A stretch of DNA of 64,000 nt from Pseudisothecium myosuroides (lineage: Eukaryota > Streptophyta > Bryopsida > Hypnales > Lembophyllaceae), in the NCBI GenBank assembly GCA_951799445.1, contig OX637293.1, positions 22,382,001 through 22,446,000 on the forward strand, in the 5' to 3' direction. The notes beneath the pieces were generated by a model. It did not search any database, was not told the origin of the DNA, and saw nothing but the letters and a program-made list of their open reading frames with translations. The translations under genes were made by a program, and so were the position numbers. Positions 1 through 64,000 of this stretch are shown here, piece by piece; within the stretch, counting starts at the first letter, position 1, and each line of letters opens with the position of its first letter.

Positions 1-1533
1 ACAATTGCCTGCTCCGGTAGTAGGCATGTCGACAAGCCTCTTGCAAGAACAAGTGTCTCTCAAAACGCCTTTGAATTTGGTCATAGTCCTCTGATCCGGG
101 TGCAAAGGATGATCGTAGTTGCTTCAAGTTGTCGCAGATGCTACATCTTGCAAAGGAATCACCTCTCCCTTTGATGACGTATTTGGCAAAATGGTTGGTC
201 CGGATTTTGCTAAAGCATGATTGCGACAGTGGGGGGAGCCCGAGCTCCGCGTTTGCCTGCAAACATTGGGAGGCACGTGGCCACTTCTTAGTCTTGGCAG
301 TGAACAAGTGATGTGGAAATTGGTGGTCTTCGATTGTATCTCGCGAGTTATGGAACTTTGCCACCATGTCCTTGTGATATCAATCCCATGGACGATGTTG
401 CATGCACGTGGCAATCTTACCTTGTTCACGGTGGCCAGTAACTGCTTCCATTCGGTACCGGCGGGGAGAACTTTCAAGCCAACTTTCTTGCCGTTGGGCA
501 AGGTGCGTGACAAATGTGGCATGTGGTCGGCCTTTGCCTCCAGCAATGAGCGCAAAGTTTCAATGGCCTGTACACTTGCAGTCCTCGGCTTCGGCTGGTT
601 GAAGTTCCCATGTGGAGCGCCTCTGACGCCGGCCTTGGCCTTGGCCTTGTACCTCTCGAATGTGCGGAGAGGGATGTTGTGGAGAATCCTCCACGCAGTT
701 GGACAGATGTCTATGCCTTCGATGGTGACAAGTTGTCTCCCCCCTTCTGCAACTTTGCGCATCGTCCTGTGGACATCCAGATTCTTGGAGGACTTCACTT
801 GAAAGGACTGCATGTGCATTTCCGTTCGAAGTACACAAATAGTGGAAGGAAGGAATTTCCGGGTGCACTCTCTGTCGCAGCAAAGTTCCGCGAAGACCTC
901 TGCAATGGATTCATGTGATACCATCTTTGTCCTCTTGTTTAGCGTCGCCGTAGCTCGAGTTCTCCTATCATAGTGATATTGTCTAGCGCCCCTTCTTTTA
1001 CGATTTCCTTGTAGTTGTTTATCAATGGCCTGACGCTTGCGGTTGTGATCATATACACTGGCATACCCGTTCTCGCCGTGATAGAACACCTGGCGCATAG
1101 GCCACCATTCCGCAGACACATGTCCCCGACGCACGGGTCCCCATTGAAGACCTCCAACACAACAATGCCGACATCGTCCTCCCCTAGCCTGCTCAGCCCA
1201 TCGACGCATGCGCTGGGGTCGGCACTGATTATGATCACCTCGGCAAAGTCAGAGCCGTTTGCGTGCCTTGCGAGACGGGCCTTGCCAGACCACCCGTCAC
1301 GGGAGATGCCCTTGCAATGGGGAATGGGACTGGTGTCCTCCTCCGTGTTGGATGCCTCCAAGTCGATATCTTCTTCCTCAAATTCTTCGAACCCCTGTAC
1401 ATCGAACGTGCAGGGACCGACATTTCCATGATGACAATAAAAAGAATGCCAAATTGCGAGAGAGGAAGAATTGTTGAGAACACATTGTTCAGTAGATTAC
1501 CTCGTCGCCGTCGGACTCGCTGGAAGAAGACAT
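1..1533 (-). CDS. DUF7869-type transposase-like protein, 5' part, four exons, runs off the left edge
   Basis: Minus-strand gene rebuilt from splice signals: exon 1 1533-1501 (ATG, starts MSSSSESDGDE), exon 2 1394-1002 (very acidic start, EEFEEEDIDLE), exon 3 924-421, exon 4 256-1 continuing past the window. All junctions have GT/AG and are phase 0, so the apparent frame break near 940 is a ~77-bp intron. Exons 3 and 4 align with the gene at 22827: VTIEGIDICPTAWRILHNIP matches its VTLEGVDVCGKAWHIIHGIP, and the intron after NK sits where the other gene has NE|LNADYGLPP. Exon 4 reads ANAELGLPPLSQSCFSKIR, then a CxxC motif (RCSICDN) and His/Cys residues suggesting zinc binding. The catalytic-like C-terminal half lies outside the window. 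The frame is intact throughout, so it may be functional. Family assignment rests on the paralog at 22827, whose QLDN and HEDID motifs are recognisable. Confidence 0.72.
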
Positions 1534-2480
1534 GAGGGAGATTGCACTCTGAAGGGATCTGCGGCGTTCGAAGAATTCCGGAATCTGCAGAGGATGACCA
1601 GGGAACACGAATGAAATGTACCGGAATTGGGATCCGCAATACGTTCCCAGCAGTTGTGCTATAGCGGCCTTAGTTATGAAGAGCGATGAGAACCGCACAG
1701 AAACTGAAGGGACACAATGTATAATCCGGATGCGAGGTAGGCGGAACTCAGAGCTCCATCATTTGTTTGGTCATGGTAAGAACCGATGCAGTGCATCCCA
1801 TATAGTGCATAAAAACGAGCGGCCTGAACTCTTCGGACTTCAAGCAGTACATCGAAAGATGCATCTAAATACGAATCATGGCACTTCTCGGGAAAACGAT
1901 AACGACCGACCAAAATATATGAAAAGAGAGGAATTCGAAGAGGACGTATCCAGTCAATCCTTTGTAGAGTCATGCTCTCAACCACAAGGACGAACACCTA
2001 AGGTAATAGATTCAGAAGTGGAGCATCTACAGGCACTGGTCCGTTCCACTCAAATCCAAAACAATTTCACTCAAATGTTAATCTCGATTTTTGAGATGGA
2101 AGTCAGACTAACCGACGTATATTCAAAATTCTCAAGCATTATTGGATTATGAATTTTCAGAACTAAGTGGGTTGTGAGTCTCCATTTGCAACACTAGGTC
2201 TTTCAAAAACCGTTCACATGCCCTTCCGAATAAAACGGAGAAAGAAAAGACAATGTTTGGCAAATAGAATTAAATAATCACTATCCCCTGGACGAGTTGA
2301 TTTTGAAATTGACTACAGTTCCATTGAACGAATGACCTTGTATCCATTGATAGGGACCCTTCTTAATTCCTGTCCCATTTGACGTACTCCTGCCTTACCC
2401 AATAATAAATACGAGGACGAAAGATTTAGTCCCTCTTCCTTGCAGGCAAGGAAATATGAAAGTGAACCAAAATAAAACAA
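1534..2480. other. Gene-poor spacer upstream of the minus-strand DUF7869 gene
   Basis: Mixed-composition sequence between the first ATG of the minus-strand gene and the palindrome-bearing repeat. It should hold that gene's promoter, but I see no convincing TATA box at a fixed distance. A 178-codon open frame on the plus strand (1616-2152) has no recognisable domain, and its first part lies antisense to the gene's 5' flank. I do not call it a gene. Confidence 0.5.
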
Positions 2481-3260
2481 GTTTAGAGCGACCGCTCTGA
2501 TCCCTGTGAAGGACAAGCTATTCATACTACAGTCCGCTAAATCCAAAACATAATCCTAATATGCAGGTCAGAAGTGCATTTGTAGAAGAGTATTCTCTTC
2601 TTTAACTTCAGGGAAATCGATCTAAACATAGTGAAATAAAAGATGAAGACAACGGTAAGAATGACACATCCGACATTGATCTATGCAAATCTAATTAGAG
2701 ATTTGACAAGAATCGTATAGCACGTGGATAATACCCGTCCCAAACAAGTTCAGAGCAACCGCTCTGAACCACGTGGAGGATATAGGGATGACTGACAACC
2801 TCACAGATTACGTTTCGAGATTGGTGACGGAGCTATGAAATAGGACACTTCCGAGATCCCGTTATGAACAATAGAATAGATCAAACCAGTTTAGAGCGAC
2901 AGCTCTGAACCTCTTGGAAGACGCTGGGAAGATTGGCAGCCTCTAAGATTGAGATAAACAACAGACAGATAAGAGAATGTTGAGCCTCTCAAAACCACTT
3001 CGGAGCGGCCGCTCTGAACTGTGTAAGATCACAGCACGTGGATAATAGCCGGACACAAACTAGTTCAAGGCGACCGCTCTGAACCTCTTGGAAGACTCTG
3101 GGAAGATTGATAGCCTCCCAAATTGAGATAAAAATCCGCCAACAGAGAAGAGAATTTTGAGCTCTCAAACCCACTTCGGAGAGCCCGCTCTGAACGATAC
3201 GAGATCATAGCACGTGTATAATATCCAGACGAGAACCAGTTCAGGGCGACCGCTCTAAAG
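2481..3260. repeat. Tandem ~174-bp repeat carrying seven family-A palindromes
   Basis: Family-A dyads lie at about 2481-2503, 2748-2770, 2889-2911, 2998-3020, 3062-3084, 3174-3195 and 3239-3260. The consensus half site is GGTTCAGAGCGG followed by its reverse complement; most copies here have one or two mismatches. From about 2700 the DNA between them also repeats. For example CTCTTGGAAGAC follows the palindrome at 2911 and again at 3085 (period 174), and CACGTGGATAATA precedes others. Short open frames on the minus strand here follow the repeat and are not genes. The array lies about 950 bp upstream of the start of the minus-strand DUF7869 gene. Confidence 0.85.
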
Positions 3261-4390
3261 CCTTCTGAGATGTTAAATCCCATGGTAAAGAGGTCACACT
3301 TATTTATAAAGGATGCACAAATTTACATAACAAATCGACGTACTACCAGACACTACTCTTTCAACATCTCCATTATCAATTCCTGTGCTCTGTATGATAA
3401 TAGTATGTATGATGAGAATGGAGAGTGAAATGTAGCACTATTCTAAAGGTGAAGGAAGAAAGAACAATTGACTACGACATTTGATCTCAAACTAATGGAA
3501 GAGGGCAAGACGACCCAACAACTTATAGGTTCACCCACCACAATTCTACACGGCAACGTCCAAGGATGGATTCAAAGTTCACGACGATACCAATTGGTCC
3601 TTTGCCTTTTGTAAAGAGAGCCTCACATCGCGAACTAAAATTGAAGGTCGCAAGATTGGCGCATTGTACCTGAAACCAACGTGCTCGAAACCGATCAACG
3701 TTCCAGCGGCGTTGCAATGCTCCAACAGGGTTGCAGCGCTCCAATAGGGTCGCAATAGTGCAGCGGACGAGTAGGAACCGCAACAAAATAACGACGAACA
3801 AGAAGGCAAGAAGAACACATAACACTGATCGAGAAGGACGACAGGGAGAATGGCGAGATGACCATCGAAAACAAAAGGAATGAAGCACTCCGACCGAACG
3901 CGCATTCAATGCAACCAACGAGTTTTGGCGGCTGCCGCGGACTTGGGATTTGCCCTTCACCACAGCAATAGGTTGCCCCGCACTAATTCCAAGACCTACG
4001 TGTCGGACCCAAGGTAAAGCTTAGTGTCCAAGGTTTAGTTGCGATTTTTTTGCAAGTTTGCTCTTTTTGCAAGATTATATTCCCGCGTCCTCTAACGTAC
4101 TCAACGTTGATAGAAATTAGGACGTTCAGGACCGAGGTTTCGGTACCATGTCAGGGGGAATGAAGGGCGGACAGTCGTCCGCGGCCACATCACAATTTGT
4201 AGAGTGCACAGATCAAGTGAAAGACTTGCTTGACGAAGAACAATTCGGGTGAGGAAACTTCTGCCTTCTTGTGTCTCGAAAGTATATTGTAAGGCGCTAC
4301 TTGTTTTGGCAATGGGTGTTATAGTTTCTTCTAGCAAAAAAGCCATGACCGTCATTTGTCTCTTACAATCAATTCTTCTTCTTTGAAACA
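3261..4390. other. Spacer, no supported gene
   Basis: Contains a 146-codon minus-strand open frame (3523-3963) that overlaps another open frame and has no recognisable domain; its middle is rich in Leu, Val and Phe. No intron signals or paralog in the window support it. Confidence 0.4.
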
Positions 4391-4394
4391 GGGC

Positions 4395-5520
4395 TGCAGA
4401 CTTTTGGGAAGGTTACAAGCTCTATTGTTTTGCTTATTATTCTCATTGTGGTACTTCGCAACGGGATTTCGAAGTTTGCAAGATGGGTGAGTCATTTGTG
4501 GCCATTGTTTTCTCATTCTTTTTCGTGGGTGCATTTCCACATCATGTAGACTATGTGCATGTGAATGAGGAAACCCTAAATATGCACGGTCTTCTTCAAG
4601 GTTGAGCAAGCGGATGCTCAATTGGACTTGAAGAAGACTTCAGGTAATTTTGGGGACACTTGGGCATTCATGGCTTGCCGGTGGACGTTTCATTCACAAT
4701 TTTTTGCTTTGTTGTTGCAGGACGAATTATGTGCTCCTTGCACAACAAACCAGAGGTTGCATGGGGTGCTCAATTCGATGTGGCGATTCGAGAAGTGTGG
4801 GCTATGATGGAGGAATACGTTTGGCTTTGCCAGGGCAAGGATTGCACAAATCTCAGGTGAGTCATTTTTCTTATGCTGCCACGGTACCTTTACCTTGGTG
4901 TAATTCTCCTTCACTTGTAAATTCATGTTCAAAGTCCACATTTTTTTATATGAAGTCAAGCATGTTAATTCCACGGTTCAGGTCTATATTTGCACTCTCC
5001 TTTTGAGTTGTAAAGGTCTTCATAGTTTTTCTTCATTCCGCTTATGCCATTCTATGCACATGTTTGTTTGAGGGTTAGTAAAACCTTTGATTGCATCCAG
5101 GGCTCTCATGGGCGAATTTGATGACATCAACAAACTTTTTACATGCACAAATGGTTGCTTGCTACTACAAGTCATTGAGATTAGTGCTACACATCTTTGA
5201 GTAGAAGTAGCTCGTGAATTGTACGTGGCCTTAGCTATTCTTTGTAGGAAATGTACTTGAACATGTGGCTGGAATTTGTTTGTGCACAAAACACTATTTC
5301 AATTTTCAATTGTTGGCCAAGACTTCTTAATTTCAATATGTACTGATGCAACTGGTCTCAGGATGACAAGCATGGGACTGAACGCGTCCATAGAGAGGCT
5401 CTGAGCGTGCATTTCGACACCGGTATTTTTGATGGTGTCCGTGCTAGCCTGAACCGAGCGGAAGCCAACTTGGCCGACCTTGCGACCCGGACCCACTCGG
5501 CCAAGCGTTTGAAACACTGA
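4395..5520 (+). CDS. Putative small multi-exon gene or gene fragment, function unknown
   Basis: Best-supported exons are 4601-4643, 4721-4856, 5101 to about 5185, and 5362-5520 (TGA stop). The first two join cleanly: exon 4601-4643 ends ACTTCAG before GTAATT, and the next starts after TTGTTGTTGCAG. Together they read VEQADAQLDLKKTSGRIMCS and on to EEYVWLCQGKDCTNLR, ending at a GTGAGT donor. The final exon follows TGGTCTCAG and reads DDKHGTERVHREALSV through to RTHSAKRLKH. A possible 5' exon ending at 4491 would add a hydrophobic stretch (SSIVLLIILIVVLRNG). I do not recognise the protein. Exon phases at 5101 and 5362 are only provisional, so it may be a broken copy. Confidence 0.4.
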
Positions 5521-6240
5521 TGCACCATTTCTGTAGAAGAAACATAGAAATTCCGGAGTTATCGATAAATACAGTAGCACCAGAGAAAGTTTTTTGATTG
5601 CCAGCTAGTTGGTTTTTCCAAGTACACTTTAGATTGCTTTGTTTTCTCTGATCTTCACAGCTCTAAACACTTGGAGTTCCCCTTTCAAATTGAAGGCATT
5701 CAAATGCGGCAACATATGATAAATGACTTGAAAACATATGTGGAATGGATTGCAAATGTAACTCTTCATTTATATGAAGCCTTCATTTATTTCTGTGCAT
5801 ATTTCGTTCCACAGTACACATGCATAGGGGTGCTAGATTACAATAACAATAATGTTCTTATGCTATTTCATTTTAAGCGAGTTAAAAATAGGGTCTATTT
5901 CATCAAAAGAGGAAGAATTTTACGTAATATGTGAAGGTGCTATAGGCTTCATGAAATGTTGTATGCTCGAATATATATAAGTTTAATTGTATAAAAACAT
6001 TGTGATTAATAAGGTAGTCGTTATAGATATGGGTCATGGAAATGTTTTAGAGTATGACGAGTATACATATGGATGGATAATATAGATGATACGTTCACTT
6101 CCAAAACTTATTGGCCACTATATAAATTATTCTCATGAATTGAGAAATTGAAATTATGAAGTGAAATTTGGATGTGTTGTACAAAAATGCCATATTTAAC
6201 TACTTCTGGAATTTACGGGGAATTCTGGACTTTGTGAAGG
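5521..6240. other. AT-rich spacer, nothing recognised
   Basis: AT-rich DNA with one short open frame (5671-5934) of low-complexity composition. No splice-supported exon, repeat array or RNA gene is visible. Confidence 0.4.
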
Positions 6241-6246
6241 TCCTGT

Positions 6247-6269
6247 CCATCGGGAGATCTTCCCGATGG
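6247..6269. repeat. Family-B palindrome, left-most copy
   Basis: Near-perfect dyad CCATCGGGAGATCT then TCCCGATGG, one base off exact symmetry. It is the first member of a family that runs to about 27.4 kb. Confidence 0.75.
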
Positions 6270-6666
6270 TATGTACAATGAGTCCGTAATGCCGTTCAAA
6301 GGAGATTTAAATCGCTTTGGGATGCTAAGTGGTCTGGAGATTTCCCGGTGCAAGGAAATATACTCCTTCGGGATAGAGTGTTCGAACAAATCAATGAATT
6401 TGAGATGATGTCAACTCCGACATTTGCTGTAAGCGGTACATTTGTATCCGGGGTTGCATTAATATGCGACATCACAGATCGGGAGAGCTCAGAAGATACT
6501 TCCCAAAGTATCACATAACACAAAAGAATGGATGAAGCAACATAATGCAATTACAGACATTTGGTAAGGTGTAATCACAGTCAGATAGAAAAGGTGGATT
6601 CGCCACTTATATAATCATTTGGATGCAACAAACAGGTGATATATAACCCAGCTAGTCCACTTCCAA

Positions 6667-7149
6667 CTACATGTTTTTTGGGGCCCAAGACCAATCAAAA
6701 GGCGGTGCTATAATGTGCGGACGATCTAACTCTACAGGACCTACATCATCCCTCACATGCAACGCCGGTCGAAGCAAGTGCGGACGTTCCCAATCAAGAG
6801 GATCTAGGACAAGCATTACAACACTGTTATTCAAGAGTACCCTGCGCGTCCGAGGAATGTTCAAGACAGTCTTCAGTATTGCATGACGATGGGGATACAC
6901 CTGGTTCTTCCGTGGATTGTCAGACCCGGCAAAAAATAGAAACCTTGACAGAATTTCCGGCGGTAGAATACGTCGAAGAAGAGCGGCCAGTGTTGAAGGT
7001 TGCATTGCGGACCACAAACCACAGTGAGTTTCATGAACGAAATGTCGGAGAAGACCACGGAAGCCGGGCCGAATTTCGATATTCTGTGGGAGATCCGCCA
7101 CACCGCCCTTCACGCAGAGATCCCCTGTTAGTACTAAGAGCATCGCCTT
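6667..7149 (-). pseudogene. Exon encoding a degenerate FCP1-like (HAD, CTD-phosphatase) domain
   Basis: A 160-codon open exon beginning after an acceptor (GGTCTTTGCAG at about 7150) and ending in TAG. It follows the FCP1/NIF pattern of the 8.3-kb exon: a beta strand MLLVLTGDL where the nucleophile motif DxxG should be, then IRPGFRGLLRHFVH, GLWSAMQPSTLAALLRRILP, and RRVLLNNSV where a conserved VDDDP is expected. Both acidic motifs are missing, so it cannot act as a normal HAD phosphatase; it is a pseudo-enzyme or decayed copy. It lies just downstream of the larger minus-strand gene. It could instead be a further exon of that gene, if the donor GCA|GTAGTT just before the 8314 stop is used, giving two tandem FCP1-like domains. 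Confidence 0.5.
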
Positions 7150-8313
7150 CTGCAAAGACCAAGTAAGCCTCAGTACGCAGACATATACATACAGAAACGA
7201 CGTCAATTGATCGTGAGATCCCCCGACCAATATGCAATACAACAGAACCGCTAATTGAAAATACGCATGGGTAGTTATTTGAAGAACAGCGACTGAATGT
7301 CTTATTTGCTGCATAGTGCAAGGAAATTAGCAATACTTCTACGGTGTCACTGCAGCCCAGAATACAGCACTAACAAGGGATGCAGATTTAGAATTCGCGT
7401 CAAATACAAAAAAAGGTTTAGGGTGACATACTAGAAGACCGAAAATACTCAAGCAAAGGAAGTTACGTAGCAGAAATTCAATTGCATTCGATTGAAGCAA
7501 CAAAAATGGACATTACATAATCCGCCTAAGACTAATAATTCGATGCAAGGGAAAATGATCGTGAGATCTTCCGATCAAGCCAAAGACAGAGGACAAAATT
7601 ATCAATTTCAAATCCGTACTTCAGCAAACCGGAACTGCAGGAGAACTCCCAAACAAACAGTAGAAGCACAACTACAACTTCACTGTCATCCACAAGTACA
7701 AAAACACAAGACAATACAAGGACGGAAACAACATTTCAAAGTTCACACGTCACGTCGTATCGTGCGATCTCCTGATGAAGCTTGCCGCGCAAGATGATGA
7801 CGCCCAGTGTTAAAATCTAGTGAAGTGTTCAAAAAATTCCACTCTTCCGAGTAATATGATAAACAATTTCAGAACCAAATTTAGATTAAAGCTGCAAACC
7901 AAGAGTAAGAAAACAATTCTAAGTGAGGGTCATGCTCCGGAAATGCATTCACATTAGATTTAAAAGACAAGGATAAATGCCCAGAACAGTCCGATCTACC
8001 GATAGAATCCACTTCCATGGTATACCATTAGATCTCTAGATGTGCATGCACGCGGATTAATAGTCAAGGTCGAGGTGATCCCTTCAAACTCATAATTATC
8101 TTAATCAAAGGCATTTAGGAAAAAAATTTATTTTCACATTTACTACGAGGCAGAATCAATGCCTCCTACAAACAAAGAATGTCCAGTATTTCGAAAATGC
8201 ATTTACAATATTTACAGTATGTTCAAGAGTTTTAAGCTACAAGCAATAATATGCACGCCAAAAGGAGATCGTGAGATATCACGATGAAGTCCGTCGAGGA
8301 AGAGAAACCAAAA
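7150..8313. other. Spacer with four family-B palindromes
   Basis: Palindrome copies lie near 7204-7226, 7557-7580, 7756-7776 and 8268-8285. The last is an exact 18-bp dyad, ATCGTGAGATATCACGAT. An open frame at 7492-7797 on the plus strand is Gln/Lys-rich and has no support. Otherwise AT-rich. Confidence 0.6.
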
Positions 8314-11300
8314 CTAAACTACTGCCCTCAAAATGTCAGAGCCCGGTCTGGTCAACGGGACCGCCGGTGGCAGACCATTGTGGAGCGGATGCTTCTTGAC
8401 ATACGCCGGCACAGCTTCCTGTGACTTAAACAGACCTCCGAGCCAAGGACTGAGCACCCCCACAAGGTACTGGTCCCTCCAGTCCCCATCAAATTTGTGG
8501 GGGAAAATGGCGCTATGACAATCATTCAGGAGGTTCTTAAGTGGATCGTCATCAACGAGGAGAACATTCTCGGTTGACCTCAAACCCAGCTTAGTGGCGA
8601 AATGATTTAGATCCTTGAGGAAGAAGGGCCTGTCCGGGTGATTGGGGTCTCTGTAGGACGACTTTGTGCAATCTTCCTGCATGAGAACAGGCACGTCCTT
8701 CGCCTTAACAGACGTCCCCGGCAGCATTTGATTCAATACCTTCGTCACATTTGCCGGTGTCATACTGCTCCAGAATGCAATGTTTGCATGTCTGTGCACA
8801 AAGTCAAGTAAATGACCAACATTCGGTCGAAGTGTTACGACGCGTCTGTTCAAATCATTGAATGACCTGTGAACAAGAACTCCATTAAGGTCGAAGACCA
8901 CATAATACCGCCGCTTTTCTACCTGATTCGACGACTTCGCCACCGGTTCAGCAGGCACTCGAAAAACTGCAGAATACAAGAGAAGCACAGAGTCAGTGAC
9001 CGGCCAATTCAAGATTCGTTATCTCGTATGTACATTGACAATAATGTAGGCATGTTATCTGCGGGAGCTCGGACGCTACAAGCTGGCGACCCTTCCGCCC
9101 TCCTTTCGTCGCCCAATCGTCCTCTTTCCCTCTTGCCACCGCTCACTGATCCTTCCCCCCTCCTCTCGACGAGCATTTGCCCCTTTTCACTCTCGTCGGC
9201 GCTCACTGGTCCTCTTTCCCCCTGGTCACCACTGAAAGATCCCGGCTCAAGGTCGTCGTCGCTCGAAGCCACCACCACCCTCCTCCCTCTAACGCCGCCT
9301 TCCAATGCCTCCCACTCTTCGTCTGCATCAGGTGGATCCCCTCCATCATACACTGCACGCGGACCATCCTGAAATATCCATTTAAAGACGGGCTTGTAAA
9401 GGAAACGGTTCGCTCGCCTTACGGATTCCAAATGAATATCCTTGTTGTTATCGAGACGCTTCTTCCCATAGTGGTTTAGACTCGGTAAATGACCAAATGC
9501 TCTCATACGATCAACAAGACAGAACTTCATTATTTCTTCGGCCTCGTAAGGTATGGCCTCTAGCACTTTGTCAGAATGGCACTCACCGTCATCAGGAACC
9601 ACCTCTCCTGCAACCTCCAGTGGAACACTGGAGGCCAGTGAAGCAATGTCGACAATCCTCGCCCGCCCTATGACAGGTTTACTCTTCCTTCCAGGAACAG
9701 GTTTGGGACTCAAGGGGACCAAGTCAACAAGGGTGTCGTTCAGTACAGCAACCGTGATGCCCATCGGCGGGAGAAATCGCTCTCGCACAGTCGTGGGATC
9801 CCCCGACGAAGACAATGCAACCACTCCTTCCTGATGTTCACCCCCCTCGCTCTCTGCCGGATCGCCATGATGAATTGAGACCACTGACTCTTCAACGATC
9901 GTGGGATCCCCCGATCCTTCAGGTCCCGGTGTTCGGCCTTGGTCATCCCTCCCTGCACCACATCAAGAGACAGCTAACACAGTCTCCACAGGTAATGCAT
10001 GGCCCGTCGTGGGATCCCCCGATCCGAGGTGGTCATCATCCCCCTTCGACTCATTCCTCCCCTCGCTGAGGTCGGCAGCATCCTCCCCGCTCTTGACCAG
10101 TGACTCGTTCGTCATCGTGGGATCCCCCGATGCTGGTCGGTGAGTGTCTTCCAGGGTTAATAAGTCGAGGTCCGGAAGCTGTCTGTCAGCTCCTGAAGCA
10201 CGAGATGCCTGCGCATCCTCCTGTTGCGGCTGAGTCGACTTCACAGGCCTCGATGGTAACGGTCCCAAGGCACAAGTCAGAAGCGCTTCTGCCACGACTG
10301 ATGCTTCAGGATTGGGACTCCCAGTCGGCTTCGCTAGCGACTGTTTGCGCTGCACCAACGACTTACTTGGAGTCCACTTGGAGGACCCCCCCTTTCGACT
10401 CTCGAGTGCTGTCTTCCGCGCTCGCTTGGCCGCCTTTGTGCTCCCAGTATCCATTGCGGTGTCGGGTTCCTTGACCGGCGTCTTAAGCGGCTTCCTCTTG
10501 GATATCCTTGGGTCCGTTAATTGGATACCTGAATTCACTTCGCCTGACGACCCGCTGGATATTGGAATTACAATTCGTTCAGCTGGTGACGGCTCTGGAG
10601 TACTCTCATGCTCCTCTGCCAGATCTGCCAGCTCCGCCTGCGCCGAATGAACTTCGGGAACATCGTCTGCATCCTCTGCTCCACTTGGCGCATCCATCAG
10701 CTGCTCTCGCCGGGGGGAGGGAGTCGGAGATTTCGCCTGCGAGAAAGGCAATATCCCACCACAATTGAGCTCAGTTTGCCCTCCCAGATTAGCATGCGAG
10801 AGATATACGCTGCCCAACGTCCGGAGATATCACGATGGTTCAGCAAATAATGCACACTAACCTTAGGGTGCTCAACCGACCTTGTTCCTGAACCCGGTCT
10901 GTGTTGGGTGATGTCTTCGAGTACAGCATCGTCATCATCACTCTCAACTTCCTCGTCCTCGTGTCCGGCCTCCGGAAGAGGAAGGGGTGCCGCCTGCGCA
11001 TGTTTGTCGTCCCAAATCTGCTTGGCGAAGACCTGACTTAACGTCTTCGCTTCCGCTGAATCGACAACTTCCAGCACTTTACCACCTTCCGAATACTGAA
11101 ATACAACAACCGGAAATTAGTGACATTCAAATCCCCGAAATCGAAATGAGATTATCAAAAGAACAAAATAAAAGACAATCGTTGTAGTGCATACCAAGCC
11201 CAGATATGTGAACTCCGGACCCCCGTTGACATTCACAAAGACATAGTCGCTGCAAGCTAGTCCTTCGAATAGAATCAACGCACTGCTGATCTTCAGATAC

Positions 11301-14300
11301 GGCATCTGCTGCCGACGCCAGTAAGGGTAGTCGTCCGGCATATCTTCCGCCTTGTACACCTGAGTCAGGCGGTCCAATCCCGGGAAGAAGCTTTTGAAGC
11401 AAGTCCGCCGCTCGTGCTCTTCGCTGTGCCCAAAAATGAAGACAACAAAGACATTGTACCCGTCTCCGGCCGGAGCTTGAGGGAAGAAGTCTTCGGGCCC
11501 TGCCATGTAGTTCACAACGTGCCAGTCCCACAACCTAGCTTTGACTTCCATCCTTCGTTTCTCTATGTGAGCCACAATCATGTGGAACCCTTCGGCATCT
11601 GTGAGGAGAACGGCGGCAGAGCGGGCTACGATTGTCTGGTCCTGCGGATCATAGTACTCCAGAGCGTCAAAGAGTCTCTTCAACTTCCGCTCTTCAAGAA
11701 TTTTGGCGCGACACCCGCAGGACGTTGACTCGAACATGAACCAGATGTAGAGGTGCTGCTTCTTCTTTCCCCTCCACGCTATGACGTCCCCTGCCGCCAA
11801 GGTGGCGCTGATGTCCCAGCTGCTTTCCTCCATGGTTTTACAGAGATAGTGCTCTGAAAAACCACGTGCATTTGCCTGCACCGATTCTTCCTCCGCCGTC
11901 AGCTTGAAGTACGACTCCCACATTTGGATCACCGACTGCGGAAGGTCAGCTGGGTCGAACGTCCTGTTGAGATTTTTCGTCCGATCCTGCAACCACTTCT
12001 TTCCAGCAGGGGTTTCCATTGCCTTGTTGACCCACATCTCCACATCCTCGTGGTGAATGTTCCTTTCCGTCGCAAACTCGACCCACAAAGAGTCCGGGTA
12101 AGGCTCGTACTCCACCCTCCTCGCCGGTAGCAGATGACCCTTGTAGTGTGACAAGAGTTCGTTCTTCATCGCCCTGACCAACCAAATTTTGGCGCCGGCG
12201 TCTGCAAGAGAGATGATGCGTTTTCCACCTCTCTGTGATTTCGACTTTGCGACGGAGGTCTTCATGCTAATAACCTGGGCTTCGACTTGATCGGCAAGGA
12301 AATTGATGTCCTCCGGTCTAAGTCCGTAAAGGGGCTTGAAGTCGTTTGCCGCCAACGGTTTGCGATCCGTACTCCCCGATACATCGACCAGCCCCGCCGC
12401 GTCGGGAAGGAGACCTGCCATGAATCTCTCCTCTATCTTGATCCATCTCTCAACATCAGCGTCGTTCTCCAGGAAGAGTAGAGGGATTCTCAGTTCGGCG
12501 ATGTCTTTCGCCTTTGCTCCCGCAAATATTGTTGCCACCGACGGCTGAAACGCCTGCCAACCAAAGGAGTAACAGTCAGTACGCGATCCGTAGACAGACC
12601 ACGTGAACACAAGAAGTCCAATAAACAGTCGTGCGATCCCACGATCAGTCAGTTACCACGAGGAAGTCGTTTAGGCAACAGGCAGTCGTGAGATATCACG
12701 ATGAGCCACTATCTTCTACATGCACAATTTGAGAACACCACGCACTGAACCGCCAGCACAAAAAACTAAACTAGCGCTATCTGGTATTTCATATGTTAAA
12801 GTTGTGGGATATCACGATGGCTGCACTCTAACGTAGAACTACCCCTTATCGCAAATCCAGGACTTAGTCGTGGGATACCACGATGACGAGGTTCTAACGT
12901 AATGAAGGTCTGAGATGTAGTGCAGGCTCATCGGGAGATCCCACGATGGTCAGGTAGAGCGCACTCTGATGACCCCCCCAAAAAAATATGTCAACTCTAG
13001 CAGCATTCTTACATTGTACTCTACTGAGTGCGATCTGCCCAATATTGCTGGCTGTGGACTTCCCATACTCCGCCACTTGATTCTTGCGTTCAGCAGCTGC
13101 TTCGTGAAGTTCTGCTCCTTCTGTTCGCCGACGACATCTTGGTTCAGCGCCCGTGAGAAGTGCACTAGGTCTCCGTGGTGATCTTTGTCCGTCCACACAG
13201 GTAAAATATTGAAGGTGGAGGCGAGCTTCTTGTCCTTCTCGGGAATCACACCAAGCCTAATCAGGTCCTTGAATGCCTGGACAGTGTGTTGGCCCCCTAT
13301 TATGTAGTAGTGCGTCTTGGGGTTTTCAAAGATCTCCTTTTTCGGCGCTTGCTTCTCATAGTACGACACTACCTTCGCCGGGCCGTAAGGTCCCGCTTTA
13401 AGGGGAAGCACTGTTATGACTCTGTTCTCCGAGTCATAATCAGGTGTGATTCGTGCCTTCCTCGTCAGCGAATCAAGCCACTCTGCCTGAATTCCCCTGT
13501 ACACGAGCAGTGCCAGAGGTGCCTGGTGGAGATAGTCGTAGTGCACGCGGATGAGCTCTCCTTTGCTGTCACAGACTGGTTTCCTGCCCCATTTGTATAG
13601 GCCACCAAAAGAGTTCTCGTACAGGGTCCTCATCTTATTCATCTCTTCCGGTGTCATCTTCTTCACGTCTGCCTCCCCTAGAGCCACAGCCCTGTGAAGC
13701 GGAAGCGGGGTATCCGGTTTTTTCTTCTTTCCAGATGTCCCAGCTGCGGCTTCAACTTCGTCCCCGGGAGCTCCAACTGCAGACTTCCTCTTCCTGGTCT
13801 TCTTTTTGGAGGACGGCGTGGGAGCAACCGCTGTCACGGCTTGCGGGGGAGCGTTTGTATCTCTTAAGTCTTCCAGGATTGTGTCCCACTGGTTCTTCAG
13901 CTCCTTAGGCTTCCACCGAGGCTTAGACGTGTCCTTGCACATCAGATGTGATCTTGCAGTCACAGACTCGCAAAGAGTGAGGCTGAACTTCGCGTAGTCA
14001 AGGATCAGCCCAAACGTTATGATCTCCCCGGAAAGGGGAACCTTCTCCTCTACAACTAGGAGCGCTGTGTCGTCGTCAAGCCCCTTCATTTCTAGTACCT
14101 TCAGTCCGGCAGTTGGGTGCCCCATTGTCCCATTCACCAGCGTGGGAAGAATAGTGGCGGAGCCGTCACTCTCTGCTTTCCAGGCGATTCCCCAATGCGT
14201 AATTTGCTCGTCGCATCGGAAAAAGGCTTGTGGTGGATGTGGACCTGTGTACTCCAAAGACGTAAAGTAGCAGTCGATGAAGGTACCAAGCTTCCTTGGT

Positions 14301-14332
14301 GTCAGTTCTTCTGGACCTTCGTCGACTTGCAT
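8314..14332 (-). CDS. Large multi-exon protein: ParB/DGQHR-like motif region plus C-terminal FCP1/NIF-like phosphatase
   Basis: Exons with clear splice sites: 14332-13013 (ATG, MQVDEGPEELT), 12553-11195 and 11095-10862, all phase 0. Then an exon from 10736, one covering about 9952-9060, and the last 8966-8314 (TAG). Boundaries near 9960 and 9060 are unresolved: a single TGA at 9963-9965 separates two open stretches in the same frame. Total about 1,700 residues. Exon 1 carries a Lys-rich linker (KKKTRKRK) and, near residue 350, the motif IIGGQHTVQAF, resembling the GxxR/DGQHR box of ParB/sulfiredoxin-fold proteins; this is motif-level evidence only. The exons between 10862 and 9060 are low-complexity, acidic and Ser/Pro-rich, probably disordered. 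The last exon has HAD motifs: FDLNGVLV (nucleophile Asp kept, second Asp replaced by Asn, as in some plant FCP1-like proteins), FWSSM and LLVDDDP. Family-B palindromes lie inside exons and encode SGDPT. Confidence 0.72.
9790..10132. repeat. Four family-B palindromes inside coding exons, encoding SGDPT
   Basis: Copies at about 9790-9809, 9896-9917, 10006-10026 and 10111-10132, each of form GTGGGATCCCCCGA. On the minus strand they are read in the same frame as SSSGDPTTV, GSGDPTIVE, GSGDPTTGH and ASGDPTMTN. All four sit in the disordered middle part of the protein, where a short insertion would be tolerated. Confidence 0.85.
12628..12949. repeat. Five family-B palindromes within intron 1 of the ParB-like/FCP1-like gene
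   Basis: Copies at about 12628-12646, 12684-12703, 12801-12820, 12867-12885 and 12928-12949. Centres vary (GATCCC, GATATC, GATACC) while the outer CGTG/CACG arms stay. The intron (12554-13012) is only about 460 bp, so the palindromes make up a large part of it. Confidence 0.8.
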
Positions 14333-14437
14333 TTCACTGCAGCATGGTAGAAAGAGATGTTAGTTTCCACATTGTTCGATAGAGCAGAATGATGGTGGTG
14401 CGATATTATTCCCGTTCTAACTTTAACTTTTATCCTT

Positions 14438-15112
14438 AGTCGTGGGATCCCACGACGGATGTTATGAAAGCGAAGGAATGGTTTCGTGATCATTTTGATG
14501 ATCTGGTTTCACAAATTACCGTTGTCGTGGGATATCACGATCGGTTACATTCACGGACAGTAGTGGGCAGGTGGTTACTGCATCTCAACTCACTAACTGA
14601 AGGCGTCCCGGCATATGACGACGGCACCAAATAACATAGAATGGATATTGGAATATCTTAGAAGGTGATCGGTGATGATCTGTGAAACTACTGTCTGTCG
14701 TGGGATCCCACGATTGATTGTTCACATAATCAGCGCTATTTATTAACGCGCCTTCATCTCAATTTCTCTACCCACGCTAGACTCTCTCGTCGTGATTTCC
14801 CACGACGGTTTAGTACTTGAATGCTCTATGTAGGTGGCCTTCTAATTGTTAAGTCTGGGTCAGACGCGGTCCTTACTATCCTCCATCGGGGGATCCCCCG
14901 ATGGGTTACTAATCCATTGCCTGGTCTGTGCCTAACCTGTGGTCTGGGTTTAGATTGCGTCTTCACATCTTATCATCGGGGGATCCCTCGATGGGCCACA
15001 AACCCTAAAACTCGTGTGGCCGCGCAGTGGTGGGCGGCTAGGGTTTCAAGTCAGGGATCCTACGATGCTCGAATCTACACAGGGACTGCCCTGTCGTGGG
15101 ATCCCACGATGC
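14438..15112. repeat. Cluster of eight family-B palindromes upstream of the ParB-like/FCP1-like gene
   Basis: Copies at about 14438-14459, 14523-14542, 14696-14715, 14788-14807, 14883-14904 (exact 22-bp dyad, half site CCATCGGGGGA), 14972-14993, 15053-15067 (half) and 15094-15109 (exact, TCGTGGGATCCCACGA). They occupy the 5' flank of the minus-strand gene, where regulatory sites would be expected. A plus-strand open frame across them (14821-15354) reads RGIPRW and SWDPTM from the palindromes and is not a credible gene. Confidence 0.85.
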
Positions 15113-15389
15113 ACGGTTTTAGGGTCACTATCCGTGGTAACAGAGTCACGTACTCATTACCGTGTGTTCTTCTCGGCATATGTACTACCATATTTCTCGG
15201 CCATGTTTATAACGGCGACTATGACAGAGGCTCTACTACCCTCGTTTTCAGCAGAGTGCGTACCAATGCAATTGCAAACAGCCATACCCTAATTATTGGT
15301 ATTGTTTATAACGTAGACATTGCAAGCAAGAAACGGAAAGTAATGAGAATATAGTTCAAAGTAACTTATGGGTCCTTCCAAACTGGGAG

Positions 15390-16409
15390 GTCTGCTGTAC
15401 GCTGGGATGGAGCTGCTGCCATCGTAGCTTCCGCTTGCACGGGTCCGGCCTTGTTTTCAGCTACTACAGAAATGCCCTTCCGCTCTTCGAAAGACTGTGG
15501 CATGAAATTCAAATGCAGAAGAAATTGTAGCTTCAATCATTCACTGAGAATCACAAACTCTTAACTTGTTTCTTCATGACTAGCGAAGTGAATTTAATTG
15601 AAGAGAAGGTAAACTTAAATCATTCTAAAGCGACGGACTAAGTAGCCTATCGCACAGAAAACAAGCGTGTCTGATCATAGTCATAAAATCCCTGCACAAA
15701 CCATGTTCCTAATATCATTCACAAACGAGTACTGTCTAACTAAATAATATACAATGAACTCTTCGCTCCATTCCTCTTTGGGAGCAACATTCCCATTCCT
15801 TACTTCACTTTGCTTCAATTCAAACACTCACAGCAGTCCATACACATTGAACTCTAGTTCGTGAATAACATCCAGGTTACCATTCTAGGGTCTACAGTGA
15901 TGAACCGTGAACTACAATGCGTGAGGAGAGCCTACACCTGCAAGGAGGGCGAGTGCCATACAGCCATTGTATCCATGTACTAGATTCATTTGACAAGCTT
16001 GAATGGGATCAATTCTTTCCAAGCCTAGAAGCTAAACTCCAGAGCAAACGCACACCTCCATGCGATCACAATTCTACAACAAAGAAGTCAAATAATGAAC
16101 CTCACCGCCAGAGAACTACAAAATCAAAATGTAGGTTTTGAGGTTGGACTACAATGAACTAACCTGTTCAATGAGGTGGGTGAAGTCCAGCACCGTGTTG
16201 TTTTTCTCGCGCACAGGTCCGGACGCTTGCGCACCGCCTTCGCCAGGAAATGCTTCACGCACTACCGCACTCCGCCACAAAAATTCGTTCTCCGCGCACA
16301 CACACTCCGCCAGCAAAATTTGAATTATACGCTCCTCTAATGTCCCTCGCCGCGCTCGACTCCGCAAACAGAAGTTCAACGCCCCGCCAACCAAAGAAAC
16401 TCCACACAA
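15390..16409 (-). CDS. Putative two-exon gene fragment, unknown
   Basis: The minus-strand open frame from 16409 (MCGVSLVGGALNFCL) reaches a donor CATTGAACAG|GTTAGT at about 16163. About 650 bp downstream, after ATTTCATGCCACAG, an exon reads LSKERKGISVVAENKAGPVQ to LPVWKDP and stops with TAA near 15371. The downstream frame is clearly coding-like, but the frames on either side of the intron do not match in the simplest splice. This is either a broken copy or an exon boundary I have misplaced. No domain recognised. Confidence 0.3.
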
Positions 16410-16973
16410 CCCAACTCACTCCAAATGCCAAGCTTCAGACAACCAAACTAACGGACTGCAACAACCAGAATGAAATCGCGAGGAAGGAAAGCGGAGAAGC
16501 GCATGAAATCAGGAAGACGGAGAAGCACACGACGTCGGGAGAAAAGGGTGGCAAGCAGACGTCGTGGGGAGGAAAGGAGACCAGGAGGAGAGGAAATCGG
16601 CGGGGGAGTCTGCTGACGTGGCGCTGTCAGGTGCAAGACGGCGGAGGTCATGACTGCCCACCCTCCTCATGATTACTGACATCATGAGGAGGGCTTGAAT
16701 AGAAGTCTTAAGCTAAATAATCACTCATTACACAAAATGCTGAAATTAGGTCGCACACTTGCACCTCACTAATTTCGTGACATTCGATAATTACCACATA
16801 CATTTTTTTTGTTTCTCTATAAGAATGCACTATTTGTTATTTAAGTATTGTTGCTATTGGAACTCTCGAAACTCCATGTCTACAAATAAAAATAATTGTA
16901 GAAACGTTTATTTACTTTGATGGCTTGTAAAGTAACTTTGTTGAAATAAGGCAACCTAGTTATACTATTTTAA
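16410..16973. other. Spacer, no supported gene
   Basis: Purine-rich DNA (16490-16600), then AT-rich sequence leading into the inverted-repeat structure. An inverted pair reading GCCCACCCTCCTCATGA and TCATGAGGAGGGC lies at about 16655-16695 and could form a small hairpin. Confidence 0.4.
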
Positions 16974-18165
16974 ATGTCGGTATGGGAAAAAAATGTACAA
17001 GTTGTAAATACTCCGCTCATGAAGTGAAGAGTCATGATTGAGCGGAAAAAGTCCATGCTACGTTTTTCCAAACTTACCACGTAATCTAAAAAAAAAACCT
17101 CGGTCTTGCGGTTCAAAGACCCTTCATTCCATAAATCATGCATGATGTTGTACGAGTTAATTTTAACAAAAAAAAATGTAGTTTTACTATTTTAAATACT
17201 CTGCCCATGCAAACATTAGTTACGAATCATGAGCGGTTTAATTTCATAGATTGCTACATTGATTTCTAGGTTTAACCTTTGGTTTCGATGATTATTATTT
17301 TTTTACAAGCCGCTAAAAATGCCTTTAACATAATGAACTTTGATTTCTAGTTTGCACTTCTGTCATTTCTCTAGAAAATGATTAGTCCAAATTATTTAAT
17401 TAAATAGAAATGACTGTAACGATTACATAAGTACAGGGAACATTGTTGATGATTTTCCTATATAATTCTTTCTCATTCATCTCCTTTGCAATCATTTTCA
17501 TGTACACAATCAACATGATTGGCAAATGTGTAATGAAGAAATAATATCTAAATTATCTTATTGTCTTCTATATAAATTGTCTTCCAATGATCATTGAATA
17601 GATGTGGACAAGAGCGTGATTGCTCGCGGTTTTAGGGGCATACTAGGTGTTAATCTATTTAATTTACTTGTGTTTTGGAGCATATCTGGAGACAGTTCTC
17701 CAAAGTACGTGACCAAGCCCAGCCGCCCATGATCTTGGAATTACTTGCAAAAAATGGAAATTAAAAAAAAATGTCAAACAAAGGACGTTCAGAAATGATC
17801 TTCAATTTATGAAAAAAAAATTAATATTAAGTTACAACTTCAATTTTTTGTTTTTAAATCAACATGTAATATGTATCGCAATTTTGGAAAACGTACCAAT
17901 CCATGGACTTTTCTTGCTCATGACTTCATGAGCGGAAGATTAAGAATTTATACATTCTTTTTTTGATACCGACATGTACTGTTTTATGTATGATTTATGG
18001 AATGAGAGTTCTTTGAATGAACCGCAGGCGGAGGAGGACCTTTTTAGGTTACGTGGTAAGTTCGAAAAAATGTAGCATGATTGGACTTCTCCCACTCATG
18101 CCTCTTCACTTCATGAGCGGAGTATTTTGAACTTGTACCTTTTTTTCCATATCGACATGCACTGT
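16974..18165. mobile_element. Foldback-type element with ~190-bp imperfect terminal inverted repeats
   Basis: The left arm 16974-17160 is matched in reverse complement by 17970-18165. Shared anchors include TACTCCGCTCATGAAGTGAA, CTTACCACGTAA and CATTCCATAAATCAT. A further partial copy of the outer arm lies at about 17880-17975 (TCATGACTTCATGAGCGG, then GATACCGACATG), so the structure is nested or was rearranged. The ~800 bp between the arms is AT-rich with no open frame. No clear target duplication was identified. Confidence 0.6.
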
Positions 18166-18179
18166 CTTATGCATGAAAT

Positions 18180-19700
18180 TGCCAGACATTTTTAAAACGA
18201 AACCATTCCATGGGAGGGCCCGTTTCATTCCCAATTTTTTTTACTTCACGTGAATTAGAATTTTGCAATGGGCAAGAAGTAAATAATTATAGTGGTGGAA
18301 TCTAAATCCTAAGAGGAATTCCAACTCCAACAATAGAATTTTATGCATGCATGTATGAACCGTCCATGACATTTTCAAAATGAAGCCATTTCATGGCAGG
18401 GCCCAATATTTTTATTCCCCATTTATTTTAATTCACGTTAAGATGGATTTTTCAACGGGCAAGAAGTAAAAATAGTGGTGGAATCTAAATCCTGAGAGCA
18501 ATTCCAACTTCCACGATAGAATTTTATGCATGCATGTATGAACCATCCATGACAATTTAAAAATGAAGCCATTCCATGGGAGGGCCCGTTGCATTCCCAA
18601 TTTTTTTTACTTCACGTGAATTAGAATTTTGCAATGGGCAAGAAGTGAATAATTATAGTGGTGGAATCTAAATCCTAAGAGCAATTCCAACTTCCACAAT
18701 AGAATTTTATGCATGCATGTATGAACCATCCATGACATTTTCAAAATGAAGCCATTTCATGGCAGGGCCCAATATTTTTATTCCCCATTTATTTTAATTC
18801 ACGTTAAGATGGATTTTTCAACGGGCAAGAAGTAAAAATAGTGGTGGAATCTAAATCCTAAGAGCAATTCCAACTTCCACGATAGAATTTTATGCATGCA
18901 TGTATGAACCATCCATGACATTTTTAAAATGAAGCCATTCCATGGGAGGGCCCGTTTCATTCCCAATTTTTTTTACTTCACGTGAATTAGAATTTTGCAA
19001 TGGGCAAGAAGCGAATAATTATAGTGGTGGAATCTAAATCCTAAGAGCAATTCCAACTTCCACGATAGAATTTTATGCATGCATGTATGAACCATCCATG
19101 ACATTTTTAAAATGAAGCCATTTCATGGCAGGGCCCAATATTTTTATTCCCCATTTATTTTAATTCACGTTAAGATGGATTTTTCAACGGGCAAGAAGTA
19201 AAAATAGTGGTGGAATCTAAATCCTGAGAGCAATTCCAACTTCCACGATAGAATTTTATGCATGCATGTATGAACCATCCATGACGTTTTTAAAATGAAG
19301 CCATTCCATGGCAGGGCCTAACTGTTTCATTCCCAATTTTTTTTTCTTCACGTGAATTAGAATTTTGCAAGGGGCAAGAAGTGAATATAGTGGTGGAATC
19401 TAAATCCTGAGAGCAATTCCAACTTTCATAGTAGAATTTTATGCATGCACGTGTGAAATTCCATGACATTTTTAAAATGAAGCCATAGTTCAATGGCAGG
19501 GCCCGTTTCATTCCCAATTTTTTTATTTTCATGTGAATTAGAATTTTTCAACGGGCAAGACTAGAAAATAGTGGTGGAATTTAAGGTTGGAGCAATTACA
19601 TTTTTCTAAATCAAATTTTATGCATGCATGTATGAAATTTCATGACTTTTTAAATATGATTTAAGCCGTTTCAAGCCATCATGCATTTCATTCCCGATTT
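18180..19700. repeat. 183-bp satellite, eight units, alternating A/B subtypes (366-bp higher-order repeat)
   Basis: The marker TTATGCATGCATG starts at 18341, 18524, 18707, 18890, 19073, 19256, 19439 and 19618: seven intervals, six of exactly 183 bp and the last of 179. Two subtypes alternate. One has GGCAGGGCCCAATATTTTTA (at about 18393, 18759, 19125, spacing 366). The other has GGGAGGGCCCGTT followed by CATTCCCAATTTTTTTT. The last two units are more diverged. A minus-strand open frame at 19290-19532 is just satellite. Confidence 0.92.
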
Positions 19701-20012
19701 TTTGTTTCACATCGGTGGAGATTGTTCAAATAACAATAACAAATAACAATATTACGTACATCGTTGTCAAATAATGATGTAGATGTATACCACGTTCGAT
19801 CATTTCAAAAATCCAGAGGAAGATTGCATGACCTACAATATTCTCATGAATGACATGATTCCAGGTTTAAGCATTCATCACCCGTCAAAGTGCATTAACA
19901 AATTTGAAAGCATTTAACTCATTAAATCATTCAGACTGAGATTTAAAATACAAAATAAATAAATGGTTCAGTTTGTTCTTTGTTCCATCATGATTGCACA
20001 TCCAAAGTCCTT

Positions 20013-20173
20013 CACAAGGGGCTTTTTTGCGTTTCCCTCTCTCACTTTCCCCTATGTAAACAACAATCTTATGACTTTTCATTGTGTCAACGGATTGTGA
20101 CACAACGAGAAGTCATGGATTGCCGTTTACGCAGGAAAAAATGAGAGAGGGAAACGCAAAAAAGCCCCTGGTG
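20013..20173. mobile_element. Hairpin MITE, about 160 bp
   Basis: The left end CACAAGGGGCTTTTTTGCG and the right end CGCAAAAAAGCCCCTGGTG are near-perfect inverted repeats of about 35 bp. They continue inward through TTTCCCTCTCTCA, and the core holds ACTTTTCATTGTGTC paired with a partial match, so the whole element can fold. A candidate 3-bp target duplication CTT flanks it (20010-20012, 20174-20176), which is weak evidence on its own. Confidence 0.7.
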
Positions 20174-20436
20174 CTTTATTTAAAAATTCGTAGATGAAAT
20201 AAAAATTGTGTCAATCATTGTTTAATCCGTAAAGTCCCATATTAAACCATAGGATGTTGTACTACATAACAAGAATTATATATGAAATCAATCTGTTAAC
20301 TGACATTTTTAATTAGCAATATTGAGTTAGATTGAATTTTAAGTTTATATGTTCCCAGTCTGAGATGACGTAAACTTAATTGAGGAAAAAATTGGAAACA
20401 AATAATCAGCGTCATTTTCATTTTTCATAATACCCT

Positions 20437-20665
20437 AAACCCTAAAAGCCGTAAACCATGAACTGCAGACCCTGAAAACGTTAATGTAAAGCGCTGCCAT
20501 TGTATACCCTAAACCCTATTAAACCCTGAAACCCTGAACCCTGAAACCAAGAACCATGACCTTGAAACCGTGAACAATACACTACAACATGTACCCTAAA
20601 CCCTATGACCGTGGACTGTAGACCCTATGACTGTGGACCCTAGACCCTAAGATTGCATTCATTGG
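20437..20665. repeat. Degenerate plant-type telomere-like repeats (CCCTAAA)
   Basis: Several CCCTAAACCCTA units mixed with variants CCCTGAA, CCGTGAA, CCTATGA and CTGTGGA. It is an interstitial, diverged tract rather than a chromosome end, since unrelated sequence follows on both sides. The variant block CCTATGACTGTGGA recurs near 56.46 kb and, diverged, inverted near 63.7 kb. Confidence 0.7.
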
Positions 20666-21980
20666 AATAGAAAATAACAAATATGAACATTCGAGAGTTC
20701 AAACTTTTTGTTGATTCTTTTTGTAAGTGAGGTGTTCCACATGTTTCAGGTGCTCAAGCTTTTGGGTTCACGAGATTTGGTACAGTTCGTTTCTGTAGGA
20801 TACGTATAATCAGGTCGTGTAGGGGAAGAATTCCGAGTATTGATCGGGGAAGCGTGTGACATTCTGTCAAGTGAAAGTCTTCAGAGTTTGATCCGCTTTG
20901 GTCAAAGCATCATTGACTCCTAGAAAACGGTGCAACGATACCATCCTTGAATGCGGCGAATTTCAAAATGTCAGTGAAGAATCGGAATTTCAGTGAAGCC
21001 TGGATTTGCGAAGTTCCAGTCAGAAAGTCAAGAGCCTCACGCCCTCCCTCCTTGTAGTCAAAGATGCGCGGAATTCGAGAATGCAATCAACTTCCGAAGT
21101 GAAGGACCGCACGTACCCCCAGGCCGTTGTTGATTGTGGCACGACATTCAAGAACGCATCCAACATTCGAAATCAAGGATCGCTTGGTGATTTCAAAATT
21201 CGCGGCGGGAATTCAGAGCTGAAGAATTCGAACCAGCCACCTGGTTCATAACCCGAAAAGAACCTGGAGCTTGCTCTTTTTGTCTGCACACGTGAACAGG
21301 CGGAGCAGGCTGCGGAGTGGCGAGTGGGTGTCTGCCGGCGTTGGCGACAGAGTGGGCGTGGAGGCGCACGAAGTTCTGACCGAGCCAGTTGCTGCAAGGT
21401 AAGAATGCATCCCTTGCAAGTGTTATGCGATTCCCAATGTCGAGGATTTTGTAGTCGAATTGACGCCACTGCACTCTGTCACAAACTGAGGATGTCGTAG
21501 ATTGAAAGTGAAACGGAGTCTGCGATAATTTTCTTCGCGCATTGTACTCATTTTGCGAAAAACTCACGTGCTTAAGGGATCACCATGCTGTGGTGACACC
21601 AAGGTTCCTTTTGAATCGCGGGACGGCACTGCCCTGAGGGCAAGTTGATATGAGAACCTTGTATGTGGATGACAACCGGTCAGAACGTCTTCACAAAGTA
21701 GTGAAATTAGGTTGCGCTAGGAATTAGGCGAACTTACATGAGGAAAACCCAGCCATCAAATTCAACTACTTCTAAGAACGTTTCTTATTGTACCCATGGA
21801 GGTTCAGGAGTCTGAATTACAACAAAATCCACTTTAAAAGTAGAGAATTTTTGTACAGTAACTGAGAATAGTTATAGAGTGTCGAATGTCATGAAACCAG
21901 TGACAGGAAACCTAATTTCACGATCATCTGTAGATACGTTAGTCTACGACAGTAGAATACGTGTATATATCCAACATACG
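20666..21980. other. Spacer with a GC-rich patch, no supported gene
   Basis: 21240-21410 is GC-rich and reads SGEWVSAGVGDRVGVEAHEV on the plus strand up to a donor-like CTGCAAG|GTAAGA at about 21402. A 124-codon frame is also open on the minus strand over the same DNA. Neither has a recognisable domain or a second exon I can place. Confidence 0.35.
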
Positions 21981-21985
21981 TAAGC

Positions 21986-22667
21986 ATCGTGGGATCCCAC
22001 GATCTCCGCTTATTGAGCGTGGGCGAGACCTCTCAGTCTTCGAGTATAGAGATATCGCGGTCTGGTAGTCGAGGGATGTTCTATCATTTCGTCGTGGGAT
22101 CCCACGATCGATTGAACCTTGGCTGTGGCCTTCCTGGTGTACGTCTAGGTGCCTTACTTTTCGATGACCGTCATACTCCTCGTCGATCTTGTATAAGCAT
22201 CGTGGGATCTCACGATCACATTTCCGGTTGGCACCAGGTTCTCCTACTCGGGGGGGTTCACAAACACTCTTCCGGATTTTACAGGATACCGAACTCGTGG
22301 GATCCCACGATTGATTGATAATATGTCGGGGACTCATCAGAGTGATTCAGTTTGACCCAGTACTTCATTTATATTTCTGTAGCGGTCTATGTGATCCCTT
22401 AGGAGGATCTTGGAATACCGCGATCTCTGGTTTAAGTGATTAAGCGCCAACAGTGTCGTGGGATCCCACGATGTACTGAACGTTCTTTGGTTAATGTCTT
22501 CTAAACTTCTGCGACGTTTTCCTGGATGCCTTGGCTTCTTCCCAGTGGTTCTGGGACGGCCTTCTTGAGATCGCACTATCGCGTCTGGGCTTTCGAACTT
22601 CTTGTTGACAGTAACTAGATTCACTTGTTCATGTTGCGTTGCCGTGTGATCGTGAGTTCCCACGACT
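21986..22667. repeat. Cluster of six family-B palindromes upstream of the plus-strand DUF7869 gene
   Basis: Copies at 21986-22003 (exact ATCGTGGGATCCCACGAT), about 22092-22107, 22199-22216, 22294-22310, 22455-22472 and 22648-22667. Open frames on both strands over this stretch simply read the palindromes as SWDPT, RGIPR or VGSHD. The cluster ends about 160 bp before the start codon at 22827. Confidence 0.87.
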
Positions 22668-22826
22668 GTACAGACGTTGATGCTTCTGTCCTTCATGTCG
22701 TGAGGTTACAATGCCATGAATGCAGCGCTCTTCTGTAGACATGCCTAACTCCTTGAATGTATGATGTACAGGTTTCACGGATCGTTTTAATCTCGTCCAC
22801 GGGATTCGATAAAGCTCACTCTGACA

Positions 22827-25800
22827 ATGGATTCATTCTGTGAGTCTGCTGCTGACGCGATAGTTCCGTATGTGGACGGAACGCATGTAGAGGGTGAATC
22901 ACAGGATTCCACCGGTGGATGTGAAGCGTTTGTGAATGGTGATTGGGTTAAGCTGTTTGTGCCTGGATTCGGTGAAGTTGGATCAGGAATCGTTAAAGAG
23001 GTTCGTCCCCAGGGCCAGTGGCTGGGTGTGCCCATACCTGTTGAGCCTTGGATTTACATTCTGGTGCGACCTCATTCTGTCAAATTAGAATTCCAGGATT
23101 TGAAATGCTTTCCTTGTCAGAGGGGTATGAACACATTAGAGGATGTTCAAGAGAATGTAGTGTTGTGGAGAGCCGCCGACGTTGTTAGAGCGTCGGGGGA
23201 TCCCCCGATGGATCCATGTCCGTATATTCGTCAAGGAGCCTGGTTTGGACTTGATGTGCATCGGAAGGACGCCGACGGACTCCTCGTTTCCTCGGGTCGT
23301 ATCATTTGCTGGAGTCCGGAGGATCACTTCCAAGAGGAGACACTTGGTGAAGGTTTCCTAGGTGTGACAGTCCTCGATGTTTTTGTGGGTGACACCGAAG
23401 CCATAATGTCTCACGACAGGTGGCCAATTTCGGAGTGCTGGTTTCCCAACGGTCGTTCGTTGAAGGAGACAGTGGATCATTTTGCCGCCATTCCCGATAT
23501 GGACGACCCTCTCGCTTACCTCGGAGGTAGAATGAAAGCACCATATCGGTTTATAGTTTGCAAACCCAATCTGGAACTGAAGGAATCGCAGTACTCCCGC
23601 AAAACGGCAGACGAGGAGATTCGGAAAGTCAGCTCGGAGAAGTGCTGCAGACGTCTGTGTTGTCAGCATTATAACCAGGAGTTCACGCTGTTAGTAAGGC
23701 AGAAGTACTACTTGAAGTCGTTTGACGAGCGCCGTGAATATGGGATTGGAGTGGGAGGACAACTACACGAAAGGTACGGGGAGCGGAAGCGGAAATACGT
23801 CACGCTAGAGGGAGTTGATGTTTGTGGCAAGGCGTGGCACATAATTCACGGCATCCCGAAGTCCACTTACCACAGTTACATCGAGATGTACAACGACGGC
23901 GTCGTATCAGGGACGCACGGAAACACAGGGGTTAAGCGCCCGCGGGCTCGGACTGTTCAGGTCGCTGGGACTATGAAAGCCATTATTGACGAGAATGCGG
24001 ATCAAATGCCCCACCAAATGCGCGGCATCGGGAACGGAAGAACGGACACTCTAAAATTCCTTCCTCCCGGAAGAAATTGGAAACGAGTCCAAGCAGACGC
24101 CAACGAGGTAGTGCCCCTTATCTCCTGTCACTGCTTTATTGATCGTGAGATCTCCCGACGAGATCAATGATCGTGAGATATCACGATCACTGTTCTGGTG
24201 CATTGCTTGTCATTTGCATTCCTTCCCCTTCGCTCGTATCGATGCTTAAGCGTACCGATTCTGGATGTGCAGTTGAATGCCGACTACGGTCTGCCGCCCG
24301 TGAGCCAATCGACTATTAGTAGACTCAAGCGGGAGAACTTCAACAACGTCTCCATTAAGCCTGTCGGAAGTTCGTTTGCAAAATGTACTACGTGCGACGA
24401 CCTACAGCAGTTTATTCTGAAGTCTCCGAAAGGAAGCCCCGAGTACGTGGAGTTCGTGAAGCAGCGGACTCATCATCTGAATCACCAAGCTTCTTGCCGT
24501 CGTTTGTATGCGTCTTGGCGTGAGGAATCCAAACGAGATCCTCGAAGAATTTTATGTATAATTCACGACAAGATGGATACATCCAAGACGGCTCTACCCA
24601 GACTCCGGGTGACAACGAAGGCCACGGCCGGTCTGGGGCAGCTTCCGATGAGCGTTACTGGAATGGTAGCTCATGGCCATGGTGACGGTGCTTACGCCCA
24701 TTATGCTCCATCTTGCTGGCCGGCGGACTCCAACTTCACCATTTCGTCTTTGGCGAGGTTGTTGCGCCGGCTGGAGGGTCCACCTATTCGAGAGGCAGGC
24801 GACCTCTTTCCATATCCGCCGGCTAACTCATTGTTCGAGGCACTGCTTAGAGGAAAGTCTAGATGTATGGACAGCCTAACCCTCACCGAACCTGGAGCTC
24901 GGGTTGGAAGTACCCCTCTTCCTGAAAATTTATATCTTCAGCTTGACAACTCTGCCAAGGATAACAAGAACAAATATCTGATGGCGTTCTTATCCTTGCT
25001 CACTGCACGAGGTGTCTTCAAGGAAATTCAGGTTGGGTTTCTACTAGTCGGATACACTCACGAGGACATCGATGCATATTTCAGCCACCTTTCCAAGGCC
25101 CTGAAGACCAAGAACACTTTTGTCGTTGCTGACCTCATGAAAGCCTTCATGCAGTCCCAAGAACTGTCATTTATGCCGGAGTTCATACAGGAGGTGGGGG
25201 ATTTCAAGTCGTTCGTGGAGGGTTACCAATGCGATCGCGGGGAAAAATTAATTGGATTGGGGGAGATGCACCTGTTCAAGTTCTACGTGGACACTGACGG
25301 GGTCCCCGTCATGAACTTCAAAAGGTCAGCAATTGATTCGAACTGGTTGCCGTCGAAGAAACCTTCTGAACGCATTTGGAAGACAGACAGCAATGGTCGG
25401 CCCATGCTCCCTCACGGCTGTCCTAAGCCTGTTCCGTTTAAGCCCATGTGGGGCAGCGAGGTTCCGATACCGCATGGAAATCAAGAGAAGGCAAGGGAAG
25501 CGGCGCGGAAAGCTACCTTGAACAAGGGTTTCATGCTGGTAGGACTCGAGAAATACATTCAGTACTGGCAATACGGTATTTCTAGATGCGAAGGATTTGC
25601 AACTGCGTTCGGTCCATACGTGGATTACTGGAAGTGTGTTCTCGATGAGCTGAAGGAACCATTACCCGAGTGTCCTCCGGAGTTGGTGGAAGGCTTCTGG
25701 CCACAACATGATTGGAGGGTGGCGCGTAATGGAGTCCCTCGCCCAGGATCGACGGTGAATCCCATGGACGTGATTCCGGAGGAAGAAGAGGAGCCGGAGC

Positions 25801-26210
25801 CTTACTGCGGCCCTGCAAATGAAGCGCCAAGGGAAAGCTTTAATCCATGGCTAGACATACGACCAGGCTGTTGGGTACTTGTCAGACCGGAAGTCCCGGA
25901 ATCATGTGCTGTTTGGTAGGGAAGAGCATTGTCTACTGTATGCAGAGTGGAAGGAGATGTGAATAACGGGAAGTTCTTGCTTCAGTACTGGCGACCCGAT
26001 AACTCCGAAACGAGTCTGGAATTGCTTTATCGGAATTGCTGGTACGGTAAATGGGTCGTTGAAAAAAGTCCCCCCACCTGGGTGGACGCGGGTGCTGCAG
26101 TGTATGCGAATTGGTCCAGGAGAGTGGATCAAAAATCACGGACGTTTCCTCAGAAGAGTAGGGAGGCTGCCTTAGTGAATTTGAATCGGGCAAACGTGGT
26201 GGACCCATGA
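22827..26210 (+). CDS. DUF7869-type transposase-like protein, two exons, one in-frame TAG
   Basis: Exon 1 is 22827-24107 (427 codons, ends NE before GTAGTG); exon 2 is 24273-26210 after CTGGATGTGCAG, phase 0. The N-terminal part has a domain of unknown type (VKLFVPGFGEVGSGIVKEV). The middle reads VTLEGVDVCGKAWHIIHGIP. A CxxC (KCTTCDD) with downstream His and Cys residues suggests zinc binding. The core carries the family-like motifs LYLQLDNSAKDNKNKYL and GFLLVGYTHEDIDAYFS, typical of DUF7869 proteins thought to derive from DDE-type transposases. A TAG at 25917-25919 interrupts the frame, but coding continues: RALSTVCRVEGDVNNGKFLL and on to a TGA. Either one nonsense mutation or read-through. 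A family-B palindrome is inside exon 1 (RASGDPPMDP), and two more fill the 165-bp intron. Confidence 0.8.
23191..23210. repeat. Family-B palindrome inside DUF7869 exon 1
   Basis: CGTCGGGGGATCCCCCGATG, one outer mismatch from symmetry, read in frame as ASGDPPM. This is the same peptide pattern the palindromes encode in the unrelated gene at 8.3-14.3 kb. Confidence 0.85.
24141..24188. repeat. Two family-B palindromes inside the DUF7869 intron
   Basis: One at about 24141-24160 (GATCGTGAGATCTCCCGACG) and an exact 20-bp dyad at 24169-24188 with centre GATATC. Together they occupy almost a third of a 165-bp intron. Confidence 0.85.
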
Positions 26211-26238
26211 TTGAGTGCCTAGTCTGGGGTCGCTACTG

Positions 26239-27610
26239 CCATCGTGGGAACTCCCGACGCACTGTGTCGGTCGTCGCGGCAATCGTGAGATGTCACGATG
26301 CATTCTGCGGGGCGCGACTGCCATCGTGATATCGCACGACGCATTCTACATCCAGTAAGCGCAACCGCAAGTGGGGGTTTCGAAGTACAGTCCGTTGAGT
26401 CAGTAGGACTGTTCTTCGATTAGTTTTTCAGAGCTGCTTTTTGTGACTTGTATATGTAAAATAAATCTGTATGAATATATTAATATGTTTATGATTTCTA
26501 TTCTTTGCGTGCGGCACGGGGGCAACGACTTGATAGCAGAAGCGCGGGATCTCTTTCTTCCTCTCGTCTCCTGAAATGGAAGTGGTTTATGTTTGTATCT
26601 GGAACAGAATACATTGCTCGGGTCACACATGCACTCAAATGAGTCTGAATAATGCATTTCTTTTCTCTCACAGTTACACTGTTGGAATTCTAGTCTTCTA
26701 GGTTTTGCATCTTCACAATTATATAGCGGACATTCAACTAAGTACGAATTTTACTATTTTTTGCAGTGAAAGAACCTTGATGTTCTTTCACAAACTGAAA
26801 CTACTGTCATTATTTTGGATGGAATATTATGTTTACTTAGCCGTTATACATCTTCAGATGTATGTTGAACGTCTGAGCACCTGTGACTCAGTGGTCTATA
26901 GTTCTTCAAATGTCACTGTGAGTAAGTTACTGTGATATGCCCCTATCACTTCGTCATATCCTGACTACCTTAGCTCCACTATGTTAGCAGTCCGTCGGGA
27001 GATCTCCCGGTGAATCCTAGAACCGGACTCCTTATTCCCAAGAGCAATTGCTCATTTGGTAATTGTCAACTGATGTTTGAATTTCAAATCCACTTGTGTG
27101 TACTTCCTTTAAACTCTCGGGATACCATATATCTTTGAAAGAATCGCCCCCCTCGTGCCTTATTGTGAATCATTCTTGATGAACTCGGATATCACTTGCA
27201 CTTTAGCACAAAAATCAAATTGTACCCCACTTCGACACCAAGATTGTCAGTGAAGCCGACTCATATTCTACACCCCCGTCAGGGGATCTCCCGATAGAAT
27301 TATGTGAAGATCAGCGCTCACTGAGGGATTAATATGGGATGGGGGCCATGTTTGCAACAACTGGTGGTCATCGGGGGATCTCTCGATAGGTTCTGAGACT
27401 TCAGTTGTGCTGTAAATTGGATGCCTAAACTACGGAAACCCGGTCCACAGATCTCCCAATACAATCATGTGAACTCTACCACGGATCCGCTATGTTACAA
27501 CTACACGATTTCTTTCATTTCCAAGCACATGAAGCACTCCCCGACATACTTGTGGGTGCTGAATTGGATGCATGCAAAGCGTTCCTATTTCAGGAGATCT
27601 CCAGATCCAT
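26239..27610. repeat. Family-B palindromes downstream of the DUF7869 gene
   Basis: Copies near 26239-26260, 26280-26301 and 26320-26341 (about 40 bp apart), then 26992-27013, 27275-27297 and 27368-27390, with degenerate remnants at about 27440 and 27590. These are the right-most family-B copies I see, apart from a doubtful half site at 36.7 kb. Confidence 0.75.
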
Positions 27611-27737
27611 AGAAAAACATCAGGGGATTTCACCGCCTCTTTACTTCTGGACTATTGAAAGTCCAGAAGTAGTTAAATATGGCATAAAAGGGATTTTACC
27701 TTCATGTGTCGTTTCATTTGAAATGGACAATATTTAG

Positions 27738-28713
27738 AGTAGTTATAATTTCAATGACACTTTCATGTACAAATCAACTCCTTGTGAGAAATCACAATGT
27801 TTCATTTCATTTTATAGGAAGAATGTACATCTTGATTGGAATGACCTGCTCAAAATTAGATGAATTTCTTTTTTTTAAAAATTGAAATATTGTAAATTGA
27901 AATTTGACCTCAGAATTTGAATTCTTTTTTTTTTCACTCCAAAAATCACTCTAAAAAAGCAAGAAAATATTCAGAATTACATGCATATATAGGCCATACA
28001 CCAAGAAATCAACAACAATCACGATCGAGTCAAGTGCCATTGATCAACTGGTACTTTTTAAACCCTAAAGGCCAATTGTCCATTGAATAGACAATTGAAA
28101 ATCTAGGAACGTTTTTATGAAGTAAACTTCGGGAGAAGGTTCACAAAATTTTGACATAACCTGTGAACAAGTGTCTCCTTAGTCTAAGTACAAATTTTCA
28201 TGCAATCACAGAGGAGTCACTGGCTTAGAACTTTAATATATACGTGAGATCAAAGAATTATTTTATAAAGGGCTATTTTTCTAATGGTTTGTAATTTAAT
28301 ATATCCTACTGTTAAAAATAATTCTAAATCGCCATTTATTATAGCACCCTATATTATTTATAACACACACTTGAATCCAATTTATTGGCCCCTATATTAT
28401 ATTTAAAAATTAGAACTAATAAGTGTTGTATGATTTCTTTTCCTATTACTGTTTTTTTATCCTATTCTTCTTTATTCTTTTGTCACTTCTTTTCCAAACC
28501 ATTTTTTTATGGTTAGTAAAAATTAAAGTACTTCATGTTCAAACAATGTACTGCGGCCAAACAAATACATTCCTAGGCTAAAAACAATGCATTCTAGTTA
28601 TATCAAACAATTTACTGCTAGTCATCTACAATATATTCTAATGAATACAATGATTGCAAGTTGCTCAGCAAAGAAAAGATGCCACATTGCATTACAATAT
28701 AACAAACAAGCAT
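27738..28713. other. AT-rich spacer, nothing recognised
   Basis: No open frame of note, no tandem array and no splice-supported exon. Confidence 0.4.
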
Positions 28714-28721
28714 AGACCATC

Positions 28722-30418
28722 CACGGGGGGGTCACTTAGAAAAACTTAGCAAACAACGTGCAACATAATATAGGGAGGTTTTAATTCACAGTGACTAAAA
28801 TTTAGAAATAACTTAGAGCTAATATACGGTGTACTAAATCATGTGCACTCAATTATAAGTAAGATACCTAGGAATATAATACCTCATATTTTATTTTATT
28901 TTTTCTAAGATAGGGTCCTAGATATGGATCTTAGGAGTTTATTGTTACTAGGTTCAATTTATGGCACTATTCAACAACCTGATTGGATAGAAAAATGCTA
29001 GTACTGCTTGGATGGACAAATTCATTTTCTATATCCGTTGGCACTTGGCAGCAATGTGGCACCTTGTGAGTGGGTAGGATTTGGGGTGCACGATTTGGGT
29101 TCACGAAGTGTGCTTCCAGGGTTCAACTTGGAGCAACCAGATCACAGAGATTTCTGAATCCTTGTCATTTCTTTGGGTGCCCCATCTGAATTTTGCAGTT
29201 GCTCGCATGTTCTCTAGTTGCATGGTGTAATGTACTTCAACAGTGCAAACGTCTTGGGATTGTTAGCCTTTTCCCATGCATTCCTGCTTTTGCATTTCAA
29301 CCTTTTTTTCTTGCTTGGCTTTGTGATGTTGGGACTTCTATGTCATCTCTACTTGACACAAAGGAGTTGTTTTGATTTACAGACTTCAAATGTTGTTGTT
29401 CACAATGTGATGTAGTATTTGAACAGGTGTTATCATTCTTGAATCATAGTATGTACTATACTATACAACATTTGTAAAGTCTGACCCTAAATCCATGTTA
29501 TCTTAAATTTAAAGCATTTTCAAATTGCTCCTTTGCTTCAATTTGTTTGCGGATGTAAGCAGCTTTGGAGGGCTTTTTTCTTCACTAGGGTTTTTTTTGG
29601 CTCCATGTAGGGTAAGGTATATTTTTCTTCCCTAAATTTTTTAACTTAAGGTAGTTTATGATTTTATTACCTTCCCATTTTTTTGGACTCAAGGTAGTTT
29701 AGGATTTTCTCCCTCCCCATTTTTTTGGACTCAAGGTAATTAAGGATTTTTTCCCTTTCCATTTTTTTGGGCTCAAGTTAGTTTAAGATTTTTTCCCTTC
29801 CCATTTTTTTTGGCTTAAGGTAGATTACAATTTTTTGCCTTTCCCATTTTTTTTAAAAATCAAGGTACTTTAAGATTATTTTTCCTTCCCATTTTTTTGG
29901 ACTCAAGGTAGTTTAGGATTTTTTTTACTTCCCATTTTTTTGGGCTCAAGGTAGTTGAGGATTTTTTTCCTTTCCATTTTTTTGGACTCATTCAAGGTAG
30001 TTTAGGATTTTTTTCTATTCCATTTTTTTGGGCTCAAGGAATTTTAAGAATTTTTGTCCTTTCCATTTGGGGGGACCAAAGGTAGTTTGTGACTTTTGTC
30101 CTTCTCATTATTTTGGTGGCTTCAAGTGGTTTACAATTTTTGAACTTCTGAATTTCTTTTGTGCCATTTGTTTTTGTCTTTAATCTTGGTACTTGCCTTT
30201 TTTACTTTACTTTTTTTCATTATAATGAAGTTAGGGTATTAAAAAATGCCCCTCTTTGCAAATTCAAAGTAATGGTACGGAGGCTTAAAATACCATGAAT
30301 TCGAAAATTAGGTATTAATAGGGACCATTTAATAAGCCCGGGATATCTAAATACCCCCCTAAAGAAAACCCTGGCCACACGTGATATCCAAAGGTCCACA
30401 TAGAGTGACCCCCCCGTG
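28722..30418. mobile_element. 1.7-kb non-autonomous TIR transposon with 8-bp target duplication (hAT-like by size of duplication)
   Basis: The ends are exact 15-bp inverted repeats: CACGGGGGGGTCACT at 28722 and its reverse complement ending at 30418. The 8 bp AGACCATC sits directly outside both ends (28714-28721 and 30419-30426). An 8-bp duplication fits hAT (or P-type) transposons; the TIR sequence itself does not settle the superfamily. There is no transposase reading frame. About a third of the interior is a 43-bp minisatellite (separate entry). Confidence 0.87.
29620..30115. repeat. Minisatellite of ~43-bp units inside the TIR transposon
   Basis: About eleven units of the form CCCATTTTTTTGGACTCAAG then GTAGTTTAGGATTTTTTCC. 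Successive CCAT markers fall near 29675, 29717 and 29760. Units vary in length and base, mostly in the T runs. Related units in the opposite orientation appear at about 31757-31812. Confidence 0.8.
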
Positions 30419-30426
30419 AGACCATC

Positions 30427-33400
30427 AACCTCTTTTATACCTTTTTACTATATGGAATGAACAAATAAGAGTATATTAAAGCAAAATTCATAATAGATTC
30501 TTCAAATTCTATGTGACTTCAAAAGACTTTACAAATAACTCTCAAGACAACAAGAGCCCTTCATCCAAGGTTCATGGATAATTTGGGACAAATAACGTGT
30601 TATTTTTCTTCTTTAAGGACATTAAATACTCACTCTACAAAATTAATTTTTCCCACATATTATTGCCCCCCTATATTTTTTCTACATAAAATCTAATATG
30701 TGGTATTAAACATAACCCTATATTAGTTAGGATATCCTACATGTAATTTTACATACTCTATATTAGATATAATATTTTTTTAAATTTTAGGTACAATACA
30801 TATATAGTACCCTATATTAGATCTCACGTGGTTTTTAATATGCGCACTAAATGTGCTCTCCGGGCATGCAATTGAGCACCCGAATCAAAAATTAAGCTTT
30901 CCTAAATTTTTTTTGGGCTCCATGCAGTTTGAGCATCTTCTGTAAAAGTACTTATCAAATTTATAAAATTCGACATGTACATAATTAATAAAATATCGCA
31001 TATAATTTTCCAATAAAATTTAATTCTCAAATCGCGTTCTAAGAAGAGTCAAACTTTGTCAATATGTTGGAGGGCGACTATAGAAAAATATATCTTCTTC
31101 TACCTTCAAGCCATAGTACCTTCGACTCTATGAAGTTGGAGTTCCTAAAAATTTTCTAACATACTCCAAATGTATTTTTCTAATTTTATACCATTATAAT
31201 TTCGAATAAAACATTTGATCATTGCACAAAAAATCATCAAAATTTGACTAGTGTATTGCCAATGCATTTCAAGTTATTTCATTGTAGGTTGATTTGGAGT
31301 AAGCTAGACTCCATATTTGCTTTTAAAAATCTTCATGAGTGATTCTAACATCATATACTAATGAATGGTCGAAATTTTTAACCCATTGGTAAGAATGTTC
31401 TAGTAAACATTAAGTACCACTAATTCTCATGATTATTTGAAAGTTCTTGAAATTCAAAACTAATGAGGACTTCACATTTGAATTTCACTTCGCTGCCTAC
31501 ATCAAAGAACGCACAGCTTTTACCTCATTGTTGTGTGAAACTGAATGCTTGACTTCTTTTGACTTGGTATTGGTCTATACAATTCCAAATAAATTTTTAG
31601 TACTTCATTAGGTATACTCTTTGATGTCTATTGTTACGCCAAAATCAAGGAATTTTTTCTATAGGTGGCAATATTTTTTAAGAAAACATGAAACTCAATT
31701 TCACAAGTAGTGAATAATAAGCAGCATCCATTCCAGAAAACAAATTGAAGGCCAAAAAAATGGGAAGGGAAAACATCATAAACTACCTTACGTCCAAGAA
31801 AATGGGAAAAGAAATAAGTTAGAAATTAAGTTATTGGGCAGTCCAAAATTGAATCAAAATATACGCTTAGAATCAAGGGTTTATGATTTCCAGTGGAAAT
31901 TGCAAAGTTTTCCCACATCAAATGTAAATCCTACACGCATCAAAGCATAGTATACTTGGCATGTGCAAGTTGCAATTTGTTTCAACATCATCTCTACCTA
32001 AGATGATGGTTAATTTATTTAAACATAAATAAGTGTGTTACTTTCCCGGGGAAATCACTATCGGATTTATATAAAACTATGTGAGTTAAAAGATAGGGGC
32101 CATTTTATTCAAAGCGAAGAAATTTTATATAATATGTAGGGCTACTATAGGGTCCATGAAATGCGACATACTCTATTATATATAAATTAGGGTATATAAA
32201 AACATCATGTAGTAGAAATTTTTAGTAATACGTTAGTCTGGACATGTAGAGGTTGTGCAATTTTTTCATAATACAATGAGTATAGATGTTGACAAATAAA
32301 TTCATGTGGATGATAAAATGGACAGTCAAGAAAATATACAATGAAGGGTGGTTGATTGAAATTGTGCCACGATACTAGTACTGCATATATCAAAAAATCC
32401 AATGTCAATGTAAGGCATTGACCACAAGTGGCAGAAATTGTCACATTGTAGGAATAGGCAGGTTTACCTTAATAGGTTCAATGAACTAAAAACTATACAA
32501 CATGCAGGTACAATTTATAGTGTGTTTAACTTCAATCTTTGAAGCCATAAATGTGAAACACACTCATAATGAATGGAATGTTCACAAGGTAATTTCAATG
32601 GAAATTTTGAAGTAGACAATGTTAAACTTATTATTAACCCCTAAAGGGTGTTTTGGAAGAGGAAAACTTCAGAACTACCCATTTCTGATGCTTTATCCAT
32701 TTCTAAAAATAAATAATTTTTTTAAAATTTGAACCACACAAAGTGTATTAAACAAGTAAGGCACTGTGTGGAAGAAAATTTAGCCCACTTGACCACGTGG
32801 ATCGGAAGATTATAACGTTTGAAGTGAGAACTTTTCTTTTTTCTTTATGCTTGAAATACAGCCAGTACACGTTGAGCCCTCCTATAGTAAAATTTTTTCT
32901 ATACACACAAATGATGGTTTTCACCATTTATACGTTTATGGTTTTAGATTTATCCATGACAAATTTCATAAGCAAATATAGAGTCTAGGTTATTCTAAAT
33001 CAACCTATAATGTAAGTAGGTTAAATGCGTTGGCACACTGATTATTTTTTAATGATTGTCACTTGTTTTGTCAAAAAGAAATTGAAAATCAAAATGAATT
33101 ATTTGGCACACAAGAATTTGGCCCAAAAATGAATCTACACATAAGTATAGAATCTAAATTGTGGAAATGTGTTTGAACTACAATTAATATGATTACATCG
33201 CAAAATTATTTTGAATTAAATATTTGCGGTACTTTATGTGCTACAACAGCACAAAGTTAGAATTTATATAGTAGGAATTTAACAAAACTTTAACTAATAT
33301 GATTAGATTACAAAATTTGTAGATTATAGTATTAAACCATTTCTATCTGTACTTCTAGTTTCAAGCCCATGCAAATCTAAACATTCTACTTGTCAAATTG

Positions 33401-36080
33401 TGGTTAATTTGCATGTACAAGTTCCAATTTTTTTTTAACATCATGTCTACATGACCTGAGGATAAATTGTTAAAAAAAAAGTATTACTTGTGCATGATAC
33501 TTTAAAACAAATAGTGATTGTTGTTTGTTTAGGTTAAAAACATATTAAAAACTATAAATAATTATTTGGCGAACAAGAGGTACATCCAAGAAATGAATAT
33601 GATACAAATTTAGAATCTAAGTATTATAAATTTTTGAAAATTCTATTCAGCATAAATCATTAAACTATGTTGGATTCAATTTACTGTTTTACTTCATGTA
33701 ACAACACCATGCAAACATAAATATTAGTTTGGAGAATTTCATGATTTTTGTTTGTTTACATTGTTTAGATGACGTGGTCTATTTAATTAAAATTAAATGT
33801 AGATTAGGACTTGTGGAATCATGTATGTCCTTCATTATGATTGCGATACCTGGTATTCCTTTCATTTTTTGGGTCTTTCATGTGCAAAACACTTAGATTT
33901 TCTATTTAATTTTGACATTGATACATAGGTGCCAACCTTGTTTGCTTCAGAAATCAATTTACAGGGCTCATCATATGGAATGACTGTACAGCTCGCTCAA
34001 AATGGTCAGTGAGGGTCTAGATGTACATAATAGCCAACCCTTAAACCTACATAAAAATAGCAAAGTCATGTGTTTGAGCGGTTGAGGTTTCATCCTTGCA
34101 CACCTCACATTATTCTGCTAATTCCATAGATGTAAGAGTTGATTATAATATACAAAAATATTCATTAATCATTTTGAGCAGTTGAATTAAATGAACTGTT
34201 GATAGCGCTTCAAAATAGTTAAGAGTCCTAATTTGTAAACCCATACAAATTGTAAAACTTTTAATTTCATATATTTTTAAATATGTTCCATTTTTTTATT
34301 CTATTATGAAATAGTGAGTGAGAACCGCAAAATAATCATCAATAACTTAAAAGAAGCATATGCAATGAAGTTATAGATTTCTTTCCAAAGAAAATAATGT
34401 AGTGAAATCCTCCAAAGAGTTCTATATATTATACTAAATACATAAATTCATGAAAATATTAAAATAATTTTTTTCCACTAATTCAAAATAAGATTCATTA
34501 GACAACCTCACAGTAACTGTATTCTGAAAGATGAAAATGGAATAAACTCAACAAACTGGTATGTAAAAATGTAGGAAAAAAATCCATACAAATTTAATGT
34601 AGAAGATGCCCAAATGACAAAGGTTGCCCACAAATTGCAGCTCCAAAAGAAAAGTGTATTTCCACTACAGAAGTATATATTTAGAAGTTCTGTCAAAATC
34701 TCGTGAACACTTTGTGAATAGGTTCTACCCAAATGTCATAACGAAGTTCATAGCAACCTACCTAGATTTTCAATCGGTTGTTCAAAAGAGAATTGCCCTT
34801 TACATCACTTGAATTCAATTTCTCACTGTTCTTTTCATAGTGTGTTTCCTGTACACATATGTACTAAAATGAATGGAAAATGGGTGAATAACGGAATAGG
34901 TGGGAAAAATCATGATTTGGTTTTCAGCAGACCACAAGAGGCATGTGCATACCACTAGTGGAAGAGGAAGACTTTTGAATTGTACATCATTTTCGAACTT
35001 TGCGTATGGCTACTAAAGGTCACTTGATTTCTGGTCCCAAAAATTAAATTTATCCATTCATTGTGCCGTCCTCCCTGTAAATGAAGTGTTCCACTAAATT
35101 CATCGTTGCAAATTTAAGCATGATTCCGTTCATTTGAGGTTCTTTGCGGTTCGAGACTCTTCTAAAGCATAATCAAAATAAGAATATTTTGGATCCATAT
35201 TTGGAGTCCACTGTAAAAGGTATGTAATGTTCATACAATAAATATCGTGTCCACCAATTCTTAGAGGGTACCTTCAACATAAATTCTGAGAGGGTATATT
35301 ACAACGTTTCATTTTTTTCCTATTTGAATAGAAAAGAAGGTCTTCTAGAATTTTTGTTGTACTATTATAAAACCAAAAGTGGAAATGAATGATAATGATG
35401 TTTCTTTTCCACCATTTTATACAAAGATGTCCACGGTAGTCTTCACTTTTCGCAGCATTGACACAAATCTTTCACTATATTTCAAGAAGCCATAAATTGT
35501 TTGGAGTTACACCTGAATCAGGCTCGTGACTTTCGTATTTTATTCTTGACAAACTTCTTAGAGCAGAAATCGGAATTGGAAGACTTGGGAGTGGTTTTGC
35601 AATTCCAACACCCGAACGACTAAACATTATAATTTCTAAATATATAAATGATCTGGTTTAGTTTAGTTTTCCTATGTGATTTTTTAGGTGACACCGATAT
35701 TTCGTTAAAATGGTGGTATTCCACAAACTTGGCACTTTCACTTTTAGACACGTGCGGTCTGAATTTATGGTTTCTTAAAATCTACTCTGGAATTTTTTTA
35801 AATGAATTTTGAATGTGATTTTTTCTCCAAGATCTAGTGTATTTGAGGCTCATTTCTAAGAGCTCTCAACACTACGGGAAGTCAAGATTGCACTAGGTAC
35901 CGTTGCACAAAATCGTGAATAGAAAAATCACTATCATTTATTTTCAAGATCGGATTTGCAATGCTAAAACTAGACTTCAAGAAAAACTTTCTAAAAATAT
36001 AAACTACTAAAAATAGCAATTTGGTTAGGCTTTATTTAACCTGGAAGTTTTGCAAACACCAGATTCTGATGCCTTGGGCA
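30427..36080. other. Long AT-rich stretch, no supported gene
   Basis: 5.6 kb of AT-rich DNA with only short stop-bounded frames. The one feature I can support is an inverted copy of the 43-bp minisatellite unit near 31757-31812. Nothing looks like an RNA gene. Confidence 0.45.
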
Positions 36081-36081
36081 G

Positions 36082-36345
36082 TTAGGGGTTAATTGGGCTT
36101 TGCTTATAGAAAGTAGTGAAATTAGGTTGCCGTTGTTGCTTCACGAGTTGTAGAGGAGGCGCCTTTTTGTGGCGTTTGTTGCGGTGGGCGTTGGCGTTGA
36201 TGCCGCGGAGGGTGGAACTGCGGCGGTAGCTGCGAGGAGGCGTTGTCTGTGGAGTCACGCGAGCACCGAAATCAGGTATGTCAATTGATTGTGCTGCTGT
36301 TAATGTAGGATTATCTTTTGGTCGTGTGAGTGGGATGAGATTCAC
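36082..36345 (-). CDS. Possible small coding remnant, unknown
   Basis: 87-codon minus-strand frame rich in Pro, Arg and Thr (RVTPQTTPPRSYRRSSTLRG) in a locally GC-rich patch within AT-rich DNA. No domain, no partner exon. It may be a gene fragment carried by a transposon. Confidence 0.2.
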   Translation of the reverse strand: MNLIPLTRPKDNPTLTAAQSIDIPDFGARVTPQTTPPRSYRRSSTLRGINANAHRNKRHKKAPPLQLVKQQRQPNFTTFYKQSPINP

Positions 36346-37120
36346 ATGAGGTTGCTGGAGTTGGAAAGCTCTGCGTAGTGCTTTCGCTGATTTTTGCTGC
36401 CCTTTACCATCGTTTTCTCAAAAAAATTCACGTTACGGGCATTGTTGCAAATCCGAGGAGATCATAGAACAAGCTTAGGCATTCCTGAGGGAATGGGTAA
36501 GGTCCATGGGACTAGAATTGCACTTCACTTGCTTCTATAGTTTGTGCTATTTGTGGGCGCTCTTGATTTGCTGGCCTTTTTGATTTGCTTGAATTTGCTC
36601 AATTTTTTGACGTTCTTGATTTGCTTGCGTGATGTTGTGCTTCCGGGATGTGTTGCTTGTGGGATAGACCCAAAACAAAGTTGGATTCAATTGGGTTCTC
36701 ACGATGCACGATATATATGCTTAATTGGCTTCATTCTATTCATGTGCTTGGCATTATAGATATTTTTTGGACTTCTGTCCTCGCTTGTTCATGTTCGTGA
36801 GGAAAGTGCTGTTATGCTGTATTCCTAGTATCTGTCCTCTCTTTGTATGCATTGCTCGGGTGTGCTTGATTTCATGATCTCAATTTCATTGCTTTCCAAC
36901 TAAGGATCAGGGAACACATACAATAAAATTTGAATTTTGTTTCAAATGGCTGCAGAAAAGGACGTATTGCTGAGCACAGGAAGTCGCGGGGTGCGAATTT
37001 CGAGCTTGAACGCTAAAGTACAAGATAGTCTCAAAAACCAGGTAACAAAAATTGCACTACCTCATGTCTGCAATAGGTACATTGTAGAAGTAACCCCTAT
37101 AACCGTTCACCATTTGTAGA
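36346..37120. other. Spacer before palindrome cluster A, no supported gene
   Basis: Includes a Leu/Phe-rich plus-strand frame (36544-36759) of low complexity and a 60-codon frame at 36937. Neither has support. A half family-B site (TTCTCACGATGC) is at about 36697. Confidence 0.35.
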
Positions 37121-38623
37121 GGTTCAGAGCGGCCGCTCTGAACCAATTTGTTAGCAGATCCACTGTATTTCTCAGGTTCAGAGCGGCCGCTCTGAACCAT
37201 ATCAGTAGGGGGTCCTCGACAGCTCAGAGGTTTAGAGCGGTCGCTCTAATCTGTTCCCTTAGGAGGTCCATGATAGCTCAGAGGTTCAGAGCGGCCGCTC
37301 TAAACCAGTTCACTAGATAAACCCCTGAAGCATTAAGGTCCAGAGGCGGTCGCTCTGAATCCTTCAATCACAGGAAATAGGTACCGCGGAGTTCCAAAGC
37401 GGTCGCTCTGAACCCATAATGGATATGGTACCAATGAAATCCCTAGTTTAACACGGCTGCTCTGGACCCGATCAAAATACAAATTGTTCGCATTGCCTAG
37501 AGTCATAGAGGCCGCTATGAAGTTCAGAAATTCTCCGTTGTCAGAAAATTCCTCAACTTAGTCAAGTGCAGCAGAAAATTCACGAAAGATTTTTAGGGCT
37601 TCACAGGCAAATTCACAAAAGATGCTTAAGGCTTCACAGGAAATAGGTACATCAGTGGACTATTGTAAGAACATAAATAAGTTGAAATAGGCCTCTGAAA
37701 TTACCATGGAACATCAACCGAGGTTCAAAGCGGCCGCTCTAAACCATCGTGCCTAAGCTGTGAGTTATATTGATCAAGCCGGAGACACCAGCACTCCTTA
37801 ATGCTCTAATCTATTCTAAAGAGCCGCTCTAATCTATCCGAAGGAGTCATTAATGTAGGTGGTCAAAGATCAACCAAACAGACTCCACAATGATAAAAAT
37901 AAAATTGAATTTAGGAACAACAAATGAAGTGCTTAAAAACATTGATAGAAAACTTAACAGAAGGATCTAAGAAATAAAAAGAATAATGTCAGACTTGAGG
38001 AACCTTGGCAGCATAATGAACCTACTGAAGCTCATATTCAGAGCGGCCGCTCTGAACCCGTCTTCAACTCCAGCAGAATAAACCGATGAGTAGAACAGTG
38101 GGCGAGAGTAAACAAAGAAGACACCCTAGATCAAAACGATACCTAAAATCAAATGTAACAGGTCCTAAAATAAATATGAAGATCAAAGATAAAGATAAAA
38201 AAATAGAAATAAAGTCCTTAAAGCAACAGCCTCAAAAACTATGACCTCCAAATAAGGAACCCGTCGGGTATAGATGTAGGACTCAAGTAAAACATTGTTT
38301 AGAGCCGTCGCTCTGATCTAGTTCTTAGTGATACCTCACCACTCTAATTTGTAAGGGTCAATTCACAAACTTTGCAAACACAACTATTGACGTCCGAAAT
38401 AAACTAACCACATAAAGATCACATGTAGACAAAACATGATGAGAGAATTAACTGACGTGCTGAATGAGAAACCCTATACCCAAGACAAAAAAATTACGGA
38501 AATAAGATACATTGTTCGATAAGAAAAACAACTTTAATAACCATGAGAAAGCACAAACGAAAGGTCGAGTCCCGTCGTAGGATGCTGTAGAGAGAATACG
38601 GTTCAGAGCGGTCGCTCTGATCC
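37121..38623. repeat. Cluster of about 13 family-A palindromes upstream of the decayed ParB-like/FCP1-like gene
   Basis: Exact 24-bp dyads at 37121-37144 and 37175-37198 (half site GGTTCAGAGCGG). Variants at about 37229, 37283, 37337, 37390, 37445, 37500, 37722, 37815, 38037-38056 (exact 20-bp core), 38297 and 38600. In the dense part copies come every ~50-60 bp. The exact copies contain the 8-bp core GCGGCCGC. No gene is seen here. Confidence 0.9.
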
Positions 38624-38721
38624 ATTGCTTAGTAGTAAATCTCCATTCTAGTTTTCTAAGGTCAGTTCAAAAAAATCTTGGCACACACCGCACACTGATG
38701 TGCACCACTTCCTGTGAACAG

Positions 38722-41700
38722 TGGCATGGAGCCTTTTCTGGAGACTGAGCCGGCCACCACTCACAGGATACATTAGACAAATGTCTCCGGACCGCCTCCA
38801 CGACTCCTGGAAATCTCACCTAGAGGAGAAACCCCCGCTCCAGTTCATCTCATCCAAATCTTTGTGGACGGTCGAAATGAATTACCACCAAGGCTTGCTT
38901 GTGTTCAGTCTAGAGATAGGGTTCAGGAAGAACGGGGGTCCCAGGTGGAAATCGTTCAAGGAGTTGGTAGTTTTGAATATTACAGTGCTGCAAGAGGCCA
39001 TCCTAATAGACGTAATTAATTCATTCAACAGTTTGTCTGGAGTCGTCGTCATACATGTAGAAGATGAGATGACGTTCTGTCATGATAGAATGATAAAGAA
39101 CTATGATCACGTACACCATCTCTACCAAGACTTCATGCTCGATATTAAGTCAAGGTGCGAGGCCCTGGACGGGAATTTTGTGAGGACCGCTCGAGTTGTG
39201 AAGGCTTACCTGATCGATGGAGACAACCTTCACAATGCGGCTCACGTTGCTGGAACCATCTCGCAGGAAACAAGGACCTCCAAAATGGAGTCTCAAGGAC
39301 GGGCCCAGAAGAAGAAGAAAACAATTGCATCAACTTCCGGCCCCAGCACACGAGTGCGACCTCTTGCGTAGTCGGCTCTTCCAGGAGCGTCATCTATGGC
39401 TCCCCCTCGCCAGCCGGCTCCTAGGCAGCCGGTCCAAGGGACTGCTGTGACCGCTCCCCCTCCTGCCCCAGAGGCTTCTGGACCACCGGTTCAGGAGACT
39501 GCTGTGGCTGCGCCGCCTCAAACTGCAACGGTAGCACAAAGGCGGCCGAAACCGACGTCGCGACCTAAACAAAAAGTCAAAAGGAAGAGGAAGACACCGG
39601 CGGAGAGCGATACCGGGACATCTGCCTCACAGGAGATTGAACAGGGTCGATGGCGACGGCAACGTCGGGAAGAAGTTCCAACGGAGCACACAAGAGCGCC
39701 CAGCTCGTCACAGCAGAGCGACATTCCGGAGTCCACCGAGGTGTCCGAGGAGGAGGCAAAGAAGCAGGCCATTTGCAAAGTGAGCGGCCATTGGGTGGAC
39801 AACCCGGCCACCGTACCTTTTGATCCCGACTCCGTTCCCGAAAAGCTGTTCGTGGATGTCGAGATCAAGAAGGGTCCCAAGCGTAGCGAAGAACAGGAGG
39901 CGAAGATACGCCGTAAAGCGGAAGCAGTGGCCAACAAGAAGTTCAAAGAGCTTGCCGACTACATGTACATTTTTGAGCGTGGGACGTTCTACGAACTAGA
40001 CGTTGATGACATGGAGCCCTGCGACGAGAAGACGGGCATGATTTACAGGCCCTTGGAGAGCACGGGTGTCGCCCTCTTGCAAGACCAAATGGTGAAGATG
40101 AACTTCACGAAACAAATTCTGACCGTCATGCCCAACACCCCAGAGAGACCGACGTGCTGGCAGGACTGCGTCGCGGCCTTCCCCTTGAAGATCATCAACG
40201 GACAGCACACCTAGAAGGCCTCCAAGGAAATTCTCTCCGAGGAAGCAAATGTGGACGACTCCGAGGTCGCCCAGAAAGTTCAGAATTAGGTCTGCGAGGT
40301 TGTCTGGACGAAGGACTATAATCATTTGCACGCCTTGTCGTGCAAGTGTAACGACGGGAATATCGCTAGCCCGTTTGTCTCCTCCATCCCAGCGACCATA
40401 AGGCACTGCCGCTACCTCTGGGTGAACGCTCAAAAACCTCCCTAGGTCCGCAAGAACCTGAGGAAGACGGAGAAAGGCGATAATTACAAGCGATACCAGG
40501 TCAGCATTTCTGACCTCCCTCCATCATGTTTTCTTTGTTCATTTCTGTCACTAACTTCTGTGTCCCTACGAGCTTGTGCGATTCAGAGCAGCCGCTCTGA
40601 ACTTGTTTCCTGAGTAGAGTGGAACTGGCAGCAAGCATCCACATCTTTCTGCTCCATGGGTAGATTAGAGCGGTCGCTCTGAACCACTGTACTAGATGAC
40701 TTTTGACGCGTTTCATCTCACTGCAAGAATTCAAACAGAAGGTGCACCAGAGTTTTGAATCTACTGGTTCTATGAAGTCGAAGTCCGTGTCGGGACCGGT
40801 CTATGACCTGGACAAGATGGGGGAGCGCTTTATCATCATGTCCTTCGAGGAGACGTGGGCTTTATGGCAGAACGTGTTCTCGGCTCACCAGTCGGGGTCG
40901 TTGATTGACATTGACGCAAACAAGCCATTCAATCAATTGGAGACCAAAGAGGGACAGGCAAAGCCATATAAGTTTGCGCCGATAACGAACAACATGATGA
41001 AGAGCTTGGCGGGGATGGACGATCCTTTTGTCGGCGAATTGGCCCAAAAAATCCTCGGCAAGCCTTCCAAGGTCTACATTCACAAGAAGCCCTCGAAATG
41101 GGCAGACGTCATCCCCCTGGCCATGTAGTGCACAAACAAGAAGCAGAAGAGAGTTGTGTGCAGGGATTTAGGGGATAAGGGCAGGGATCGAGGCATCAAG
41201 GAGGCAGAGGATGTCTTCCAGAGCGCGGACGTCTTCGACCCAAAGCGCTGGAAGGAATACAAGGAGAAATTGTGCCTGACCGGCTTCCACATGTAGCACC
41301 TCCTATCGCTGGATCAAGAGTATCTGAAGTCGGAGTGCTCGTAGGGCAAGAAGAGAGAGGATCCGAACGCCCAACTTGCGGCGGGACTGGAGTAGGCCAT
41401 GGATAACCGGAAGCGCTTTGAGTACGTCAAGCAGTGCTCTCGGGCCAGCGTCTGCCGCTGGTTCAAAAGGAAGGACTACTTCGAGACGGATGTCTGCACC
41501 CAGACGAAGTCTAAGAAGTGGGTGCTCGGCATCCCAAACGACTCGCCCGCCCAGCTCAAATGCTGCGAGGTTGGCATCATGGACTTTCGACTATTCCCTA
41601 TGCACAAGACGATGGAGATAAATTCTGCAAACAGAATGATCGTGGAACAAGTCTAGAAGATTTCCAACTCCGCGATGTCGAAGACCGTCCACACATGGAT

Positions 41701-42597
41701 GCTGATCTATGAGGGCAAGCGGGCCGCAATCATGGACGAACTCACAAAGGCTCTCTTTCCGGATCACATCCTTCGGCAGGACTACCAGTACGAGTACGCG
41801 AAGGGCGAGCCGGGAGACAAGGTGCGGAGCCACGACAGGGTGATGTACTTGCAAAGGGCCGTAAAGAGCTTTCCGATGTCCTGCCTCGTGAGCCAGCTGG
41901 ACAAGATAAGTAGGCTGGAGAAGGAAGAGGATGGCCTCAAGAACCAGGACATCCTCTATGCGAAGAGCGAGACTTGTCGGCACGACAATCCAGAACTCAG
42001 CTCGATGTGGGAGCTTCGGTACGAGGTCTACATTCGCTTCATCAACAAGTATTGCCGAGATCAAGGGACCGTCATGCTCGTCTTCGCCGGAGCCAAGGCA
42101 GTTTCTGCATGCACAGTAATCACTCTTGTAAACGACTCTTTTATTGAAAAACCCTAAGATGTGTAGAAGACAAGTTTGTGGCTGTCATCACTAGTAGAAA
42201 AGTCATTAACGTCATATCTCTGTGCAAATGCTGTCTCGCAGTTCCGTGTCCTTGATGATCGCCGACGACGAAGCCAAGGAGCGTCACGGAAGGCACAATC
42301 GACTCGGCGCACTCATGTGGCCCGAGGTCTTGGTCCCAGGGTGGACACTCAAGTACACCTGCAATCCCTCGGCGAAGAGAAGGGATCGAAACATTCTAAA
42401 GGAACCTGTCGCAGGCGTAGAGGAAGTGGGCGAGGACCTCGAAGCTCATGAAGATGAGCAAGAGGACGTGCAAGAAGACGTGGCAGGGGCTGAGGAAGGG
42501 GAAGACCAAGTCGACGAGGAAGAGAAAGGAGACGACGGGGAGGACAATGAAGAAGAGGACGAGGACGAAGGTGAAGCCAAGGACACGAATGACCGCA
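38722..42597 (+). pseudogene. Decayed ParB-like/FCP1-like gene, N-terminal part (exons a-c)
   Basis: Exon a, about 38722-40500, ends YKRYQ before GTCAGC. Exon b, about 40739-42115, ends before GTAATC. Exon c starts at about 42242 and is cut by a transposon at 42597. It parallels the 8.3-14.3 kb gene: a Lys-rich linker (QKKKKTIAS), then ILTVMPN and IINGQHT in the same order as VITVLPLK and IIGGQHTVQAF, then an acidic region (EEEDEDEGEAKDTND). In-frame stops at 39369, 40212, 40287, 40443, 41126, 41294, 41342, 41393 and 41654 are all TAG. The reading frame is otherwise open and coding-like across each stop, so I call it a pseudogene unless TAG is read as sense. The intron 40501-40738 has two family-A palindromes (about 40580, 40662). 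Confidence 0.65.
42593..42597. repeat. Target duplication CCGCA, left copy (element 1)
   Basis: CCGCA directly before the transposon start; the second copy is at 46457-46461 directly after its end. Confidence 0.85.
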
Positions 42598-45500
42598 TGT
42601 GGGAGCACAAAATGTAAAGATAAAGTTAGTTAGTTAGAAATATGAAAGAAAGAGTGAGAACTGGTAAAAATTTTGGCTTTTTATAAGGCTTAAATACGAG
42701 TTTTACCAAAATTAAGATATTTTTGTGTTAGAATATCTCTAAACAGATAATATGGTTAAGAAAGAGAATTAGAGTTTCCCGATTAAATCAGGAAATCAAA
42801 ACTGGATCCGGAACCAGGGTATCAATGCGGAAGTTACCCCAAGTACCGGGTCGGGCGTGAACATATGCAGGAGGATACCAGAGAGCCAACAGGAAGCCGT
42901 TAGGGCAATCCTCAGATCCAACGGCTCTACCGGAAGTAAGGGAGAGTCGTTTAAACGGTCACAGTCTTCCGGGATTGCGGCAGAAACGGTAACCCTAAAA
43001 CGGCTGGAAACGGATAGTTTGGGAGAAATCCAGGAATGGGGAAACTTCCGCCTTCATTTTTCGTTTTGAATTGTGGAGCATCCTTGGAGTTCTCAGAGCG
43101 GTGGTTTGCAGGTCAGATCGTGAAGACGGAGGGTTCCTAGTTTCCGGATCCGGATAGCATAGTACCGGAGTTTGTGAGAAAGGATCTGTAGTTTCCTGTA
43201 TTGGAGAGCTTGTGTGAGAATTGTGCGTGACAAAGTTAGAAGAAACATTTCAGTGCGATGGTGAAGGGTGAGGGTAGTGAGGCTGTCGTCTTCAAGACCA
43301 AAACTATCCATCCAATCATCCCGGAAGACGAAAATCACCGAAAGCAGTTGGAGGAGGACTTGGGTCAAATCGGATGCCTCGGATTCCTACGGCGACCATG
43401 GAGCCTAAAGGACAATGAGATGATTCGGGAGCTGACGAAGGACCAGTCTAACGAGTGGGACAAGACGCACCGAGCGTTGCCAAGGAAATGGACCCTCAAG
43501 ACGTGGAAAGCAGTTTATGACTTTCCTCGCCCAGGAGACGGGATGGCTTCCTGGACACACAAATTCGCGGAGGGTAAGTTTTCTGACACTCCCCACAAGA
43601 AGGATGGTTACCTTGTGGCGGACTGCAAGAATGCTAGGGAAAGGAGATTGTTAGAGTTCATAGTTCCGATAGTGTATTCGGAACGCCCATCCCGGATCAT
43701 AGTGACTTGGGCAAACACGATCTTCGGTGCCCTGAGCGGAGAGAGGAAGGTATTCTGGGGAGAGATAGTGAAAGATTTAGTGGGAAAGATGATCTCTTCC
43801 CTAGGTAACACTAAGGCCACGGCAATTGGCCCCTTCCTCTTCCACCTCTATGATTATCTAGGGACACTTAGAGGTCATGAGAGAACCACCTATAAGGCTG
43901 CAGCCACCATCCAGAAGTTTAACATCGTTCCTCCTAAGAAACAGGAGGAAGAGGTAGAAGAGGAATCAGAGGGAGGATCTTCAGAAAAGAAGGAGGAATC
44001 CTCAGAGAGAGCCAAAGAGGTCTCCCCCCGGAAGCAGAAACCTAGGGGTAAACAAAGGGAGTCCGAGGAACCGGAAAGTTTACGGGATAAGACCCTTGGG
44101 AGGATCATTAAGGATCTAGAGATGATTCGTGAGGAGCTGAGTGCAGAAAGAGGAGCAGTCCAGGATGTATGCGGACTGTTTGGTGGGATCGAGGTAGCTG
44201 AGCTCGCGAAGAAGGTAGAGGGTTTACTTCGGGATAAAGAATCCCGTAAGTGGGAAACCCGGGTTAGGGAGTTGACTGAGAGGAATGAGGAACTGACCTA
44301 GAAGTTAGAGAAAAGTGAGGCAGGAAGTAACGAGGTTAGGAAACTTTCCTCTGAGGCTGAGGACACACTTCGCAAAGTCCGGAGCTTTGTATCTTACTCA
44401 GGTAGTGTGATCAACAAAGCTAAGTTGTTTGACGAAGGGATCCTGAAAGAAGGATCTGAAGCAACCGTGAAGACAGTGTTGGTACTGGCGGAGTATTCAA
44501 CATCAATGGAAAAGATGATGTACGAGATCCGGGACGTTCTTCAACAGTCAGGGTTCTATCAAGACCCGAAGAAAGCACCCATATCCCCACCTGTCGTACC
44601 AAAACCAAGAGACAAGCCAAAGGAGGAGAAGACACCTGGGAAGGGAGCCTCCAAGCTGAAGTCGGAGGAAGGAGAAGGATCAGTACGTGCATCCGGATCC
44701 AAGGAGAAGAGGAAATCCGGATCCGAACTCGGGACCCCCCAGAGTAAGGATTCAAAGCAGTCTCCAAATGTTCCCAAGTCAACGAAGAAGAAGAAAACAA
44801 GCAAGCGTGCCAGAGAGGTGTCTCCCGTGAGTTACCACTTGGAAGAGGAAGAGTCGCCAAGTACGTCAAAAAAGGATGACAGCCCGACGGGATCCGGATC
44901 CCAGCCGATAGCGATTCCGGATTCTGAATCTGAGGACGATTCAAACTTGGAGACGATTTCTCCTTCCCAGCTCAAGGGTAAGACACAGACACCATCGAAG
45001 GGAACGCCAGCAAAGGGCACGACATTGAAGGGGGTCAAGCCATCTCCAATCTGGAAACAGCCACCACGGAAAGGAGCAAGCAAAGAGGAACCTACCCCGA
45101 AGAAGGCCAAGAAGTAGTTAGGAAATTCTTTGAGTTAATCCTTGCATGGTTAAACTCAAGTGTTTAGTAGCAAGGAAGCAATTAGTTAGCTACGTTTTAG
45201 GAGGATGCACCTGGACTTTAGTTTCCGGGATTTTAGGATCTGAGATCCACATTTTGCGGATCAGCTGGTAGGAAGTCAACTGAGATGGATAAGGAATGAC
45301 GCGTGTCATTCTTTGGTCCTTTATTTTGGATTTTTGGGGACCTTTAGGGTTTCCCTTGGGTTGTTATTTAGGGGTTGGAAGTTAGTTTCAACCCCGGGCG
45401 TTTTCATATTCTTGTTTTTTCCATTTCAATTTCTAAAAAGAAAGCTTGAAGTTCAACTCCATGAGTACTGGTCTGAAAAGTCTTGGTCTTGTGTTGAGGG

Positions 45501-46456
45501 GTTAGGCAGTGTTTTTTTATCATTGCGAGTTTAGGTAGTTTGATGGTGAAGCTTTGAAGAGAAGAGGCGTCCCCGGATTCTATTCAGATCCGGTTCCGGG
45601 AGTATTTGGGTTGGTGAAGAACGTTTGTCATACTAAGAGACAGTTCTATCTACTGATGTTTCTTGGGAATCTTCTGAGCGAGATAGCCATTCCGAGGTTA
45701 GGGGAGTCCTTCAGAGGAAAGACAAACGCTAGCTGATGTCTGAGAGGTTTTGCTGTAACCGGAAGAGAGGAACTGGAAGGTAGCTGGGATCTGTTAGTAC
45801 AAGAGTACCCGATTTAGCTCTTGGAATTCTACCCGGATAGATCTGTCATTGTAGTACTGTGGGGATAGTAAGGGTTTTCTGAGTGACCTTCTTGTCTGGA
45901 GTAACTTCCCAGATCAGTTGTGAGGAAATACTTGCTTTCCGGTTCTCTTTGGTTTCTTTGTTATTTCTCTTTTAAGTGGAACTTCAGCCACTTTAATCCA
46001 GTGGAGGGTAGGATTTACGTGTCCTTCCTTAAATCTAAGAACGGAACCCTCTGATGTAGAGGTTAAACTATAAGATGGTCCACCTTGCTTACTAGATCCA
46101 GATCCGAAAAAGGAACAAAATTACGACACTCGTTCTGGTTCCTCATTTGGTCAAGCAGGATACTGACTTACTACTAAGGTTGTGAAGAACTGAGAATCTA
46201 GTTCATGTTGATTGGTAATATGTTTGAGAGCTAGGTTGAAATAGAGGCAAGTTAAAAGAATACAGATCGGGAGGTCTAGATCCTCATTTTAAGTCCCGGA
46301 TTCTATTTGCCTTGGGTTTGTGTTCCGGATCCTCTTCCGGGAATTTTGAGGAAACTACTAGTTGAAATCTTGTGGGAACGATACACAAGTCATCTAAGGT
46401 GTTTTACACTACTTTAGCACCTAAGGGAGGGATTTGTGCTTTGCTGTGTTACGACA
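42598..46456 (+). mobile_element. Element 1: single-ORF transposon, 3,859 bp, inserted in an exon
   Basis: Starts TGTGGGAGCAC, ends GTTACGACA, flanked by CCGCA on both sides. The first 11 bases match the reverse complement of the end (TGTCGTAACAC) at 8 positions, so the TIR is short and imperfect. No long terminal repeats: the first ~600 bp do not recur at the 3' end. It carries one gene and no reverse transcriptase, integrase or recognisable transposase. Element plus one duplication is 3,864 bp, a multiple of three. Removing them joins GACCGCA to CCAAAGAC so that the host frame continues (KDTNDRTKDEPALED). A related element with the same ends is at 48865-52368. Confidence 0.85.
43258..45117 (+). 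CDS. Element 1 protein, about 619 codons, one in-frame TAG
   Basis: Starts MVKGEGSEAVVFKTKTIHPI. A conserved N-terminal domain of about 230 residues (GCLGFLRRPWSLKDNEM, WTLKTWKAVYDF, KKDGYLVADCKNARERRLLE, ANTIFGAL) is shared with element 2. Then an acidic Glu-rich stretch, a probable coiled coil, and a Ser/Lys/Pro-rich tail ending PTPKKAKK, likely a nuclear localisation signal. A TAG at 44299-44301 lies inside the coiled coil (ERNEELT, stop, KLEKSEAG) with the same frame open on both sides. I do not recognise a catalytic fold. The general look recalls 'putative plant transposon protein' domains, but I cannot confirm that by eye. Confidence 0.7.
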
Positions 46457-46461
46457 CCGCA
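46457..46461. repeat. Target duplication CCGCA, right copy (element 1)
   Basis: Second CCGCA immediately after the ACGACA end of element 1. Confidence 0.85.
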
Positions 46462-48864
46462 CCAAAGACGAACCTGCTTTGGAGGACAGGGAGGAGATGA
46501 CTGAAACCGTCACCGAAACACATACCGTCTCCCCTCACCAGGCCTCTTCCGTCATTAGGCAAGAGCGGCCGGGCAAAACCTCGGATGACAATGACGACGA
46601 TGAGGATTTGGATGACTTGGATGACTCGGATGAGGATGACAACAACTCTCCAGACCGCCCCAACACTCCGGCCGATGAAGATCAGGGCGGCCGCTCTGAT
46701 GTGGATGATGGTGCCGCACCCCGTCCACAGCCCCCCGCTGAAGTTCAAGGCAGTAGTTATGTTCCTACTCAGCCCCCTCCTCCATCTCCTGCTCTTGATG
46801 GCAGAGGACCCGAATTTCTCTCTTCCCCTCCCCTTCCCGCTGTCCCGCCTGTGGAGTCTGAAGGCGCCCACTCTCCCTTGGCCACCCCTGTTCCTATGGT
46901 TGCAGTAATTCCCTCTCCACAAGTTCAGAGCGGCCGCTCTGAAGTTGAGTCCAAGACAGCTGGCTTCTGGGTCCCGGCACCCCGAGCCCCTGTAGTGCCA
47001 TCAGCTTCGAGTCCGACTCCGGAGGGTATCTCTTCTCCGCCCCCTCCACCCCGGATGCAAATCGAAGATCCCCAAATAGAGTTAGACAGGTTGACATCTC
47101 AACTCTCGGAGGAGCAGCAGGCGCAGATCTCCATAGTGAGGAGAGACATTCGAGACGTCACTCCTTCTCCCGAGATGGATTATTCGATGGAGGAGGAGAT
47201 TCAGACGGCTCAAAAGATGCTCAAGGACTTGAGGGGGATCGAGACAAAATCTGAGGTCATCGACAGTGAGAGCGTGGACAAGCTAACGGTGGTGCAGGTC
47301 GCGGTGGACACAATGCAGTGCAAACTTGGTCCCGCCACGGAGGGGGAGCTGGCCATTATTGCACACGCTCGATCGATGGCAAAGAAATTGGCTGAGCACA
47401 ACTCCCTGGACCACCCGACCGACCTCGATGAAATAGACGAGGTAGAATTGACTAGGCGGACGGCAGCTGCAGAAAAACGTAGGGAGGATTACGAGGCTTT
47501 CATCAAAGCCGATCGTGAGGCGAGGGCAAGGGCAGCAACGTCAGTTGGCGAGGCTGGATCATCTGATGCGGCGGCTGCACCCCCAGGCGCGGACAAGGAA
47601 GCCAAGCCGGAGCTGGAGGACTTGAAGAGGGTGAGGATGGAGGCGTCCATCTACGACAGGATGTCGGAGTAGGTGAGGAGGAAGCAATCGGGGGTGGTGG
47701 CGATCTGCAACAAAACCATCGAAGCCCTCAGGAAGTCGAATGAGGAGAAGGATCGCGCAATGAGAGAGGAGAAGGAGCGGAGGGAGAAGGAAGAGGAGGA
47801 GAAGAAGGCGAAGCGGAGGGCCAAGAAGCTCCAGAAGGAGAAGGAGCTCGAGGAGGAGAGGAAGAGACTGGCCGAGAAGGAGAAGAGGTACGAGGAGGAT
47901 CGACAGTTTCAAATGGAAACCTTGAGGAAAATGCAAGAGGAGCTCAGGTTGTCCCAGACTCAAACTCTTCCGGCGGTGGTGGTGCCTCTCACTCCTGCAA
48001 GCGTCCACAACGTCTCGGGTGTGTCCACGGCGAACTCGGGCTCCGGGACGCAGACCGCGGCATCGGGTCTTCGGTTGCTTGGAGCCATGGAGCCTGCAAA
48101 TTTATCGGTGAGTGTTGATTGCAACCCAGACTTTGATGACCTGGCCCTCAGTCAATTTTCGGTTGTGAATGTCGTGCATCGTCCGGGCGACATCCACGAC
48201 AATGACCCTTACAACCTTGGAGAGGTTAACTTGGGAGATGTGGAAACGTCCTTCACTAATTTGATGCAGCAATATGCTCCACTGCAGGCCGAAGTGGCTC
48301 CTCCGCAACCCCAGTCGAGGCAACAAGACACGGCTCAAGCGTAGGCGCAGGTTGAAGGTGGCGTCGCTCCTGCGGTGGGTAACCCCTCCACATAGCTCCC
48401 ATCTTTGCAGTCAGTCGTCTAGGTGTGGACGCTATGTGAGGGCGTTACGCCGGGCCGATCGAAGGTCATCCTGGCGAATCTGCAAAGCTACAAGCCTGTA
48501 GTTTATTAGGATTTCCGTCTCCGTTAGGATTTCTCAGGCCGTGATAGTGTTAGGCCGTGTGCTTAGGTTGCACCAAAATTGTTGTACATTATTTTGTATC
48601 ATATTTGGATGCGAATGTTTTGGACCGTATTTCAAATTCTAAACCATATTTTGCATTAAGTTTTGAATTGTATTTTGTAACAAACTTTGAACCAAATTTT
48701 GATAATACAGTGGTTGTGTTTCTTGTATAAGGGTCTCCCCGTTTGCTCGGTGCCTACTTTGCACTGAATTGTAGTTGAATGTCGTTCACGATTCCCAAGC
48801 ACTCTATTTACGCTCTTTTCATTCTCGGTTCAGGGTGACAGAACTCTTACTTCCTCCGACGACT
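46462..48864 (+). pseudogene. Decayed ParB-like/FCP1-like gene, middle part
   Basis: Continues the exon interrupted by element 1: TKDEPALEDREEMTETVTE, then an Asp-rich run (DDNDDDEDLDDLDDSDEDDN), a Pro/Ser-rich region, and a charged coiled coil (AKKLQKEKELEEERKRLAEK). The frame is interrupted by TAG at 47670, 48342, 48393 and 48420; the second falls in a Gln-Ala run (TAQA, stop, AQVE). Further TAGs at 48507, 48525 and 48564 are probably beyond the exon end. The next exon starts at about 48834 after CTCGGTTCAG (GDRTLTSSDD) and is cut by element 2 at 48864. Two family-A palindromes are inside the exon (46682-46700, 46921-46944), read as GGRSDV and VQSGRSEV. The region corresponds to the disordered middle of the 8.3-14.3 kb protein. 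Confidence 0.6.
48860..48864. repeat. Target duplication CGACT, left copy (element 2)
   Basis: CGACT directly before TGTCGTACG; the second copy is at 52369-52373. Confidence 0.85.
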
Positions 48865-51800
48865 TGTCGTACGCGCAATCTAGGCGTAAGTATCCTTAAC
48901 ACCAAAAAGATGATAAGATAACACGAAACATTGTCCCAGGAGATTCTAGTATGTTTCAGCAAGCTGAAGAGTGTCCGGGTCGTAATCGAAACAACAAAAC
49001 CCCAAGCAATACCTCTCTCTTTTCCAATTTCTTACACAATGGACTTCCGGATCCCAATCCGGATCTATCTTTCCGGTTTCCGGTTTGATCCGGATTTCGG
49101 GTCTCACTTCTCACTTCAACTGGTTTTCTATTCCCCTGTTTTACCTTCAGGGTGTCCGCATTTGATTTTTAGAGGGGTAGGAACGCACCACTCATAGACA
49201 TCTCTCTCTTAGCATAAAAACTTCACACAAAACAATCCTAACCGAGTTTTTATTGTAGAATAGAGAAAGTAGAAATCCTCACAATTCCCCGGGTAGCTTG
49301 CCCGGAAAACAGGTCACTCAGAATTGCATCCTTCCACTCTTACTACAACGACAGATCAAGGCAGCCGGAACTGAAAGAGATTCGTGCATCTATCTACTAG
49401 ACTGATCTTATGGTTGGCAGACCTTCCGGTGAGTGGGGATTTTCCGCTGGCGGTCGCTTATCTCCGCTCGGAATCCTCCCTGGATTTCGGACTTGCATCC
49501 ACACCACTCCTTAGAACCGGATCACCGTTACGGCAATTTAAAGGTACCACGCGCAAGTCCTTACTCACAAGTCCAGCAAAGTTTCCTCACAAACTTATTC
49601 GCTCAAATCAGGTCCAACCAAATCTCAACCCGGATTCCCCCTCACCCGCCCTCTCTCACACTTTCACCACTCACAAACGACTCAAGAAAACGCACACATA
49701 GCCAGAAATCCAAGTGTCCACTTAGTGGCTCAGATTAGAGAAAAGAAAGTATGAACATAAACTAATTCACACAAAATGGGCAAGGCTAGAATGAAAGGGC
49801 AACAAGCTGCCCTTCACTTAAAAAGCCCAAACAAAAAGCCAAAAAAAGAACACCTGAAAATCCAGGTGACCAATCAGTAATCAACCGTAATATCCGAAAA
49901 GTTCAAAGTCAACTACTTCCTAAGAATCCGGAACCGGGCCCCACGCACGAAAAATCCGCTCCAGATTAAAAATCCTAAAACTGCAAACATACTAATTACT
50001 TTCCCCGCTTTGATTTCTTCGCGCTGCTACTTGGCCCTGTAGGTGGTTTCCTGCTCCCTTTCGGTGGAGTGGACTTCGTTGCAGCCTGGGTCGGAATCTT
50101 CCGCTTGACCGGTGGTGGGTCGTCATCTGAATCCGTCTCATCGCCGGAAGTGAATTCCCCCTTCTCGGACTCCTGGATCATCTCCACTCTGGTCTCTTTC
50201 TCTGGTGAATCGTCCAGTTGAATCGGTGTTGTATTCCTCTTGGGCGATGCCTTCTGCATGTGAGTAAAGTCCACCAGATTGGTCCGAGCCAGGTTTGCCA
50301 AGGCCCCCATCCGTTGGATTAAATCGCTCCGGACGGATGTTCCGGATGCCGAAACGGAAGTCCCTTCTCCTATCGGAATCGACTGGATACTCCTCGTCTG
50401 GCCGAACTTCGTGGTCTTCATTTGGGTCCGTACCTGACCTGGAGTAGGTCTTGGGGATGCCGGTAGACCAATCTCTGACCCCGGCTTCTGGGGTGTCTTC
50501 AACAAATCGACGTTGGGCAGCTCCGAAAAGTGGGTGAAGTCCAAGGGCTTGTTGGGGTCGAGGTGCCCCAACAATTGCGCCATCTCCTTCAAAATCCCTT
50601 CCATCCGGGCCTGGAAGTCCACCAAGATCGTTACCACCTTGGACCCGGATAAGTGGCCTATGCCACTCAACTGATTGGTGAAGAGTCGGGATTTGACTAC
50701 AGCTTCCGCGGGCTGCTCCACCAACGTGGTCAAGTTGTGGACGAGTTGGAGAGCTTCCGTCTCCTTCTGCCGTGCAACTGCGGCCTCCGTCTCCGCCCAG
50801 TTCACCCATCCTAACAGGTCCTCCCTTTCCTTCTCCAAGCTCTTGATCCTCTCGTCCTTCTCACGAACTAGATCCGGGCTGGGTAGTTTCCGGATCTGAG
50901 TTATGATATCTTCCGGCTCCACCTTCAGCTCGGCAGCAATCCCCAGGATCATGTTGGACATCCCGAAATACATGTGCTTGGCCTCCTCCATCCACTGCGT
51001 TCCGGCGTCGAAGAAGTCCGACTGCGGTTTTGGTTTCGGGGGTTGACTCGGCTCACCCTTTTCCGGGGTCAGCTGTTCCACCCTCGAGTTCGGGTTGGTC
51101 GACTTCCTTCTCTTCTCCCGCTTGTCAACCAGGTCCTGCTGCTGCGGTTCTTCTTCCTCTTCGTCGTCTTCTTCTTCTTCCTCCTCCTCTCCCTTGATCG
51201 GAGTATCCGGTGGAATCTCGTGCGTGAGACCGTACTTCACGATTTCCAGTCCGGTGTTATAAATCACCATCTCTTCACTCGTCAGCACCTCTTGATGGTG
51301 ATACAGGTGAAACAGGTACGGACTAAGAAGACTCGGCTTCCCCTTCCCTACGTGCGACACGAGCTTCTTTACTATCCCGGCTAGAACTTTCCCCCAGTGA
51401 ACTACCTTATCTTCTAAAGACCCAAAGATAGTGTTGGCCACCGTAACCGTAACTCGGGTGGGCTTTTCTGGATACATGATCGGAATCAAAAATTCCAACA
51501 CCCGTTTCTGCCTAGCGTCCTTACAGTCACTCACGGGGTATCCGTCCTTAGTGGTAACCGGATTGCGGAACTTCCCAATCCCGTACGTCTCTACCCGAGA
51601 ACCTAATACGGATCCGTCCTTCCCAAACCCGTATACGTCAGCCCATACATCCGCCGTCCATGCTCCGGGTTGGCCTCTCACAGTCAACTCGAACTGATTT
51701 GGGACTCCCGAGATCAGCTGCTCCAGCATCTCCGCGTTCTTAACATTCCACGGTCGGTGGATCAAACCTATGCACCCCATCCGGGTCAGATCTGTCTCTA

Positions 51801-52368
51801 ACTCCTTCCGGTGCGTTGGGTCGGTGGGGATAGCCGGTCTAACTATCCGAGCTGTGACAGAAGGTCGGTGCGCTACCGGTTTGCTAGACTCCGCCATAGT
51901 TTACCGACACCGACTACTAAATCCGGTGCAATCGGCACCGACCTCACCCGTCTCTCCCTGTCGCGATCTCTAACTCACCACTCTTTCTCTCAGCTAAGTG
52001 CGCAAGACAATCAGCAAAGTGAAGAATGAGGAAGATTAGGTCGGGCGAGGGTTTAAATACTAGTCGAGCTGCCGACCGTTCCCCTTGGCGAACGGAAACA
52101 TGTCCGTTCCCGTAACGGTTCCCTAGCAGCGTAGGTCGGATACCTATTCCGTAGCTCGTTCCGATCCGACCTAACTCGGATCTAAGATCCGTTCCTGCTC
52201 TCGGAAGAACCTGGTTTACAGGATCTGCAATCTCGGATTCTAACTATCTGGAATATATCTGTATCCAAATCTAATTTCCTACTTCTTACCAAAGTTTTAA
52301 AATTTTTAACTAACTCCTAACCTATTTCTATGCTATCTTCCTATATTCTAAGTTTCCGTGCTCCCACA
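48865..52368 (-). mobile_element. Element 2: single-ORF transposon, 3,504 bp, opposite orientation, inserted in an exon
   Basis: On the minus strand it starts TGTGGGAGCAC (at 52368) and ends GTACGACA (at 48865), the same termini and gene polarity as element 1. CGACT flanks both sides. Sequence just inside the 5' end is also similar to element 1 (GTTAGTT followed by AAAAATTTT). No long terminal repeats are found. Removing the element and one duplication restores the host exon: SSDD joins YPEPPLVQDAPP. It carries a single uninterrupted gene and looks younger than element 1. Confidence 0.85.
49996..51897 (-). CDS. Element 2 protein, 633 residues, intact
   Basis: Uninterrupted from ATG (MAESSKPVAHRPSVTARIV) to TAA. 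Same plan as the element 1 protein: N-terminal domain with GCIGLIHRPWNVKNAEM, WTADVWADVYGF, TKDGYPVSDCKDARQKRVLE and ANTIFGSL; then an Asp/Glu run (about residue 240); KRRKS basic patch; coiled coil (KSLEKEREDLLGWVNW, ETEAAVARQKETEALQ); Ser/Pro-rich region; and a basic tail (SSAKKSKRGK). No catalytic triad or zinc finger is visible. A nuclear, DNA- or chromatin-associated role is inference from the acidic and basic tracts. It is the only protein encoded in the element, so it is either the mobility protein of an unrecognised class or cargo of a non-autonomous element. Confidence 0.8.
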   Translation of the reverse strand: MAESSKPVAHRPSVTARIVRPAIPTDPTHRKELETDLTRMGCIGLIHRPWNVKNAEMLEQLISGVPNQFELTVRGQPGAWTADVWADVYGFGKDGSVLGSRVETYGIGKFRNPVTTKDGYPVSDCKDARQKRVLEFLIPIMYPEKPTRVTVTVANTIFGSLEDKVVHWGKVLAGIVKKLVSHVGKGKPSLLSPYLFHLYHHQEVLTSEEMVIYNTGLEIVKYGLTHEIPPDTPIKGEEEEEEEDDEEEEEPQQQDLVDKREKRRKSTNPNSRVEQLTPEKGEPSQPPKPKPQSDFFDAGTQWMEEAKHMYFGMSNMILGIAAELKVEPEDIITQIRKLPSPDLVREKDERIKSLEKEREDLLGWVNWAETEAAVARQKETEALQLVHNLTTLVEQPAEAVVKSRLFTNQLSGIGHLSGSKVVTILVDFQARMEGILKEMAQLLGHLDPNKPLDFTHFSELPNVDLLKTPQKPGSEIGLPASPRPTPGQVRTQMKTTKFGQTRSIQSIPIGEGTSVSASGTSVRSDLIQRMGALANLARTNLVDFTHMQKASPKRNTTPIQLDDSPEKETRVEMIQESEKGEFTSGDETDSDDDPPPVKRKIPTQAATKSTPPKGSRKPPTGPSSSAKKSKRGK

Positions 52369-52373
52369 CGACT
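52369..52373. repeat. Target duplication CGACT, right copy (element 2)
   Basis: Second CGACT immediately after the GCTCCCACA end of element 2. Confidence 0.85.
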
Positions 52374-54004
52374 ATCCGGAGCCTCCACTTGTGCAGGATG
52401 CACCGCCCCATCCATCCAATTCACCTCGCCAGCGGACAAAAGAAGTCGCTGTTTTGGTTCAATTCGAAGTCGGAACTCCCGCTTCGGCCGAGGTCCGCCT
52501 GGAAGTTGGAACTCCCGCCGCTGCCAAGGTTGTGCCTCGGGTAGGCTTGGATGTGCGCCTAGCTCAAGCTCTGAAGGTCGTCGCAGCCATCGTGGAGCCC
52601 CCCCTTGCCGCTCTGCCCGGCCAGTCTCCTTTCGACCCCCTCGCCCCCACGGTTGTAAGAAAGGTGCGACTCGATTTCCCGATCCCTCCCTAGTTAGCAC
52701 ATGTTCAAGACAATTTGCGGGATTCAGACATTGGATCGTCTTCTTCAAATAGGAGTAGGTTCATGATGGAGGGGGGAGGATTCGCGTTTAGGGTTCGCAT
52801 GGTACGCCTTGAGTCTCATCTGTACTATCATGGACTCCGTTCCTTTATTTTAAATGGTTTGAGGAGTCTCAAAATGGTTTTGAGGTGTCCCATCTTTACT
52901 GCTATGGAGTCTGTTCCTTTTTTGAAAAAATGTTGCTTTCAGTAAAGGGTTTCGCAAACGCAGGCTCCGTTGCCGCTGCCCGAGACGCCCCCTTCCATCC
53001 CGTTGCCGCAGCCCCAGACGCCCCTTCCCATCCCGTTGCTGCAACCCCAGGCGCCCCCTCCCATCCCGTTGCTGCAGCCCCAGGCGCCCCCTCCCATCTC
53101 GTTGCCGCAGCCCCAGGCGCCCTCTCCCATCCCGTTGCCCAACAAAAGTTATTTCCTGATCCTGGAGTTAGAAGGCATCGTGGGCCTAATCGAGCACGTA
53201 GGGCGCGTCCTGCCCAATCCGAAGCCCGTGGGAGGTGAGGCGGAGTACGACTTCAGGAGGCACCACGTCTTCGGAGAGTACACCCTCTACTGTCGTCCGC
53301 ACGTGAGAAATTTCTTGAGGGATTTGGCGGAGAGGTTCCGCTTGTCCATCTGGACCAGGCTGCCGTCCACAGTCGCCATGAGCATGTTGGACTTTGTCTT
53401 CAAAGACATTTCCACCAACATACGCGTGCTTTCGCTGAACAACTGTCTGTGCATCGTTGAGGGGAAGCGGGCATTGCTTCGCCGCTCCAGACCGATGCCC
53501 GAATATCCCGATTATCTAAACCCTGCACACGAGGACCCTGTGCAGGACAGTTACGTCCGGTTTGCCGACCACCCGGAGGGGCTGCTACGGTTGAAGGTGC
53601 TGCACAAGGTTATCTACAGCGGGGACACGTTCTCTACGAAAATATTTAGGGCCAATTCCTCGAATACCCTCCTCATCGATTGCTCACCCGAGAGCAGCAT
53701 CCTCAATAGCGTGAACAACACCATCTTCCTCTTGTCGTACGTGGGCGGCGAGCACAATTCCACCCTGGAAATGTTGTTGCAGCCGTACCTGGAGGGCCTC
53801 CTGCAGTCGGGTCTTAGCGTGACCCAATACGTTTCCCAGAACCCGTATTGGGAGAGCCTCCAGGGGCCCATGACAGAGTATTCTCTGACCAATCGCGTGC
53901 GGGGTTTCGCTCGCATGCAGGACGCGTCCCTCGTGCTACAGTATCCCGGTTACGTGGGCGCGTACTCGAGAGTGTGGAGGGGTCGTTTGAGTGACAAATC
54001 GTGA
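52374..54004 (+). pseudogene. Decayed ParB-like/FCP1-like gene, C-terminal part with degenerate FCP1-like domain
   Basis: The exon interrupted by element 2 continues as YPEPPLVQDAPPHPSN to a TAG at 52691, with coding-like sequence beyond it. After a spacer, a last exon starts at about 52963 (acceptor CAAACGCAG) with an 11-residue Pro-rich tandem repeat, then an FCP1-like domain: YFLILELEGIVG, LYCRPHVRNFLRDLAERF, LSIWTRLPSTVAMSMLDFVF, NTLLIDCSPESS, ending TGA. The nucleophile Asp of the DxDG motif is replaced by Glu (LELEG), so phosphatase activity is unlikely. Order and position match the C-terminal FCP1-like exon of the 8.3-14.3 kb gene. Confidence 0.6.
52967..53143 (+). repeat. 33-bp coding tandem repeat (11-residue Pro-rich unit)
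   Basis: Five consecutive 33-bp units of type CCGTTGCCGCAGCCCCAG then GCGCCCCCTCCCATC, encoding PLPQPQAPPPI. It sits at the start of the FCP1-like exon, just before NKSYFLIL. Confidence 0.9.
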
Positions 54005-55325
54005 AGTTGATGCAAGGACGTGATGCTTATGCAGGGTCGTCGCCGCGTTCGCGCTCCGGGCGAGCGGGCGGCCGACGCTTTGCCACGCTTCGCTTGGCGC
54101 ACAAAGCGACGGCGGACCCGAATGACGGAAGGAGTGGGCTCTTCCGAGGGCTGCGTGGCTCCGGAAGAGGCGGGCGTGGACGTCACATCCGATCGAACGT
54201 GACGTCTCCCGTTGACTGCGGTGGCGCGGATAGGCATCATTCCGCGGCGCATGGTAAGATGGGCTATTCGCTACCACGAGTGGATGACTGGTTTGAGGTA
54301 CGCAGGCGTCGATGGACCACTCCGATGTGAGAATAATTTCTTGACATCCCACATTGAGAATTCGGTCTAGGATGGCCAGAAATTGTCTCTCCCTCAAATA
54401 GGCTGGCGCTCATCGCTTTTACTATGGGCGTTGAATTGATGACAAATTGCTTTGGGTAGTTCCGGCTGTCCACAAGGACGCCATTCTGTTGGATGGAGAC
54501 CTCACCGTTTGCTACCATGTGCAGGGTTCATATGCTCCAATCGAATGCCTAGAGCCGGCCTCCTCCCAGAGTGACCAACTCGACGATCGAGCGAGAGAGT
54601 CTCGCCATGGAAATCTTCAGAGGACCGGTTCAGGGGGGGCGCTCTGAACCCGTGGCTGGATAGAGATCCTCAAACTCTTCTTCCAAGGTTGCGATGGGAA
54701 GTTGCCGCATGCTTCTGCCTTCCACTCCAGGACGAATAGTCCATTAATCTTGGGATATAGCTTGTTAGGATATAGCTTCACACACTGACTCTCTCCCTGC
54801 CTTCCACTTGAAAACCACATTTCTCTGTTCTTAAAAAATAGTTGTGCACATTGACTTTCATTTTTACTGGGGATGACATATGGATGACATGATCGTACAC
54901 AATGAAACATAGAATGGATGACTATAGATGAAATTGAGGAGTGCAAATGAAATTTTAAGTAACTTAGGAATTAAGTTGATGACATTCAGGATTCATAGAC
55001 ATTTTTTCCATAGCATTCATATAACTTTTGCTCTTAAACATTTTTAGACATTTGCTTGTAGAATATATACCGCCCCCTTTGTTTGTTATAGATCCCCACA
55101 GTGATCTAATATTATAGATCCCCTAAATACACGGCATCGTTGCCCTTATTATAGCATACTGACCCCCATCCATAAAAAGAGTTAGGGCTCCTGCAAATGA
55201 GAAGAATGATCTACGGATCACCATTTCATCAACGCCAGCAGGCTTCTATTTCCCAATCATGTCGTGGGCAGGTCCTCGCATAGCACTCTGGGAACCTGGG
55301 ACAACTACTCGTCAAACGCATTGTG
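54005..55325. other. Downstream spacer; possible small exon and one family-A palindrome
   Basis: After an acceptor-like GCTTATGCAG at about 54036 a GC-rich frame reads GRRRVRAPGERAADALPRFA to a stop near 54202. It could be a last exon of the gene upstream, but the minus strand is also open there. A family-A palindrome with a G-run in its centre lies at about 54628-54650, the right-most copy. The rest is AT-rich. Confidence 0.4.
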
Positions 55326-55336
55326 GCTCCATTCGG

Positions 55337-56157
55337 ACGCCGTCTCCCCGTCGGATGGGTCATTGTTGAACTCGTTGCCCGTGCAAAGCAAAAGCGAGGA
55401 CAAGGGCGGTCCATCTTCTGTCCGGTCAGGAATATTCATAGGGGAAGTCGGCCTCCCCCCAATGGTTCGAAGTTACACGATGTGGGCGACGACTATCCCT
55501 CCTTTTCCTCCGCTCATCCTTCATTTCTATGGGCATGGGCCGGGATTGGTCTACTAGTGTTGAGGCTGGAGCTGACGGAAAGAGTGTTTCTTATCTAGGC
55601 ACGTATTGGGTGCCCGTAATACGGGCCCTCGAGTGTCAGTGGGTCGTTCATATCCCCCTTGGCACATTCCTTGCAAAGTGGACGACATCATGCAGAGGAT
55701 TGTGCATTGTTGGATATGAACGACCCCACTTTCACTCGAGGGCTTCTGTTATGAGCAGCCAATAGGTGCTGAGATAGAAACACTCCACACCGACTCATGT
55801 CGCAACATTAGTCGACTGTTTCCGGTTACAACCCTCAGAAACAAAGGATGTGTGGAGAAAAAAGAGGGATAGTCGTCCCTTACATCGTCTAATTTCGAAC
55901 CATTGGGGGGGGGGAAATTGCATGACGACGGCTCTCTTCGTTGGGCCTAGTAGCTCCGTGATCGTGGGAGCCATTCTGTTCTATGCTGGGCTTCTGAATT
56001 TTGATGCCGTGAACCTCCGTAATATGAAGAGGACGTCGACTCCCCCTATGAACTTTCCTAACCTGACCGAAGATGGGCCGTCTTTGTCCTCGCTTCTCCT
56101 CTGCACGGGCGACGGGTTCAACGATGACCCATCCGGCTAAGAGGCGACGCCAGCATT
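55337..56157. repeat. Large foldback (inverted duplication), centre near 55683
   Basis: The inner arms 55623-55655 and 55711-55742 are near-perfect (CCCTCGAG, GGTCGTTCATATCC). Matching continues outward: GAGTGTTTC and GTATTGGGTGC on the left pair with GTGTTTCTATCTCAGCACC on the right strand. The outer arms 55337-55500 and about 55870-56157 share GGATGGGTCATTGTTGAAC and GAGGACAA in inverted order. The right arm carries about 125 bp extra (around 55915-56035). Both arms encode the same peptide outward-in: GWVIVELVARAKQKRGQGR on the left, GWVIVEPVARAEEKRGQRR on the right. So a coding-like fragment has been duplicated head to head. Confidence 0.8.
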
Positions 56158-56269
56158 GGGCTGCAGTGCGCTTGACGAGCATTTGACTGAGAACCTCGGA
56201 GTGCCCTGCGAAGACCTCGCAGGGACGTGATTGTCAAATAGACACTTGCTGTCGTTGATCAAGCTCAAG

Positions 56270-56510
56270 ACACTTGGCGGGACATTGGCGAAGAGCGAAG
56301 CTAGCATGCAAGCATGGAGCGTAGAGCGTAGAGCGTGGAGCATAGAAATCCGAGTAGGAAGCTAAGTTCTTGTTGAAAATTATTTTTGCAACTAGAAAGT
56401 GGCCAATTTTTTTGGAAAACTTGAAAATATTTTGAGATTTTTTTAATTTTATAATTAAATTGTACCTATGACTGTGGATTGCAAATGCCCTAAGACCGTG
56501 GAAAATAAAG
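56270..56510. repeat. Left copy of a repeat found inverted at 63.68-63.83 kb
   Basis: Contains GAGCGTAGAGCGTGGAGCAT, then 110-180 bp later CCTATGACTGTGGA and GCAAATGCCCTAAGACCGTG. The reverse complement of 63680-63830 shows the same elements in the same order, diverged. Between the two lie 7.2 kb of AT-rich DNA. Confidence 0.5.
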
Positions 56511-59500
56511 TATTTCATAAAAAGTTAATTAAAAAAGTTAAACCTAGTCTTCCAGTGGTCTATGTGGCAGTCATTTTTACAATGCAAATAATAAATGGAA
56601 ATGAAAATTTTAAGAATTGTTACATTGAACTTCTAAATCCATGTGGGGTTAATTTTTTGATAAAAGGACAAAACTAAGTATTGCAGATATAGAATGTGCT
56701 TTTATACATACAAATTCTTTAGTCATGATATATTGGTATAGTTGTATTTTGACAAAGAAGGTGCTCTAACTATGAATCACATCCATTTAATGCAATACAA
56801 AAAAACATTTAAGCACAAAGAGGATGAAACCATAAAAGACAAGAATCAAATAGTGCTTTTTTTTTGTCCAATTTGAATCGAATCTTATAAATATGAGGTA
56901 CAAAATGGTTAACTTCCGTATTTATCACTAATAAAAAATTAGAGTTAGGATATAATGATGAACTATTTCATTGCTTCAACAAGTTGCTTTCAAGAATATG
57001 TTTAAACTCATTGAAGCTTACTCTAGGGACATTAATGAAAATATCAACTCTTGCATCAAGGCTAAATGATACTGAAAAAATATAATACAAGACCTGCAAT
57101 TTGTCCATTGGCCTTTCTTTTCCAACACCTTTGTTAGCATTTGTTAGAATTAGGGACAAGAATATTTTAGAATGATTCTACAATCAATATGTATTGGTTT
57201 TTTGTTTCATTTTGAATTATAAAATATGTTGTTGCAATGTATTATTGATATTATATAGCTAACTGTTTCAATACATGTTTCTTGATTTTAGATAGACTTT
57301 AAATGAAATAGGATCGGATTCAAGAAGTTTGGGCAATTTATTCATGGTCTTTGGCATTTGTTTTAAGTTTCAATGCATATGGTGGATTAAAAAGATTTTA
57401 ACTAAAATGGATGAACTTGGACGGACTTTGACGTAGCTCAATGGTCTAGATGGATTTTAAATTCTTTAATGTGGAGTTGGATATGCTTAGATTTAGATCA
57501 CTCTAAACCACCTAAAACTATAAGAATGACAAATTTCATTAAAATGGCACTATTCCACAACTTTTACACTTTTGTAGTTCAAATTGGGTGGTTTGAAATC
57601 TATGCATGTCCTAGATGGTTTGGACTACACGGTTTGAAATCTATACCCGTCCTAGATGGTTCAAAGTATGCAGTTTGAAAATGGTACATTGTCTACATTC
57701 TCATCTATCCATCCAAATACCCCCAAAGCCATGTAAATAATTAATCAATGTCAGCTTAGGTAGCAAGGTTGAGGTTGGAAGCCATAATGATGAAATTTTT
57801 TTCATCATCCTTTCCTCTTCAAAGATGACTTTGGGGTAGTCAACATCCTCCATAAGGAAATAGACATGAATATCATTTCCAAAAAAACAATTACTTTCAA
57901 CTAATAGAGAGTAATTGTTTCATCTATTCAATCCCAAATGAATACTTGTTGGCACAAATATGTATTGTTTGGGCCACAAAGATACCAAATTTTTATAAAA
58001 CAAAAATTTAGCTTTCTAAAATAAGACTTGAAAATCATTGGATCCTACAAATAGTATCCATTGGCATTGATAGTTGTCTTTAGGGAGACCCCCAAAATTT
58101 AAAAAAATATAAAACAATCACTTTTTTGACATCTTCTTTATGAATTTCTTTCTCTTTCTAGCACCCTAGAGTTTTACTTTAATTTGAACCAGAAATACAA
58201 AAACTCATTAATATGTATTGAATAATTTAAATTTAAAATAAATTTAAAATTCAATTTCCTGTCTCCAACCTTTCAAGAAAGGGAAAGTGCATATATTGAC
58301 AAACTACTTTGGGAGGCTGCAAAGTAGGAAAAAAATTAGACTGATTTATATATAAATATGTATAATTTGGGAAAAAAATGTTGTAACCATTTGTAAGGAT
58401 TCCTATTGGTTCAAAAAGATTTTACAAAAAGATATGGCATTGCAACACATAAATTTCAAAAATAAATATATTTTACCTTCAAATACTAATGTTGCAGGAG
58501 AAGATGCTATAAATGCCAAATAATATCCTATAAGACTTGGAATCAACAACATTTTTCAAGGAAATTTTTTAAAATAAATATATTTAATTCAAAGATAAAT
58601 GGTTGTTAAATCATGAGCTTCAGAAAAACTTGTCAATATTGACAAGGTTCCTACAAGGCTTGGAATCCTTCAACATTTTTATCAAAAAACAAATACAAAA
58701 ACATAAAAATCTTAAAATTTTTAAAACTTATTGTAAGAGTCTAGGACCGTGGAGAGCCTATCAATACCAACAAGGTTCCTAAAGGGCCCAAAGTCCTACA
58801 ACAATTTTTGAAAAAAATCAAAAACGTTAAAGAAAGTTACTTATATTTTTGAAAATTGCAACTATAGCTTAGATCTTGTAGGATCATTGTAGGCATCATC
58901 CTCATGAGTCTTTGACAACCACTACAACTTTCATAAACAATAGTTGGTTTTACATTTTATTTATTTCAAAACAATACTTATACATTCGTAAGGGGAAACT
59001 CTCATTGACATTCTTCCTAAAAAGTATGACGATGTTGGTATGTATATATTCTCCTTGCATTCATGTCCTGTATGCAACTTAGGATGTTCTGAGGGTTCCT
59101 ATCTTATATCCAATTTGGTGCACTAGATGCAAATTATTCATCATTGGTGAAACTATCAACTCTATTAGAATTTACCTCTTTGCTTGGAGTGATACAATTT
59201 ATGTAAGAATGGTCAAGAAAAATCACATTTTGAGCTTCATTGATGAGTGTGGTGATGACCATCATGCTATCATTTAAACTGAATTTAGCAATATTTCGTA
59301 TTCAAACAAGGTATTCTACACTGGCGGGCTTTACAACTCTAGGTGGAAACTCTCTCTTCCTACCTTCAATCTAGTGATCTTTCATAGAAAATCAGACAGC
59401 ATTGTATTTTCTTTTCTTCAAAATCTCACTGTTTATTTAAAAATAGAAAGAAAGAATGGCAATTATACTTCAAGGTCCTAAATGTTGTGTGGTGGATTTA

Positions 59501-59550
59501 GAAAAACAACTAAATAATCTTGAAAATTAACGTTTAAAAAGACTTTTCTG
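56511..59550. other. AT-rich stretch, no supported gene
   Basis: Only short frames. A small direct duplication near 57590-57660 (GGTTTGAAATCTAT, CCTAGATGGTT) is the one visible repeat. Confidence 0.4.
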
Positions 59551-59559
59551 AAAACTACA

Positions 59560-60480
59560 ACTGCACCTATAGGTCCATGGAAATAGTGTCGGCACCAACA
59601 ATATTCCTAGAGGGGCTTGGGTACAGCTGCAAATTGAAAACTGAAAAATTATTATTATTAGTTTTTTTTCTTTTTGGAAAATTGCAGCTGTACTTGGGGG
59701 TCTCTAGAGACCTCGTAGGCACCGACAATATTCCATGGGGGGCTTGGGTGCAGCTAAAACTTGAAACAAAAACTAAAATATTTTCTTTTTCTTTTGGAAA
59801 GTTGCAATTGTACTTGGGGGTCTTTGAAAACCTCGCCGACACCAACGATATTCCTAGAGAGCCCCAAGTACAGGTCTAGCTTTCCAAATTTATTTATTTA
59901 TTTATTTTTTGAAAGTTGTAGCTGTACCCAAGGTCCATTAGGAATGCGTTCGGTACCGAATGCATTCCTAGGGGACCTCGGGTACAGCTACAACTTTCCA
60001 AAAAATATATATATATATTTTGAAGGTTGCATTTTTACTCGATAATCCCTAGAACCTCGTCGGATCTAAAACTATTCCCATGGGATCTTAGGGGTCTTTG
60101 AAAACCTCGTTGGCACCAACGACAGCAGGAACTTCAAGGCATGTGAACATGGTGCCACAATAGTGCATTGAAATGCAATTAAGTTAATTTGGTGCCAACC
60201 TCTATACCAACCTAGTATGGATAAAATGATACTAAAATGACCTGTATGCGGCCTTTGATGTCAAAATGGCACCAAAACAATCTGGCCCAACTTTTCTGAT
60301 GGATATTCCTAGGGAGCCTCAAGTATAAGTGCAACTTTCAAAAAAAAAAAAAAAAAAAAATTTATTTTTTTATTTTTATTTTTTTTTATAGTTGCAACTG
60401 TACCCAAGGTCCCCTAGGTAGGCGTTCGGTACCGAACGCCTACCTAGGGGACCTCGGATACAGCTGCAACTTCTAAAAAA
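59560..60480. repeat. Array of hairpin units centred on GTTCGGTACCGAAC-type dyads
   Basis: Two long palindromes stand out: about 59917-60000 (arms GAAAGTTGTAGCTGTACCC, centre TTCGGTACCGAA) and about 60391-60475 (centre GCGTTCGGTACCGAACGC, arms containing CCTAGGTA and CAAGGTCCCCTAGG). Diverged units of the same kind at about 59560-59635, 59685-59760 and 59800-59880 begin with TTGCAGCTGTACTTGGGG and end with the near reverse complement. Poly-A/T tracts separate the units. Overlapping open frames on both strands are by-products. Confidence 0.8.
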
Positions 60481-61387
60481 ATAAAAAAATAAATTTTGAA
60501 AGTTGCATTTTTAATTGGTGATCCCTAGAGACCTCGTCGGATCTAAAACTATTCCCATGGGATCTTGGGTGCAATTGTAACTTTATCAAAAAAAATCTTT
60601 TTTAATTTTTTCTTTTTTGAAAAGTTGCACTGTGGTCTACATGTGGACATTGCGAACACCGACTAAGTCTCTACATATATACGTATGTATAATACAAAAA
60701 ATTGAAAAAATAGAAGGAATTTTGCAATTGCATTTTGAGTCTTTAGTGTTGTGTTCAAAAATTCAATTAAAAAAATATTAGTAAATTTTTTTTAGATTTA
60801 TCCTTTGGAGAATTGCAAGCTCCAAGCATGCTTATTGACAAATTATTTACAAGGTATTGTATTAAGATTTAGAAAAAAAGATGATTACAATAAAAAAATG
60901 TTGGAGGTTTACAATGATATAAGGATACATTTTGGTGTGACATTATTATACATAAAAAAAAGTTAGTTTTATTAGATCAATGATGCTTGAAATCTCTTAG
61001 GAAACTTGACATTAGTAATTGGTATTGTGTTGGGATAGTGAACATGCAAAGAAAAATTGAAATTATTATTGTTTATAATTTTTATTTTGAATAGAATTTT
61101 GGTGGTGGACGGCTTGTTATAGATACCTATTGGTACAAAGTGGAATGTAATGAGCACCAATGACAACATCTAAAAGGCTAAAAAAATTGCATATGTTTCC
61201 ATGCAATTTAAATTAATGAAAGATTTTTTGGAATGGTATAGAAATGGATCTATCACTTGAGATAGAACTTTATTGCCAAAAGTGCAGTTGTACAATCATG
61301 TCTTAAAATCTTATAAATTGCCTATTTTGCCATTCAAAGTGACATTCAATTCTTACACATTTCCAATCAAATATATTAATTTTTAGT

Positions 61388-61988
61388 TTAAAATAATAAA
61401 ATTCTATTTTTGGTGAATTGTTTGATTTGTTTCATTTAATATGCATGGTTTTATATAATAATTGATTGGAAAACATTGACAATTAATTTTTAAAATTTGA
61501 TTGCATAGATATTTAAAAAACATCCATACTCACATCTTTTCTTTAACAAGCATCTCCAAAAAAGTTATAGAATTCTCTCTATAGAGATTTGAATGTTGAA
61601 GTGACAATACCGAAATTTTGTAAAATAAATGTCACTTTATTGTAATTAGAGTTTTCTATTTGATCCTCATACTATAACCAATTTTTATATTTGAGCATGA
61701 TGGTATAATTACTTTGCCAAAATCTCCTTAAATACAAAGATATCTATTTACAAAATTTAGGCATTGTCATCCTAACATTGAAATTTCTATAGAGGGAATT
61801 CTAAAACTTTATGAAGATGCTTGTTAAAAGAAAGATGTGAGTATGAATGTTTTCTAAATATCTATGCAATCAAATTAAAAAAATTCATCACCAATGTTTT
61901 TCAATCAATTATCATATTAAACCATGACTATTAAATGAAACAAATCAAACAATTCACTAAAAATGGAGTTTTATTTTTTTGAAATTGA
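61388..61988. mobile_element. Foldback MITE, ~230-bp arms, AT-rich
   Basis: The left arm 61401-61630 and right arm 61746-61975 are inverted repeats with frequent small mismatches. Anchors are GTGAATTGTTTGATTTGTTT, ATTTGATTGCATAGATAT, CATACTCACATCTTTC and CATTTAATA. Only ~115 bp separates the arms, so the transcript would be a long hairpin. No coding capacity. Target duplication not resolved in the AT-rich flanks. Confidence 0.75.
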
Positions 61989-63085
61989 TAAGTAGTATGC
62001 TTAATTGAAACTGCATAAAAATCAAATATTACTTTTGCAAGAGCAAAACTGCCAATTGTATCCTATATTATGCAACATTCTGTGAATGACACAACAGGTA
62101 GTTTGTAAGATTATTGGACCCGATTGAATTGTGACTAGGTCATTAAGTTGAACTATCTTAGTGCTTGAGACTCAGTGATAGAACTTAATAAGTTGAAGTT
62201 TGACTCAGGGTCTAGGATATTTATTTTAATGTTCTTATAAATGATGTAGTTTATGACAAAGGTCTTTTGGTGTGAGTTGTTCTTCTTCTTTACTATGCAA
62301 ACCATTGAGAATGATTGTGTAAAGACAAACTTGATTCATAGGATGCACGTATCAAAACATATGAAATGCTAAATTTTTAAGAATTCAACAAGCTTTTGAC
62401 TAAGGAATGCAATCACAATGAAAGAAATCTAATGAGCCACTTACTTATAACACCTTCAAAAAATAATAAATTTAATAGTTGAATTTTAATTATCTATATA
62501 TAATATAAATGCCATTTCAAACTATACTAGTGTCGCCATGTGCTGTTGCCACAACATGATATAATACAAAAGTAAAAGTAGTTTTCTAATTTTTTAATTC
62601 GTAAAAACTTTAAAATTCAATATCTTCTCTATTAGAAGCCAAAACGCCACAAAACAAAGTCCGTGCATTATTCCTTGTAGAGAACTTTTTCATAGTACAA
62701 AAAATGCAACCAGGGGACGCACAGTTTCTAAAATCTCATTGTAACAAAACTAAATAAATTAACTAAATAAAATACAAAACTTCATTTAAGGATATGATTT
62801 TAATATTTGTTGTTATACATGTCATTAGCACATAGTGCTGACAAATTTGGGGACTCCTCTCTTTCATCTTCATCTAATAGATTGTAGTCTTCATCTACTA
62901 GGTTTTAGTCTTCATCATAATAGCAAGTAAACCTATTCCTCACAAAGGGTAGCACAATAGAGGCCATGACTTGTGTAAATTAAATTATTTAGGTTTTAGT
63001 AGGAAGACTCATACGATTGATGCTTGTTGATTTCTAATTCAAACAAAGGTATTTTTTATACTTTTATTGTGTGACAAGTTCAATA
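61989..63085. other. AT-rich spacer, nothing recognised
   Basis: No gene, array or RNA feature seen. Confidence 0.4.
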
Positions 63086-63577
63086 CACTAGAAGAAAATT
63101 GCATTGTACTTGTCAAAAACTATGTTGTACTCAACAAAAAAGTATAGAATAGATTTTGTTGAGGTCTCCCTTTGTGAGGGTTGCTATTATGTGAGTATAG
63201 GAGTGTAAGTCTATGAGCCTAGAATACTACACACCTATGTTATAGGTGTATATACTATAGAAATTGTCTATTATTATAGGATATATATATATTATAAATA
63301 CCTATATTATAGGTGTTTATGATACATACACCTTCTATAGTGTGGTATCTATATTATAAGTACCTATATTGTAGGCTCAATGCTCATAAGCTTGCATTCT
63401 TGGACTCACATACTAGCACCGTTGGTCAAATTCTGTGTTGAAACGTTGGAATGCAAAATTTTGCATTACGAAAGGAGAACTCAATAAAACTGATTCCATA
63501 CTTTTCAGTTGAATACAACGTAGTTTCTATCAAGTAAAACGCAGATTTGACAAGTAAAATGCAGTTTTCTTCTAGTG
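63086..63577. mobile_element. Small CACTA-type non-autonomous element, 492 bp
   Basis: Left end CACTAGAAGAAAATTGCAT and right end ATGCAGTTTTCTTCTAGTG are inverted repeats starting with the CACTA signature of En/Spm transposons. The similarity continues inward (GTACTTGTC, ACTATGTTGTA, AAAAGTAT) for about 70 bp. A 3-bp target duplication ATA lies at 63083-63085 and 63578-63580, as expected for this superfamily. The interior has several short TATAGGTG-type dyads and no gene. Confidence 0.85.
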
Positions 63578-63629
63578 ATATGAACAATACATGCAACAGA
63601 GAAGACTGAAAGAGTCAAATTATATTACT

Positions 63630-64000
63630 TGAATTATTTTGGCTTCACATCCACTCAGATTAGATGCACCTTTTTTTTGCACGGTTTTAGGTCCTTGACA
63701 TTTGCGGTCATAGGTCTTCATTTTTCTAAACTCTATAATTTTAAAAAAAAATACTTGAAATCCCTGCTCTACGCTCTATGCTCCACGCTCATGCGGCAGC
63801 ATTCCCCCATTGGCGAAGAAGCACAGTAAAAAAATGCGGAACGGAGATCAAGCAACCCTCGGTTGGCAAACACAGAGAACTGTTAGTGGCACCGTAGATG
63901 GGCGGAATTGTAGACATTGGATTCTATCCCCCTTCCTCTCAAACGGGGGAGGGATACCTAGAGGGTTCACTATGAACGGTTCTTTTAGGATTGCAACCTT
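63630..64000. other. Right edge: inverted copy of the 56.3-kb repeat, then unassigned sequence
   Basis: 63680-63830 mirrors 56270-56510 (CTCTACGCTCTATGCTCCAC is the inverse of the left copy). The last 150 bp are more GC-rich and do not match anything else in the window. Confidence 0.4.

What the first reader, a model, noticed from the sequence alone, without database searches (positions are those of the whole stretch)
6247..27390. Dispersed, exactly symmetric 18-22 bp palindromes (family B) shared by two different genes, in exons, introns and flanks
About 40 copies of a dyad with core TCGTGGGATCCCACGA lie between 6.2 and 27.4 kb. At least three different symmetric versions exist as exact palindromes: centre GGATCC (21986-22003, 15094-15109), centre GATATC (8268-8285, 24169-24188), and a G-rich version at 14883-14904. 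Changes on one arm are matched on the other, which points to gene conversion between arms, hairpin copying, or selection for a two-fold binding site. I know of comparable behaviour in bacterial palindromic elements (for example in Rickettsia), not as a standard feature of plant nuclear genomes.
Basis: partly seen in the sequence, partly recalled or inferred. Interest (0 to 1): 0.87.

Follow-up and report, generated by a model that had tools for sequence, protein, structure and literature searches.

The report
Palindromes of a giant moss transposon
The scattered palindromes look like repeated docking sites inside a 21.5-kb jumping gene of what is probably a moss, a jumping gene that also encodes a protein predicted to fold like a bacterial chromosome-partition protein that loads at such palindromes.

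Summary
The dyads are real. About 40 lie at 6.2-27.4 kb; the degenerate consensus occurs 22 times in the element against 0 in 100 shuffles. Two of the five named palindromes are not exact.

They are internal parts of one 21,499-bp DNA transposon, B (6187-27685): perfect 24-bp TIRs, AAAA duplication, and 10 of 10 other paired copies with 4-bp duplications. Exon 1 of one gene has 92 scored genomic matches. The "two genes" are the element's divergent genes: a DUF7869 protein with a DDE-transposase fold, and a large gene whose exon 1 is modelled with a ParB/sulfiredoxin fold and which ends near an NIF phosphatase domain.

Two related families keep the arrangement but use other dyads: GGTTCAGAGCGGCCGCTCTGAACC in element A, into which B is inserted, and TTTAACTCGnnnCGAGTTAAA in family C. 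Two of four small elements with B's TIR hold B-type dyads.

Best reading: family-specific sites for an element-encoded protein, probably the ParB-fold one, working like CACTA TnpA sites or KorB operators. Binding is inferred. Among recent copies changes mostly hit one arm, against arm-copying.

The parts
6183..6186 (.). Target-site duplication, left copy (AAAA)
   Evidence: Letters at both ends identical; 10 of 10 other paired copies have a 4-bp duplication, 9 distinct sequences.
6187..6210 (+). Left terminal inverted repeat of element B, ATGCCATATTTAACTACTTCTGGA
   Evidence: Perfect 24-bp inverted pair with 27662-27685; with up to 2 mismatches 440 forward and 426 reverse in the genome, control 0.
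6247..6269 (.). Subterminal dyad CCATCGGGAgatctTCCCGATGG, 61-83 bp from the left end
   Evidence: Sequence; also found as TCGGGAGATCTTCCCG at element position 64 (3 mismatches to the degenerate form).
7211..8284 (.). Dyads at the 3' side of gene 1: starts 7211, 7559, 7760, 8269
8317..14332 (-). Gene 1 of element B. Modelled exons 14332-13013, 12553-11195, 11095-10862, then from 10736; NIF phosphatase domain in ORF 8317-9018. Splice sites read by eye; the join to the NIF ORF is not shown; an in-frame stop at about 9963-9965 in this copy may be damage or a missed intron
   Evidence: NIF PF03031 E 1.3e-13.
12953..14332 (-). Gene 1 exon 1 (460-aa reading used): ParB/sulfiredoxin-like fold around motif HYYIIGGQHTVQAF
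9791..10130 (.). Four exonic dyads exactly 108 bp apart (9791, 9899, 10007, 10115), read on the minus strand as the peptide SGDPT
10820..10835 (.). Degenerate dyad in the modelled third intron of gene 1
12629..12946 (.). Five dyads in the first intron of gene 1: 12629, 12686, 12802, 12868, 12931
14440..15109 (.). Eight dyads upstream of gene 1: 14440, 14525, 14698, 14790, 14886, 14976, 15050 (very degenerate), 15094; exact palindromes at 14440, 14698, 14886, 15094
   Evidence: less variable than the spacers in 30 loci, 0.0032 against 0.0117.
18185..19659 (.). Central tandem array (183/366-bp unit) between the two divergent genes
21987..22665 (.). Dyads upstream of gene 2: 21987, 22092, 22200, 22295, 22408, 22456, 22563, 22650; exact at 21987, 22092, 22295, 22456
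22827..26207 (+). Gene 2 of element B: DUF7869 protein, a DDE-type transposase by fold. Modelled exons 22827-24107 and from 24273; in-frame TAG at 25917-25919 in this copy, with a homologous frame at 25920-26207
   Evidence: PF25273 E 1.2e-42; fold nearest Mos1, Metnase, retroviral integrases and TnsB; frame continuation by profile.
23193..24186 (.). Dyad in exon 1 of gene 2 (23193, exact) and two in its intron (24143, 24171)
26242..27386 (.). Dyads 3' of gene 2: 26242, 26283, 26324, 26995, 27279, 27371
27590..27605 (.). Degenerate subterminal dyad (TCTGGAGATCTCCTGA read inward), 81-96 bp from the right end
   Evidence: 2 mismatches to the degenerate form.
27662..27685 (-). Right terminal inverted repeat of element B
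27686..27689 (.). Target-site duplication, right copy (AAAA)
1..1248 (-). Element A (interrupted by B): part of its DUF7869 gene, which continues left of the window
   Evidence: tblastn E 1.2e-29 and 4.4e-14; DUF7869 profile hits in the window and in L066.
2482..3259 (.). Element A dyads (TTCAGAGCGGCCGCTCTGAA type) 5' of its DUF7869 gene: 2482, 2749, 2890, 2999, 3064, 3175, 3240
   Evidence: 6-mismatch hits left out.
37123..40683 (.). Element A dyads around its gene 1: 37123, 37177, 37231, 37285, 37393, 37502, 37724, 38037, 38298, 38602, 40582, 40664
   Evidence: 6-mismatch hits left out.
39372..40211 (+). Element A gene-1 exon ending FPLKIINGQHT, likely counterpart of IIGGQHT in B; a stop follows in this copy
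   Evidence: hhalign with A1: P 0.0017, best of 118 ORFs, probability only 15.6; genome-wide pairing.
46681..46943 (.). Element A dyads 46681 and 46924
52946..54001 (+). Element A NIF phosphatase domain
   Evidence: PF03031 E 3e-10.
54629..54648 (.). Element A dyad beyond the NIF domain

Best explanation
The 6187-27685 stretch is one giant TIR DNA transposon (element B) inserted into a related giant element (A), in a genome that is probably a moss. SHOWN from sequence: TIRs, 4-bp target duplications, many dispersed copies, a DUF7869 gene, a divergent gene 1, an NIF domain, and the dyads as parts of the element. SHOWN by structure model only: DUF7869 has a DDE (RNase H) transposase fold, and gene-1 exon 1 a ParB/sulfiredoxin fold. 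SUPPORTED by comparison: the dyads are family-specific cis sites. They lie 5' of both genes, in introns and near the ends; the sequence differs between families A, B and C while the placing is alike; and some small elements with B's TIR hold B-type dyads and no genes. INFERRED: an element-encoded two-fold-symmetric protein binds them, most likely the ParB-fold product of gene 1. It would load at many dyads to mark and pair the two ends of a 20-kb element for the transposase, and to repress the element's own two promoters.
For: TIR pair; TSD 10 of 10 plus window; 440+426 TIR matches, control 0; 92 scored exon-1 matches at 91-100% identity, the window's own included, out of 445 first-look candidates; 905 exact dyads, control 0, in the same internal spacing at C1:1.98-1.99 Mb as in the window (258, 396 bp; then 105, 203, 161 bp). 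DUF7869 match and DDE fold. ParB fold, 8 of the 8 best rows, noted as a question from the GGQHT motif beforehand. Element A carries DUF7869, NIF and an IINGQHT exon with a different dyad. II[N/D]GQHT pattern: 24 hits in 388 Mb, control 0; 24 of 24 lie 9.9-40 kb from one of 32 A-like DUF7869 loci, in divergent orientation, where about 0.7% of the genome lies that near. An exact A dyad lies within 5 kb of 15 of 16 listed motifs, at +387 from the motif in 12 of the 16, against +391 (1 mismatch) in the window element, whose transposase exon is about 57% identical to theirs. Third dyad type in family C, 131 sites, control 0; 29 of the first 50 within 30 kb of the 78 listed C-like DUF7869 loci, all 29 on their 5' side. 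Five non-B loci with the exact TIR: exact or 1-mismatch dyads in 3 of 5, and in 2 of the 4 whose second end was found.
Confidence: 0.72

Rival explanations
1. The dyads are bound by the DUF7869 transposase itself (like internal or subterminal transposase sites of hAT or P elements), and the ParB-fold protein does something else.
For: Degenerate dyads occur 61-96 bp from both B ends and better ones in small relatives; transposases commonly bind subterminal repeats (recalled).
Against: Most dyads lie kilobases from the ends, 5' of both genes and in introns, an odd place for transposase sites. In the CACTA plant system a separate protein does the subterminal binding (PMC2613891, passages).
Confidence: 0.25
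2. The dyads are operators for self-repression only: a gene product binds near both promoters and keeps the element quiet, with no role in moving it.
For: Clusters 14440-15109 and 21987-22665 sit 5' of the two divergent genes; families A and C also have clusters 5' of the DUF7869 gene.
Against: Two gene-less elements of 227 and 259 bp (L007, L014) hold dyads, and degenerate dyads lie near both B ends.
Confidence: 0.2
3. Arms are copied onto each other (hairpin or template-switch correction of quasi-palindromes), so that symmetry is a mutational product.
For: Among 24-bp relatives three symmetric double variants are listed: GTGGGATCCCAC, GGGAGATCTCCC and GAGAGATCTCTC. In the window copy an A-to-C change at 14886-14901 made the site symmetric, and 4 of 30 copies are symmetric at 12868 where 26 are not.
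Against: Most variants among copies break one arm and stay unmatched, many at CpG positions; only 9 of the 39 sites in the window copy are exact over 16 bp.
Confidence: 0.12
4. The dyads are independent mobile palindromic units (as in Rickettsia palindromic elements) that insert into genes.
For: Presence in exons and introns, with an in-frame peptide SGDPT at four sites.
Against: 42 of 50 listed dyads lie by element copies, in fixed internal register at two other copies compared; the genes that hold them in the window are the transposon's own; the four exonic sites repeat every 108 bp.
Confidence: 0.03

Closest known systems
CACTA (En/Spm-type) transposons, for example soybean Tgmt*, 20.5 kb (PMC2613891, passages seen)
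   Same: Plant nuclear TIR element of about 20 kb with a transposase and a second DNA-binding function; repeated motifs, some able to form palindromes; motif and presumed binding protein differ between subfamilies, and the motifs are cis determinants.
   Different: CACTA TIR and 3-bp duplication there; here an ATGCC TIR and a 4-bp duplication. Motifs there are subterminal, here mostly internal at both promoters and in introns. Transposase with a Tnp2 domain there, DUF7869 here. No ParB fold or NIF phosphatase is mentioned in the passages seen.
KorB and its operator OB on plasmid RK2; ParB-parS, Noc (PMC11790492, abstract and passages seen)
   Same: ParB-fold protein and short sites (OB is described as 16 bp) placed near promoters and at a distance on one mobile DNA; for the predicted fold KorB, Noc and ParB are the best matches.
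   Different: Bacterial, CTP-dependent sliding clamp; here eukaryotic, no sequence match, CTP motif not conserved, binding untested.
DGQHR / DndB-like ParB-superfamily proteins (recalled)
   Same: The GQH core of GGQHT and NGQHT resembles DGQH(R).
   Different: No such NCBIfam model matched any of 21 members at E up to 1.
Mos1/mariner and other DDE transposases
   Different: TA target and small elements there (recalled); 4-bp varied targets and a 21.5-kb element here; no transposase among PDB sequence matches at E up to 1.

Membership tests
Cut-and-paste TIR DNA transposon (class II) | Terminal inverted repeats | tested here: met
   24-bp perfect pair.
Cut-and-paste TIR DNA transposon (class II) | Fixed-length target-site duplication at several insertions | tested here: met
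   4 bp in 10 of 10 pairs plus the window.
Cut-and-paste TIR DNA transposon (class II) | DDE transposase encoded | tested here: met
   By fold model only: Mos1, Metnase, integrases, TnsB; catalysis untested.
CACTA superfamily | TIR beginning CACTA | tested here: not met
   TIR begins ATGCC.
CACTA superfamily | 3-bp target duplication | tested here: not met
   4 bp.
CACTA superfamily | Tnp2-type transposase domain | tested here: not met
   Exon 2 of gene 2 matches DUF7869 only, exon 1 nothing, Pfam E up to 1.
ParB / KorB / Noc family | ParB/Srx N-terminal fold | tested here: met
ParB / KorB / Noc family | Sequence match to a ParB family model | tested here: not met
   No ParB or DGQHR model for any of 21 members in NCBIfam or Pfam at E up to 1.
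ParB / KorB / Noc family | GERRxRA-type CTP-binding motif | tested here: not met
   GGQHTVQA; G346, G347, H349 and T350 invariant and Q348 nearly so in A1; the ParB motif is recalled.
ParB / KorB / Noc family | HTH domain after the N-domain | tested here: inconclusive
   Residues 401-410 and 429-460 of the model are below pLDDT 50.
ParB / KorB / Noc family | Short palindromic cis sites on the same replicon or element | tested here: met
ParB / KorB / Noc family | Binds those sites; CTP-dependent sliding | not testable with these tools
   Needs protein.
Rickettsia-type palindromic elements | Units dispersed independently of a larger carrier | tested here: not met
   42 of 50 listed by element copies, fixed internal register.
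MITE derivatives of element B | Short, same TIR, same duplication length | tested here: met
   3 of 5 non-B loci: L007 227 bp (AAAA/AAAA), L009 159 or 257 bp (ACTA/ACTA), L014 259 bp (TGCC/TGCC). Not L018 (236 bp, AATT/CATT) nor L008 (no second end found).

The most novel reading that the evidence does not exclude
A eukaryotic ParB-parS-like system: the element's ParB-fold protein loads at tens of family-specific dyads and spreads along 20-40 kb of transposon DNA, so that the whole element is recognised, silenced and paired end to end as one unit. Dyad and protein would co-evolve family by family across a large DUF7869 transposon group of mosses for which I found no description.
Probability: 0.3. 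Interest if true: 0.88.

Novelty: new variant of a known kind. Interest (0 to 1): 0.72.

Why it matters
It turns an odd run of palindromes into a defined system: giant, abundant, recently active transposons with two divergent genes, a DDE protein hidden behind an uncharacterised Pfam domain, a partner protein with a bacterial partition-type fold, and family-specific dyads. If the partner binds the dyads, it would be a natural set of matched protein-site pairs for asking how very large transposons find their two ends, and whether a ParB-like protein works on chromatin. It would also explain thousands of dyads in this genome and suggest a function for DUF7869.

Tried and rejected
Rejected: chance; independent palindromic insertion units; arm-to-arm copying as the main cause; membership in CACTA. 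Rfam and tRNA searches of the window were empty. A homolog search with residues 220-600 of the spliced gene-1 protein found nothing at E 0.001, but exon 1 alone found 20; the first failure may be due to the length filter. No PDB sequence match to exon 1, alone at E 1 or as profile at E 10. I first thought that each family has its own dyad without exception; that holds for A, B and C, but a family at about 57% transposase identity to A keeps A's dyad. A peptide SGDPP in P0095 and P0045 looked like dyad read-through; in P0045 it aligns with ordinary coding sequence by eye, and P0095 cannot be checked without DNA. TIRs of element A were not found. Dyad constraint at the element ends was not seen. 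Two Pfam hits of 21 members to DUF6551 (best E 0.029) were not followed up.

Papers: no paper held the word DUF7869 or both ParB-like and eukaryotic transposon. The searches gave longer lists of which only the rows shown were looked at (titles and starts of abstracts); none of those rows was on this group. The library holds open-licence PMC papers only, so none of this shows that the group is undescribed.
Full report
WHAT WAS CLAIMED AND WHAT IS THERE. A scan of the window gives 44 near matches, 40 of them in 7211-27386; I dropped one weak exonic match (11977) and kept 39, plus one dyad at 6247-6269 that the scan missed. The density is far above chance: degenerate form 22 in the element, 0 in 100 shuffles and 0 in the rest of the window; exact palindromes of at least 16 bp 9 against a shuffle mean of 0.4. 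Three of the five named palindromes are exact, two (8268-8285, 24169-24188) are not.

THE CARRIER. The dyads stop where a perfect 24-bp inverted pair stands, 6187-6210 and 27662-27685, flanked by AAAA on both sides. The same TIR with up to 2 mismatches occurs 440 times forward and 426 times reverse in the 388-Mb genome, its reversed control never. The ten pairs of exact TIRs that I had as loci all show a 4-bp duplication (10 of 10: ACAA, ACCT, AATT, AAAT, AAGG, TCAA, GGGG, AAGG, AAGT, GGAT). A copy on C1 is 21,155 bp, collinear and 96.7-98.8% identical in the two long blocks. Exon 1 of one gene gives 92 scored matches at 91-100% identity (window included; 445 candidates at first look), 48 of 92 by my count without an inside stop. 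The exact dyad occurs at 905 places, control 0, with the window's internal spacing repeated at C1:1.98-1.99 Mb. So this is a giant, abundant, probably recently active DNA transposon, here called B.

ELEMENT A AND NESTING. Outside B the window holds a second dyad family, GGTTCAGAGCGGCCGCTCTGAACC, at 2.5-3.3, 37-47 and 54.6 kb, together with a DUF7869 gene at the left edge and an NIF domain at 52946-54001. Its exon 39372-40211 ends FPLKIINGQHT; the profile match is weak by itself (P 0.0017, best of 118 ORFs). A genome-wide test is strong: the back-translated II[N/D]GQHT pattern hits 24 places, control 0, and 24 of 24 lie 9.9-40 kb from one of 32 A-like DUF7869 loci, all divergent, while about 0.7% of the genome lies that near. 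The 32 are the rows at 46-100% identity, split by me from the 78 rows at 33-38%. Most of the 24 are copies of one family; the motif has three spellings. B therefore sits inside a relative with the same plan and other dyads. TIRs of A were not found.

DYADS FOLLOW FAMILIES. The A dyad occurs at 236 places with up to 1 mismatch, control 0. Of the 16 motifs on the part of the genome that the capped list covers, 15 have an exact A dyad within 5 kb: 12 have one at +387, and all 15 have at least one at -2316 to -2530. The window element has one at +391 with 1 mismatch (40582), although its transposase exon is only about 57% identical to theirs. Of the 50 exact A dyads listed, 40 lie within 45 kb of a listed motif. 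Family C (L070, DUF7869 38% identical to A over the exon searched) has TTTAACTCGnnnCGAGTTAAA 5' of its DUF7869 gene in 115-bp steps; 131 sites, control 0; 29 of the first 50 lie within 30 kb of the 78 C-like loci, 1.2% expected, all 29 on the 5' side, most at about -1 to -2.4 kb or -10.7 to -12.6 kb, others at -5 to -5.7, -17 and -19.8 kb. The 21 others had no listed C-like locus near; the list holds 110 of 759 candidates. The sequence differs between these families while the placing is alike.

SMALL RELATIVES. Of the 30 TIR loci, 25 begin like B ends (13 left, 12 right); one of these, L015, leaves B after about 99 bp. The other five share with B by blastn only the first 45 bp or less: L007 227 bp, L009 159 or 257 bp, L014 259 bp, L018 236 bp, L008 with no second end found; L007, L009 and L014 show 4-bp duplications, L018 does not. 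L014 has three B-type dyads (0, 1, 1 mismatches to the degenerate form), L007 one inside an exact 24-bp palindrome, L008 one with 1 mismatch; L009 and L018 none with fewer than 4 mismatches. The 24-bp form AACATCGTGAGATCTCACGATGTT with up to 2 mismatches occurs at 107 places, control 0, and three other fully symmetric variants are among those listed. Elements of a few hundred bases that hold TIR and dyads but no gene argue for a cis role in movement.

SYMMETRY AND CONSERVATION. In 30 loci (window included) dyad columns (with one base on each side) 5' of gene 1 vary less than their spacers (0.0032 against 0.0117), in intron 1 slightly (0.0081 against 0.0119). At the ends there is no such difference (left 0.0120 against 0.0106; right 0.094 against 0.082, the right set including L015 and other poorly aligned rows). 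Against the C1 copy, 7 of 624 dyad letters differ against 376 of 19,122 others (1.1% against 2.0%). Most variants are one-arm changes, many at CpG. Symmetry is thus more a property of the site type over long times than something restored in each copy.

HOW IT PROBABLY WORKS. A two-fold-symmetric protein of the element recognises the dyad. Gene 1 is the better candidate: it travels with the dyads in A and B, its fold class loads at short palindromes, and in CACTA elements such a second protein does this (PMC2613891, passages). Sites at both promoters fit self-repression, as KorB does with 16-bp OB sites near and far from promoters (PMC11790492, abstract and passages); sites near the ends and in small elements fit end marking or synapsis. 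The DUF7869 protein would cut and join. The role of the NIF phosphatase is open. All binding steps are inferred.

Noticed in passing
window 1-6182 and 27690-54648 plus L066: A second giant element (A) of the same group, interrupted by B; its own TIRs were not found.
   Followed up: partly
window 18185-19659; L070:2197-4139: B has a central tandem array between its divergent genes (183/366 bp); family C has one of 169-173 bp 5' of its DUF7869 gene.
   Followed up: no
window 20429-20660: Degenerate CCCTAAA telomere-like repeats inside element B, between its two genes (seen by eye).
   Followed up: no
window 20020-20175: An inverted pair of roughly 45 bp around GCTTTTTTGCGTTTCCCTCTCTCA, MITE-like, inside element B (seen by eye).
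   Followed up: no
window 6667-7326 (minus): A second, degenerate ORF faintly resembling the NIF domain of gene 1 (tblastn E about 0.01; no Pfam hit).
   Followed up: no
window 60407-60454: An exact 48-bp palindrome without a spacer, unlike either dyad family.
   Followed up: no
window 29622-30116: A 42/131-bp tandem array between B and the right part of element A.
   Followed up: no
genome: The II.GQHT pattern has 219 hits (control 1) with several other spellings, so further families of this group probably exist whose dyads are unknown.
   Followed up: partly
G000:C1:26984147 and C1:43361040: Two exact B dyads near no listed element end or exon copy and not among the listed 24-bp forms.
   Followed up: no
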